A DNA stretch of 64,000 nucleotides from Capitulum mitella. Taxonomy: Eukaryota; Arthropoda; Thecostraca; Pollicipedomorpha; Pollicipedidae. The notes beneath the pieces are model-generated. The model ran no database searches. It was given only the letters and a program-made list of their open reading frames with translations, and was not told the origin of the DNA. A program made the position numbers and the translations under genes. Positions 1-64,000 of the stretch are shown here, in pieces. The stretch lies in assembly GCA_030062745.1 (NCBI GenBank), contig CP099842.1, forward strand, positions 24,275,822 through 24,339,821. Reading direction: 5' to 3'. Numbering within the stretch: the stretch's first letter is position 1; each line of letters opens with the position of its first letter.

Positions 1-1077
1 TTTGGCGCCCTGTAACTTTTTCGGAAAACAAGATATCACAATACTACTTTCAGGGATTAGTGACATTGATAGATGCAACAAATCTGCTATCTCAGATTTT
101 TCGGAATGTTCTGGGTCATTGGCCTAAGGCCAAGCCCATTTTTAAGACGTCGTCGTTGTTTTCGGAAATTGGCGAAATTTTTCATAACATTTTTAGTGTG
201 GAGTGAAGCACACATCTAGTTACTGTCATTGGGCAAAGTATCAATGACTTCCAGCCATTGACCTGAGGTCAGGTCACGAATAACTGTTGCGAGCCAAAAT
301 GTACCACCGTCAAAATTAGCGATGAATTACTCAGAATGGGTAAAAAATGGCAGAACTGGCTTGCGCAGACGTAAGTAATACCAAGGAACCTCAAAAAGTT
401 TCAAAAAATGGCATATTTTGGAAACAGTTTCTCGCGAATAAAGCTCCGCCAGTTTTGTACATTGGTAATTAATGAATTTTTTCCAAAATTTAAGCACGAG
501 AAACCATCACAAGAACCAATGAGAACAATGAAATTCACATGGATAGGCTTATGTCGCGAAACTAAAGGAACGGTAAAATTAGTTCCCGTTAATTTCGTAC
601 TGCGTACGGCTGCGGCGCCCGCCAACAACCGGCGTGAAAATTGCCGTGTCTTTTACTTAACGTTTCGGCATATATATTGAACAAATCTTACAAATTAGAC
701 GTGTATCGGCATGTGCTGGCCTTCACCTGTGCGTTGGTGCCTTTACCTATGCGTTATTAGTCATAGCCCTTGAGATTCAGGCGGTTTCTCGGTCTCATCC
801 AGTTGGCTATGAGAAAACATATATGGGACGTAAATTGCTTACATATTATTTAAAACTAAAAAATGAGACCAGTTTCGAGCTCTACTCGTCACAGGCTTTT
901 CAGCGGTGTGCTTAGTTGTATCGTGCGACCAACCGTTTTTGAGTTGGAGGGGGGCGGCCAATCGCTCCCCCCGCCAGTCGGGCATGATCGTCACCGACCC
1001 ACGGTCGTGCGCGGGTTAACTGTATGGTAGTCGGCCGCTGGGACGGATCCTCAGGACAAAGTTGCATGGCGGCATTG
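1..1077. other. Non-coding DNA, probably TUBGCP2 intron
   Basis: I see no supportable gene. Positions 1-900 are AT-rich with many short T runs and no long reading frame; composition becomes GC-rich after about 900. It lies 5' of a TUBGCP2 exon on the + strand, so it is probably intron, possibly with old transposon sequence. Confidence 0.4.
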
Positions 1078-1340
1078 GGTGTGTGGCAATCGCCGGATGC
1101 CGTTGCCATGTTCACGCCCTGTGTATGGCATTTGCCAGACATCGTTGCCATGATGACCGTGCATGTACGACAGTCGTCGGATATCATTGACATGCTGACG
1201 CGGTCTGTGGCAGGCTCTGGACACAATTGTCATGGCGATGCTGTGTGTGTAGGATTCACCAGACACGGTCGGCGTGATGACGTGTGTATGTCGGCCACAG
1301 GATGCCGTCATGGTGACGCTCTGTGTATGACAGTCGCCAG
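1078..1340 (+). repeat. About 40-bp minisatellite ending at a splice acceptor
   Basis: About seven imperfect units of roughly 40 bp. Each begins near TGTGTATGGCA, contains a TCGCCAG-like block and then GTTGCCATG-like sequence. The last unit ends in GTCGCCAG, directly before the TUBGCP2 coding exon, so the repeat supplies the likely acceptor of that exon. Confidence 0.7.
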
Positions 1341-1491
1341 AGCCCCGGAACGCCGCTGAGAGCAGCACGTTCGAGAGCAGCGTGGCCGAGATGGACAAGG
1401 AGTTCAGCACGGTGCTGCTCACCCTGCTGGACAGCATCTCCGACTTCGGACGGGAGAACTACAATGCCAAGCTGATCAGCATTCTGTACAG
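1341..1491 (+). CDS. TUBGCP2: TUBGCP2 penultimate coding exon
   Basis: Open in the frame that continues into the last exon; donor AG|GTGATG after 1491. The acceptor is either CAG at 1338-1340 or GAG at 1358-1360. Conservation clearly starts by STFESS (1364 on). Confidence 0.85.
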
Positions 1492-1916
1492 GTGATGATC
1501 CGGTTCGGTCCGTTCGGTCTCTGGTGTGCTTCCTCCTGACCGAACACTCCGCTGATTTGGCATTCGCCTCGCCATTGGAAACTTGCCTGCTTTCTTTGCT
1601 ACCCAGGCATATGTGCTTAATACCAGCCATACGGACTTTTTAGCTTTACCCTGAACAAGAAATGTTATCAGAATGTTGAAATTGCAGGTTACAGGCACGT
1701 GTTAAATGAACTTAGGAAACTCTTGAAGGGGAGCCGAGTGGGCCGAGTTACATGCCCTTTGTCACTGGCATGCGGCCTGTTTGGGCATTCCTGAACCCAT
1801 CTGATCGTCACCACTGCCCCAGGCTGGACTTCAATGGCTTCTACACGGAGAGGCTGGAACAGCGAGCCAGCGCCCGCGCCGAGCCGACCCTCTCTGTGCC
1901 GGCCGGCCTGCTGTGA
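1341..1916 (+). CDS. TUBGCP2: Gamma-tubulin complex component 2, C-terminal end (two exons)
   Basis: GCP2 pairs with GCP3 in the gamma-tubulin small complex that nucleates microtubules at centrosomes. Only the last two coding exons lie here: 1341-1491 and 1823-1916, joined in phase 2 (AG|gt ... ag|G gives Arg). The first encodes a helical stretch with FESSVAEMDKEF; the second gives RLDFNGFYTERLE, the signature of the GCP2 C-terminus, followed by a short tail and TGA at 1914-1916. The 5' end of the first exon is uncertain (1341 or 1361), because the sequence before it is minisatellite. The rest of the gene lies left of the window. It converges on the ODF3-like gene. Family recognition rests on the C-terminal motif and alignment from memory. 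Confidence 0.88.
1823..1916 (+). CDS. TUBGCP2: TUBGCP2 last exon
   Basis: Acceptor CTGCCCCAG|G at 1822/1823. It encodes RLDFNGFYTERLE (first Arg shared with the previous exon), then a short Ala/Arg-rich tail ending at TGA 1914-1916. Confidence 0.92.
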
Positions 1917-3662
1917 CGTCACACCACCCGATCTAACGTGACGTCACAGCCCCGACCTGTTACGGCGTCATGCTGCTCGACTCTGCATGTCGCACCACCG
2001 GGCCCGATGTGACGTCACGCCACCCGGCCCTGCGTGATGTTTAACTGCCTGACCGAATGTGGCGTCACGTGCATCTAGCTACGTCACGCATGTTGTAACG
2101 CCACGCATCAGTCCGCTGTGACCTGTGCTGCGGTCGGCAGTGGCATGTGACGAATCACTGTGATGTGAAACATCATTGTGCTGTAGCGGTACAGCCGGGG
2201 CCGATTGTAATACGCAGGCCACCCCGTATGTTTCGTTTCTTGTCTGCGGCACGTGCTCATCATGGTGAAACTGTAGGCAGTTGCTGCCATCTGTGGACTA
2301 ACCGGGGACAGGAACGAACGTTCCGAACACGGCGCCGCTCGGCCTGCATTGTCGCCTGGCTAGCTCGTGACGTCGCCTGTCCGCTGCAGTGGCCCGGCCG
2401 GTACCTCTCACACGGCCCGGCACCGGAAGACAGGAGTGATTGTTTGTACAAAGTAACGGTGAGGGTAGCTCCCTGCGCTTTACGACGACGTGTTCTGACG
2501 GTCAGGTGGAGCGCCTGTTGGTGCGGCTGCGTTGGCGCTCGTCGTGGGATCTCGTACCCCAGCGGTTCGCGCTGAGTTTGTCTCGTCGATGCGACGTGCG
2601 CCGCCCCACCGGGGCGTGCCTCGGCATGAGTGTCGTACTCCTGTTCCAGCGTCCTGTAATGTGTCGGCCGCTGTTCCGCGGCGCGGAACGCGATGGCCAG
2701 TTACCATCGTGCTGCATTTCAGTGTTAACAACCTCTGCGTATTGTTTTCCCCGCGTGCCATGCGGGGATCCGTGGGCTGTGCGCGCATGCAGTGCTTCGC
2801 TCGAAGAGTATGAACTGACATTGGAGTCAGTTTACAGTCGGCATTCGAAATGATGTGCGATTTAAATCACCCTAGTGGACGTTTTAAAAAGCACTGCTGG
2901 TGTACCGTGAACGTTGGTGCCATTTCACCCACCGGCGATTGGGTGTACCAAAACAGCCCACACCATTGTACGATATGACATTGACATGTATTAGCAGAAC
3001 AACGTTAACACCTGATGTCCAGTCTTCTTACACTGGTTTTGGAAGGACGCGGAAAAAGTTACGCTGGGCATTACCAGCTGACAACGTTCATCGTGTCAAC
3101 GCTCAGTCAACTTGGAATCTTTTAACCTGGAAAGGTTCCAAGAAACCGTCTCGAGACAGTTTCTGAGTGGTCTGACCCTACGAACAGACTGGTCGTTTTG
3201 CTCATTGTGAAAAAGTAGAATACGGATATTCATGGCATTAATATCTCTACCTGCTGCTGGCAGACGAATGTTCCTGAACGATTACAGGATTCCGTTCAGC
3301 ATTCGACTTATCCGACCTTCACCGGTATGGCCTGTTGCAGATGGAGGTCCGACAACGAGCCTAGGCGGCCACAACAATGCACAAACATCAGGCTATTGAA
3401 ATAGAAAGCACGTAACTGAGAGAACTTGTGCCCTTACGTGATGTTGCCCTCACGATGACGATGGCGAGGAAAATTTCAAGTCCAGTGGACGATGACCCCT
3501 ACAATATAGGCCATGTCTTCGCAGCGGTATGGACAGTTTGTCGCGGTCCTGTAGCAATATCATTGTCCATAGCTGGTCGCTGGAGAGAAGACCATCAACT
3601 GGCGGCAGCTGAAAGCTGACTTGGTCATCAATAATGCATTCTGGAAGCTGCCTCCGGTCCGA
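1917..3662. other. TUBGCP2 3' UTR and intergenic DNA
   Basis: This lies between two convergent genes. Positions 1920-2110 have several GTGACGTCAC-like palindromic tetrad repeats in a GC-rich stretch. No AATAAA was found close to the TUBGCP2 stop. The open frames (for example 2147-2575) look like chance frames in GC-rich DNA. Confidence 0.5.
1918..2060. repeat. Cluster of TGACGTCA (CRE-like) palindromes
   Basis: TGACGTCA or GTGACGTCAC occurs about four times in 150 bases (near 1914, 1939 and 2009, plus a variant near 2060), spaced irregularly beside CCACC and CCCGG. It could be a degenerate repeat or a CREB/ATF-type cluster; a function is not shown. Confidence 0.4.
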
Positions 3663-3767
3663 TTAGTTCCGCGAGGGGAGGTCTTCATGTGAGGTCGATC
3701 TGAACTTCCCCAGGTATGGCGAGTGTTTCAGGCCGAAGGTGTACTGCGGCGTTCTTCTGCTAATCGC
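3663..3767 (-). CDS. ODF3: ODF3-like last exon
   Basis: Acceptor GGTTTCAG before 3767, phase 0. It encodes AISRRTPQYTFGLKHSPYLG and a short tail to the stop at 3665-3663. The intron to exon 4 happens to lack stops in frame, but it encodes no SHIPPO motif. Confidence 0.87.
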   Translation of the reverse strand, partial: AISRRTPQYTFGLKHSPYLGKFRSTSHEDLPSRN

Positions 3768-6677
3768 CTGAAACCGATTAACAGCCCAGCTGGTACACAT
3801 GGAAAGCCTGGATTCGGATCGAAGCGAGGCTCGTACGCATGGACAATGGCCACCCCGACTACACACGAGTGATCCAATTGCTTCACGTCTGGGCATCCTG
3901 CAGTTTGCACGACCCTGACTCCATCCCTGACTCCTGCAGACAGCAGCACCACGGCCCTTCTCATACCCCTTGACCCCTTCACTGACACCGTCCCTTGGGC
4001 TGTTGGACGCTGACTCCTTCACTGGCCCGCCTGGCATCCTGCAGCATCCTGGCCTTCCGTCCGACCCTCTAATCGCCGGTCTTTTGCACTCTGACACCGT
4101 CACCGACCCTGCACCGACCTTGTCCTGTAGGCTGTAGGCGGCCGGGCCCGGCTTCTGGGTGTGGTCGCTCGGCACGGGCGTGCGGTCGCGCAGCGAGTAG
4201 GCCGGGCTGCGCGGCTGCAGCGCCACCGCCTGGCCGCCGTCGTACTGGCCCGGCGCCGGGAAGCCGGCCCGCTCGTCGGCAGGCTGCCGGCCGCGGCCCT
4301 GGATCGTGAAGCGCGGCGCGTCCCCAAGCAGCTCCCGCACCGTGTACGAGTTGGGCGCTGCCGGCGAGGGCGTCAGCATCGTCCGTCGCGCCGACTATAA
4401 GAACTTCATTATCCAATGACTTAGTCATCAAAACTAGCTCGGTCCTTGAACTCAGACGCGGCTCATTCTGCCTCTGATCAAAATGACAAGTTTGTAAACT
4501 AGAACCCTACTGGATTAACTGGCTTGAAAGGGTTATATTACCCACAAAACAATCCATTCGTATTCCCAGCCCACAGGATAATAATGATGATACGATATAA
4601 ATAAGAACGATACAACAGTTCGAAATACTGTTATCAGTATTTCGATGGTTTTATGGGGCCATATATCGACAGGCCCATGGGCTTCCGAGAAGATTTATGA
4701 GGGCTTTACGATCTCGTTCAGGAGCTCATCCAGCTCTGCGGGCGTCTCGCGGCCCCAACCTGGCGCGCTGCTGGCCCGTTTCGAGTCGAGCCGGTGGCCG
4801 AAGCTGTAGCGGGGCGAGCTGGCCGCCAGCACGTTCGTGTTCACCGAGTACTCCCCCGGCGCCGGAGTCGGCTCCTGGCGGCGGCAGCGGGCGCGGCCGG
4901 CTATACTGCGGGCCGGGGTCACGTCCTTCCCTGCCGAGGACGGGGAGAGGGTCAGCTGAGCCACATCCTTCCCTGCCGAGGACGGGGAAAGGATCAGATG
5001 AGCCACGTCCTTCCCTACCGAGGACGGGGAAAGGGTCAGCTGAGCCACGTCCTTCCCTACCGAGGACGGGGAAAGGGTCAACTGAGTCATGTCCTTCCCT
5101 GCCGGTGACGGGGAGGGTCAGATGAGCCACGTCCTCCCCCCCCCCACAGGTACAGAACGTAGAGGTAGAGGCAGGTACAGAAGGACTCAATGGTTCATTC
5201 CTGGAGAAACTAAAACAGATTTCATCCTGCTAGGAGGTAAAACATAAGCAGAAAAACAGCATACATATTCCGGGCGCAGCTCAACACTTGAAACGAAAAG
5301 CACCGATCGCAGGCTATAAATCGTATGCAACCGTCCAGGATCGCCTGCATCCATTTCCCAAAAACTGGTCGGCGAATGTGAGCCAGGTTGACAGAGCTCG
5401 CCGGAGGTCATGGCCAGCGTCTTTTTCTGGCCGTCGGGCCGTCTGCCCGTCCATCAAACAGTGGACTTTCCCTCTCGTCGACCTCCTCTGCCGTCCCATC
5501 CCCGCCGTCCACCACCCTGGGCCTGAGACGGCCGGCGCCAGCCGCCGGTGCCGGCGGTACCTTTGTTGGTCAGCTGGCGGGTGTTGTACTCGTTGGGCGC
5601 TGGGGTGTGGTTCAGACTGCGCATCTCGTGCCGTCCGGCGATGGTGAACGCTGGGGTCTCGCGGCCTGCGGGGACGCCTGTTAAGCAGATCAGCGCTTCA
5701 GCCGGAGACGTCCGCGGCAAACGAAACAGGCATGTCTGCCGGAGATGTCCACAGCAAACGAAACAGACAGGTCCGCCGGAAACCCGCGACACGCCAGACA
5801 GACCTACTAGGGATATCCGCCGTAAACCAGACAAACTAGTCAACCGTAAACATATATGCGGTTAAGAAAGCGTACATCGAGAGGTTGTCAAACATCAAAA
5901 CTGATTCCTTTATGCAAGATGTCAGCACTTTGTCGGGTCAAAATAAGGAATGAAGAGAGACTATGCTGGTGGCCAAAATAAACTACAGCTGGAGCGTGTC
6001 AGACTTGGCTGCATAGTAGATAAGAAAATATTCAATGCTTCATATGAAGAAAGCAACATTTATCGAATTTTGATGCTTACCAGACAACATGACGCCAACC
6101 CGCCGATATCACATGTGAAAAAAACAATCTTGAATTAGTACCAAGTATACCTAACCGAGCGCTATGGAATAATTTATGACGTTATCAAATTATTTTACGA
6201 TGCTCGTTTAGTCGCATTTAGCGTTCGCTAAACGTTGACTTTCACACAGCAATTCATTTCCGGAGCCGGTGCACAATTATCCCGGAGAGCGATTAGCATT
6301 TGCGGACGACGAATCAGCCGGCGCGATACACTTACAAAACTTGCTCTACTGTGCAGAATGGCCGAAGCATTTCCTTGAGGCTTGAGACCTTCATGATCTA
6401 AGGAAAAACATCAGTTGGACAACCTGCCCCTAAGTGATCTGTTTGCTACGCCCAAGGCGAAGAGGGGTCTCAGTCCCACGCGACTTGTTTTCATACCGAG
6501 GGAGGAGGGCGGAAGGATGGGTCTCTCCCTCTCCTGTCAGAGAGGCTGGTGGGTCCTCTGTGACCTGCTGGCCATACCTATAGTGGAGGGCAGGTTGGCG
6601 CTGCCAGGTCCGGGCGTCCTAAACTCGGCAGCTATCGGAGCTCTCGGTCTGGTCGGCGTCCACGTGCCGCGGACCAT
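3663..6677 (-). CDS. ODF3: ODF3/CIMAP1-like SHIPPO-repeat protein
   Basis: Family members are microtubule-associated proteins of sperm flagella and cilia, built from Pro-Gly-rich SHIPPO (STPGPxxY) repeats. Five exons on the - strand: 6677-6578, 5665-5561, 4930-4710, 4394-4119 and 3767-3663, with junction phases 1, 1, 0, 0 all matching. The N-terminus MVRGTWTPTRPRAPIAA then TPGPG matches the ODF3 start. Repeats follow as TPAPNEY, TPAPGEY, TMLTPSP, FPAPGQY and KPGPAAY, each with a PAFTIAGR/PRYSFGH-type partner. The C-terminus has YTFGLKHSPYLG as in ODF3. The 4710 donor (ATC|GTAAAG) is the weakest junction; without it that exon would run to TAA at 4695. A small exon could be missing between exons 1 and 2. 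Exon 3 begins inside a 42-bp minisatellite (see findings). Expression in male germ line or ciliated cells is inferred from the family. Confidence 0.85.
4119..4394 (-). CDS. ODF3: ODF3-like exon 4
   Basis: Acceptor TTCTTATAG before 4394, donor AAG|GTCGGT after 4119, both phase 0. It encodes RRTMLTPSP, DAPRFTIQGR, FPAPGQY, SPAYSLRDR and KPGPAAYSLQDK. The order matches the middle and late part of ODF3. Confidence 0.87.
4710..4930 (-). CDS. ODF3: ODF3-like exon 3
   Basis: Proximal acceptor CTCGGCAG just before 4930, phase 1. It encodes GKDVTPARSIAGRARC, EPTPAPGEY, PRYSFGHRLDSK and an acidic tail. The proposed donor is ATC|GTAAAG at 4710/4709; reading on instead meets TAA at 4697-4695. Upstream copies of the acceptor lie in the same open frame. 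Confidence 0.75.
4920..5129 (-). repeat. 42-bp minisatellite carrying splice acceptors
   Basis: Five near-identical units start near 4920, 4962, 5004, 5046 and 5088. On the - strand each carries a pyrimidine-rich run and CTCGGCAG, CTCGGTAG or ACCGGCAG followed by GGAAGGAC. The unit is 14 codons and stays open in the exon 3 frame, encoding repeats like LTLSPSSVGKDVAQ. Confidence 0.93.
5561..5665 (-). CDS. ODF3: ODF3-like exon 2
   Basis: Acceptor TCCCCGCAG before 5665, donor AAAG|GTACC after 5561; phase 1 in and out. It encodes ETPAFTIAGRHEMRS and then HTPAPNEY, one complete SHIPPO unit. Confidence 0.87.
5698..5845. repeat. About 38-44-bp degenerate tandem repeat
   Basis: Four units beginning GCCGGAGACGTCC, GCCGGAGATGTCC, GCCGGAAACCC and GCCGTAAACC, each followed by AAACGAAACAGACA-like sequence. 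It lies in ODF3-like intron 1, upstream of exon 2. Confidence 0.7.
6578..6677 (-). CDS. ODF3: ODF3-like exon 1
   Basis: It starts at ATG (complement of 6675-6677) and encodes 33 residues beginning MVRGTWTPTRPR and containing FRTPGPGS. It ends in phase 1 at a G|GTATGG donor. Confidence 0.85.
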
Positions 6678-7026
6678 GGCTTACACCTGAGAAGAACGAG
6701 TGTTGCCTCAAATATCATGCTGCTATGGAGAATGCAGCGTACACGGCCTTTCATCCTGACATCTCGACTTTCGAGACACTTATTAAATTACTGCATGACA
6801 GTGCCATATCCGGGTCCCAAGGGAACTGAATACGTTTTGACAGAGGAAAAAGGGAAGCTTCATCCGTTTACGTTGTTAGTCATACAGACGGGGCTCTATG
6901 ATCTGTGATACGACCGCCCGGTTACAGAACATGAACTCTGGTCTCACTGCTAGAGTCATCAGATGATGCCACAGAGCCTGGCAACCCAGTGTGCAGCTCT
7001 GCTTCTGAGCCGAGGGCGCAGCTGGG

Positions 7027-7440
7027 TCCTCCCAGCGCAGTGTCCGCCTCGGAGCTCAAACGAGCCTTCCTAACAGAAAGAACGCCTCAGAGCTCAGACA
7101 AACCCTCCTGACATACCGTCCGCCTCTCAGTGCGGCCGAGATCTGAGGCGGACCTCCTTTTGACACAGAGTCCGTCTCAGAGCTCGGACAAATTTTCCTG
7201 ACACACTGTCCGCCTCGGAGCTCGGACGAGCCTTGCTGACACACTGTCCGCCCCAGCGCTCAGACGAGCCTCCCTGACACACCGTCCGCCCCAGCGCTCA
7301 GACGAGCCTCCCTGACACACCGTCCGCCCCAGAGCCCAGACGAGCCTCCCTGACACACCGTCCCCCTCAGAGCTCAGACCAGCCTTCCTGACACAGTGTC
7401 CAGTATAGAGCGCAGCCGAACCCTCCTGACAAAAGGTTTG
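7027..7440. repeat. About 38-bp minisatellite
   Basis: About ten units of the form CTGACACACCGTCCGCCCCA then GCGCTCAGACGAGCCTCC. Adjacent copies near 7250-7350 are almost identical. Decayed copies (TTGACACACTGTACG, TTGACACAACGTCC) continue to about 7570. Confidence 0.92.
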
Positions 7441-8962
7441 CCTCGGAGCGCGGGATTTTTTTCAGTACGCCAACAGGCCAAGCCCTCTTGACACACTGTA
7501 CGTCTCAGAACATAACTTGTTTTTTTTTTTAGTGTGACAGCAATGCTGAGTCCTCTTGACACAACGTCCACCCCACTGACCGCTGCCTGCAAGTCGGGCA
7601 GGCCCCTCCTTACCATGACTCACTGCGCTCACCGCCTCACAGCGCGCCCCGAGGCGGGAAGGACTGGACTGGCATAAGGAGGAGGTAGAGGACCTCAAGC
7701 CTTCCCGCTCGCTGCTTTGCAGCTAACAGCCTGCTGCCACGTTCGCGGGGTGGGGACGACAGGGATCGATGGCAAGCATACCGGCACGGCGGCACCGACG
7801 GTCGCGCCGGCCGCGGCGCGTGGTCGATGTCCGAAGCTCGCGACGTATCGGAACGTCGCCGGAGCCGCCGGCGGGCTTCCTGGTGTGGTCGAGCCCACTG
7901 ACCGCTGTCAGAGGCCGGACGGACGCAGCACAGACCAGCTGAAAACAGCAGAAAGACCGACCGAGTGATACAGACCAGTTGTCAGCAGCGGCACAGCCAG
8001 AGTCGGACAGGCCAATTGTCAGCCGCAGGACGGCCTGGACAGACCCCAGTTGTCAGCATGAGGACGGGTACCAACAAACCCACTGAGAGCAGCGGGACAG
8101 ATGCAGCATCACAGAGCCTTTCACTCCTGGAACGTAACTGGTCGTTAAAGGCTGACTCTGAAGCCTTCACTATATCTGAAAGAGAAAACGAATTTGAGCA
8201 ATGGGTTGTAAGGGCAGCCGTCTGTTCATCACGATTTTAGCAGACCGCTAATTACGAACAATCTCTGCTCAGAGCGGTGCCGTGGAGGTCGCCTTTTCCC
8301 TGACCTCAGCCCGAGGCAAATCATCAAAGGTCGGACGGTGGTGGGAGCTGAGCGATTTGCTATACTACGCTTGGCATAATGAACTGATATGATCGCTGAC
8401 GAAATGCAATGCATGCGTGTAATTATCGATCTCAAAAATTGTAATATCTTGAAAAAGTTGCATTCTAGATCTTCTTGATGTGCATTCCATGTTGAGTAGA
8501 AGCGTGGAAGAAACACAGTGGAAGAATTCGTTCTAATTTTGGGGCTCACTAAAAAACAGTGCGCGCGCTTATCGCTTTCACCATCCGTCGATGAAATCAA
8601 AACCAAATGTAGTGATGATCAAGACAAATCTCTCCCTATCATTTAGAATGCGAACAGGATGTACAAATCTGGCCGTGATCGCTCCAAAAATGATTCGTCG
8701 ATCGCTCTATTCCTCGCATCATTTTAGGCGTTTACTGATCATGCAATGATTACCTTACTTCAAAACCAGTTAATTCCGCACTCAAGCCCTAACAGCAATA
8801 CTTACGGTGCGACTCTGCCTCCGCCAAGCTCTCGGATACCACAGAAGCAGGCCAGGCTCGCTGCGGCGTCGACAAAATCGAGTCACCCGCCGTCGGCGGG
8901 GAACGGCCGCGCCTCAGCCGTGCGCCCCGCACCGAGTCTGGCCGCCGACTGCCGCTGCCGGC

Positions 8963-9435
8963 CGCTCCACACCGACCCATCGCTGTACGGCCGCTCCACA
9001 CCGAACCACCGCTGTACGACCGCTCAACACAGCACCACCTCTGTACAGCCGCTCCACACCGACCCACGGCTGTACGACCGCTACACACCGCATCTGTACA
9101 ACCACACATCCCTACACACACGCTACACACCCCTGTACAGCCGCTCCACACAGCACCACCCCTGTACAGCCGCTACACACCGACCCTCCCCTGCACAGCC
9201 GCTTCACACCGACCCACTCCTGTATAGCCGCTCCCCACCGACCCACCCCTGTACAGCTGCTCCATATTGACCCACCCCTGCGCCGTCACCAGCCACCCCA
9301 CTCTAACCCACCCTTGTATCGTCATTAGCCATTTTACACCGACCCACCCCTGTACATTCGCTCCACACTGACCCACCTCTGTCCAGACGCTCCATATCGA
9401 CCCACTCCTGCTACCTGAACAGCCGCTCCACACCC
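8963..9435. repeat. About 29-bp minisatellite
   Basis: About sixteen units of CCGCTCCACACCGACCCA then CCCCTGTACAG, with substitutions increasing to the right. The apparent Thr/Pro/His-rich open frames across it are repeat translations. Confidence 0.93.
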
Positions 9436-10224
9436 GTCATATCCGGATGTGCGTTCGCCTCGTCAGTAAGACCCGGCGGCGGCGGTGTTTGGTGCAGGGT
9501 GAACGGCCCGTCCTATTGAAGGCCGCAATCGATTTAGTTTGGCTCGGTCGGCGGAGGAAAATAGCTGTGCATTCATGACTGAATGGACTGAACGGACTGA
9601 ATGGAAGTAAATCGGGTGGTCTTAGATCCGAGTATTGGATGTGTCGAGTCCAGAGAACATTTGCTTGGTTTACTGCTTTGAAGAACATGTTGGAGACTGA
9701 AAGCGCTGATACAGTACAAAACTTCCGAACTGTCAAAGGCGTCTGCTAAGCTCGTTTCCAGCCGGTTCAAAAAAGCAAGCAAAAAGAAACAAAAAACGGG
9801 TGAACGCCTCCTGTCTAACAACGGCGATCTTTGGAGATCTTTCGCCGGTGTATTTCAACGGCATTTGAATCAGGGATGGACATTCTTCAGTGGCACGTAA
9901 TTTTTGGTTGCCTCGGGAGCCGGCAGCTGAACCTCAACCTCAGCCTGCTGCTGTTTAAGGCGTTTATTTGGAAACAATCTAAATCTGGTGGCTCACTGTC
10001 GGTGCAACACTTCAGTGCGTCTGGAAAAATCACGACTGAGGTCCGGTGGCATGCAGCCATTGAAACCGGGAAGCAGGAATTATTTGTTGATGTATGGCGT
10101 GCACCGATATGCACCGCATTGAATGTAAGAAAATTCTGTTTTTGACCCACCGTGAAAGGCGTACACCCACTCTCCTGTGTTGCGGCTGGCCTGGCCCGCT
10201 CACCGACCGACCCAGCGGCCGGCC

Positions 10225-10435
10225 ACTGAGGTGTGTCGCATTTGTGTAACGGTAAGACGAACTGTGTGATCGCAAAGGGTGTGGTGTGTGCGTCATGTGG
10301 TGTGTATGTCATTGACAGACGAATTGCGTGATCGCGACATATGTGGTGTGTACGAGTATGTCGTTGACAGTAAGGCGGATTGCGTGATCGCGGCATACGC
10401 ATGTGGGTAGTGTGTATGTGACTGTGCGCAAATGT
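10225..10435. repeat. About 60-70-bp degenerate tandem repeat
   Basis: Three copies of a unit with GACGAATTGCGTGATCGC followed by TGTGGTGTGTATG and a CATTGACAG-like end. Confidence 0.75.
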
Positions 10436-11940
10436 ACCGTAAGCAAGAAATAAACGGATTATACCGTGAAAAAACGGGTGAATGCTACAGGCGCGACCAG
10501 TGAATATGCCAGCTGGTAACAAATCGGCAATGTTTCGCATATGCAAGCCAAATGTATTTACTGGATGTTCCCATAATGAAGATGTCTTCCAAACTGAAGT
10601 ATAACTGATGTGAGCGATCGCCAAAATGTACCAGTGTGCAGCAGAAGCACGTAACTTTCGTATTTTTCAGTGCTTCCTGAGAAATAGTCACGTACTACCG
10701 CTTTCGGCTTTCCCTTTCACGGCTTCGGCAGCAACCTTTCAACCTTTTAGTACTGAGCAGCAGTAGCGATTTCAGTGTGCTGCGTCATCTCTTTCTGTCG
10801 AACGGAAATCGAGAGGTGGAAAGGGAGGGATGGAGGGAGGAACAGGTCGGCGCCTGAGTAGGTGGCACTGCCATTGTCGAGGCGGCTTCGACGTTTCAGA
10901 ACTACTACAGCACGTTCTTCCCGACGTCTACAGACCCCTAAAGAAACAGCCAGTTCACAAACCTGTGCTCCAGTATTTCGTATATTATCTTCAGTTCGGT
11001 ATGAAACCACAAAGATTCGAGCCAAGTCACAATATGACGCTTACGGCATGAAAATGTGTCAAACACCATGTGACGCCGCCAAGTGACGCACTGCACCCAT
11101 CATATCAGCAGCGTACTTTCATGGAGCAAGGCTCACGAGCTGAGCGAAAGCTGAGCGGAGACCTATGCACACCAGGTCGGCGCAATTTTGGCGGCCTGTA
11201 CTTCTCACCAGATGCTCCGCAATGCCGCAGGACCGGAGCTCGTACACAGCGGTGGCCTAGCTTCGCGCCGCCGAATGCAGGACTACGTAGATCTGCGGCA
11301 TGACCAGCGTACGGAAGCCAACCCCCAAGTAATGCCCAGAAACCCGCCATGTCAAGCCATCTTCGGCTGACTCGTGGAGAAAAGTTTGGCATTCTGTGCG
11401 AACTCGTCGCATCCAAACTACATTACTCCGCTTTAAGTTGACGCCAGGTCTTCTGGCGTGATACGTAACGCTAGACTATACCCGTCCACCATTGTGGTAT
11501 AACTGTAACTGTGCACAGTTCACCGCTTGATCATGCCAAAATAACACCCTTGCATGAATATGTCCAGACACATGCATCTGCATGCCAAGGCAGATAACAA
11601 AACAAAGAAGTCCACTGTGAAAGCATTGGTCACATATATAAAGCAATCAAAACAGCAGATGCTTACCATCCTCTTGGAGTTTCCCGTGGAGTTGACGAGC
11701 ACAAAAATTCCGTAAGATGTACCGGATGGCGGAATGATATGAAGCATCAGAGAAACCAAACGCAATCGTGTGCAGAAATCGGCTCTAACGCAAACCACTA
11801 TGACACCCGACATAAGCGTTACTCCCGACCCAACCTGTGGCATAACTGGTCACGAATCTCACGCCCCCAGCGGCGTCAACTCGGTCCGGTGCGCCCGGCC
11901 AGTCCACAGCCACTTCCCCGGAGTCCCCCACCCGTCCGGA

Positions 11941-12187
11941 TCACCAGACGTAGAAGTAGACGCGCTGCCAGGCGGGCAGGTAGTCGAGCACCGGCTGCAC
12001 CAGGTACCGGCCGAGCGGCGCGTGCCGGGCCAGCGCGCCCAGCACGGCCAGCAGCCGGCGCCGCGTGTGCCGCTCGTAGAAGGGCGAGCGCACCAGGTAG
12101 AGCAGCAGCTGCAGCCGGCGGGAGTACAGCTCCGCCTGCTCTGCCCGGCTCAGCCGGCCCGCCGCCGGGTCGGAGTGCAGGTGCAGG
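11941..12187 (-). CDS. PEX16: PEX16 exon 5 (last)
   Basis: Acceptor GTCCGCCCGCAG before 12187. It encodes SLHLHSDPAAGR through RSPFYERHTRRRLLAVL and DYLPAWQRVYFYVW, with TGA at 11943-11941. Confidence 0.95.
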
Positions 12188-15100
12188 CTGCGGGCGGACC
12201 ACGGCGACGCTATCGGTATTCGGCATTGCGTGCTGACTGGTCTAATAGGCCGCACTTGAGATTTCACTGCGGCAGTTGCGGGATGATCACACACGAAGCT
12301 TCCTAACACCAGCGTTTTCGCCGCAGTATGGACAGAACTGAGGATTATCGCGAATTCCGCCGCATCACGAGATGACATCATCGAGTCACACCCTTTCCCC
12401 AAATATCTCAACCAGCGTACTTAATAGCTTAAGTGAAGTCATCAAAAACGTCTATAGACATCCCAATTTAGAACGCCTTCAAAAGCTCTGGACCCACGAC
12501 TGCTGTCAGCTTGATCAGCGCATCTGCCATTTCCCACACACGCCAGACCGCTTCAGACCACTTCCCACCATACAGCAGTCCAGCAGCGACTCTGACCTGG
12601 CGAGGTCGGCGGCCAGCGGCAGCATCCAGGCCGGCCAGGAGCTGTAGCCGGTCGCCGCCACGGCCGCCAGCTGCACGGCCGGCCGCAGCACGTACAGGGT
12701 CTCAGCCGCCAGCCGGCGCCCCTGCAGCGGCCGCGCCAGCCGCGGCGTCGGCGACGGCGCGCGCGGCACGCCCCACGCCCGGCGCACCGGCGACGCGTCT
12801 GCCGAGACGGGCCGACCGGTCACGGGCCGTCCAGAGACGGGGCAGAGGTTACAGAAGTCAGGGCCACAGGTCACCACATTGAGGACCAGAGGTCGCAGAG
12901 GTCAAGGCCACAGGTCACAGCAGTGACGACCAAAGCTCGTGGAGGTCAGGGCCACATGTGATCGTGCTGAGGGCCACAGGTCGCGGTACGGAGGAACAGA
13001 TGTTACGGTGGTGACGGTCAGAGGCCGTAGTACTGAGAAGTGGAGGTTATATCGGAAAAACAGCAGCCAGAAAAAAACAGTCTGCGACGACGCCCCGAAG
13101 TAAAAGCGGATAATCACCAGAGGGGGCACAGAAGACGACCGAAGGAAACGGCAAGAACAACCGACCTCAGGTGGCGGCAAGAATTATCAGACATCACGGC
13201 CGCGAAAACAGGGGTCAGCGGACGTACCACCCAACGTGTAGAAGCGAGGAAAGAGACTGTAGAAAATGGCGCATTCACCCGTTCAACAGCTCTCCCATTA
13301 AACCAGGCGGTCCAAACTGAGAAACAGAGCCGATAAAACCGGCGTACGAGACATGCTACAGGTTAACATAGCATTCAGCGACGGGTCGCAAAAGGGACGC
13401 CGACCAAATCTGAGTCAAGAGTCGGACCGGTACCTGTTTCCACGCTGCGCACGCGGCGTCCAGTGCTGGGGAGCACAACCACCTCGTCCTTGACCTCGGA
13501 GTCGCAGCTGGGTGTGACGTCAGGACTGAGCGGGGGTGACAACAGCATCCCACTGCCGCGGCCGTACAGCAGGATCAGCCGCAGACAGACCCTGCCGGAC
13601 ATCAGACGTGTAAACAAAGCAATCAGGTCCAGGCACAGCCGAGGCACGCAATATCGGCAGCTGTATACACATCCGAAAATATATCAAAAAGTAAAAAAGC
13701 AAGTGGAAAAACAGACAGCCGAAATGGCACTCCAATACCAGTTGCAGACACATTCAGCAGGACATAGAAAGTAGACCATAACCATCAGCACATCCAAAGC
13801 AGGGTCATGACCCTATCCAAATCGAAATTCAGTTTCAATATATTTTCTACTTTTTAACATTGTTTTGTATCGTTCCACTCCCGCTATCAATAAGGCCTAA
13901 TACAATAGAGAATGTCGTTACAAAGCCGATTAAAACACACCGCATTAACGGTACATTACAAAAAAAAAAAACGTCACAGCCCTACAAAAAAAAACATTAG
14001 CTATTTTTTTTTCATTCAGCAGCATCATTTACAAAACCCTTGGAACGCCGACCAAGCCAGCCTCGCATCCGTTCCTCCGTCAGCAGCGGCACCCACTTGA
14101 CGATCTGGACGGTGACGATGGTGGCCCAGCGGCCGGCCGGGCCGAACATCTGTCCGGCGGCCAGCTCCAGGAAGACCTCGGCGTACTCGAGCAGCGCCAG
14201 CCAGGCGCGCAGCCGGCGGCCGGCCACTTCGGGCAGCTGCGGCCGGCCGGCCGGCGCCGCCACCAGCAGGCGGTTGGCCAGCGACAGCAGCCGCGACACA
14301 GAGTACACCAGTTCCGAGAGAACAGAGACTCGAGACTCGGTCCGTCCTGTCGGTCACAGGGGAGCAGCGGTGTCAACAGCAGCCGCGACACAGAGTACAC
14401 CAGCTCCGAGAGAACAGAGACTCGAGACTCGGTCCGTCCTGTCGGTCACAGGGGAGCAGGGGTGTCAACAGCAGCCGCGACACAGAGTACACCAGCTCCG
14501 AGAGAACAGAGACTCGAGACTCGGTCCGTCCTGTCGGTCACATGGGAGGGGAGCAGGGGTGTCAGCAGCAGCCGCGACACAGAGTACACCAGCTCCGGCA
14601 GGCAGATTCCGTCCATCCTGTCAGCACAGAGGAGCAGGGGTGTCAGCAGACACCGTCAGGGTACAGCAGTTCCGATACGCAGATGCGGCCCGTCCTGCTG
14701 GTCATAGGGAAGCTGCAGAGTTCACTGCCAGGATGCCAAGCTGTCAAGAACATAGACAGCTGCTAAAAATGCACGATTACGTTAGTTTTGGTTAGTTAGG
14801 ACGAGCGAGAAAACTGGCCACAACTAGCCGGAAATGGGACAGGAGCACTGTAATAATCTCTTAGTCGGAAAGTGAGTACCACGTGGCACGCATGCATACC
14901 CCACTTATACAAATACTGCTTACAGCTGGACACTCAGAAAAAATGAAACTACAACATCTGATAAAGAATAAGCACTAACAGAAGTGCAAAAAGTATAGGG
15001 AAGAGGGCATTCTTGGCCGCAGCAAACTGTATCCAATTTTGGGTTGAGTTTGCCAGTCACTGAGTTTCTTTCTGTGTTCGTCCTGTGGGGGGAAACGGAA

Positions 15101-17330
15101 ACGTAACGTTTCATAGCTACCACTTAGTTTCTTATCCTGTTTACATCGCAGGACCCAATTAGAAATACGATGGCGGAGCATCCCATGCAGGTATTTTCAT
15201 CGAAAACGTAATTAAAGTAAACACAAAATGGGGTCTGATGAATGCGCAAAATCACAAGAGTTCGTCCTACAGCAAGGACGTCCTATAGCGAGTTAACCAG
15301 GAGCCGAAGGAAGTGGAGAACCATCCCGCCAATGGAAAGCGGAGCAGTGAAACCAAGAGGAGGTGGCGCTCAACTTCTCTGTCGCAGCCTAACGAGAAAG
15401 GTCCTTCGTTGGGTAAATTCATTTTCAATGGCCATGGACGTCGGAATTTGCAATGAGCCTAAAGTAGCGTATCAGAGGATCCAAAACGAAAGAAGCATGC
15501 TGTTTTCGATCTACACTTTTTCACCAAACTGCGATGTGATGTTACCAGTCAATGATTGGTCAGTGATTCCCAGCCCATTAAGTTATTCATTCTACCGATT
15601 CTACCTAGCCCCAATCAACGAAGCTGCCGACGAAACGTATTTTAAGTGTTTTAGCAAGCTTAGAACAAGTTTTAAACTTCGATCTCTATCACTGTAGGTA
15701 TGCTATAACACACGTAATTTTATCGTAAGCATAAATGGGAAAAGTAAAGCTGCTCCACCACGTTGGCAAATATTCCTAGACAGATTCCTCCCTTGCAGTG
15801 CCACGATGGCTCGCACCATGAAGGCCAGCAAGCGGCGGCAGGGCGGTCTGCTGCCGCCCGTGCTCAACCTGGTGGCCGTCACCGCGGTCCTCTTCACCTG
15901 CATCTACTTCATGAAGCGCGAGTTCCACAAGATGAAGCCGCCGGACCGCAACAGCGAGGACTGGGTGGACCGGCCCCGGGTCCGCCGGCCGGCCGCCACC
16001 GCTGCCGGAGGGGCCGCTTCCACCGAGCCAGCGCACGCGTCCCAGGCAGCGTCGGCCGGTCGCACGTCTGATAAGGCTGCTCACCAAACTCCGACAGCGG
16101 GCCCTGGGAAGTCGCTAGCCTCCTCTGCCGCCCCACACGCTGCCCTCAGGCCCACACATGAGGCCAGTCAGGCGCCGCCAGCGACAACCAACATCGGACA
16201 AGCCCTTCCGACCACGGCCCCACCCAAAGAGAGGACACGCCCTCCGCCGGCGTCATCATCCTCCAGAGTCTCTTGGCTCAACACCGCCCGTCACCGAGGC
16301 GTCGTCCGCGACCGAGCGGCCCGAGTCCGAGCCGGCCGAGGGGACGCCGCCAGCCGCTGAGGAAGCTACCGGCTCTGAGGCGCCTCCAGCTGCTGACGAG
16401 CCCGATGAATCCGATGAACCTCTAGCCAGTGACGAGCCCAGCGGCTCGGAAGAACCGCAAGCTGCTCAGGAAGCTGCCGACGCCCAAGGGCTTGCAGCCG
16501 CCGAAGAATCTACTGACACTGAAGCGCCTCCAGCGATTCGTATCTCGAACACCCCTGTGACGAAGGCACCGTCCGCAACGGCGTCCGAGCAGGCTGCCGA
16601 GGCACCTTCCGATACTGACGAACCCCGCAGCACCGAAGCGCCTCCAGCCGCCAAAGAAGCTGTCGACTCTGGGGCGCCGTCAGAGCCCCAGGGGTCGCTG
16701 GCGCGCCGCCGGCGCCACCACGACAATCCGTGGCTAGTAGGCGAGCTGGACAGGGACCGGTGGCACGAGCAGCAGCGATTCCAGCTGTTCCGCATGCCAC
16801 CGCCCTTCTGATGAGGACCTCACGAGGGTTCCAACAGGAGCCTATCAGTAGTGTTTGTGTGTGGTCAATCATGGCAGCAGCATTTTTTGGTTCTCTTTAG
16901 TGAGCCATTCCCATGGGCAAACATACCAGTAAATGTGAAGCAAAGTGTTTAAGGTCAGAGACATGGTGAATGAACATACCAGAGATGGGATCTCATTCTG
17001 TGCACTACCAGCATCAGTACATAATTATTTAAATTCAACTGCCTGGGAAGCCCAGTGATTACAACAGCACACCCAAGGAGGCAATGACAAACACAGAAAG
17101 CCATCTCATATCATAACTGTTATGAAGCAATGCAATGACATCACATAATGAAAAACTCAACAAAAATGTAAAACAAGTCAACATCTTCAAGACACTGCAT
17201 TGGATTACCACACACCAGCCAAATAATATGAGATCCACTTGAACAGCACCTCCAGATCCGCACCCTGCTGGGGCCGACTCTTCAGCCACACCTGGTACTT
17301 CACTAACTGCTGTTGTAAGGTCTCTGCCAT
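11941..17330 (-). CDS. PEX16: Peroxin-16 (PEX16), five exons
   Basis: PEX16 is an integral peroxisomal/ER membrane protein that recruits PEX3 and starts peroxisome membrane assembly. Exons: 17330-17216, 14346-14097, 13591-13434, 12798-12597 and 12187-11941. Junction phases 1, 2, 1, 2 all match, giving about 323 residues, close to the vertebrate protein (about 336). Recognised blocks: LFKWISYYLAGR at the exon 1/2 junction, LSELVYSVSRLL, LLEYAEVFLELAAGQMFGP, KVCLRLILLYGRG, AETLYVLRPAVQLAA, SLHLHSDP, LLYLVRSPFYERHT and the end DYLPAWQRVYFYVW, each collinear with known PEX16. Start chosen at MAETLQQQ (ATG at 17330), the family's usual start just before the Tyr-rich segment; upstream ATGs in frame exist. 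Intron 1 (2.9 kb) holds an opposite-strand gene candidate and a minisatellite that duplicates the 5' part of exon 2. Confidence 0.96.
12597..12798 (-). CDS. PEX16: PEX16 exon 4
   Basis: Acceptor CGTCTCGGCAG before 12798, donor CCAG|GTCAGA after 12597. It encodes the variable Pro/Arg-rich part and RRLAAETLYVLRPAVQLAA through LPLAADLA. Confidence 0.93.
12840..13030. repeat. About 50-bp degenerate tandem repeat upstream of PEX16 exon 4
   Basis: Recurring GAGGTCAGGGCCACAGGTCA blocks with variable spacers, three to four units. On the - strand it runs towards the exon 4 acceptor at 12799. Confidence 0.65.
13434..13591 (-). CDS. PEX16: PEX16 exon 3
   Basis: Acceptor TGTCCGGCAG before 13591, donor ACAG|GTACCG after 13434. 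It encodes VCLRLILLYGRGSGMLLSPP and the less conserved cytosolic linker ending GRRVRSVET. Confidence 0.93.
14097..14346 (-). CDS. PEX16: PEX16 exon 2
   Basis: Acceptor GTGACCGACAG before 14346, donor AA|GTGGGT after 14097. It encodes TESRVSVLSELVYSVSRLL through VTVQIVK. Its first ~60 bases are copied upstream in the minisatellite. Confidence 0.93.
14286..14660 (-). repeat. 91-98-bp minisatellite duplicating the PEX16 exon 2 acceptor and 5' end
   Basis: The motif CCGCGACACAGAGTACACCAG recurs at 14291, 14383, 14474 and 14572 (steps 92, 91, 98); a fifth copy is degenerate. On the - strand each full unit carries GACCGACAG (acceptor) and the codons for SELVYSVSRLL. Confidence 0.93.
15806..16811 (+). 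CDS. Candidate single-TM, Pro/Ala/Glu-rich protein in PEX16 intron 1
   Basis: I do not recognise a family. ATG at 15806 has a good context (CCACGATGG) and lies seven bases after a strong acceptor (CCTCCCTTGCAG, ending 15798), so a 5' non-coding exon upstream is likely. The N-terminus is basic, then about 20 hydrophobic residues (NLVAVTAVLFTCIYF, about residues 21-35), then KREFHKMKPP: a type II or signal-anchor arrangement. The rest is low-complexity Pro/Ala/Glu/Ser, ending in a more ordered DNPWLVGELDRDRW and FQLFRMPPPF. The frame switches by +1 near 16245-16265 in a TCATCATCCTCC tract. This is an indel, an assembly error or an unseen small intron. It lies antisense inside PEX16 intron 1. 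Coding status rests on acceptor, start context and composition only. Confidence 0.5.
17216..17330 (-). CDS. PEX16: PEX16 exon 1
   Basis: 38 codons plus one base, from MAETLQQQLVKYQVW to YYLA; donor G|GTGTGTGG, phase 1. Joining to exon 2 gives LAGR, conserved in PEX16. Confidence 0.92.
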
Positions 17331-20300
17331 ACCAGTCAGTGTCATCCCATGGCCTGACATGATTGCTGCTAAATGACTTCCAATCAGAGCTGAAAAGGAG
17401 ATGTCCAGTGTGACTGGCAAGACTCTTATCCAAACATCCAACTCCAAAATGATGAGTGGAGGTGATAAAATGAAATGAGGCCTGTTTCATGATGTCTGTA
17501 TGCATATACCTCTGAAGAGCCAGTTCACTGCTGACTAATCTGCATAAGCATCTGTGGAAAATACATCCACGCAGCCAAAATATGTATTCAGATGAGGATT
17601 CTGATGACATTCTTAATTGTTAACTAATGGATCATGGTAATTGTGCATAATACATAAATGATCAATAGCACCTTTTTATAATATCTTATGAAGAACTTAG
17701 ATAAGTTCAAATAACATCACAGTCCATACAGCAAATGTAAAAGTCTCTGAGGTGCCCATTTCTTCATCTGGTTTGGTTGTTAATTTGCCCATGATACATG
17801 TTTCCCTGTAGTGCAAATTATTAGATCAGAATATGCCAGGATGGAGTAGAAATTAGTTCTGGAAATTTAAACAGTTGCTAAGAATACATCCACAGAATAA
17901 AGCAGAAAAGCAACAGGCATTTTCTCTCCAAAACTGGCATTGCCTGAATTTAGTCTTATCAATGATTCCAAGAACTGTTCTTCTCTGTAATATATTTCCT
18001 TTTTCAGGGAGTCTTCAAAGGGATTCATTTTAGTAATGGATCATAAACACACCAAAATAAATTGAGCACAATATCAGCAGGTTTGATGTGATATGTCCTT
18101 GGAATGTAAAAAGGTACATATGTTTGCCATCCCAACCAGTCAAGAAACCAGAATTATCTAAACTATTCAGGGAATGAAGCACTTAATTGCCCATGAGGAT
18201 GGAACAATGGGATGACTGAATAACAACCATATGTGTCGCATAGAAACAAACACTAAAGGGATCTCAACTGTGCCAAATGCCAAAGAATAATTCATAAGTT
18301 ATAACATTGCGCCACGTATTCTAACAGCCTTCATTGATACTTTGCCAGCAAAGTAAGCTGCAGCGGTGGTAGTGAACTTATGTTTTGCCGCATTCGTCTC
18401 TTCAGTTTCTTTTTGGAAGCCACTATTTGGTACGAACCTACGTGATTTAAATCAAACTGAGACATTTAAGCAATATGATACTTCATAAAAAATCGAAACT
18501 GTTCAAAAATTTAGGCAAAATATCATCATAAATAAAAAAGCAATAAACTCAACTATATACATCAGGTGTCGAAATTTTGTGTCCAGACTTTTAAAAATTG
18601 AACAGTCCATCGATGTTAGAGGAAAACAACGATAATCCCAGTCAAGGTCTACAAATTGTGTTATATGGTAGCTTTGTTCTGTAAGCAGCTATTGGAGTAA
18701 TATAAGGAATATTTGGATTACTAGGATGGCCAATGGTTGGCATTCCGTATGACTGGGGTGTGTAAAACAAATAGAGTGGCCAGGAAAGCTGTGAGAAGCT
18801 GTAAAGAAGTGGTGCACGGCTTGGAAGAGCTTTGTTATTGTCAACTCCATTGCAGCTCACAAAGGCTTGTTAGTGGTTTAATTGTTCTTCAAGTGCCTGA
18901 GAGCTTTCAAATGATGCCTCCTAGGTAGCAGAAAATGTGTTGATGTCACGTGGTTCGTGTGGTGCTATGGTGATGTTACCATGGAATGAGTGGCCATTGA
19001 GTAAAGAACTTGTTCAGAAAGTTTGTGATCTGTTAATGGTGAAGCTGGTTACCCATTTGGCCTTTTCAGAGGCATAAGAAATGTTTGCTGCAAGGTACAG
19101 TTAGGAGTTTCCATTGTGGCAAGTCACATTTGAGAATTTCAAAGCATTGATCATTGACTCATTGATGTGTCACATTGTTTCTTGTTCATGGAATGTTAAG
19201 GATTGCCTTGTTACTGTCCAGTCAGAATAGTACAAAAGATGATATTTTAGGGAAACTTTGAATGTGTGTTGCAAGGCACATTCAACCTGTAGTTTTCTCA
19301 TTTCTTAGATAAAAACTTCCTCATTGTACTGAAAAACATGCACAAAACTTAAGGTCATGATTAGGTGCAGAATATCTTGCAAAGGTGACAGTTTTAAATC
19401 TTGAAATTTTATTTTATATAGTCTAGCCTCAGCACTATGATTTATTGTGATATATGGCTGTTATTTATGGTCATCATCAAATGTATTTAACTCCTAGTTT
19501 GTAGGCTTGTAATGTGACCAGGGTTGGGAGTTTGTTTTTTTCTTGGTGTTTGAATATAATTATGTATAATATGATACAAAATTTTGAAGAGTCATTTTGG
19601 TTAAATTGGCATTATTGATGTAAATCAGTTGGGACATCACACCTGCTTCTTACTGAATGGAGGCAGAGTCATTTGCTTGCAGAGTTAGAAATTTGTCAAG
19701 ATGGTTATAATGTAAGCTTTTGCTGGAGGTACAAGATCAAACTTTTGAAGTATAAAATATCTTTTGGAGAACATGTTTCCTGGTGCTCTTCAACACCAAA
19801 AAACAACATCATTTTCAGCCTTGAATGTGACAGGATTACTTCTAAATAGTAACAATCATTAGACTTTTGAGGGTGCCCACTCATGATTTTCTTGTTTAAT
19901 AACTGTCCATCAACTCTGCAAGGGGTTGTGATTATGACTGGTGAGTTACACCTAAAGTTGAAAGATGGGGCAATGACAGATTATCTAAAGTGTGCTGCAG
20001 TGGAGAGTGAGAAAAAGGAAAATGGTCCATATGACTTGTGAATAATATTTTACTGTGAGTATTGCTGTGTTCTTATTGCTTTTTGTTTGAAATGCCATTA
20101 AACCTGACCATATACTTGTTTTTCACAGACTACTGCAGTGAAAGCCAACCAGCAGGTGTGGAATCTTTCCAAACAAAAGACCATTTGGTGCATCACAGCA
20201 CCTTTTGGCTAGACTGCTGGACACCCTGATCAAGTATCAACCAAGCTCTTGCTTGGGCTTTAAAGGTGTGCAGAGTCCATCTCAAGTATCCTTGTCAACT

Positions 20301-20506
20301 ACTGGGCCCAGCCAGGACTCTGTAAAGCTCGGCTCAGGCCTCCCAGTGCAGGCTGCAGCTTTCTGCACTCCTGGGGCCGGTGTCGGCGAAACTCCGTCGT
20401 CGCCGTCCGGCCGCGGTGGTGACGGCGCGGCTGCCGGCGCCTCCCGCCGTCCGGCCGTGTCCGGCTCTTCCGCGCCCCCTGCGGCGGCCCGCGCCGGCGG
20501 CGGTCC
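17331..20506. other. AT-rich region between the divergent PEX16 and PAWR genes
   Basis: About 3.2 kb, clearly more AT-rich than both neighbours and with no long open frame. It should hold the 5' UTRs and promoters of PEX16 (-) and PAWR (+). TTTTTCACAG at about 20120-20129 looks like an acceptor for a PAWR 5' UTR exon. No repeat or transposon is evident. Confidence 0.5.
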
Positions 20507-20648
20507 ATGTCGTCGGCCGCCATGGCCTCCAGCTCCGTCAGCCAGGACGACGTCGACAACGACTTTGAGAAGTCGTCGCGCCGCTCGCGCATCCGGATGG
20601 CGCGCGGCCGCGACGTGCGCTGCCAGCAGACGGCCGCCGGCAGGCTGG
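20507..20648 (+). CDS. PAWR: PAWR exon 1 (first coding)
   Basis: MSSAAMASSSVSQDDVDNDF and a basic stretch (RRSRIRMARGRD); donor G|GTGAGC, phase 1. It is the least conserved exon; identity rests on splicing into exon 2 and composition. Confidence 0.75.
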
Positions 20649-23600
20649 GTGAGCTGGCTGGGGCCAGGCCGGGAGCTGGGGTCGGACTCCTGCGGGTACT
20701 GGGCTTGGCCACGGAAGGGATCCGCGGATTGGCATAGCTGCTGGAGCCGGCCAAGACTCATCAGGCAACTTTGCTTGTTTTATGGCTCTGGATCAGTAGG
20801 CGGTGTTCTGTGTTGGTTCGGGAAAGGGTGGTTTCGGGGGCATGCAAGCCATGGTTTAATGTGGATCAGATGGGGCATGTAAGCCTTGCCATAGATCAGT
20901 GATGTCTGCTATGTTTGTTTTCCTCCAGGATTGCATACTTGCCCTTGAAGAACTGAAGCCCTTCGCTTAGAACTGTGTGATAAATGTGGTTCTTGGGCAA
21001 TTCAGAATACTGCTCGTCAAATGGGCAGAAAGGCAAATTGGAAAGAATTGTCCATTAAATTTTCAGTTTTGACATTTGAAAAAGCATCTTTATCTTTTAA
21101 TGACGAGGGCAAATCTTTGTGCTGTCGATGACAATCAACTGTTTGGATCTGTGAAGCGTTTGGCGTGATTGTCCTGACCGCAGCCTGACCTGAGACTGAG
21201 ACCGAGACCGAGACTGAGACCTAAGACTGAAATAATCCTGACTGCGGCCCGGTTTGCCAGCGGCCGACTCGGTGGCGGAGGCCGAGGACGCCGGCGACTC
21301 CAGGCCGCCGGACGCCTCCGGCTACTCGGGCGACCACGACGCCAGCCCCAAGCCGGCGGCGCGAGCCAAGGACAAGCGGCCCGTCAGGTGGGCGGCCGTG
21401 GCGGCCGGCGCCCGTCAGGCGGCGCAGAGTGGGCACGAGAGGGGTGATGACACTGCTGGTCCGTCCGCGGGCGCATTGATCATTCCACGCCACTCGTGGA
21501 GAGCTGGAGGCTTGCAGAGTGGACGGTGGCGTGCGATTTTATCGTGCTGGCTTCCGAGACTGAAATTTTGCGCTGTGTCACTTTGAAATAGGATTACGTC
21601 TGATAGCGCAGCCAGTGGCGGAATCGTATGTTCCTGTGCGATCTGGACTCGGCGCCTCCGAGGTCCCGTTTCGCCGTGCTTCTGGTCCCCGGGTCGCTGA
21701 CACAGGTCCCTGCTGCACCCAGGCCGAGTCACATCAACAAGGGAAAGCAGCAGCGCGACCGGAGGAAGCTCAGGGAGAAGCGGCGCAGCACCGGCGTCGT
21801 CCACATGCCCTCTACCGAAGTCAGTGTGAGTGTAGGACGGCCATGCCTGTTGTATTGCGATAAGCGTAGTGGTTTTGGTCGCTGGCGCTTGTCGTCGACT
21901 TGTCCCTCGCTTTATGCCGTCTTTTTGGAAAAAATACATGGTATTGTTCTATTTGGGCTCGGCTGAGATTCTTATTTCCAGTAAACTGAAGTCTTTTTTT
22001 CATAGCATCTACCTTGTCTTTTTGGTGCTCGACGCGCCAACAGCCAGCTTTGCTGTCATTCATATGCTCGTTTATAGCGTTGCGTGGACTTGTGTGGAAA
22101 CTTTGTTTTTTGTTGCAGTCGACAGGTGGCAGCACTAACGAGGACGACGAGGAGCTGTCCACCGGCCAAGTCATGTGTAACGAAACGCGGCGGAACACCC
22201 AACAGAACGAGTTCAGCGACCCGAGGGGCAATGCAAGTTCCCTGGGAATCAGCCATGCGGACCGCCAGTTCAAGAACCCCCTCAGAAACAAAAGGTACCA
22301 CACTGACGTTTCTGTTTCCCACGTCGCACCTTGCGATACAACGATGCGCGAACGCTGCTTGGGTTACCGTGTACCTGCTTGGCGCGAAAGAATGACCTAC
22401 CTGTCTGTTGTCCATTATGTGTCCAGTTGTCCAGCAGTGTACCGTGAATGGTGGCTCAGTCAGTAGAACGCTGGTCCCCCGGTCCCGGCAAGATGGGTTC
22501 TTGTCTTCTCAACGCCCGATGTTTGGCCTGCGGGTCAGCTGAAAACTGGCTGATATAGGGTCATGCAGACTTCCACACGGTCGTGTCTTGGTCCTGACGG
22601 CACGGTAAGGTTTTGCCACAAAATCTCGTTACCTGGAATTGCGCGATCACGACGCAGGTGTGGGTCGGAGTCCGTGCAAAATGCTCTGCCTAACACGGGC
22701 TCCGATCCCTGACTGCCTTAGCAAACCATTCGGATCAAGGTACAAAGGAAAGATTATAATGAGAACGGTAACTTTCGCTAGCCATGCGGCTAAGAGCTGG
22801 ACTAGGGAACTGGGATAATCTTCAGTTGTAATGGATGATGTGTAAGCATCATGACTGTTGAACAATCGCCAGACGTATTTGGTAACGTATAAGCATCACA
22901 TCTGGTATTTTGAAATGTCAGTTCGCTGTGTGCCAAAGCTCGTTAGCTGTGGACTTAGGAAGCTGAGCTGCTTGAAAACTCTCGTTCTTGTGTGTGTGTG
23001 TTTTTTTTTTGCTGTTTCTGTCGTCGTTTCGACGCTCTGAAAGTCTGATAACAAAGTTACGCGTGAAGTCATTCGACTGCCGAGCATGAACCGGATCTGA
23101 CGCAGACCGCACGTGCCCGGGATGTCGTGGTCACAGCCAACTTAGCGTGGTGAGCGCCTCACGCCGCGCCTGCGGCGCTCCGAGGTACGAGCGCTCCACC
23201 ACAGCCACCACAACGGTATTGCGAGGCACGAGCCTGCTAGGACAGCCACCACAGTGGCGAACGTGGCGCAGTTAGTGTGGACCCATGCAGGCGTCCGCGT
23301 TACGAGTGAACGGTGGTGGATGAGCGGAAAGCTACGTCCGAGGCCCCAGCCACGATCTTCCACGCTTTGTCTTCGCCGTCTGGTCCCGCCGCTGGCTCCC
23401 CGGCCAGCGATCCATTCGACTTGGCGTCGGGCATCTCAAGTGGCCGCCTCCGGCCGCCCAGGAGTACGGGGCTCAGACGGGCCCGCCGCCGCCGGTGTGT
23501 AAAGCGTGCGGCGTGACAGACTGGGCGTCTCGCTTCGGCTCTGGCGGTCTGCCGATCCACGCCACGGCGGCCGTGCACGCCGGGCTTCGGGCGTGCGGTG

Positions 23601-26600
23601 CGGGGCTGTTTTTGTCCGTGTTGGTGGACCGGCGCAGCGTACGAACAGACACCATTAAGGAATATTTTTAATGCCTGATAGGACTCGTGTTTTACGTATA
23701 ATGCGTCATATCTAATGTCTAAATTGTGTGTAATGCGTAGACTAGAAGGGTACAGCAGGAAGAAACAGGTAGGACAAAGAGGTGGGAAGAAACGAGGTAA
23801 CGACAGATCGGCCGGAGTTTCGGCCAGAGATGAAGACAGAGCCGGAGTCTCGAGCCGGCACCGTCACCAGCTCTGCCCCGTGCTGTCACGCAGACTTATG
23901 TGCCACTCTCACCCCCGATGCCAGCCAGAGAGAGCCGCTGGAGCGGTCCGCGGCTCGTTACCATACAGCGGCCGACCGTCTGAATAAGCGAGCGCCGTGC
24001 GGGCCGTTCCGGCTGATTGGCCTGTCTCTGAGGCGCACCTGGCGCGTGGCCCCGCGGGGCGACTGGAGGCGGGCCCACCTGGCGGGACGGGGGCGGCCCG
24101 TCCCCCTGGGCAGGCCGGTCCCGAGGCGGCCGACGTCGTCCATCGCCGGCGCTGGCGGCCGCGACGCGGCGGAATGCAGGGTCGCCGCCGGCCCGGGGGG
24201 GGCGGCGAGGAGCGGAGCGCAGGTGCCGCCGCCGCGTCCGGCTGGCGGCGCCACGCCTCTGCCGAACCGCTGCCTCCCGCGTTGCATCATGCATGCAGCG
24301 TTTCTAGTCTACGCCCTGCCGTCGCCGAACGCCTCCAGCGAATTGGCCACGGCCCGGGCTAGGCCGTGCGTCTTCTCCGTGACGCGGTGCGGTGACGGTC
24401 GCCGTTCCTCGAGCGGGGTCTCCGGCGGGGTGGGCGGCCTCGGCTCGTCTCGGCCCGACCCGGCCCGACCCGACCCGACCCGACCCGACCCGACCCGGCC
24501 CGGCTCGGCTCGGCTCGGCCCGGCCCGGCCCTGCCCGTCCTTGGGGCGCGGCGTGTTTTGCCTTGGGGCGGAATGTGTTTTGACCGCGGCCGGCGCGGCT
24601 ACCCAGGTGTCCGGCCGTGATCAGATTAGGCCGTTCTGTCGGGAGACGCCGGCAGCCAGCACGCGACACAGCGCGCAGGCAAACAAACCGTCGGCGGCGG
24701 TGAGGCGCCTGGCACAGGGTACCGGCCGACGACTCGACCTTGTCGGCGGGCGGCGGCGCTGGCGTGCCCGGGCGGGAAGGCTGGAGGGGCTGGGAACTTT
24801 GCATTATCTGCGAAGCGGTTGCCGGAACTCTGCGAAGTGCCGTCAGACGGTCTCGGCCAATTTCACATAACACTCGTGGATCAGACCGTGGCTGTGAATA
24901 CCAACTGAAGCATGAATGTGCCGCGTTGACTTCCATCAGCAGATCTCGCGAGGCTTTTTGACCTGTCGCCGCCACTGGGCTTCTAGCTGGTCTCACTCCG
25001 AACCAGCCCATACAAGAACACATCGTATATACGAGATCTTTCATTTGCCGTATGCGGAGAACAGGCAATGCACAGCATTGAGAAAAGGGGTCACGACTCC
25101 GGGCGGGCATTGGCATTCAACGCAAACTCAGTGGCATGAGCGTTTCACCTCAGTGTTTGACTGTGGTTAGTGTGTCTGGCTGGCTTTACTGTCCGGTTTG
25201 ATTAGTTTAAATCCTTCAGACGTTAAATAACTGGATCCAGTCAGTCATAAAGTGGCTTTGGAAAGTTCACTTACGCAGTCAAATTGTATCAGCCATCAAC
25301 AGTTTTACTGAGCATGTTCATATGCAGCATGTTGGACGTTAAAAATGACTTGTTTACAAACTCAGATGTCCCACACTGTATAGCACAATAGCTTATCTGG
25401 TGTAAAACATTAAACCTCTCCTGAAAGCATGGCTATCTCTGAATCATTCACATTTTTCCAGCGCCTTCGCGTGATGTCAACTATGATTCGCTTAGCGTGA
25501 TTTGAACAGCGAGGAACATTTTTTTTCTCCATACGTGTTAATGGAGTGTTACGGAAACCGTGCTTTCTTATTTTTTTCTTCCGCAAGTCCTCAGTGCCCA
25601 CGCAAGGTAGTTTTCACCGTTTTATTTCTGAATGCCTCAATCCCTTTTGTCCCGATCCATAAGTCTAAGCGACCGGAATTAAATTCACAACGTACCATAT
25701 GCTCCCGATGCCGAATTTCTGTGAACCGTAATAGTCCAGCCGTAATGGCTTTTACCACCATAAAGGCTCCTTATTGGGCGCATGACAAGCTAGGTAGACA
25801 GCGTTCCTGTTAAAGTTTGAAGTGTAGTTCCAGATGTGTGGCACGTTTATTTCCCCTTATGCACGATATAAACGTGTGTTTATCGATCGTTTTCAGCATT
25901 TTGTATCCGAGAAATTGCAAGTTTATGCTTGTGGAGCTCCTGGTGGAAACCATATGATTCGGCTCCCAGTGGTCGTGAAGTCAGTAACCTGCAGAAAGCG
26001 TAGTGGCCGGACGGACGGGCTGCACAGTTTGTTTGTTTGTTTGTTTGTTTTTGTTCTTTGTTCTGCTAGTTGGAAGTCACATGGCGTACCACATCGCTCG
26101 TAATAATGCAGCGTACTTCTAAGATGCTAGTTTTCTGTGAATTTCTTTGGATGATAATGAAATTGATGTGCCAGCATTAACAGGTGTGCAGCCTAGGGCC
26201 AGCTCCTGTAACATTTATGGATGGAGATTGCAGTGGGGCGGATGTGACTTCCGCCACACCAACTTCAAAAGTTGGTATAGCGTGCCTCATCAACCTTGAA
26301 CAGGGGGTGTTTCCAAAAGTGGATGTGGCATGGAACCATCCACAGCCCAAATTTTACTTTTTTCGCCAAATTCTGCAGTGAGGAACTAGAAATATATTGC
26401 ATCGCAGAAATAGATTATGGAACAATGTCATCGCACAGTACTCCAGTCCAGTACCGTTCGGGTGTTTCTGGGGTGCCCCATGAGGCCTCGAAATAGCCAG
26501 ACACCTCTTAAGCTAACTTTGACAATGGATAGTTTCCTGCGTGCCGCCTTTCAGCTAAAAACAATAGAGTTAATGTAAAACGGAACCGAAAACAAACTAC

Positions 26601-29600
26601 CTCAGCCAGCTCCCAACCAAACTTCAATTAGAATAGTACCTACATACCACGCTACCTTTAAGCAAAGAGTAACTAAAATCTTCTCACAAAATATTTTCAG
26701 CATGGGAGCTGGCTTACAACATACAACATATGTATGCCAGCTTAACTGGACGTTCTTTGCATCGGCGGAAAGATTGTCGAAAATGTGAGCGTTTTCAGTA
26801 ACTAGTGTTAGAAGCAGCGGTCTCCGCGCCTTCACGCTGCACAATATGTGAAAGGTGTGCAGTTTGTATCGTTTGGGTCGTAGCACTCTCCAGTGCTGGT
26901 TTACACGGTAGTGCTGTGTAAACCTGTAACTGGCGGAAAAGTCTTTTGTAGGTCATATTCACTGAAATCGAAAAAGAAGTGGTTGGGATTCGTTGACACA
27001 GTAATGGTGGGGGGAGGGGTGAGGATGTAAACTAGAGCATATAAAACTGACTTGGCTGATCTTTGCCACACCAGCTTTCAAAACATTCTCCACTCATGTT
27101 AAAATTAACTGTGTTACAGCTATTGAATGATCAAGTACATGTTTTATTTGGAATGAAGCAATTGAAAGTTGTTATGGCATTTAAAGCCAGTTAATGCAGA
27201 TTTAACGGGTTAAGACCATTTAATGCCACTGACGCTAGCTTTAGATAGGTAAAGCCTAACGGTTTTTGCTAATCGTTGATAATGATGTTATTCCGCTTTT
27301 TTGTTGTTGTTTGACTTTGGACTTTGAGCTTTGCTTCGTTGCTGTTGATTGAATGTCGTTGCATGGAATTGCCGTCGTTGCAAACCCAGTGTTGTTCGCT
27401 CTTTTACGCTTCAAAGGGAAAAACGGGTCCTAGTCTGCGGCTCTGGGACGTATGTCTGTCGTCCATTCGGCCTAACCGTGCTAGCTTTTTCACGATACAT
27501 CATCGTTCTGTTATTTCACGGCTGGAGTTCGGCGGAACCCGCAGAAACGTGTTTCACGACAACTGCTCATGGTTTCCAGGAAATGCCGTCTTTTTGTGGT
27601 ATCCGATCGATTGGTTCAGTCTTATCCCAACCACCCTAGCAATTTTAGCCCGCGTCCTTTTTTCAGTCCCTGTCGCGCGTTTCCTTGCAGTGCAGCTCCC
27701 ATACTAATCTGAAACATCGGGATCCCCCTGCGCTCTGCAGAGCATGTTCGAAAGATGTGCAGGTGTATCAGAAATAGATGACACCCGGGGAATGAAAGCC
27801 TGGATATATAAAAGCCTGCCAGATGTTGTGAGATGTGGTGGCGATATTACCACGCTTCGCGGAAATAGCTTATGCCCACCCAGTGGCTGTGTAGTCAGCA
27901 TGATGCCATAGAGCATTGTGATATTTAGACATTCAGGAACACTGAGTTTCCGTTGTGGTAAGGTCCCGTTCCAGTAGACAGGAAAGGCCATTATTTGGTG
28001 TAAAGAGTCATCCTTGTTTTTTTTTGGAAACGGCGCTTTTATTTCTCAGCTCCTTTTCGTTCGTTTTTCTTCTCACCCTTCTTCCTCTCAAGCTGAATTC
28101 CTCGGATCAACGCTTCAGTACGCCAAACCCCGTGGAGCAGCCTGGTTTTCCGATTCTCCCCGTCATTCCGTGTTGGTCACCTTCTGCGGCTGCCGCTGCG
28201 ACACTCGTCACCCGTCCTTTGTGCGGCCAGCAGTGTCTGTCTGTGTCACGGACCGTCCGTCCGGGCCGCCCGACGCCCGGCGCCATGACCGCGGGCGGGT
28301 CCGGGATAGCGGCCGGACGCGCCGCCGGCGGGGGATGTGCTCTGACCGCGGTTTGCTCCCCTGACATCCTGAGACGCAGCCGGTCGGAGGATGTGAGGAT
28401 GCGCCCTGACCGCGGGCTGTCCGGTGGCCCCGACGCGCGGAAGGCCGCTCTGACGTCACCGGTTCGAAGGCAGATTCCGGCCGCTCGTCTTGCCGGGCAG
28501 CCAGCCTCCCTGAGACGTCGTTCCGCGGACGGCGAGCTCCGTCGTGTCTTGCCATAATCCCGGGTCGTGTTTGAGACCTGACGCACCTGATTCACGCGGT
28601 CACCTTCGACAGTAAGGCCGGTCTGATTCGAAAAGTAAACGGCAAAACGTCTGTGCTGTCGACCACGGCGTGGCTTTTCTTTTTTGCTGATTGACGTCAT
28701 TGAACAAAGCAAGATAGTCAGTTTTCCATCGCGCCTCAGAGGGCGAAACCCGCTCTGTGACGTCATAATCTGGACAGCTGTCTGTACTTTTGCTCCGCGA
28801 TTTTCCCTGTCGCGGCGTCTCACGCCATAGCACACGGCATTGTTGGCCACGCATCACACAAGGATAAAAGTACCGACACCCGGACGACACCTGGGAAATT
28901 ACATGGTACCTCCATGGTGTTTCCGATGCAGACCGTCCGGAAGTCGGATCCTCAAATACAGTGGTTACGAGGCTAGCCAGGTCCGACCGGAGAGGTGCCG
29001 GGTTTAGGGAACTTGAAGGTAAGACGCCGGCGGCGCTGCCGTGGGCCGCGGCGGGCCGGGAGGTCAGTCGGGGCGGCCAGCTCATTTCACGCCGCGCGCC
29101 GCCGCCCGCTCGTCGGCCGCTAATTAACGCAAATAGTAATCCCGCCGATTGAACCGGGGTCGTGACCCGCCGGCCGGTCCTCGCTGGAGCTGAGCTGGAG
29201 CGCGGCCGGCCCCCTCTGGAGCTGAGCTGGAGCATGGCCGACCGCCTCTGGAGCTCGGCCGCCCGCCTCTGGATCTAGACTGGAGCGCGGCCGGCCGCCC
29301 CTGGAACTGAGCGGGAGCGGCCGATCTCATCTGAAGTTAAACTGGAGCTGGAGCGCGTCTGACCTCCCACTGGAGCGCAGCTTGAGCTGGTTTGTGGGCC
29401 GGCCTCTCTGGGGAGTTGAGCTGGAGCTTGTCTGGGAAGGTGGTCTCTGGAGCTGAGATGGAGCTGGTTTGGGTGGCCGGTTAACGATACATTTGCTTGG
29501 CTGATACGGCTTGATGGTTGCAATCCGTGGTATATGTCCTTGCTTAAATTTCCTTTGGACCCGCGTCAGAATGGACTGAGTCAGAAATGCCGTGTGAAGC

Positions 29601-32600
29601 AGACTAGCACGGAAAACTCTGTAAGTTATCCATAGCAGAAAGTGAAGAAAGGGCATTTGCTACATAGTTCAGCTCTGGCGGGGATTGTCCACGTATTACG
29701 TTGCGTGTTCCGGTGCCCATAGTATATGATACCACAGAAAGTTCAAGTACAGTTGCGGATGGATGGGTTATTTTTAGTAGGATACTGTATTGGTATTATA
29801 TAGATATTTTATTGGATTATTATGGACGAGGAAACCAAGCGTTTGAAAAGTCTGCGTTCTCGTGTGACCCGGTCCGCCTGACGAGACGCTGTCGTGACCT
29901 GCGAACGGCGCCCGGCGTGCCGCAGCCTCTCCGACCTGGACGCTGACGACGAGGACAACCAGGACTGCGACTCGCTCGGCATGTCTGACACGCCGCTGCT
30001 GACGACCGGCCACCCGCCGCGGCCGCTGGAGCGAACCCCGGAGCGGCCGGCCGACCGCGTGCTCAAGGTCAGTCCTGGGCGGAGTCAGGTGACCTGGGCG
30101 GAGTCAGGTCACCTGCTCACCTGCCGACCGGCCTCTGGAGGCGGCCGGCCGACCTCGGCTCAGGTCAGTCCTGGGCGAGATCAGGTGACCTGGGTGGGGT
30201 CAGGTCACCTGCAGACGGGCCGACCGCGTGCTCAAGGTCAGTCCTGGGCGAGGTCAGTTGACCCGGGCGGGGCCTGGTCATCAGCAGACCGGCCGACCGT
30301 GTACTCAAGGTCAGCCCTGGACGGAGTCAGGTCATGTACCGACCGGTCCCGGTCCGGGGTCTGGCGACAGGTCAAGTCGAGCTGTGATCGTGGACAAGGT
30401 GTCAGACGATCTGCTGTCTCGAGGGAAGTTGTCAGAAGCTGGCTTATAGCAGCCTCTTATTTGATTTTTTTTATTATTTCTATGCTCGTGTTCATGCAAC
30501 AAAAAGGCAAAAGGGTTTGCTTTTCCTGGACGACTGTACATGTCCGGGTTCACGGCGTGCCCGTCCCGTAACCGTCGTTGGCTTTGTTCGGACGGCGCTG
30601 CTGACTGCACAGGCCGTCAGCGCTCCGGCCCCTGCATTGTACACAACAGTTGCGGTCTCTGAAGCGGACCGCATCGGTCGGGTCAGTGCACCCGGGTATG
30701 TCCAGCGCGTTGTCGGGCGCAGGGTCGCCGGTCACCGCCTCCCCGTCCGGCGGGGCGCCTCTCGCCGGCCACCGGCGGTGGTGACGTCACGGGCTCATCA
30801 GCGGGCCGTCGCTGTCAGCCCGGTGGCGTGGCCGGCGGCTGATGTATGCGGCGGCGCGGTGATGACCGATGGAGCCCGGCTGGCGTCGGGGGAGGGGCTG
30901 GGGTCCCTGTGGTCGGGGTCGGCTGGTCAGGTGAAGAGGCGGGACGAGGGACCGGTTCGTCCCGAGCTACCTGCTTGGTCGCCGCGGCCTTGCCACAACA
31001 CGGTGGTGACCGCAGCGTGGCTGGTGTTTGAGCCAGTCAGCGGAGCGGAGCGGCAACACCCTGCCTCATGGCTGTTCTTGTGGACTGCACGAGCAAGTTT
31101 ATGTCGTCTTTGCGATGGGTTGATTGAGGCCAACGCTCAGCGGGTACGAGCCCAAGAAGGTGATGCCACCGCGGGTGTTCGGTAGAATTGTCATCCAGTA
31201 TCGTTGGCATGTTGGTTTGGCTTTGGGATATTTCTTCTATTGCGGTTTGTCTGGATGGGAGAAACTATTCTTTTTAATATATGTTTTTTGCACGCACTTG
31301 ATTACTTAAGTTCGCAATTCTTTGTCATATTTTATCCCTTGTTTTCGCATAAGTTTCAAAGTTTCGTAGTCGCCCCGTCTGTTTTGGAGTTGCCTTCTCG
31401 TATGGTTTATTATGGAGCGTTGGTACGCCTAGAATTATCGACAATAGCGAACATTGGCGACACAAATGATTTTGCTCTGTTTTATTTTGCAGTCGTTTGC
31501 TCTTCGTTTACGTAACGTTTCGCGAATTCCTGAGGGTGTGTCCGCTTGTTACCACCGGACATAGATCGCGGTGCACGCCCGTGCGAACCAACCAGCCCCC
31601 GTAACCGACCGTTGGGCCCACTCGAGGTGTAAACGCCCGAGACGCCGCGCGGCTCGTCAGGCCGGCCGGTTCGTCGGAGCCGGAGCTGTTTGTTGCCGAG
31701 CGCAGTCCCCAGAGAATCGCTCCTCTACACGGAAGACGAGCCGGCAGGTTCAGCTGTCACCGGGCCGCCGGCCGGCGGGCGCTGACGGGGAGGGGGGCGC
31801 CTCAAGGGCGTCACGAGCGGGCCACACGGAACTGGAGGGGGCTGATTATCTGCCAGTCGCCCAGACCGGCGCGCGGGGTCGGGGCCTCCCTGTGTTGCCT
31901 TTCGCCCGGCTCTCGTGCTGGAATGGAAGAGCCCTGTATTATTCTGGGCTTCGTTTAGCTGGTGTTTATCTTAATTGTCTTGTACGTGATTTTCGCAGTT
32001 GTTGTCGTCGCAAGGATGTCGCCCCTGCTAGCACGTATGCGTGCCGGGAACGTGCTTGCTATCTTGAAGTGTTCCGTATGCTCCTCCTTTTCATTTGTGT
32101 TCTGTTTGCTTGTGTGTTTTCATTTTCTTTATTTGCGTTTTTTTTAACTGACCCCATTTCATACCGGAGTATGGTATTCTCGCGAACCGGGCGGCGTTAC
32201 TGGCTTGCTACCTGCTTGCCCGGTTCGCGATGACCACACCTCACTATCATCGGTGGCGGCAGTAGATGTAGAAAAAAAGAGTAGCGGCGAACGGTGTGAC
32301 CCGAAGTGATCCGTGAAGTAATGTAGAAACCATGTTATTTAATGTAATGAGATCACACGGGCATGGAAGGGCATCCCTGCCTACCCATTCCCTGCTTACC
32401 CTTTAAGGGTAGAGGATAAAAAAAATACGCTGACTGTAGCTGGAGCTGTCGGTCAGTATGGGCTGCGCTCTGGTTGTTAGACCAGCGGCTTCCAGCGAAT
32501 CATGGACACCGTAAGTGGCGAGCGACAACAGGATAATATCGTGCTCCCTGGTGCTGGCATCAGATCGATTGCACCCCCCCAATCTGGCAGATAGCCACGG

Positions 32601-35600
32601 CCGTTATACGTTGATTGGCGTATGCGGCAGGATTAGCTTTTGTTAGTATTTGGACGTTTTCGTGGGAGGCGTGGGGCGCCTGTGCCAAATCCGCGGCTGT
32701 CGCTAATATCGCCAGTTGGGATAACCAAACTTTATAGAAGGCGGCCCATCGCTAATGCATGGCGTGTCGTCACTGGGATAGCATATCTGGCCCACTGGTT
32801 GCGTGGTTTCAGTCGCTTAGCGCCAGCATTCTCAGTACAAACATCATGCTCCGGACCACTGGTCTGTGTTCTGTTGAAGCAACAGACATGAGTTTGTTTG
32901 TACTTAAAAATTCATTTTAGTTGTGTGTGTTGCTCATACGTACGGTTTTGATACAGTGTCCGTGTTTTGGCTGCTTTAGCTCTGCCCAGAGAAAGGTGAA
33001 GATCTAGCTAAAGCAAAATGTAGTGACTGTGGCTGCAGTGATAGTTGGATGGTGGAGCCGAGGGATGACGGAGGCTGTGCTGTAAAAACATACGTTAATC
33101 GTTTCAGACGTATGTCACTAGAAAATACTCCAGATGATAACGTCTTCAGCGCTCAGATTTCGGAAGGGTCGTGCTGTATCATTTAATCGTAATTTCTTAT
33201 GAGCACGAGTAGTTAAAGCCCCTAGGGGACATTAACCCCGTCCCCGGCAGGGGGCTGAATTTGCCCTCCCCCTCGGGTTTTTTGCTTGCCAATTCCAGAG
33301 TTTTTGGTGCAGCTTTACGAAACGTCGTGACTTGTCCTAGCTGTTCTTTCTACATACTGTGACAAAATTTCGAAATTCCATTTTGCTCAGGGACGAAACC
33401 AGGCAACGTTTGGGGAGGCGCCTCAGGCGATTTTTGGCCTTGTTGAGGGTAAAAGGAAAATGACTGTCAAACATAGCGTTTTTAAGATAGAACTTAAAGC
33501 TTTATGTGGATGTTTAGCTAAATAGTTGGGCTGTACTTAAAACTTTATGTAGATGTATAGCTAAATAGTTGGGCAACGTGCAATTACAATTTTGTTCATA
33601 TGAGGTAACTTTACAAGGTCAGGTGAAGGTCAAAACTCAAAATCTGGTTTTATAATAATGTTTTGGCGCTATTTTTTGAAATGTCAAACCCGGAATATAT
33701 ATGGCGTAGAATGGTGTCGTCTACTTGTGTATCAAGTTTCAGGTCGATATCGGGTCGGGTCACGGAACTATGACCTAAAATGTCATTGCGCGGACCCTAT
33801 ATCATAATAGCCGTAAAATAGAATTTTTTAACTAGGGTGAATTCAAATCAATGAAAACGTTTACAGGTAATACTAAATGCATACGAGATCATTCAAAGGT
33901 GACTCCAAGGTCACTGGACGTCATTTAAGGTCAAGGGTCACAAGTTGATCTGCAGAGCATATGACCATGACAGGTCCCCTTTTTTCATGTCTCTGGCATC
34001 GCCTGTGCTAACATTTTACAAGCATTGCAATACGGTTCGTACGTATTTAGCATAACATGACTAGCAGAAGCCAAAAAGGTGTTTTTACGTTTTTGTTTAT
34101 TCATTTGTTGAAAAACTAATCCTCCTGTTTTTGAAATCATGTGAACGTCTATGAATTTTCTCAAAATTTCACATGCGTGTACCAATGGTAAAGTTCCCAT
34201 CCACAGTCTCTCCATTCATGCTAATTTCATCGAAATCGGTCCATAAACAACCGAGTTATAGGAAGTCCAAAAGTACCCCTCATTTTATTATTTTTGCCTG
34301 CTGTATTCGCGCCTTTCAAAATTTTGAAAACGTCTGTTTTGAAGTGTAATTTGGGTCATGACAAATCGATTGTCGTTTGTTGCGTTAAGATCGGATGTGT
34401 AGTTCTCGAGATCTCAGGGGGCCGAATCCCCTCCCCCTGCCGGGAATCGGCCATACGGTCTAGCCCTCTGGGAATAGGGTTAAGTCTCGAAAATATCAGG
34501 GAGAGATGAAGAAACGTGCTTCCGGCCTTGAACATCTTTTTAGAAATTGTCATCTTTGTTCTCGTTATCGGTCTGTTCGCGACCTCTCATTGGGAATTGC
34601 TGATAAATATGGTTTGTCTCATTCCTTGAATTTTTTTGTGGAATAACGCATGTGACTGTCCTTTGTTTTCGAAAATACTTTTTTCAGAATGACTGTTTTA
34701 GCTCACGCTGAGCAGAATTAATCCAAGTAATGACGCTGACCACATGCAAATGTCGAACAAATTTCCCCGATACGCGCCAGGTTAGTGCTGGCTCCCTGCC
34801 AATGCCGTGAAGGCCATGCCCTCTCAGCTTTGCATTTCCGTCCTTGTGGTTCGGCGCCTGCCAGTTGTCGGCAGCGCTAGTCAGCGTATGCCTGGGATAT
34901 ACCTTCCGGCGCCTGCGGTCGTCCGCCTGTGCGCGCGGCCATGTGCCGCCGGCGGCCCCGTGTTCGACAATAAGCCGACGCGACGCCACCGCTACAATAT
35001 GCCCGGTCGGGGCTGCTGGCCCGGGGCGGACGGCAGCCGGAAGCGCCGACCGCCGGCAGCGCTGCCCTCCTTTATTGGAGGTGCCCGGCCGGCAGGTGCG
35101 GCCGCGAGCCTGGGTGGCGGCGGACAGGCGGCGGTGGGCCGCCGGGTTCTGCAGAACTTTGGCGTGCCGCGCGCCGCTGTGCTGGAGCTCCGCGTAAACG
35201 TGGCCCCGCGGCGTGGTGCGTCATACCGGCTCTGTTTGCACTAGGCTGGCTGAAAATGATCGGGTCGTGCTGTTGTGGCGGCATTTCACTCGATGGCGTG
35301 GACGCATTTGGCCATTCTAGGAATTTGTTTGGCAGTGTGAGATAAGGGTGAAGTGTTGACAAAAATGGAGGGGATAAAATACGGGATATGGGTCGGGAAA
35401 GCAGTATCTTCTTCGTTTAACAGCGGTTTTAATCGTATTTGCTTGTTCGTTTAGGAAACCGAGGTGTTTGCTGAATCCTCCGAATTATTATAAACAGTTA
35501 GGTATCTGCTGATTTCCGGTATTTTTGTCTGGCAGATGCCATTTAACCTGTTGTCTGTTTCCCTTTTAATTGTGGTCTTATCTCTTTCATTGGCTTCTTG

Positions 35601-37090
35601 TGCAAGGAAACATGCGTGAGGCAGGGCTGTCTATTTCATCGTGCGCACAGACCTATAAAACATAATCTGTGCCGTGAGCATATGGGTGTTAAGGCTGTCA
35701 TTTTCTGGATCTATTATCTTTGCGTAGTTGGTCGACGTCAACTGCTCTCTCTCTTCTTCAGTTTTCTTCGACCTTTTGTCCAGTTCAGGCGGGTCTTGTC
35801 AGTTTGTCCTGTTGTCAGTTTGCGTTCTGCCGTCGGTGGTCCGTCACATTTGGCTCTTTGGCTGGCACTGATCCGCCGGGTGCTTATCACAACTCGGGTT
35901 GACGTTTGCAAGCAGCTTTTTTTGTCGAAGGGCGTCACTTCCGTGTTCCGGAGATGTCAACATGTTGACTCCATCGGCTGTATACTGCGCAACGTTTGTG
36001 AGTAATGTCATCCGCTTCCAGCCCATGCTTCTTGTCGCCTCAGACCCGAGACTGGGCAGGGTAATAGCACCACCTCGTGTTGATGACCTGTGTCGTTTTT
36101 CAACCGACTACCGTCACACTGGTGTCAGTTCTTATGGCCGAAGGAGCTGTCGCCTGTCTGTATGTCTGCCACTTCGAGCCGGCCATCTGCAGAGACTTAT
36201 CGGCCATTACATTCTTGTGGAGGACGTTCCCAATGTATAGAAACGATGCCAGCACCTGTCGTTTGGGTGTAGATGTTATCTGTCATCCTAATATTAACCC
36301 CCATTTTGACAAGAGTGTTACCATCTGCAGACGATCTGTACGTCTCGTCCGTCGTGCTGGCGCCAGCCCATTCTGAGGCGCTGGTGCTGCCACCTGTTGG
36401 CGACCCGCGTGACTCGTTTGATAGTATTGTGCAGTCCCGAACGGAAATGGCGTTGCCATTGTTTTTCATTGCACGTTGCGTCACCTATCCCGCGGTGGCG
36501 TGGCGTGGTTCCACATCAGACAGGTGACTGCCGTGCTTGTTGGTGACCGGTTCGCCGTCTCAGTCACCCTGATGTTGTCTGGTGTTCTGATGGCAATCCG
36601 TGTCGTCTGTGACGGTGGTGCCACCTGCTAGTGGCTGGTATATCTTCTGTGGCCCCCAGATGTCTGTCCCTGTGTGCGCTGATGGTGTTACTTCGTGTCG
36701 TTGGCATGCATGTCCTCTGTCGCTCTGGTACCAGCCCGCGTTTGGCGTCTGCTGTAACGGCACCGCCACGTGCTGCTGGCCGATAGATATTCCGTTTTCC
36801 GGGCGTCAGTTCCTGCCTGTTGTGACGGTGCTGGCACCCGTCGCTGACCGCTGCCGCCCCGTCGTCAGCCCCACTTGCTATACTGACGGTGCTGCCGCCT
36901 GTCGGTGACCGGCGTCCGTGCCCGGCAGCTGGAGGAGGAGAACGAGCGGCTGCGGCGGGCGCTGGCCGAGCGCGACCAGCGGATAGCCGGCCTGGAGGCG
37001 GCGCTGGGCCGCAGCCGCGACGAGAAGCACCAGCTGCGCCTGGAGAACGACGCCCTTATCAAGGCCATGGAGGCGCTCACCGCCAAGTAG
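20507..37090 (+). CDS. PAWR: Par-4 / PRKC apoptosis WT1 regulator homologue, six exons
   Basis: Par-4 is a pro-apoptotic scaffold. Its SAC segment carries a nuclear-localisation signal and its C-terminal leucine zipper binds partners such as atypical PKC and WT1. Exons: 20507-20648, 21261-21387, 21723-21825, 22119-22294, 29926-30067 and 36929-37090. Phases 1, 2, 0, 2, 0 all agree; about 283 residues (human 340). The SAC core RRKLREKRRSTGVVHMP in exon 3 is nearly identical to vertebrate Par-4. Exon 4 has an acidic EDDEE stretch and then TQQNEFSDP. Exon 5 starts NKSLSDLDADDED, like the vertebrate YKSTTSVSEED segment. Exon 6 is an uninterrupted heptad coiled coil, from LEEENERLRRALAERD to MEALTAK then TAG. 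Start: ATG 20507, or the second ATG at 20522 with better context (GCCGCCATGG). Introns 4 and 5 are about 7.6 and 6.9 kb and hold SINE, piggyBac-like and minisatellite DNA. Confidence 0.93.
21188..21226 (+). repeat. GAGACC/T hexamer tract
   Basis: GAGACTGAGACCGAGACCGA and following units, about six hexamers, 35-70 bases upstream of the PAWR exon 2 acceptor. Confidence 0.85.
21261..21387 (+). CDS. PAWR: PAWR exon 2
   Basis: Acceptor GGTTTGCCAG, phase 1; donor CAG|GTGGGC, phase 2. It encodes an acidic then basic linker (ADSVAEAEDAG to KDKRPVR), as expected before the SAC domain. Confidence 0.82.
21723..21825 (+). CDS. PAWR: PAWR exon 3 (SAC core)
   Basis: Acceptor CTGCTGCACCCAG|G; donor AGT|GTGAGT after 21825 (alternative GAA|GTCAGT after 21819, also phase 0). 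It encodes SHINKGKQQRDRRKLREKR and RSTGVVHMPSTE, the Par-4 signature. Confidence 0.93.
22119..22294 (+). CDS. PAWR: PAWR exon 4
   Basis: Acceptor TTTTTTGTTGCAG, phase 0; donor AAAAG|GTACC, phase 2. It encodes STGGSTNEDDEELSTGQ, then TQQNEFSDPRGNASSLG and FKNPLRNK. Confidence 0.9.
22449..22765 (+). mobile_element. tRNA-derived SINE
   Basis: The head TGGCTCAGTCAGTAGAACGC resembles a tRNA A box; a decayed B box (GGGTTCTTGTC) follows about 45 bases on. The 3' body (CGGAGTCCGTGCAAAATGCTC to GCAAACCATTCGGATCAAGG) is shared with the copy at 60684. It lies in PAWR intron 4. Confidence 0.78.
24440..24535. repeat. CGACC / CGGCT pentamer microsatellite
   Basis: About 18 pentamers: CGGCCCGACC variants, then CGACC repeated, then GGCTC repeated. 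Confidence 0.92.
26028..26055. repeat. TTTG tetranucleotide microsatellite
   Basis: Six consecutive GTTT units within PAWR intron 4. Confidence 0.9.
29160..29480. repeat. GGAGCTGAGCTGGAGC minisatellite
   Basis: About ten degenerate units of 25-45 bases built on CTGGAGCTGAGCTGGAGC with GCGGCCGGCC spacers, in PAWR intron 4, ending about 450 bases before exon 5. Confidence 0.8.
29926..30067 (+). CDS. PAWR: PAWR exon 5
   Basis: Acceptor GTGCCGCAG|C, phase 2; donor CTCAAG|GTCAGT, phase 0. It encodes SLSDLDADDEDNQD and ADRVLK, the start of the coiled coil. The donor and preceding codons recur downstream in a tandem repeat. Confidence 0.88.
30048..30330 (+). repeat. 73-96-bp tandem repeat duplicating the PAWR exon 5 donor
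   Basis: GGCCGACCGCGTGCTCAAG then GTCAGTCCTGGGCG recurs. Donor-like (C)AG|GTCAG(T/C)CCTGG sites follow 30067, 30163, 30236 and 30309 (steps 96, 73, 73). The first is the PAWR exon 5 end. Confidence 0.88.
33236..34479 (+). mobile_element. piggyBac-like non-autonomous element, uninterrupted copy
   Basis: 1244 bp between TTAA at 33232-33235 and TTAA at 34480-34483. Ends are CCCCGTCCCCGG and the complement of CCCTATTCCCAG. A subterminal block with CCCGGCAGGGGG lies near both ends. No coding sequence of transposase size. TTAA target and CCCT ends are typical of piggyBac elements. The whole body aligns by eye with the reverse complement of 44113-48221 once the pogo insertion is removed. Confidence 0.88.
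36380..36928 (+). repeat. About 60-bp degenerate repeat ending at the PAWR exon 6 acceptor
   Basis: Blocks like GACGGTGCTGCCACCTG followed by TTGGTGACCGGCGTC recur from at least 36380, with weaker copies from about 36070. The last copy ends GTGACCGGCGTCCGTGCCCGGCAG, which is the exon 6 acceptor. Confidence 0.65.
36929..37090 (+). CDS. PAWR: PAWR exon 6 (leucine zipper)
   Basis: Acceptor GTGCCCGGCAG, phase 0; 53 codons to TAG at 37088-37090. Regular heptads, from LEEENERLRRALAERDQR to LRLENDALIKAMEALTAK, match the Par-4 C-terminal zipper. Confidence 0.92.
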   Translation: MEEENERLRRALAERDQRIAGLEAALGRSRDEKHQLRLENDALIKAMEALTAK

Positions 37091-40000
37091 CCGCCTCGGG
37101 CCGCCCCCCCCCCCCCGCCCTCCGCCGACTGGACGGCGGACGGGTGACGTCACATCCGGCGGCTGCCAGACGAGGGTGACGTCACGTGGGGCAGTGCAGG
37201 GCGGTATGGCGGATCGATATGTCGCTTGTAAAATAGCGAGGTTTTGGCAGGGTTCTCAGGTGGAACGGTGTAGATGGTACTTAATGAAGATCTGAGGCGT
37301 ATGAGGCCTGCTGGTTGTTCCCAAGCTTTATAACAATCTTGTCATTTGACCCGTAGTCGCTTAGCGCCCTATAGGCCCTCCTGACGTTTTGCAGTAAGGT
37401 GGACTTGTTATTTTGTGCATTTATGTAGAAGTAAAAGACTCGCTTGTATTGGAAACAGGGCCAGGTATTATGGTCTGGATTTCCACATTTTTGCTTCGAA
37501 TTCAGTTTTTTTTCGCTGCTCCATGTAAACCTCATGGCGAACCCGTTATTTACACGGATCATTTCACGAATATTTGTATCTTCCCGTACGAAGTGCCCCG
37601 TTTTCTGAGCTGACTGCAGGCACACCTACTTAGCTGCCTCTTCCGTTACTGTTTAATATCCGTAGGAAAGAGCGTAGGGCGGACGGGGGCAGTGCGCGTC
37701 GTGATCCTTATTTTGGTCGTCTGCGGGGGATGGCGAGGCGGCGACACTTGCCCTCGTCCGAGGTGCTCTGCATTCGGCTGCAGGTGCTCTGCGTTCAGGT
37801 GTAGCACGCGCTCAGCTGAGTGCTGCAGAGTGAACCCCCGACCGACGGCAGGTAGATTACGGTGAGTTTTTGGTTTCGTGGTTGTGCGCGTATAGCTGAG
37901 TATGCGTTGGTGACATGGGATTTTGGTGACGTTTTGTGCGGTGATTCTTGGCGTTTCTTTTCGTGTCACGAGGTGCATTTTGTTAAGTGTGGCTGAGTTG
38001 TTTTATGCTGCGACAAGCTGATACGTCGATATGTGTCGGCCGTGAATTGCTGATGTTGGTTCTCTGGGATCGCTCGTAATTGTAATCTTCATTTATGATT
38101 GAAATTATTTCATCGGGTGCCTACCCTGGTCTTACTTTGCCAGCACACATCGCACGAACGGTGAGGTGTCGCAAACCTCCGCCCTCGCGTTGCCTCACAC
38201 GGGCTGGTATGAATTGTACTGAAATCTTGCCGCTTCTGTACTCATCACCACTGAAGCGTGTTTTTCACGACAAAATCTGTGTTATCAGTTCGGTTTTAAT
38301 TGACGCCATCTTTGAATTATGCCATTGGACTTCAACAACAGTCATTTGTTAATTCAAAGTCATTGCGACTATTTTTACCAGTTCCGGATCGCTTGTGGCT
38401 GATTTTACTGGTCTTTACACACAGTGCGTGTCTGTAGTGCATCGGGTCTCGGGTCATTGGGTCTACGTCAGAGCGAATTTTCCGGACCGGGAAAGACCTA
38501 GGTAATCACGCAATCTCATGCAATGTGCGGCAGTATCGGGTCTGGATCGTCCTGTGCGCTGCAGTACGTAGGTGCCCCCATCGTCCCGTTCGGGTAGCCG
38601 AAGGACTGACTACCGGAACGAGATAGCAGGTCGCCGCTGTTGCGTCACTAGTCTTTGCTGCGAGAATTCACCCACCAGAAGCGGAATGCCGGCATTGTGA
38701 TGCTGGTGTCGTGATGCAACGTACGTATCATGCCTTTCTTTCAGACGCCACGGTGATAAGTGCGAGAATAAACTGGTCCCCTCGGTCTCAGATATGAACT
38801 GCGTTCGATGCTCGCCGGCACTGCCATGAGACCGACATTTGCTCACTGTGTCTCCGCAAGCGCACTTTGTTTAAAAGATACATCAACGGAGTTAGATGAA
38901 TCCGTTCCAAACGTCAGAAAAAAGTACTCAGTTGATGTGCGTAGAACCGGTGCTTGAGCGTTCCGATGAACGGCGGCAGGTCTCTTTCCGAGGTAACTGA
39001 CTGCTGCAAACAGTCCTGCATAGCTGTAACAACTACAAAGGCGGATGTTTGTCAGTCATTTGTTCACTACGAACTGTGCCTTAAACAGTAACTTGCCTAC
39101 GCACACTTACCGTAGTTGTTTGCATCTCGTGAACGATTGCAACCTGTGAGAACGAAATGATGTTTTATTGTTTTATATAGATTGCTTTCATTTTTGAAAT
39201 CTGCGCACATATCTGGTTAGGTTTCTTATTAAGCATTAGACTGCCGTGGTCATTCAACGTTGCAGCCCCTCGTTGTTTGTAAGATAAACATTTCGCCGCC
39301 AGTGGGATTCGAACCAGGTTCCCTGTGTCCGGAGACGAGGTTCAGCCTTTTTTACCGCACTCAATTCGCGCTGGGCTAGCCATCACCAAAGTGCTTCTAA
39401 ATCGGAGTCTCAAGCCAACATAACCATTCTAGTTCAGCAATATGCAAACGTGTCTTGTACGTTGCGTGAGAACATAAAGACGGCCATGAGGGACTCCCTG
39501 AGCTTTAGACGCGACAAAGACCTGTGACTCATATTCGTCAGTGCAGAGAACTGTCATGTTTTCCTCGGCCAGTTCCCTCATTCTTTTTCTGCCCTTCTTT
39601 CTTTTCTTCTTTGCTTCTTGATGAAGAAATATTGAATTTAATTTGCGTATATAGGACATGAGAATGGCCTGTCGGAACTATGTAATGTAATGAATACGGG
39701 TTTTACACTTGCCACCGTACCTAAGGTCGCCCAGAAACCTGCGACCATTGTAAGTCTTCGTCTAGTGGCATTGCTTTTGGTTTGGTATGATTTGGTTTTA
39801 CGCCGTTCTTTAACCTGCGTCTGAAACTGCATTACCGGAGTGGTCGGCGGCTGAAAAATGGAACGCTGGCGTGTCGGCGGCGCGCCGTCCCGACACTTTC
39901 CGAGCATCAACGGTCACGAGACGCCCATATGCTGCCACGCCGGCCGAGCCCGTCCCACTCACGGGGTCAGCCCCGCGGACCACGCAAAGGCATGGCCGGC

Positions 40001-43000
40001 ATTTCATCAGCGTAGTGATCCGCGCGCTGCATCTTACGCGGCCCTGTGCCATCGTTCGGCCCCAATGCTGAATTTCACAGATGCTAAATTCATGGAAGAG
40101 CCAGACGAAGAGGCCTCGTGTGTTTCCCGCGCGGACATTTGTGTCTGAAAGGGTCGCTGGAGCTCGGGCCTGGTTGCTGTCACTGACTGCCTACCGGCTT
40201 CAGCCAACGGCAGTGATCTCATCAGTCGGATTTCGCAAAACCCGCTTTAGCGTGCGCCGACGACGAAACATGACATTTTTACGCTTTTACATCGTTTTGG
40301 TCCGGTTTTGCGCCTCGTGAGCCCATGGCTTGTATTCGCGGTGATCAAGATGTACTTAAGGTTTCGCTGCTGAATGCAAAACGAAATATCGGCTATGAGA
40401 ATGACTGGCGGTTTCGGTCATGATAATTCCTGAGCGAGTGCAGATGGACTGGATGCCGTTGGTCTTCAGCAGCCGTTAAATGGATACCTGGTGTGGTTGC
40501 GTAAACGAGTGCGGTTCAGGATGAAATGCCTGTTATACGTTGGCGGGTCTCATCGCAGCCAACCAACAGAGGAGGGAAGCGCACGATTTGTGGAACTCAG
40601 AAAAGACGGGTGCATCGTAAGAAGTTTATTTAAGGCACAATTCGCCATGCAACTGAAAGCTGATCTCCCACGCCAGTGCTTTATCACACCAATATGGTAT
40701 TCTTAAACGTTGGCGTAACACGCGACAAGTCTGGGTCGATATACGAAGCGTGCGCAGTATATTGTACCATCCAAGTTACAGCGCGTGTGTGAACACGTAA
40801 TGGGGAAAGCTGTGTGTTTCCTTACGTAACATGCGTTTTCCGTAGCCTTCAAAACGGGCTTCCCTGTTCTGTCTAGCGGTAACGGACTTCGAGCCGATCC
40901 CAGCGAATCATCGGACAGCCGGAACAATGCCTGGATAAGCTTCGCATCAGCTGGCAGGACATGGTTGGACGTCCCCTGTATTCGGGTGCCGCTGTCGTCA
41001 GCAAACCGTTGGCGAGGGGAAACGCTGCTGCTGGTCGACCAGTACTCGGGCAATGCACCGCAGGAAAATGACGTGACACGGACAAACCTCACCAATCGCC
41101 TGGAGATTCCCGTTTCCTTGTATCGGTGTGTAATGCTGAGACACCATACGAGGGTTTTTTAGGTATTCAGTCGAAATAAAGAATGTGCTACTTATCTGGG
41201 ATGTACGGTCTTAGCAGTGTATTTTGAACGTGCGAAACACCTCAGAGATGGATCTAAGGCAGACCAAAAGGCACGAGGACTCTTGCAAGACGATCAGTAA
41301 ATGGTGAAGCAGAATTTCAGTTTTGCAGCTTAGGGAATAGAATCCATGGCTTTGGACCGAAAAAAACATGCGAACTAGTTTATAGTCTGAGGAAGGTGTT
41401 CAACTGAAAAATTTAGTTGAGTGGCATGGCTGGGCCGCAACACTCTCCACTCAAGTAATTTCAAATCCAACTGGTATTGAACTTCCTTCTCCATCTTCTG
41501 CGGCAAACAGTTATCGTTGAACATGACTCAGTTCAACATGTTTTGTATTTTCACCAATGAGACGAGTTTGCCGTTTGTTCGACTGAAATGCTCTTGTAGG
41601 ATGATTTCGTATATAACAGCGTTTCTATCATATTGAACATTTGGTATATAATGTTTGATGTCACGCGCAAGATGCACAATGCAATAACTGATATTGTGCA
41701 GTATAATCCAGTCCCAACATTGCTATTTATGAACAAACCGGGACTAACAGAAAACAATCTCAGTTACGGATAATTCATCCCTTCCGTGTGTGGCATGCAC
41801 ATGCAGACGCTTAGCCGCAAACCAAGCCGTAAGCAGAACAGCGCGTCGGTTCTCCGCACGAGACCGAAACCTGATCGACATACGGAGCGCTTCCGGACGT
41901 TCAGGTCGCTCGCTCGCGCGTGACGACCCACCCGTCCCCGCCGGCCCAGACCCCGGCGGGGGTTCCCCTGAGTCCGGCCCAAGGACACCACGTCGCGCCG
42001 AAGGAATGCCGGGCGGTGGGTCGGATGCCCATACCCCACATGCATGACACCCGGTTTCGAGCCCACTTTCTAGCTTGATTCATCGCGGCCGCCCTGCGAG
42101 CTGGCTGTCACGCTGAGCTGGCAAACGGCTCCCGAGTGAGGAGGGGACGAATAGCTGATGAGGACCTGTATTCCTGACGCCATAGCCGTATGGACGTCAA
42201 GCGCAGAGAGAAGCTTCACCGTTTCTTTTTGGACAGCTCGCCATGCGATGGTGCGCCGCTCGATCACGCCCCGCTCTGACCCCGAGTGCTTCCGGCACGG
42301 GTTAGTCTGGTGTGACCATTGGGACGTGAAGCTGCGCCGCGCGCTCCTGACATTGCTCAGTCCGATATTCCGTTCCGCGGTTGCCTCTGCAGCTATGTTC
42401 AGTCTGGACTGCTCACCGCTCGCTGTCGGTAACAGCCGAGCTGCCGGAATTGCAGCCACCCTGGGCTGTCGTATTAGTAAATGTCACGAGTGGTAAAGTC
42501 CTTCAGATTTCTTCAGTAAGGCGAAACCCGTGTTCGTCGGTGCGAACTACAAGCCTTAATGTTCCCTTAATGTTCTCGAGCCTGCGGTAGGGTCACCTGG
42601 CGTAGAAGCATACATTTATTCATGTTGGCAGTTTTGCAACCAAGTGGAAACTTGGCTTTCCACTGCCGACCTACTCCTGGGGTCCCGTCGAGCTAAACGG
42701 TGTTCTCTAACAGGACTTAAGCTTTGGCATTTAAGCTGTTATGCAGTAATTATCACTGCTGTTTTAATGCAACAAGTAAAAGGCTGGTAAACGGGTTAAT
42801 GACCCGGGCATTTATTCGGAGCCCACAACATTCAGGGTCGTTGAGCTGCTGCATCGTTTGTCTTCACTAGCTGCATCTCGACTTTGCAAAGTTTTCACGT
42901 GCATGGCAGAAAATCGTCCGGCCTGCCAGTGGAAGGCCACAGGTAACTGAGTCCTCGTAGCTGCGGTTTCCCTTGTCTGTTTAACGGGCTGGTTACGTCA

Positions 43001-44108
43001 CCGTTTTCACCTCGCACCATAACGACACTTAAATCATCGCCATTCTTTGCTGTGACAGCCAGACCTTGGAACCTGTGCCGGTTCGAAAGTCACAAATACC
43101 TTGAGTGCAACGTCATGCATTCATGACTCACCGGATGAAATTTGCAGCGTGCAGGTAGTCAGTCAGGGGCGCAGCAAGTCGTTATCACCTGTTCGTCACT
43201 GAGGGCGGAAGTTTTTTTGTACATTAATGTGGATCACCAACGAGTCTGCGCGCCGGCCCTTCCAGAATGTGAACCAAGCAGAGACGGCGGATTGCATTTT
43301 CGGCTGGGGGGGGGAGGACAAGCTCTATCGGATCAACGGCCGACCTCGTTTGGGTTGCCTTCTCCCCCAAAAAAATAACCGATTTTTTAAAATTCGTCTT
43401 TTTTTGCCCAGTTTTCCGTTAAATACACGAACTTTTTCTCAGGTTTTGGCGCTGGTGTACACTCGTGTTCCCTAAAATGCATGGAATTTTTGTGTTTTTA
43501 TTCAGGTCTGTACCCACTGACATTTTTCAGGTCTTTGCTCTTGTCTGTCTATTTACATAATGGCGAATGATGCAAATTTCTGTCTCTTATGTTGTTTGCG
43601 TTTATAACACGAATTCGACATTATTAGAACTTATGGGAAGCTGCCCAATTTGCGCCAACTTTTCGAGAAACGGGCCCTATGACTATGGTATGGTAAACAT
43701 CGTCTTACTTCTTTCTCATATGCTTTTTCTGGTCTTTTGTCCACCATAATGTCTCATGTTTTGAAGTTTTAGTCTTTGCCTACTATTAGTTATTTAGTTT
43801 CTAGCAAGGCACTGCAAAAGACGCAGTTAGGACAACCCTGCCATGTTTGCGCCATATGATGTGCTTAATTGTGCCACCATAGAAATGGCCCGTAGTTCCA
43901 CGTATTTTGCGGCAGCAAAGATATAAACCACTGCCTGGTGTATTATTAACAATTTTATTTTTATTCCTTTTCTCAATACTTGCAAACAGATCGGGGGAGA
44001 TGTTCAGATCCCGACAAGATGCTGGGCAGCCCCGTGGAGGTGGCTACATAGGCGCACGCAGTGGGTTAGGGGTCCATACCCCTCTTGCGATCCGAAAATG
44101 TTTCCCTC
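37091..44108. other. Intergenic region with no recognised gene
   Basis: About 7 kb after PAWR. A poly-C run at 37105-37116 follows the stop. One SINE-like tRNA remnant lies near 39290. Open frames (for example 39858-40148, 42070-42459) are short, overlap on both strands and show no domain I recognise. Confidence 0.5.
39293..39385 (-). mobile_element. tRNA-like remnant (SINE head or tRNA pseudogene)
   Basis: On the - strand TAGCCCAGCGCGAATTGAG resembles an A box. GGTTCGAATCCCA (complement of 39303-39315) is a perfect B box. The ends do not pair as an acceptor stem, so a functional tRNA is unlikely. Confidence 0.6.
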
Positions 44109-44799
44109 TTAACCCTATTCCCGGAGGACTAGACGGTATGGTCGATTCCCGGCAGGGGGGGGGGCTGATTCGGCCCCCCCCCTAAGATCTCGAGAACTAC
44201 TCGTCCGACTTCATCGCAACAAAGGCAATCGATTTGCCATGACGTGAACTACATTTTTATAAAAAGAAATGTTCAAAATTTCGAAATTTGTGGATACATG
44301 GGGAAAAAATGTTAAAATGGGGGGTACTTTTGGACCTCTTATAACTCAGTCGTTTATGGGCCGATTTCAATGAAACTGGCATGACTCGAGAGACTGTGGA
44401 TAGGGCTTTTGCCATGGGTACACAAATCTGAAATTTTGAAAAAATTCATGGGCGTTGACAGGGTTTTAAAAATAGGAGGATTAATTTTCCAACAAATGAA
44501 TGAACAAAAAAGGTAAAAACACTTTTGGCTTCTGCTAGTCATGCTATGCTAAAGAAGTACAAATCGTATTGCAGTGTTGGTATAATGCTAGCAAAGGCGG
44601 TGCCAGGGACATGAAAAAGGGGAAACTGTCATGGTCACACGTTCTTCAGATCAACTTGTGACCTTTGACCTTAAAATGACCTCCAGTGACCTTGGGGTCA
44701 CCTGGAATGATCTCGTGCGCACTTAATACTATCTGCAAACGTTTTCAATCATCTGAATTCACTCTATTCCAAAGATTTCATTTTATGGCTATTGCGATA

Positions 44800-44820
44800 G
44801 GGGAAGGTGGGGTAAGACGG
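44800..44820 (+). repeat. Left terminal inverted repeat of the pogo-like element
   Basis: GGGGAAGGTGGGGTAAGACG followed by G; exact reverse complement of 47672-47692. Confidence 0.96.
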
Positions 44821-45169
44821 CCCACTGGGGTAAGACGAACCACCAGCCTTCCCGGCTGAACCGCTGCTGCCATCTGCTACACTATACACTAACTACCTTT
44901 GTTTTCCTTCGCGCCAGTCGCCATCTTGGGCTAATGGTTCCAGGACGCACGGATATTGAGTTATTGAGTAAAATGGTCTTTTTCGTCGCGCTGATCTAAG
45001 GTAAGAGGTCTAAGAATGATTAAATTTAGACGCGTTTTTTGCATCATTAATTTTTCTTTGTATTTTGCTGTGAAGAGCAATGATAGAAGCACAAGTTAGG
45101 GCAGGCAAGTTTTCGCAATGTTGGGCTATGTAGTATCTACGTCATGATGTTTCCAAAATTTAGGTTTGG

Positions 45170-45226
45170 GGTAAGACGGACCACTAGTGGTCCATCTTAC
45201 CCCGTGGTGGTCCATTTTACCCCACA
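45170..45226. repeat. Subterminal palindromic repeats, left
   Basis: GGGGTAAGACGGACCACTAG is followed by its near-complement TAGTGGTCCATCTTACCCC and another GGTGGTCCATTTTACCCC. A matching pair lies near the right end (47452-47486). These are candidate transposase binding sites. Confidence 0.8.
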
Positions 45227-45316
45227 GATACAAAACCTCGCTAAAACACTGTGACTTGTTTAAAGTACCTATGTATCTACAAATTTCAATAAGCTAATTT
45301 TTTAATATTTTTGCAG

Positions 45317-47262
45317 ATGCCGCGCAAGTACGAGCGTAAAACCGATCGTGGAAGTTGGGACGAGGAGAAAATGGCGTTAGCCATTGAAGCTGTGAAATCA
45401 AAATCGATGGGTTTTTTGAAAGCTGCCAGAGCATTCAGCGTTCCCAAGACAACCCTGAAGCGAAGGGTGAAAAATCAAAACAAATGTGCCAAGGGGACTG
45501 ATAAGCTGTTAGGCTCCAGGATGACTGTGTTTAGCCCAGCTCAGGAGGAGGAGCTGGTAAACCACATCCTTATGATGGAGAGCAAGTTTTTCGGACTAAC
45601 AACCAAAGACGTGCGATACCTGGCCTTTCATATGGCGGAAAAGAATAACATAACTCACAACTTCAACAAGGAGAGCGGTCTCGCCGGAAAAGACTGGTTG
45701 GCCGGATTCCAGCGCAGGCATCCGGAGGTGGCGCTTCGTGTGCCTGAGGCGACATCGGCAGCCCGTGCCAGGGCATTTAATCGAGTGAACGTGGGGAAGT
45801 TTTTTGATCTTCTAGAGCATGAGATGGACATAACAAAGTTTCCGGCTCACCGCATCTTCAACTGTGACGAGACGGGGCTGACGACTGTCCAGACAAAGTC
45901 GACCAAAGTCTTCGCACGCAAAGGGAAGTCCCAGGTCGGCACCCTGACCTCAGCGGAGCGTGGTATCCTCACAACGGCCGTGGTCTGTATGGCTGCAGGA
46001 GGCAACTACATCCCACCGTTTCTGATCTTCACACGGGTTCGGATGAAACCTGAATTGCTGGATGGCTGTCCACCTGGAACCAGACACGCCTGCCATCCGT
46101 CGGGCTGGATGCAGACCGACATTTTACCCAGTGGTTCCGCCATTTCTTAAGCCATGCTAAACCTTCCGAGGAGGATCCGGTTCTCCTGATCCTGGACGGT
46201 CACGTGACCCACACGAAGAACCTGGATGTCATCGAGCTGGCTAGAGCGAACTACGTGACCATGATCGTGCTGCCCCCGCACTGCACGCACAAGATGCAGC
46301 CTCTGGATGTGGGCTTCATGCTTCCACTGAACACATTCTATGGCCAAGCAGTGGAGAAATGGCTCAGAAATAACCCCGGCAGAGTGGTGACTGTTTACCA
46401 GGTTGGCCAGTTGTTCGGAGAGGCCTATCTCCGGGCTGTAGTTCCAACGACTGCCATCAACGCATTCCGCCGGACTGGCATCTTCCCGTGCAACCGTGAC
46501 GTCTTCGGGGAGGAAGATTTCGCTGCGGCAGAAGTCACAGAGAGACTGGATGAGGACGTCGGTCCAGCGACTGCCTTAACCAGTTCAGAGCAGCCGCGCA
46601 GCCAACCCCCTGCTGCTGGTCCATCAACGGCTTCAACCAGCTCAGGGCAGCCGCGCAGACAAGCCCCTGCTGCTGGTCCAGCAACGGCTTCAACCAGCTC
46701 AGGGCAGCCGCGCAGCCAGCTCCCTGCTGCTAGTCCAGCAACGATTTCAGCCAGCTCAGGGCAGACGCATCACCAGCTCCCTACATCTGAGGCAGAAGAC
46801 TCATCCAGTAAAGATGAACCCTTGCCAAGCAACAGCCACGAGGGTCTCGCTGTCTCACCTCATCACATCATCCCGGTTCCGAGAGCATCCCGCCAAGCGC
46901 AGAACGGCAAAACGAAGAGGCGTCGCATAACGGGAGCATGTGCAGTGCTAACAAGCTCTCCGTACAAAAAGATGCTGCAAGAAGAAAAAGAACAGGCCAA
47001 GGCGCCCACGAAAAAGAGGAAAGCACACAGCAAAGAAAAGAAATCCAAAAAGAACCGTAAGCCTAAAGTACGCGACCATGTCTTATCAAGTGACGAGGAT
47101 GAAGATCCTGACACACTCTGTCTTTACTGCAATGACAGCTTCACGCGCTCAGTATCAGAGGAGGGATGGGTGCGCTGCAGCGTTTGCAAAAAATGGGCGC
47201 ATGATATGTGTGCGGGAATCGGGGAGGAAGATGAGTGGTTCGCATGTGAACTATGCGTCTAA
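45317..47262 (+). CDS. pogo/Tigger (DDE_1) transposase with C-terminal PHD finger, frameshifted
   Basis: Cut-and-paste transposase acting at the element's own inverted repeats. The ATG at 45317 directly follows a TTTTTGCAG acceptor, so a 5' UTR intron is likely. N-terminus (MPRKYERKTDRGSWDEEKM) is a Psq/CENP-B-type helix-turn-helix. Catalytic acids: Asp in NCDETG (45866), Asp in LILDGH (46195) and Asp in MQPLDVG (46306), the DDD triad of this family. Then come three imperfect Ser/Gln/Pro repeats (about 46560-46770), a Lys-rich likely nuclear signal, and a C4HC3 PHD finger (CLYC, CSVC, HDMC, CELC; 47110-47259). The frame breaks at 46121-46126 (ATTTT run): the first part meets a stop at 46148-46150 and the rest continues in another frame. 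As drawn it is inactive unless the indel is an assembly error. Confidence 0.93.
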
Positions 47263-47451
47263 GTGCTGAGCTGACATGCATTTTGTACCAAACGATAGTA
47301 TCAACACGCACCTTGTTTGTTTTTAGTTCATTTTCTATCACATATCTGAGTACAGAATAAACGTTTATTGTGTTATTTTATCGCTCTTTTTCCTTTGGTT
47401 TACAAGAGTATAGAAGTTAAACAAACATAAATGGATAGCAGGCACTGCTGG

Positions 47452-47486
47452 GGTAAGACGGACCACTTGTGGTCCATCTTACCCCG
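47452..47486. repeat. Subterminal palindromic repeat, right
   Basis: GGGGTAAGACGGACCACTTG followed by its near-complement GTGGTCCATCTTACCCC. Confidence 0.8.
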
Positions 47487-47671
47487 CGTTTTTTCTTGTC
47501 GCTGATTTTGACTCGTCCCCCTTTAAGAGCAAGCACCACCTAAATTTCTTGAATTTCAAATCCAGCGTCTGCACGTATCAAAAGAGGAAAGAATCAACAT
47601 TCAGAAGACTATGAACAATGTGAGGTTGGATAACATGGTAGCGAGAAATTTGACTTCAAACCTTAGCTGGT

Positions 47672-47692
47672 CCGTCTTACCCCACCTTCCCC
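47672..47692 (+). repeat. Right terminal inverted repeat of the pogo-like element
   Basis: CCGTCTTACCCCACCTTCCC followed by C, then the TA target duplicate. Confidence 0.96.
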
Positions 47693-48225
47693 TATAAGGT
47701 ACGCGCACTGACATTTTAGGTAATAGCTCCGTGACCCGACCTGATATCAAGCTGAAACTTGGTACACAAGTAGAGGGTATCTTTCTACGTCATATATGTT
47801 CCGGGTTTGGCATTTGAAAAAACGGCGCCGAAATTAGTGCAAAAAAATAAATTTTGACTTTTGTCCTTGACCTGACCTTGTAAAGTGGCTTCAGATAAAC
47901 AAAATGTTGTGTGCACATTGCCCAACTATTTAGCTATACATCCATATAAAGTTTTAAGTTGTATTTTAAAAACTCTGTTTTTGGCAGCCATTTTCCTTTT
48001 ACCCTCAACATGGCCAAAAATGGCACGAGGTTCCTCCCAAGAACGTTGCCTGGCTCCGCTCCTTAGCAAAGTAGAATTGTGAAATTTTGTCACAGCGCGA
48101 AGAAAGGATAGCTAGGAAAAGTCACCAAGTTTCGTGAAGATGCAAATGAAGTCAAAAAGCCTGGGATTGGCAAGCAAAAAACCCGAGGGGGGCGGATTCA
48201 GCCCCCCCGCCGGGAATAGGGTTAA

Positions 48226-49080
48226 ACCCGAAAATACTATAGTCCTGCATTTCCTCAATGTCGAAGTAAGGTCATCGAAATCAAAAGAGTTTGAGGTATG
48301 TGAAGAGTGCATTCCCCCCCCCCTTCAGGGGTGATTTTAGCATGTCAGTTAGGGAGCAAATTCCTGCAGTGGCAGGTAAATCCCCCCATGGAGAAGGGCG
48401 CAGCGAGGTCATCTGGCTTCTAAGGGCACAGTGAATGCGGTCAGCGGCGAACGACCCCCTCTAAATGAATTGGCTAAAATCTGAAACACATTTACCTGCA
48501 AGACTGATAGAAGGTCCTCCTTCCTGGGGTGTCGTCAGGATTCTTGGCCTGGGGCTGGCTGCGAGACTTGGGGCGCTGTTTACATGGTGCATGAGAAAAA
48601 ATGATGTTTTACATAAGTTCCCTCGGCCAGTAGGCTAAACGGGAACCGCGAGGGGGGAGAGCTAAGGGCTGCAGCCCTTCCAGGAAGGCTCTGGCTGCAT
48701 TTCTGCCTCACTCTCAAGGTGTCCCCCCTGCAGCCCAAACCCCCCCCCCGTGATTATCGTTTTAAATGGGCCCCAGAAACGTATAAAACACTGGAGAAAC
48801 CATCAGTACACCGTTAGCTAGTCCTGCCCAGCGGCGTAGCCGAGGGGGAAGCCAAAGGCGCCATACCCCTCCCCCCTGGAGGCCAAGCGGAGCCCCCTGG
48901 GGGACGAGCGGGCCCCATGGGGCCGAAGGCCCCAGTTCTTTGGATGGCGTGAGGCCCCGCAGAGCGTCTTACGCTGTCCAAAACAGACAATTAAATCAAA
49001 ATAAGAACATTTTAAGCATTAAAGAAGGCTTACAAACCTAAAGAAAACGTACCCCGAGTATACAAGAAGACTTTGTGTGC
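48226..49080. other. Non-coding region between mobile elements
   Basis: Several runs of C or G and two stretches resembling the GGGCCCC-rich repeat to the right. I see no gene. Confidence 0.5.
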
Positions 49081-49084
49081 TATG

Positions 49085-50965
49085 AAGAGAGGCCTGAGGT
49101 CTCAATGAGCGTTTAGGGGCCCTGCTAGCTTGTGGGGGAGTTCACTGCTTGTCTGGGGAGGACCCCCTGTCGGCCCATAAAGGACCCTGCCAGCCTCTGA
49201 AGGGACCTCATTTCGGTCTGGAAGAAGGCCCGTGTCCCTGCCTCCAGAGGTCGACAGGGGCCCTTTACAGGCGGATAGGGTTCCCTCTAAAGACAAGCAG
49301 TGACCTCCCTGGCCAACAGGGGCCCCTAAACGATCATTCAGGAGCCCCTGCTTTCCAGGTAACGATGTCCCTGCCGACCTGTAAGAAGCGCCCACCAGGT
49401 CGGCAGGAACGTATTTACAGGCGGGCATGGGCCCCCTTTACACTTCAGTGGGGTCCCTTCATAGACCGACAATAATTTTAACGACATGGGGCCCCACTGA
49501 TTACGAGGGTCAGGTGCGGATCCAAAGGGAGAACAATTGGGGCGATCGCCCCCTCCCCCCAAGGCCTGAGAAGGGCCCCCTGTCAGACTTAAAAGGAGCC
49601 CCGAAGGAGCCCGTATGCGCTTCACGGGGTCTCCATCAGGACCTGACGGGCTATTTATGCAGTCCGTGAGGCCTCCTGATGGGTTAGATGATTTCTGACA
49701 CACATAGAGGGGCCCTGAAGCTCCCAAAGGGCCCCTGAGACCGCAAAAAGGATCCCAACACGGCAGAGTGCCCCTGAGGCCGCCGGATGGCTCATAGGGC
49801 CCCTGAGACGGCCAAGATGACGACTGAGTCCCTGGGGGCCCCTGTGAATGGAAAGCTCAAGGTTCGCGATGTAGTCAGAGGGCCTCCGGCCGGGTTAATA
49901 AGACGCTGACATGGTGAGATGGCCCCTAAGATGGAAAGGAGGGCCCTTGAAACTCTTCAAGGGCCCCTAGGACCGTAAGGGGCCCCAACACGGCAAAGGG
50001 TGAATGAGACCGCCAAAACTGCCAGAGAGGCACCTGAGACGGAAAGAATTTAAGCGGGTGAATAGCACGGCAAAGGAGACCCTGGCCAGCCAGAGGGCTT
50101 CCTGAACGGGCATTCGTCGGTGACCTCAATCTCGAGAGGAGCCACAAATGGGTTACACTGGCTTTTTTGAAACTTTGAATGGTTCTTGATGCTGTCAGGA
50201 GCCCTCGGGAAGGTCAGGTGGTTTCTGAGACGGCAAGATGGGCCCGTACACTGCAGATGACCCTTGAGACCGCCAAAAAGGTCGCAGGGTCCCTGCGAGG
50301 CAAAGACGATAAGAGGGCTTCTGGACGGTATTTGGGTTTCATGGGAGCGCTGGACGGCCAGAGGGTCCCCGAGTGTAATAAGCGGGATCCTGGCACGGGC
50401 AAGGTCCCCCTGAGAATGTCAGTGAGGCCCCTGAAGCGCCAACAAAAACCCCTTGTTACTGCTAGAGGTGCCCTAAAAGACTGCCAGATATACCTCATGT
50501 AACAGATGAAGACCCCTGATACAGCCATGGGGGCCACCAGAGACGTTCAGAGGGCCTATGACACTGCACAGGGGCCCTAAAATTGCCGAAAGTTTTTTTT
50601 TGTAACTGCCAGAGGGCCCATGAGAGGGCAAAAATGTTTCCAGAGACGATAAGAGGGTACCCATGACCACAAGCGATCCACTGAGACTGCCAGAGAGGGA
50701 CCCCTGAGACTGCTAACTAGAAGTCTCTAGCAATAGGAACCCTGAGACGACCATAGGGAACCCTGAAACTACTAGGACTTGAGACGTCCAGACTGCTCCT
50801 GAAACGGCCAAAGGACCTAGAGGCTTGCCAGAGGCGCCTCTGTCACAGCAGAGAGAAACTAAGAGAGGGCCTTTTTAGTGCCTGAGGGGCTCCTTAGAAG
50901 GCAAAGACGTCCCAGGGACGACAGGAGGAAACCCGAGATGGCTTATGCGTTCCTAAAACTGCCAA
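49085..50965. repeat. Large degenerate minisatellite, GGGCCCCTGAGAC-type
   Basis: About 1.9 kb in which GGGCCCCTGAGAC(C/G)GCCAAA and variants recur every 30-45 bases (clearest 49700-50750). It stops near 50965 and a matching stretch resumes at 53385-53555 (GTCCCTGAGACTGTCC, GGCGCCTGAGACGTCC). The transposase-bearing DNA between appears to have inserted into it. Confidence 0.85.
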
Positions 50966-51436
50966 ATGGGTCAACAGTAAGATTCAGCCCGAGCGCTTAC
51001 ATTGAGGGAAAAAAATCCTAATAATAGCTGCATGATCCTTGAAATGCAATGTGGAGATGTACTACGTACAATTCCAGCCGGGAAAACCTGGGAAATATGT
51101 TATTCTACGCCGAAAAAAACTGCGCCGTCGCTGCGTCTTTAGGCGCCGACTGTCAGACGCTCGCGGAGGAATTTTGGACGTTTCTGCGTTGATTATTTGT
51201 TTACGTTGCATCCGACGCTGATTGGCCGTCGTTCCGACCGCAAGAAACAAGAAATGTAGATAATAAAATTAATTTCCAATGAATGAGAAAGACTAATGAA
51301 AAGAGTTATTGAAAAAAATATAGTAAAACAATAATAAGTAATGGCTGTAATAACAACAATGTAATGGTCGTAATGAGAAAGATTTTTCACGAATGACCAA
51401 TTGGAATCGCTCCACTTCGGGTTCAAGGTCGGAGCC

Positions 51437-52351
51437 ATGGACATCGAAGAAATTGACAACTACGAAGATTTGTTGTTTTTGATGCCGCAAATGGAGGATA
51501 CGGAACAAACTGTGCAATGTTTGCGTGAAAATCGCCTCATCAGAAGGCTGGGTCAGCATTGCTGTCGAAAACGGATGTCAGAGCGGAAGGTAATTGGGGA
51601 TACCGTTTACGGGAAAATGTGGCGCTGCACGAGATGTAGCAGACGAAAACACCTGCTGTCTGACAGCTTTTTTGCAAGATCTCACTTGACACCCTTTACC
51701 ATTCTGAAAATGGCCTTTCTGTATCTGCAAAACTGTAACGAGTTCCAGATGAAAGCGTTCATGAAAGACGTTCCGACACCGGCACCTATTCGGGAATGGA
51801 CGCAATTTTTCCGGGATGTCATGTCAAAAGAAATCATCAGAGAAATGCGGGGAACAAAAATTGGGGGACCAGGCAAACTAGTCGTAATCGATGAAACCGT
51901 GCTCTCAAAGAGGAAGTATAACCGTGGTAGAATGCTCCGAAAAGAGCAGAGTTGGATTTTAGGGATGTACGACGTTGAAACTAAGACAGGCGTGCTGGAG
52001 TTTATTCAGAACAGATCGCATGATGAAGTAATACCAAAGATACAGGCCCACGTCGAGACTGGTACCACGGTGCATACCGACGAGCATCGTACATATAGGA
52101 TCCTGGGGAGCCTCGGCTATGAGCACAGAACGGTTAACCATTCTGTGGAGTACGTGACTTCAGATGGCGTTCATACCAACGACATAGAAGCCTATTTCAG
52201 CCGCCTGAAAAAGTTCCTCAGACGAAGAAACGTGCTAAAACTGGAGAAAATCCCGAGCTACATTGATCAGTTTCTGTGAACTGAACGCCACGGTGCGACC
52301 CCTTGGAAAGACTTCATAAAAGCTGTCAAACGGCAGTACCGGTTCTACTAG
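51437..52351 (+). pseudogene. Merlin/ISXO2-like DDE transposase with a premature stop
   Basis: Merlin elements are eukaryotic relatives of bacterial IS1016/IS1595. Start at ATG 51437 (GCCATGG context). N-terminal Cys pairs (QHCCRKRM and WRCTRC) form a zinc ribbon. Catalytic residues: Asp in LVVIDETV, Asp in VHTDEHRTY, Glu in HTNDIEAYFSRLKKF. The frame is otherwise intact, but TGA at 52277-52279 stands where the family has Trp after DQFL. The following 23 codons (TERHGATPWKDF onward) stay open to TAG at 52349. So one substitution removes the last 24 residues. Clear terminal repeats were not found; GTACTAC at 51059 and GTAGTAC near 53221 are weak candidates. Confidence 0.87.
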
Positions 52352-52362
52352 AAAGTGTAAGT

Positions 52363-52425
52363 AACCTAACCTAACCTAACCTAACCTAACCTAACCCAGC
52401 CTAACCTAACCTAACCTAACCTAAC
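52363..52425 (+). repeat. Interstitial telomere-type repeat (AACCT)12
   Basis: Twelve AACCT units, two with single changes (AACCC, AGCCT). The complement is AGGTT, the TTAGG repeat of arthropod telomeres. It starts 12 bases after the ancestral transposase stop. Confidence 0.95.
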
Positions 52426-52439
52426 AGCAATACGGATAT

Positions 52440-53075
52440 GAGATATCCCAGTAGTCATCTTATACAATAATATGACGATATAATAATTCAATATTTGCTT
52501 TCAATTCAGTTTGTCGCAACGGAATGTAATGGTTATATATATCACGTATGACAATGCACAATTATATAAAAGTATAATGAAATGATACAATAATATGATA
52601 AGACAATAATATAATAATTAAATGATATATTAACACCCCCGCCTAAAACAAGACAATAATATAATAATGAAATAGTATGTTAACACCCCCACCCAAAACC
52701 CCCTGTTTCCAGTGACATCCCCGTATTGGACATATCTGGTTGCCACGGAGTATTAAATGTCCTAACGCTATAATAGTGATATCAAATATTCCAACGATTA
52801 TCTAATACAATCATATAACGACGTAATAATTTAGCAGTTCCTCCAAGTTCTAATTAAAAAACAAGACAATAATATAATAATGAAATAGTATATTAACACC
52901 CCCCAAAACCCCCTGTTTCCAGCGACATCCCGTATTGAACATATCTGGTGGCCACGGAGTATTAATGTCATAACGCTATAATACTGATATCAAATATTCC
53001 AACAGTTATCTAATACAATCATATAACGACGTAATAATTTAGCAGTTCCTCCAACTTCAATCTGTGGCAACAGAA
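52440..53075. repeat. AT-rich tandem duplication, about 205-bp unit
   Basis: 52651-52855 and 52858-53062 are near-identical (AAGACAATAATATAATAATG ... TAACACCCCC ... CCCCCTGTTTCCAG ... TTTAGCAGTTCCTCCAA). A third, more diverged copy begins near 52454. This lies right of the telomere-type track, probably within the same element. Confidence 0.88.
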
Positions 53076-53384
53076 TGGAATTTCCGTATATGTGACGTCA
53101 TCAGTCGCCTGAAGATGTGTGCAGGGTGTACACATCCTTGTTGTCAATAACCTTAACCTTGGCGGCACTACATTTTCTGCCGCGGAATAATGTTGTTCTC
53201 CGTCAGCCGACTCCAGCACGGTAGTACTGTATGGTAAGTTATCGTTACGATTGTGTTCTTATTTTTTTAGAAATTCAAGTATCGGAAAGTATGATTAGAC
53301 ACAGAATGATACATTCTTTACATTGGTAGCAGTTATACAAAGCATTATTAGGGATTTCGTCGGGCAGAAACTTACCTTTAGCCG

Positions 53385-53560
53385 CCAAATGAGTCCCTGA
53401 GACTGTCCGAGGTCCTTAAACTGCCAAATGGGCGCCTGAGACGTCCCGCGGGACCTGTAAAACTGTAAAAGGAACCTGAGACCACTAGAGGGTCCTGGTA
53501 CGGCAGTCGGCCCGAGACCACCAAAAGTGCCCCTCTTCTTGCCAAGAGGGAACCTGAACT
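53385..53560. repeat. Right part of the GGGCCCCTGAGAC-type minisatellite
   Basis: Four to five units with CCTGAGAC(T/C/G)(G/A)(T/C)C and AACTGCCAAA blocks, as at 49085-50965. Confidence 0.75.
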
Positions 53561-55560
53561 AAGCTGGCAAAAAAAAAAAATCCTCGGAAGTTACGGGATG
53601 GGGACAGACGGGCTCCTGGACCAGATACAGACACGGCATTTGAAATGGAGGGAGGGACGGAACCGCCTAAATTCTCGCCGTTTTTGTCATATTTCGGCCA
53701 CTTTGTTCGGGAGCAAAACGCAGAATTTTCTCAAATAAGGTGGCGTTTTTGGATTTTTCGGTTATTTTCTGTGATAAAAAAACAAAATTAGATCGTTTTT
53801 CATGTCTGAAGGGCAAAAAAATGGTGGCCCCGCACTGACCATTCGCCTCCACCCCTCTCCCGCCTCGGCGAAATCCTGGATCCGGCGTTTGCGAGGAACC
53901 CCATTGGTAATGAGGATCCCCTTGATCCGATTTGGTTCCTCCGCGGGCGGAATGCTGGCTACGCCTCTGGTCCTCCCCCGATTGTGGTACGGACGTTACA
54001 AGGCGCGGCAAATATTTGCGTAAAAAGGGCAATAGCCTACCATAACAAAACTAGGCACGGCTAAAAAAACGCGCGAACATATCATCTCTATTCTGGTCAA
54101 ATGGGAAGGGTAATTCCACAACGGAGCCACTGTATAGGAACAACTTTCCTTCACGGTATTAAAAGCACAGTTATTCACGGGTAACACAAGCCAGAAAATT
54201 ATTTCATACTTCCACGGAAACTTTACGGACCCACCACACACATGTACGCTGACAGAGAGGAAAAGGAAGGGGTCAAATCCGCAGTCATGCTGTCTCTCTC
54301 AGAAAATATCCTTCATCTGCCAATCATCTGTCTTAAATGGGAGATAATAGGGGGCGGCGCAGTTAAGCAGGGTGGCGCCCACTGGGCAGCTTCCCTTATA
54401 TTTGTAAAAGGTTAAAAGACAGTTTCCTGTCACAACATCAAATCATAACTCGAAGCTCAGTAACAAAGCTGTTAGAGACTGTTACACGAGGACGCAGTCA
54501 TTATCTCAGGCACTTAACAAAGCAGCTTTGACTGCCCCCAACACACATAATGTAATGATAGCAGCATCAAACCTCTGACATAATGGACGGAACCATCTTG
54601 CCCGAGTGCCCAATGGATTAACAATCAGTTCCATGCCCAACACTACTATGCATGGTATACAAAAAAAGAATCTCAACATATATCAAGCTGAGTGACGTTA
54701 AAAACACATAGGGCTAACATAAAATATATGTAATATAATTTCCCCCATAGGGTTAATGTTAAATGTTCCAAGACTGGGGTCATGGACCCACCCTCCCCCT
54801 TCCCCATGTTTCTACGCCCATGTATTAATGTCCACTAAAACGTTTATATTTCTCTCTGTTGACGTCACGTTTGGTACAAAAGGCAGTCGCGTACACTTGT
54901 GCTGATTGCTCCTGAAATCATCGCCAGGATCGTCGCGTCTTGTAATGGGCGCCGAGTGCCATGAAATTTAATGACTACCATATCTAAAAAAACTTCGGAT
55001 TTGTACTACATTTCGCGCAAACAGCTATTGTCTGTCGCCGTTGCTCTCACAATTTCTTTTAACAGCGTAAGGTTGATTTTTTTTAAGATTTTGCTTGGTG
55101 CAGTGACCAAAATTTCTTTGGGGGCAAAAACATTTTCGCCCCCCCCCCCACCAGTCTCACGGCTGGGGGCGACCGCCCCTCCTGCCCCCCCCCCTTTCCG
55201 CCGTCGTTGGAACCAAGAATCTGTAGTAATGGTACTGCAGTGTCATAAACCGTCCTTTAAAGCACCAGGATTATCCGCGTAGGGGGGTAACAAATCTGCT
55301 TAACTGCGAAAAAGATACGCTTGAGTGACGGCATCGGCTCTGTGGGGCCCGGGACACGAAGGTTGGCTGCTCGTGACGTCGCCTGCAGTAAACATGAGGT
55401 AATTTCCCGCCCCACCTTGAGGTCCCGGGTCGCTTCGGGGGCCATGCAGCACGTCAGCCGGTCCTCCGCGCTGGCTGCGCCGCTGGCGAGGCCCGGATGC
55501 GCCGCGTGAGTCACGGCCGCGCGATGTCGTCACGGCGCGGGCCGGCCGCGGCCGGGGAGC
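53561..55560. other. Intergenic region, no recognised gene
   Basis: Contains low-complexity stretches (C runs at 55140-55200). CCTGGATCCGGCG at 53875 resembles a block at 59750. No supportable coding sequence. Confidence 0.5.
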
Positions 55561-55571
55561 TGCAGCCCGAC

Positions 55572-55608
55572 TATAAGAGCGCGTAACGCGGCGGGCCGGC
55601 AGTGCAGT
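55572..55608 (+). promoter_or_regulatory. TATA box and initiator of the acid phosphatase gene
   Basis: TATAAG at 55572-55577 lies about 30 bases before GCAGT at 55604-55608, an arthropod-type initiator. The ATG follows at 55629. The spacing fits a focused core promoter with a 5' UTR of about 25 bases. Confidence 0.72.
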
Positions 55609-55628
55609 CTGGCGACAGTGAGACCACG

Positions 55629-56745
55629 ATGGCGTTCGCGACGAGAGACGTGACCTCGGCCGGAGGACTGGTGCTGCTGGCGGCTTTGGCGGTCGCCTCG
55701 GCGGCGGCCGCCGAACAGCCGCTGCTGCAGGTGCAGGCCGTGTGCCGACACGGCGCGCGCGCGCCGCTGACGACGTACCCGACAGACCCGCACGCCGGCC
55801 TGCAGTGGGAGAACGGCGCCAGCAACCTGGTGCCGGCCGGCGTGGCCGACCAGTTCAAGCTGGGCGCCTTCCTGCGGCGGCGGCTACGGCGAGCTCGTGT
55901 CGCGGCACTCGTGCGCCGGCCTGTGCGTCGTCGCGTCGGAGCGCAACCGCACCAACGAATCGGCGCGCGCCGTCCTGCTCGGCCTGTTCGACGGCACGCC
56001 CCGCGGCCGGCACGCGCGCTACGGCGGCGGCCTGCTGCCTCCGCACGAGCCGCTCTGCCCGATTACCACGCTGCGGGAGCGGTCTGACTATGTCCTGCGG
56101 CTGATCTCGGCCGAGCGCTGCCCGCGCCTCATACTCGGCATCGAGGCGGCGCTGCGCGCCACGCCGGAGTACGCCGCCGACGTGCCGGCGCTGAAGCGCG
56201 CGCTGCGCCAGCATGCCGGCCTGGCCAACGCCAGCTCGGTCGACCTGGTCGAGGTGTTCGACGTGCTGCGCACGCAGCGCGAGCTGGGCCTGCGCCTACC
56301 GGCCTGGGTTGAGCGGCCGCTGGGCGGCGCCACCATCTACGCGAAGATGGAGCGCTTCTTCGCGCTGGCGTTCGGCAGCCAGGGCGCGCTTCCGCTGCGC
56401 CGGCTGTCGGCAGGCGGCCTGCTGCGCACCCTCCTGGACAACATGCGGCCGGAGGGGCCGAGCGCCGCCCTCTTCGCCGCGCACGACACGACGCTGGCCG
56501 CTCTGGAGGCGTCACTGGGCGTCTACTCCGGCCCGCTGCCGACCTCCAGCTGCCTGCTGCTGGAGCTGCGCGCGGCGGACGGCGGAGGCCGCACCGTCCG
56601 CCTCCTGAGGCGCAACGGCGCCACCGGTGGTGTGAAGGCGCTCGACCTCGGCTGCGGCAGCCTCGACTGCCCGCTGGAGACGCTCAAGCGGCTGCCCTGG
56701 CTGCCCGGCAGCGTCGAGGAGGTGAAGCAGGCTTGCCAGCTGTAG
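55629..56745 (+). CDS. Histidine acid phosphatase, secreted or lysosomal type, single exon with one frameshift
   Basis: It hydrolyses phosphomonoesters at acid pH through a phosphohistidine. ATG at 55629 (CCACGATGG) follows a TATA promoter. A hydrophobic signal peptide ends near AAAAEQ (residue ~29). The catalytic RHGARAP follows VQAVC, then DPHAGLQWENG and a GVADQFKLGAFL helix. The second catalytic motif AAHDTTLAAL lies at about 56475-56505. Cys-rich C-terminus ends at TAG 56743. About 372 codons, normal for the family. The frame shifts by one extra base at about 55875-55886 in a (CGG)n run; the part after YGELVSRH is intact. The usual Arg-Ser pair of the third motif reads VVASERNRT, so one substrate Arg may be absent. 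No introns, unlike neighbouring genes. Could be a retrocopy, or a functional gene with an assembly error. Confidence 0.9.
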
Positions 56746-58396
56746 GCGGGCCGAACGCCACAGGAGCTGTCGGAAGCATTGGGAGGGGGGGGGAGGGAGG
56801 GGACGGACCACGGCGAATGACGTTGAGCTTTGACGAGGGTAACGGGTGGTGCCGGTGCTCGCAGCACGCGGGCGTGTCGCAGGTAGCGTCTGGGCTCTGG
56901 TGGTCTGTCCGGCCGCTGGTCCCTTTATGCCGTCACGAGCGCGGACGGTGCTGTCGTCTCCCGCCGCAGCCGTCACGGGTATGATATTCTCTCTCCCCCA
57001 CAGACACATCACTCAGGCTGGGGTTGTGAGGTCAGTCATCAGTTGATATTACCTAGTACCTTGCACGTTTCCGATCTGTTTCTGCGTCTCGCCGATCTCT
57101 GCAGTTCTGATCAGAACGGATCCCATTGTGCAGGATTCTGTCATTGTTTTACGGCGTCGCGCGCCACCAGAGCCGCGGTCCGACATGCAAGCGACCGTCC
57201 GCTCTGCTTGCATGTCGGACCCCGGAGCTCAGTTTGGTATTGGGCAACGCCATTGGCTTTGTCTCGTGGTTCGTTCCGATATACGGCGATTCCGTCCAGC
57301 AGTGGTGCGTGGTTTTGTTACCAGGATGGTGGTGGTGACTGTGCGTCCGCTATTCACTAGCGTCCCTGGATGTACGCATCCGTATGTGTGCTGTGCGTCA
57401 CGATTCAACCGTCTGCTGTGGCATGATTCAACAAACGGTAAAGGCATATATTCGTGAGAGTGGTGCAGGCAAGGTAGAATATAATGTTGTAAACCCTCGA
57501 ATGATGTGTGGCAAGAGGAAAAATGAGTAACTGAACTTAAGTATGTTAAAGTCTTAACGCAAGCAGCGTCGATTTGTATTCTTTTGAGAAGGCCCTGACC
57601 CACCCAGTGTTGGTCTGCCCCGCCCCTCACGTTGGTCTGCCCCCTCCCCCAATATTTTCTGCCGTTTTGAAATGAAAATGAGTAATAGTAACGAAAAGAA
57701 CGGCCGTAATAGATAAAACGTAGGCAGAAAGTAAACAATAAAGCCTAAAGCCATGCATGAATCTATCTTTCTATCTTCCATCTATATACATGCCAATATA
57801 CATGGTGGTTACCGCAAATTTTTATTTGATAAATAGTAGCGAAAAAACTAATAAATTTTCGTTGGTCAAAATAAAGTGGACTTAATCCGTTAAGAAACCC
57901 ACATTTGAGAGAGAATAGGCTGTCGGACCCTCGGTTCGCCCCCCCCCCCCATTTGCAGAAATCGACGACCCTGTTAAACGCTGCCAGAAATGTTGATCCC
58001 GCACATCCAGTATGAGCTGGACGACACGTGGCTGTGAGCTATTGTATGATTTTGCAGACGGTATAGTTACGGTATTCGTGAAAGTGGTACGTACAATTTT
58101 GTAACCTGCGTGTGCTGTAAACCTGTGAATGAGTTGTGTCGCAGAAGGAAAAATAAACGGTTGAACCTAAGTCTGCTGTAGTTCAAATGCTGCCAGAGGC
58201 CTTGGTCCTATACATCCAGTTTAGGGGTCCCCGGGAAGGCCCTTCCTTGCAATATCTTAGTCAACGAAACTATTTGTCTTACCGGTATCCTGCCATTTTA
58301 CTCAAGCTTCGGAGCGAAAACAACTGCTACTGGGCTTTTTCTGCCGACAATGAATTGTTGTTCGCGATGTGCGTCTCGAAGGCGAAATCGTACGTC

Positions 58397-58400
<4 letters not shown>
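56746..58400. other. Intergenic DNA after the phosphatase
   Basis: No gene found. It holds a perfect 16-bp inverted repeat (57177-57221) and CCCCGCCCC/CCCCCTCCCCC-rich segments. First AATAAA-type signals are far away (57738, 58151). Confidence 0.5.
57177..57221. repeat. Perfect 16-bp inverted repeat with 13-base loop
   Basis: GGTCCGACATGCAAGC (57177-57192) and its exact complement GCTTGCATGTCGGACC (57206-57221). Confidence 0.93.

Positions 58401-58460
<60 letters not shown>
58401..58460. repeat. (TA)30 microsatellite
   Basis: Sixty bases of uninterrupted TA followed by GTGAGAGAGAGAG; lies just right of coordinate 58400 and next to the Tc1-like remnant. Confidence 0.98.
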
Positions 58461-58464
<4 letters not shown>

Positions 58465-58555
58465 GAGAGAGAGCCCCATGTGCTAGCTCTGTTGGCGCTA
58501 CACAAAGAGCAGTGGTGACAACAAATACGTTGCTCATCAGCGTCGTACTCACGTC

Positions 58556-59236
58556 CTAATATTTTATCACACCACAGTGAGCCTTGATGACCTGAAGACG
58601 GCTGGGCATCTGCTGGGCAATGGTTTGGAAGTAATACTGCTCTATGTTTATCATCCATATGTTTCTGAGAGCCTCCTGTAGACGGGGCACAGATGACGTG
58701 TCGTGGCTGTGCAGTTTCCCCTTCATGCAATACCAGGCATTTTCGGTGGGGTTTAGGTTCAGAGGGTTCCCAGGCCATTCTAAAACAGGAAAGGAGCTGT
58801 CTTTGAGGAATTTTGACACTATTTTCGACTCGTGGCTGGGGACAGAGTCGTGCATGAAGACGCTGGACTGGTGACATGTATACGCAGGAAGGAATAATCC
58901 TCCAAATCATAGATATTTTGTGCATTTCCTTGTCGTCGTTTCGCTTTTTGGAAGGAAATCAATTCCTTCCAGAGCCGAAACGCCATTGAAACAACCCCAC
59001 ACCATGACTGAATTGGGGTGTCTAGCAATCTCCAACGAATGCAGCGAATCATACATGTCGGACCTCTTGGGACGTTGGACTTTCCCCTTCCAGTGCTCAA
59101 CAGGACATACTTTGACCTTATTGACAAACCCGAAACGTTGTTTCTTCATGCATACGATTTTTGGTTGCTGCACGGGACAGCATCTTGAGGTTCTCCAGTA
59201 GCTTGTCCTGAACTGTACGCCCGGATACATTTCCAA
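58556..59236 (-). pseudogene. Tc1/mariner transposase remnant
   Basis: Two fragments in different frames on the - strand. The upper one (59236-58907) holds HPNSVMVWGCF, the region of the second catalytic Asp. The lower one (58855-58556) has MHDSVPSHESK, VLEWPGNPLNLNPTENAW and a typical C-terminus, with the third acid as Glu in PTENAW. The frame change lies between 58907 and 58855. The N-terminal DNA-binding part is missing or unrecognisable. TA microsatellites flank both sides (58401-58460 and 59306-59341). No terminal repeats identified. Confidence 0.87.
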
Positions 59237-59302
59237 GGAGGTCTGGATGGGATTTTTTTCCAGTTAAGCGGCACTAATTCAGGATATATGTATATTACAT
59301 AT

Positions 59303-59305
<3 letters not shown>

Positions 59306-59341
<36 letters not shown>
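59306..59341. repeat. (TA)n microsatellite
   Basis: About 18 TA units. Confidence 0.97.
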
Positions 59342-59343
<2 letters not shown>

Positions 59344-59406
59344 CTCTTAAATCCGAATCTTAAATACGATCCGAACGTTAAATCCGAATGTCTTAAATAT
59401 GTTACA

Positions 59407-59486
59407 CTTGAATCCGAACGTTCTGACGCCATGGGTACGAGGTGCTCCAACGTCCATACAGTGCCATGAGTGGGCGTGTTATACAT

Positions 59487-59554
<68 letters not shown>

Positions 59555-59627
59555 CACGAGAGTGAATGGTTCCATAAGAGTGAATGGACGTTGGAGCACC
59601 TTTGGCAGCGGAACGTTCAGATTTAAG
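59407..59627. mobile_element. Foldback/MITE-like element with an (AC)n(AT)n core
   Basis: Left arm 59407-59458 (CTTGAATCCGAACGTTC ... GGTGCTCCAACGTCCAT) is the inverse of right arm 59585-59627 (TGGACGTTGGAGCACC ... GAACGTTCAGATTTAAG). The centre is a microsatellite: AC at 59485-59507 then AT to 59552. Confidence 0.75.
59485..59552. repeat. (AC)n(AT)n compound microsatellite
   Basis: About 11 AC units then about 22 AT units. Confidence 0.97.
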
Positions 59628-59825
59628 GGCTTCAGATCATTTTTAAGTCATTTTATTTACTTGCAGTCAAAGCCGCAGACTCAGGGCCGGATACAAGGGG
59701 GATGGACAAGCGAGCCCCCTCCCCACTCGTCCTCCCCCCTCCCCCTCCTTGGATCCGGCCCTCCTCCTCTTGGGCTCCACGGTGAGGGAGGATCGAAGTG
59801 TATTTTCGTTCCGTCCCCTTGGCAT

Positions 59826-59866
59826 TTTGGCGTTCTTACCCGCCTTCGGCGGGTAAGAACGCCAAA
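59826..59866. repeat. Perfect 19-bp hairpin with TTC loop
   Basis: TTTGGCGTTCTTACCCGCC (59826-59844), TTC, then the exact complement (59848-59866). Confidence 0.93.
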
Positions 59867-60054
59867 TACGAAACCCTTAGCTGCTAAAGGTGGGTAAAAA
59901 CATGGGCAGCCGTTCACGGACAAACGATGCCCGTGGATACAAAGGCACTCTGTCGATAAAGCGCGCACGTGTGACATGTTGCACCCTTGTGCTAAGACGT
60001 AGGCATTGTGATATTAAAAAGAAGTTTCATTAACATCGATGAAACGGACATAAC

Positions 60055-60250
60055 ATAGGTCATGTGCGCCCCGTCCTTGAAAAGGCACAGATAACGCAGT
60101 TATGTGACACAGTTGGGACGTAGATGACACAGAGGCGCCCTTGCGATAGTGTACGGGCGCCATGACGTTGAAAAGGCGCCCCGGTGACACAAAGGAGGCA
60201 TCCTCCGTGACGGGGCATGACACCAAAGACGTAAGAACAGGAAGGACCAG
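60055..60250. repeat. GGCGCCCC-GTGACAC degenerate minisatellite, left block
   Basis: Units of about 45-55 bases with TTGAAAAGGCGCCCCGGTGACAC variants. It matches the block at 63290-63640. Confidence 0.7.
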
Positions 60251-60683
60251 AGGATCCTTGGCCACGCACTTCTGGAAGTGAGAGCCCAGCAATGCTTAAT
60301 CGACCCTCCACTTTTGGGCGATTTTTGCTGACAATAAAAACATAAAAATCAAGGCAACCATGGTGTACCAAACCAAGTCCGCCAGATCACCGGGGCACCG
60401 GGAACGCGATAACTGCCGAAAGGCCGCTTTTTAGCAAAAACAGCAGCTTTAGAGGCGAATGCCTACTTTGCTGATCAATTGGGTAGATAAAACGCATCGA
60501 CTGATTTTCATTTTAAAGTGCCGTAGTATGGTATCGGTGTGGTGCAGGAATGTGTGGCCGTGTTCTGTGAACCAGTGAAGACGGCGAACCCTGCCTGTCT
60601 TCGTTTTCGTTGATAATTCCAACAATTATAGCGATGACGTCGATGAAACTTTGCAGATCATGTCAAAACAAAAACTGCAAGTC

Positions 60684-61015
60684 GTGTCAGTAGCTCAGTC
60701 GGTAGTGCATCTGCCACTGCTCCCATTCCCGGCAAAGAGGGTTCGAGTCGCCTCGGCGCTCGCTGTTTGTCCCGTAGGTCTCTTGGTGGCTGACCTGGAG
60801 AGAGACTGGCTACCGTCCCACCATGTCCTTCATATCGGCGCGTTAAACTTTCGTCCCCAAATTCTGCCGTTAAGCGGGAACTTCGCGATCGGGTCTGGCT
60901 CGTTCGCTATCGGTAAGAGCGTGACAGGGATCAGAGTCCGCGTAACGAGCACTGCTTAACGCGGACTCTGGTCCCAAAACACCCTGCCAAACCACTCGGG
61001 TCGAATTTATATAAG
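60684..61015 (+). mobile_element. tRNA-derived SINE, well-preserved head
   Basis: A box TAGCTCAGTCGG at 60691-60702 and B box GGGTTCGAGTC at 60739-60749. The body ends CACCCTGCCAAACCACTCGG and an A-rich tail at about 61013. Shares its 3' body with 22449-22765. Confidence 0.87.
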
Positions 61016-61020
61016 AAAAA

Positions 61021-62248
61021 AAGAGTCGTTATTCCATCGTAAGAACCGATTTCTGGAAAAGATCCGGTCTAAGTCGGATGAAAATTAAAGATACTCCCCG
61101 TAGGTGGCAACGCTTCGAAGCCTGATACCGGGGACGCCCGGATAGAGGCTCTGAGACCTCCAATCACGTCTTGCCACGTGTCACACTATGGACCGCGCTG
61201 ACACGAGGCGCTGGGCCCGCCTGGTTGTCGGAGGCATAGGCGCACACAAGAGGGAACAGACATTACATCCGAGAGCCTCCTTCGGGCCATCGGTCGGAAT
61301 TACTGAAACGCATGTCTCAACGCAAATTATTAAGGAAGTTATAAATAATTGAGCTACTTGCAATAAAATCATTCTAATGTCTGCCCTTCTGCGCTTGGTT
61401 GCGCCCCTGATTGGAGAAATGTGGCAGAACAGTTCGGCTGACGGGCATGTGTGCACTTAAATGCTCTGGTCATGAATATTATTAAATTACTGATGTCGTC
61501 GCATTTGAATAACAACATGCCTGGGGAAGTTCAGACCAAACACATTGTATCGGATCATCCTGGGAATCAAGTTAAAAGACGCAGATGCATACGGGGCTTA
61601 GCTGCTTAGCAGTGCAGAGCTGCTTTGTTGTTTTTTTATATATTTTCTGTTCTTACGGAAAATTTGCGGTTTTGAAATCTTTGTGCTACTTCATACAACC
61701 GCGAACCTATTTCCGGAAATCCAGAATCCGCAATCAAGAATAGTGAAGACAAATATGGCTCGACGCCGACAGCTGTGACTAAGGCTTGTGTCTGCTACAC
61801 GAGAATGGTATCCAATCAGGGCTCCCTTCCCAGCCAAACGTTAGCATTTGGTCAGGTCAGTCGACAACTCAAGAAGATGGATAAGACATTGGTAAAGAGG
61901 GCGGTAGTATCGAAACACTGTCAGTCAAAACTTCCGGGCTTAAACGCCCCGTTAATCTGGAATTACTTCACTGGGTGGTGAGTTCAGCGTCCAAACAGCA
62001 ATTTTCATTTGTATCGAGTTTGTTTCCGTAAAGTAATGCCACCAAAGCAATGAAAATACTTTGAAAAGCATTTACCTGAAGCTATGTTTTCGAGTTAGTG
62101 CAATTCATTAATTTATTATTGCCATAAAAGTTATCTGTTCGGAGCGGAATCGAAAAAAACGCATGACGCAATACTTAGGGTTTAAAAAACATAAAACGGC
62201 TGAATAAATAGCATTTCCCACCAATGCGCAGCAGCTGAGATCAGGCAC
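61021..62248. other. Intergenic DNA, nothing recognised
   Basis: AT-rich; the longest open frames are under 95 codons and show no domain. Confidence 0.5.
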
Positions 62249-62795
62249 GCTGCCAGGAATTTCCTCGGGGGAGACAAATGCCAAATTTTGTCATATGCCA
62301 CTGGCATGTGACGAAATTTATGGGAACAAGTGGCAATTTTATGCAGATTACCTCGTGTTTAATGCACAGGAAAACATAAAATGTTTGCTCTTGCAACATA
62401 TCAGAGACGTACCCAAGGGGCCCATGGGGCCATGGCCCCCATGAGCCAAGTGGTGCTCATTAGATATATGGCGATTTCGCACGAATACGAAATAGTGATC
62501 ATGTACGTGTTGCAAAAGCAAACATATGCTTTCCTTTGCGTTAAATGTGACGTAAATCATATAAAATTGCCGTTTTTTTCCTATAAATTTCGTCAAATGC
62601 CAGTGGCATATGACGCGATTTGACATTTGGCTCCCCTCCGAGGAAAATCCTGGCTACGTGCCGGCAACATATATGTATGATCACGATTACGTATTCCTCC
62701 GAAACCACTGTATATCTAGTGCACACCTCTTGGCTCAGGGGCTATGGCCCCGCCTCCCCCCCCCTTTCCCCCGTTGGCTTCGTCCCTGGCTGAGA
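62249..62795. repeat. Interleaved inverted repeats (two pairs)
   Basis: Arm A (62249-62345: TTTCCTCGGGGGAGACAAATG ... TGCCACTGGCAT ... GAAATTTAT) is inverted at 62541-62652. Arm B (62395-62515: CATATCAGAGACGTACCC ... GAGCCAAGTGGTGCTCAT) is inverted at 62670-62790. The order is A, B, A', B'. Confidence 0.83.
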
Positions 62796-63289
62796 TGTCT
62801 AAGCCATCTTTCCAGAAGACCATTTTCTCTAAGAGCCACATTACTACTGTTCGTGCAAAGCAGACTAGAATGTATCGAAGGACAATTTAGTTTTATGCTG
62901 AACGTCAGTTTCTTTGAGTAACGAAACTTAGCCGTGGCATAGACCCCAGTTAAATCCACGTGACAGAGTCATTTGGGCGTTTAATGGAAATGATCTTTTG
63001 AATAAAAAACGAATCATGCCATGTACGTACCTACTACATGTTGTCATCGTGGCACAAACATTACTTATATCGGAAATCAATTTAAGCTTAGGTGGCTGAA
63101 ATCACAGACGAGTTCCTCATTTCGGCGGCAATGGGCTGTCAGTTGGCCCCTGTCCCCGACCCATACCACACTTTTTGAAACGTTGCTACGCATATGCATG
63201 ACACTCTCAAAAGTATGCCCAGCTGATATCGAGGAGGCGCTCACGTCATAGTATATGGATGACTTTTCGTTCGTATGACACCCGTATGA

Positions 63290-63860
63290 CACAAAAACGC
63301 CCCTTCGATGACGTAGCATTAAAAAGGTGCCCCTGTTATCAATAAGGTAGCCCACTATTTGAAAGGGCACCCTGGTGACATTGATAGGGAATCTGTATTG
63401 TAGTACATGTGCCACCTTGCGTTTTAAAGGCGCCCCTGTAACAACAAGGATGCACCCATGCGATGGAGTATTGGCACCCTGTCGCTCAAAAGGCGCCCCT
63501 TGACACCGCACGGACACCCATGTAATGCAGTATGAGTGGCCTGATGTTGAAAAGACGCTGGTGTGACACCAAGAACGTGCACCTGTGATGGAGTATGGGC
63601 GCACTGTCACTGGCAAGGTGCCATAAGCTCATCTCAGTCAAAGACCACGACACCTTATTGTTCAAAATAACGCCTTAGTAACATCGAAGAGGTACCAGCG
63701 TTCTGGAAATAGACCTTTTTTGCTGAAAAGGCTCCCTTGTGGAAAAGAGGCACAAAACCAGGCTTTACGTGCAGATTAGTGTTTGATTCAGTTTTTTTTA
63801 CGGACGAAATTTGCCCAGTGATTCAAAGGCGCCCCATCGTTACAGAGCACGAGGCATCGT
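63290..63860. repeat. GGCGCCCC-GTGACAC degenerate minisatellite, right block
   Basis: Units of about 50-60 bases: AAAAAGGTGCCCCTG, AAAGGCGCCCCTGTAACA, CAAAAGGCGCCCCTTGACACC, with GATGGAGTAT(G/T)GGC spacers. The rest to 64000 continues in weaker form. Confidence 0.78.
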
Positions 63861-64000
63861 GAACTCTTGTAATGAGACATGGGAACCACTCTTTTCAAAA
63901 TGCGTCCTTGCCACATGGAGGAATCGGCCATAACATAGCACATGTACAGTATAATATTTGTGTTCGTATATAACATGGACATCCAGTTTTCAATCGCGTG

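Follow-up and report, generated by a model that had tools for sequence, protein, structure and literature searches.

The window analysed here was the whole 64,000-nucleotide stretch of the Capitulum mitella assembly GCA_030062745.1 (contig CP099842.1, positions 24,275,822 to 24,339,821), and four genes were modelled in its first 37.2 kb: TUBGCP2 (+ strand, last two exons), ODF3/CIMAP1 (- strand), PEX16 (- strand) and PAWR (+ strand). All junctions in the four models followed the GT-AG rule with consistent phase, and the ODF3, PEX16 and PAWR models were compared with barnacle relatives. Exon finding was guided by human protein sequences, which carry no weight as evidence. Identity to Pollicipes pollicipes and Amphibalanus amphitrite was 69% and 65% for the ODF3 model and 65% and 62% for the PAWR model, and the PEX16 model was 68% identical to the Amphibalanus protein. 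The PAWR model matched PAWR proteins from arthropods, barnacles among them, and the Pollicipes matches of ODF3 and PAWR both lay on a 44,118,722-base contig, which suggests that the genes are linked there too. The spliced PEX16 model contained the Pfam Pex16 domain (E 3.5e-67), and an earlier ODF3 model, used as query in the Pfam and protein searches, matched SHIPPO-rpt (E 1.2e-18). TUBGCP2 matched solved gamma-tubulin complex component 2 chains (E 1.5e-12) and stayed under the cut-off in Pfam (23.9 vs 25.8 bits). For PAWR, the Pfam, structure and protein searches were run on a model without exon 1, which gave two Pfam matches, each under the curated cut-off, and no match among solved structures.

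The final list for the first 37.2 kb held 29 splice sites (TUBGCP2 3, ODF3 8, PEX16 8, PAWR 10) and covered modelled exons only, with TUBGCP2 exons upstream of 1341, untranslated exons and further genes outside it. The ODF3 exon-2 acceptor was set at 5665 (formerly 5677), exon 1 of PAWR and exon 1 of ODF3 were added later, and the first ODF3 exon-3/exon-4 junction was dropped for its 29 additional residues, present in no aligned relative. Across the window, Rfam at gathering scores and a tRNA scan found nothing. A TAACC pentamer array was observed at 52362-52425; its opposite strand reads TTAGG, which we take to be the arthropod telomere unit.

At the acceptor of ODF3 exon 3 (4760-4930, - strand; phase consistent, junction residues in agreement with the Pollicipes and Amphibalanus proteins), TRF reported an array at 4920-5139 with 5.3 copies of a 42-bp unit and 88% matches. 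The acceptor occurred five times: the gene's own has its first exon base at 4930, and the other four have theirs at 4972, 5014, 5056 and 5098. Each consisted of a pyrimidine-rich tract, the AG and the exon start. All four extra acceptors were in phase and stop-free and would add 14, 28, 42 or 56 residues. The join in relatives corresponded to the exon-adjacent copy, reading NKGKDVTPARS in Pollicipes, NKGRDVAPART in Amphibalanus and NKGKDIAPSRT in a second Pollicipes protein. Among the four units compared, those at 5014 and 5056 were closest (97.6%) and the remaining pairs were 86-91% identical. The reading frame was open across four units (4698-5117), and a coding array was entertained for this reason and ruled out by the relatives' proteins. 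Another array absent from the original prediction (5701-5780, - strand, 37 bp x 2.2 by TRF) was observed 36 nt upstream of the exon-2 acceptor at 5665.

The acceptor of PEX16 exon 2 (14097-14346, - strand), an exon covered by the Pex16 match of the spliced model, lay inside an array of a 92-bp unit at 14284-14694 (- strand), of which TRF reported 14284-14597 at 96% matches and relaxed TRF extended the array to 14675. Each unit was composed of 63 nt of exon 2 and 29 nt of the intron end. With the gene's own acceptor at 14346 there were five copies, two more being placed at 14438 and 14530 and two, in decayed form, at 14617 and 14694; decay was greatest in the copies remotest from the exon. Reading from any of the four extra acceptors led to early stops. 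The Amphibalanus PEX16 model begins MRRTESRVS and has the RTESRVS start of exon 2 in common with ours; exon 1 is missing from that model, which is flagged as low quality, and the comparison therefore covers the exon-2 start and not the join to exon 1.

In PAWR the duplicated boundary was a donor. Exon 5 (29926-30067, + strand) was placed by alignment with barnacle PAWR proteins, and two overlapping arrays with 96- and 73-bp periods covered its end at 30043-30332 (+ strand; TRF rows 30043-30226 and 30145-30332). Four donor copies were found: the gene's own, whose last exon base is 30067, and three others with last exon bases at 30163 (+96), 30236 (+169) and 30309 (+242). Three of the four read GTCAGT and one GTCAGC. 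Their scores were 4.43, 4.60, 4.43 and 3.16, rough values obtained with base frequencies of the Shapiro-Senapathy type; among the 2,383 GT sites on the + strand of the first 37.2 kb, 0.6% scored at least as high as the gene's own donor. The +96 donor was in frame (32 residues), while use of +169 or +242 would shift the frame. The Pollicipes PAWR protein reads ADRLLK-LEEEN at this join and fits the exon-adjacent copy. The exon-5 frame was open as far as 30568.

Two isoforms of an Amphibalanus PAWR-like protein differed at the same place. Isoform X5 (P0024) had, where exon 5 ends, an insert of 11 residues missing from X7 (P0025); it reads AALRQ-VCSQYP-AALRQ-LEEEN, the end of the insert repeating the end of exon 5. 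The initial valine of the insert can be read as read-through of a phase-0 GT donor, and its ending as a 33-nt duplication that carried the donor. These computed protein models, as distinct from DNA, hint that X5 may reflect the use of a duplicated donor. X5 and X7 also differed by the residues VS at the exon-3 end, which matches the tandem donor GTCAGTGTGAGT from 21820 in the window. PAWR exon 3 may end 6 nt farther on, at this tandem donor; no array lies close by.

TRF and the listing of copies bore out the claim that in three cases the repeat unit itself includes exon codons as well as the splice site, the genes being ODF3, PEX16 and PAWR. They likewise bore out the suggestion that the repeats supply extra sites, which were well formed, with AG present in all 10 acceptor copies listed and GT in all four donor copies listed. 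The original prediction had gone further and stated that at least six exon boundaries touch a tandem repeat. ODF3 exon 3, PEX16 exon 2 and PAWR exon 5 clearly do. The TUBGCP2 acceptor can be added in weaker form: an array at 1079-1347 (+ strand, 42 bp x 6.6, 58% matches, score 196), which reaches the acceptor at 1341 (position uncertain by 2 nt), was reported by relaxed TRF only, and no array was found at this acceptor by default TRF or at score 30. No array scoring at least 100 occurred in 10 shuffled sequences, and the self-similarity of the TUBGCP2 intron exceeded that of 60/60 shuffles. The TUBGCP2 array is real but strongly decayed.

The two remaining boundaries did not touch an array. 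Upstream of PEX16 exon 4, default TRF reported a 44-bp array at 12839-12956 (- strand) that starts 41 nt upstream of the acceptor at 12798 and stops short of it; the one feature nearer the exon was a 15-mer stretch of low score (12804-12841, score 48), and relaxed TRF fused the array with GC-rich exon sequence (12604-13037). In the PAWR intron before exon 6, TRF found no array. The end of this intron (36300-36915, + strand; acceptor 36929) was weakly self-similar, its best self-match scoring 36 vs shuffle maxima of 29 and 30 (equalled by 0/60 shuffles in both stretches tested), and its two best self-matches stopped 14 and 18 nt short of the exon. As a control, 0/5 other stretches beat all 60 of their own shuffles. 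The hexamer tract predicted near the PAWR exon-2 acceptor was present at 21190-21230 (+ strand) and ends 31 nt before 21261.

The structures at ODF3, PEX16 and PAWR match the mirage minisatellites of amphioxus, which the accessible text of PMC3087553 and PMC3902484 describes in Adh3, the globins BflGb6 and BflGb9, TnC and PGBD5, the TnC and PGBD5 cases coming from PMC3902484. According to those portions, the lancelet units lie across an exon-intron boundary, at an acceptor or a donor, AG or GT is kept in many copies, and the copies are decaying or uneven. Boundary-spanning units were likewise found in the three barnacle genes, with splice signals in all copies listed. The amphioxus genes are reported there to splice regularly, and length polymorphism and RT-PCR data are given, whereas the present case is one sequence known from DNA alone; it differs further in its host, a barnacle, and in having three such genes within 37 kb. 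The available part of PMC2812944 describes internal tandem repeats at exon-intron boundaries in human segmental duplications as well, where they alter splicing; there the repeats vary between paralogs with transcript support, in contrast to a reading made from genomic sequence as here.

Splice signals are also multiplied through local tandem duplication when introns are gained, as described for new introns of Drosophila in the part of PMC2891723 available and in the Rogers model, cited in PMC3087553, in which exon sequence with a proto-splice site is duplicated in tandem. That route turns exon sequence into a new intron, whereas the barnacle arrays multiply one existing boundary inside an existing intron. 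No new intron was found between duplicated copies: each array held one boundary type, and the ODF3 and PAWR junctions were common to relatives. Among the papers listed from the open-licence literature, outside which most subscription papers fall, we recognised no crustacean mirage, and no priority is claimed. The accessible text of PMC7536079 and PMC5405514 concerns a prawn lectin family (coding repeats, alternative splicing) and telomerase, and describes splice-site repeats in neither.

Whether arrays coincide with splice sites more often than expected was assessed with three array sets. The default TRF set (period at least 10, score at least 50) comprised 14 merged arrays in 37.2 kb; relaxed TRF gave 18 arrays at score 100 (none in 10 shuffled sequences) and 20 at score 80 (shuffles: mean 0.4, maximum 2). 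Two nulls were used, all 37,200 circular shifts and a GC-matched null in which arrays were re-placed within 4 GC points of their own. Against circular shifts, 3/29 sites lay inside default arrays vs 1.75 expected (P 0.27) and 5/29 within 50 nt vs 2.74 (P 0.17); the relaxed sets gave 6/29 inside vs 3.23 (score 100, P 0.11) and 7/29 vs 3.42 (score 80, P 0.07). The GC-matched expectations were 2.89 for the default set (P 0.57), 4.55 at score 100 (P 0.30) and 4.91 at score 80 (P 0.21), a matching that is partly circular, because an array copying exon sequence is GC-rich for that very reason. Across the nine combinations of array set and distance, P ranged from 0.07 to 0.37 with circular shifts and from 0.18 to 0.70 with GC matching, values of low power that apply to this window. 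The observed count exceeded the circular-shift mean in 9/9 settings, and with the relaxed array set it exceeded the GC-matched mean as well.

Two further counts were made with other site lists. An earlier list of 27 sites gave P 0.016-0.058 with the relaxed score-80 set (five distances, two nulls), compared with 0.07-0.08 for the corrected list (circular shifts). With a 28-site list, 3/14 arrays contained both exon and non-exon bases vs 1.42 expected (P 0.16), and GC was 69% in modelled exons, 65.5% in the 101 bases around sites and 53% in the region; 12 of the 14 arrays had a GC content of 58-85%. Since exons and most arrays are both GC-rich and the GC-matched counts agree with the observed ones, the recurrence is mostly what two GC-rich features in a shared space would produce. 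The original prediction had judged it to lie beyond chance, which the counts, at their low power in this window, do not uphold. A mild preference of arrays for exon edges may exist, as the nominal excess leaves room for it.

We consider it very probable that the arrays at ODF3, PEX16 and PAWR are minisatellites of the mirage type that arose without special targeting. Each unit carries exon codons together with the splice site. The copy next to the exon encodes the protein sequence of relatives, for ODF3 and PAWR including the join itself. In a GC-rich, minisatellite-rich gene cluster, three short tandem duplications would by chance have begun astride an exon edge, and the arrays would have grown into the adjoining intron by unequal exchange or slippage. 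The inner ODF3 units were most alike and the remotest PEX16 copies most decayed, as expected for such exchange or slippage with neglected edges. Splicing would then occur mainly at the exon-adjacent copy, the remoter copies would be decaying intronic decoys, and occasional use of another copy would yield a longer protein. The idea that splice-site sequence served as seed holds in one sense, because the exon sequence is common to relatives and the arrays were therefore seeded from the gene edge. In its stronger form, with splice-site sequence as a preferred seed for duplication, for example through slippage of a GC-rich or pyrimidine-rich strand, we consider it unlikely: the circular-shift excess (3 and 7 of 29 sites), the values of the 27-site list and the three exon-straddling arrays lean towards it, but with GC matching the counts fall within what chance would give, and counts that fit the GC prediction need no special targeting.

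Two other readings concern what the copies do. If they were retained because their alternative use yields useful isoforms, the in-phase, stop-free acceptors of ODF3, the in-frame +96 donor of PAWR and the Amphibalanus X5 insert would find a ready explanation. The extra ODF3 residues, however, are missing from the three aligned barnacle ODF3 proteins, the extra PEX16 acceptors bring early stops, the +169 and +242 donors of PAWR are out of frame, the PAWR arrays vary between species and the isoforms are computed models, which makes such selection very improbable. That the exons simply run through the repeats, with ODF3 containing a coding minisatellite and no splice site duplicated, is barely credible: the open frames of ODF3 and of PAWR exon 5 would allow it, but the relatives' ODF3 and PAWR proteins join at the exon-adjacent site without repeats, read-through in PEX16 meets stops, and AG or GT is kept at the matching place in every copy.

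Untargeted minisatellites of the mirage type thus remain our preferred explanation, and the data of this window are no argument for splice-site targeting of repeat birth. The barnacle arrays represent, in another animal group, a structure of a known kind; the published cases that we found come from lancelet genes and from human segmental duplications. In a mirage, real splice sites are multiplied in a way that is initially harmless to the gene, so that such arrays provide natural experiments on the choice that the spliceosome makes between nearly identical sites; they are also a possible source of isoforms and of shifted intron positions. With three clear cases, one of them a five-step in-frame acceptor ladder, the barnacle cluster would offer a further lineage for tests. 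More tentatively, and with considerable doubt, we suggest that barnacle genomes may hold a standing population of mirages, in which low-level use of duplicated donors and acceptors would feed in-frame variation in protein length, as Amphibalanus PAWR X5 suggests. If this is true, barnacles would join lancelets as a second animal lineage where isoforms and intron shifts arise by this route often enough for genome-wide study.

Two large minisatellites, built of 38-bp units at window positions 7042-7431 and of 29-bp units at 8961-9410, lay between the ODF3 and PEX16 genes and were distant from all modelled splice sites. The long PAWR intron that separates exons 4 and 5 held a pentamer array with the consensus CGGCC (24435-24537, 20.4 copies, 86% matches).

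Further along the window, two overlapping ORFs at 45293-47259 probably represent a pogo/Tc5-like transposon, because they matched Psq-type HTH (E 6.9e-12), Tc5 DNA-binding and DDE_1 (E 1.5e-12) domains. Inside the second ORF was a 57-bp tandem array (46561-46768), through which the reading frame was preserved. The interval 51377-52425 comprised an ORF whose product matched the ISXO2-like transposase family (DDE_Tnp_IS1595, E 1.1e-20) and, 86 nt beyond the ORF, a TAACC x 12.8 array internal to the window; TAACC is the arthropod-type telomere repeat. A 208-bp x 2 repeat came next (52645-53058).

Comparison of the last PAWR exon (36929-37090) with the Pollicipes PAWR protein P0021 showed that the coiled coil encoded by this exon was interrupted centrally in P0021 by a gap of 23 residues, which were present in the window PAWR and in the aligned Amphibalanus proteins. 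Either P0021 has truly lost these residues, or the gap reflects an intron placed there by gene prediction. PAWR exon 3 ended in a tandem donor (21812-21831), GTCAGT and then GTGAGT, with a spacing of 6 nt. Because the Amphibalanus PAWR isoforms differed at this place by the two residues VS, and Pollicipes PAWR carried VS there, the choice of exon-3 donor appears, from these protein alignments, to be common to barnacles.
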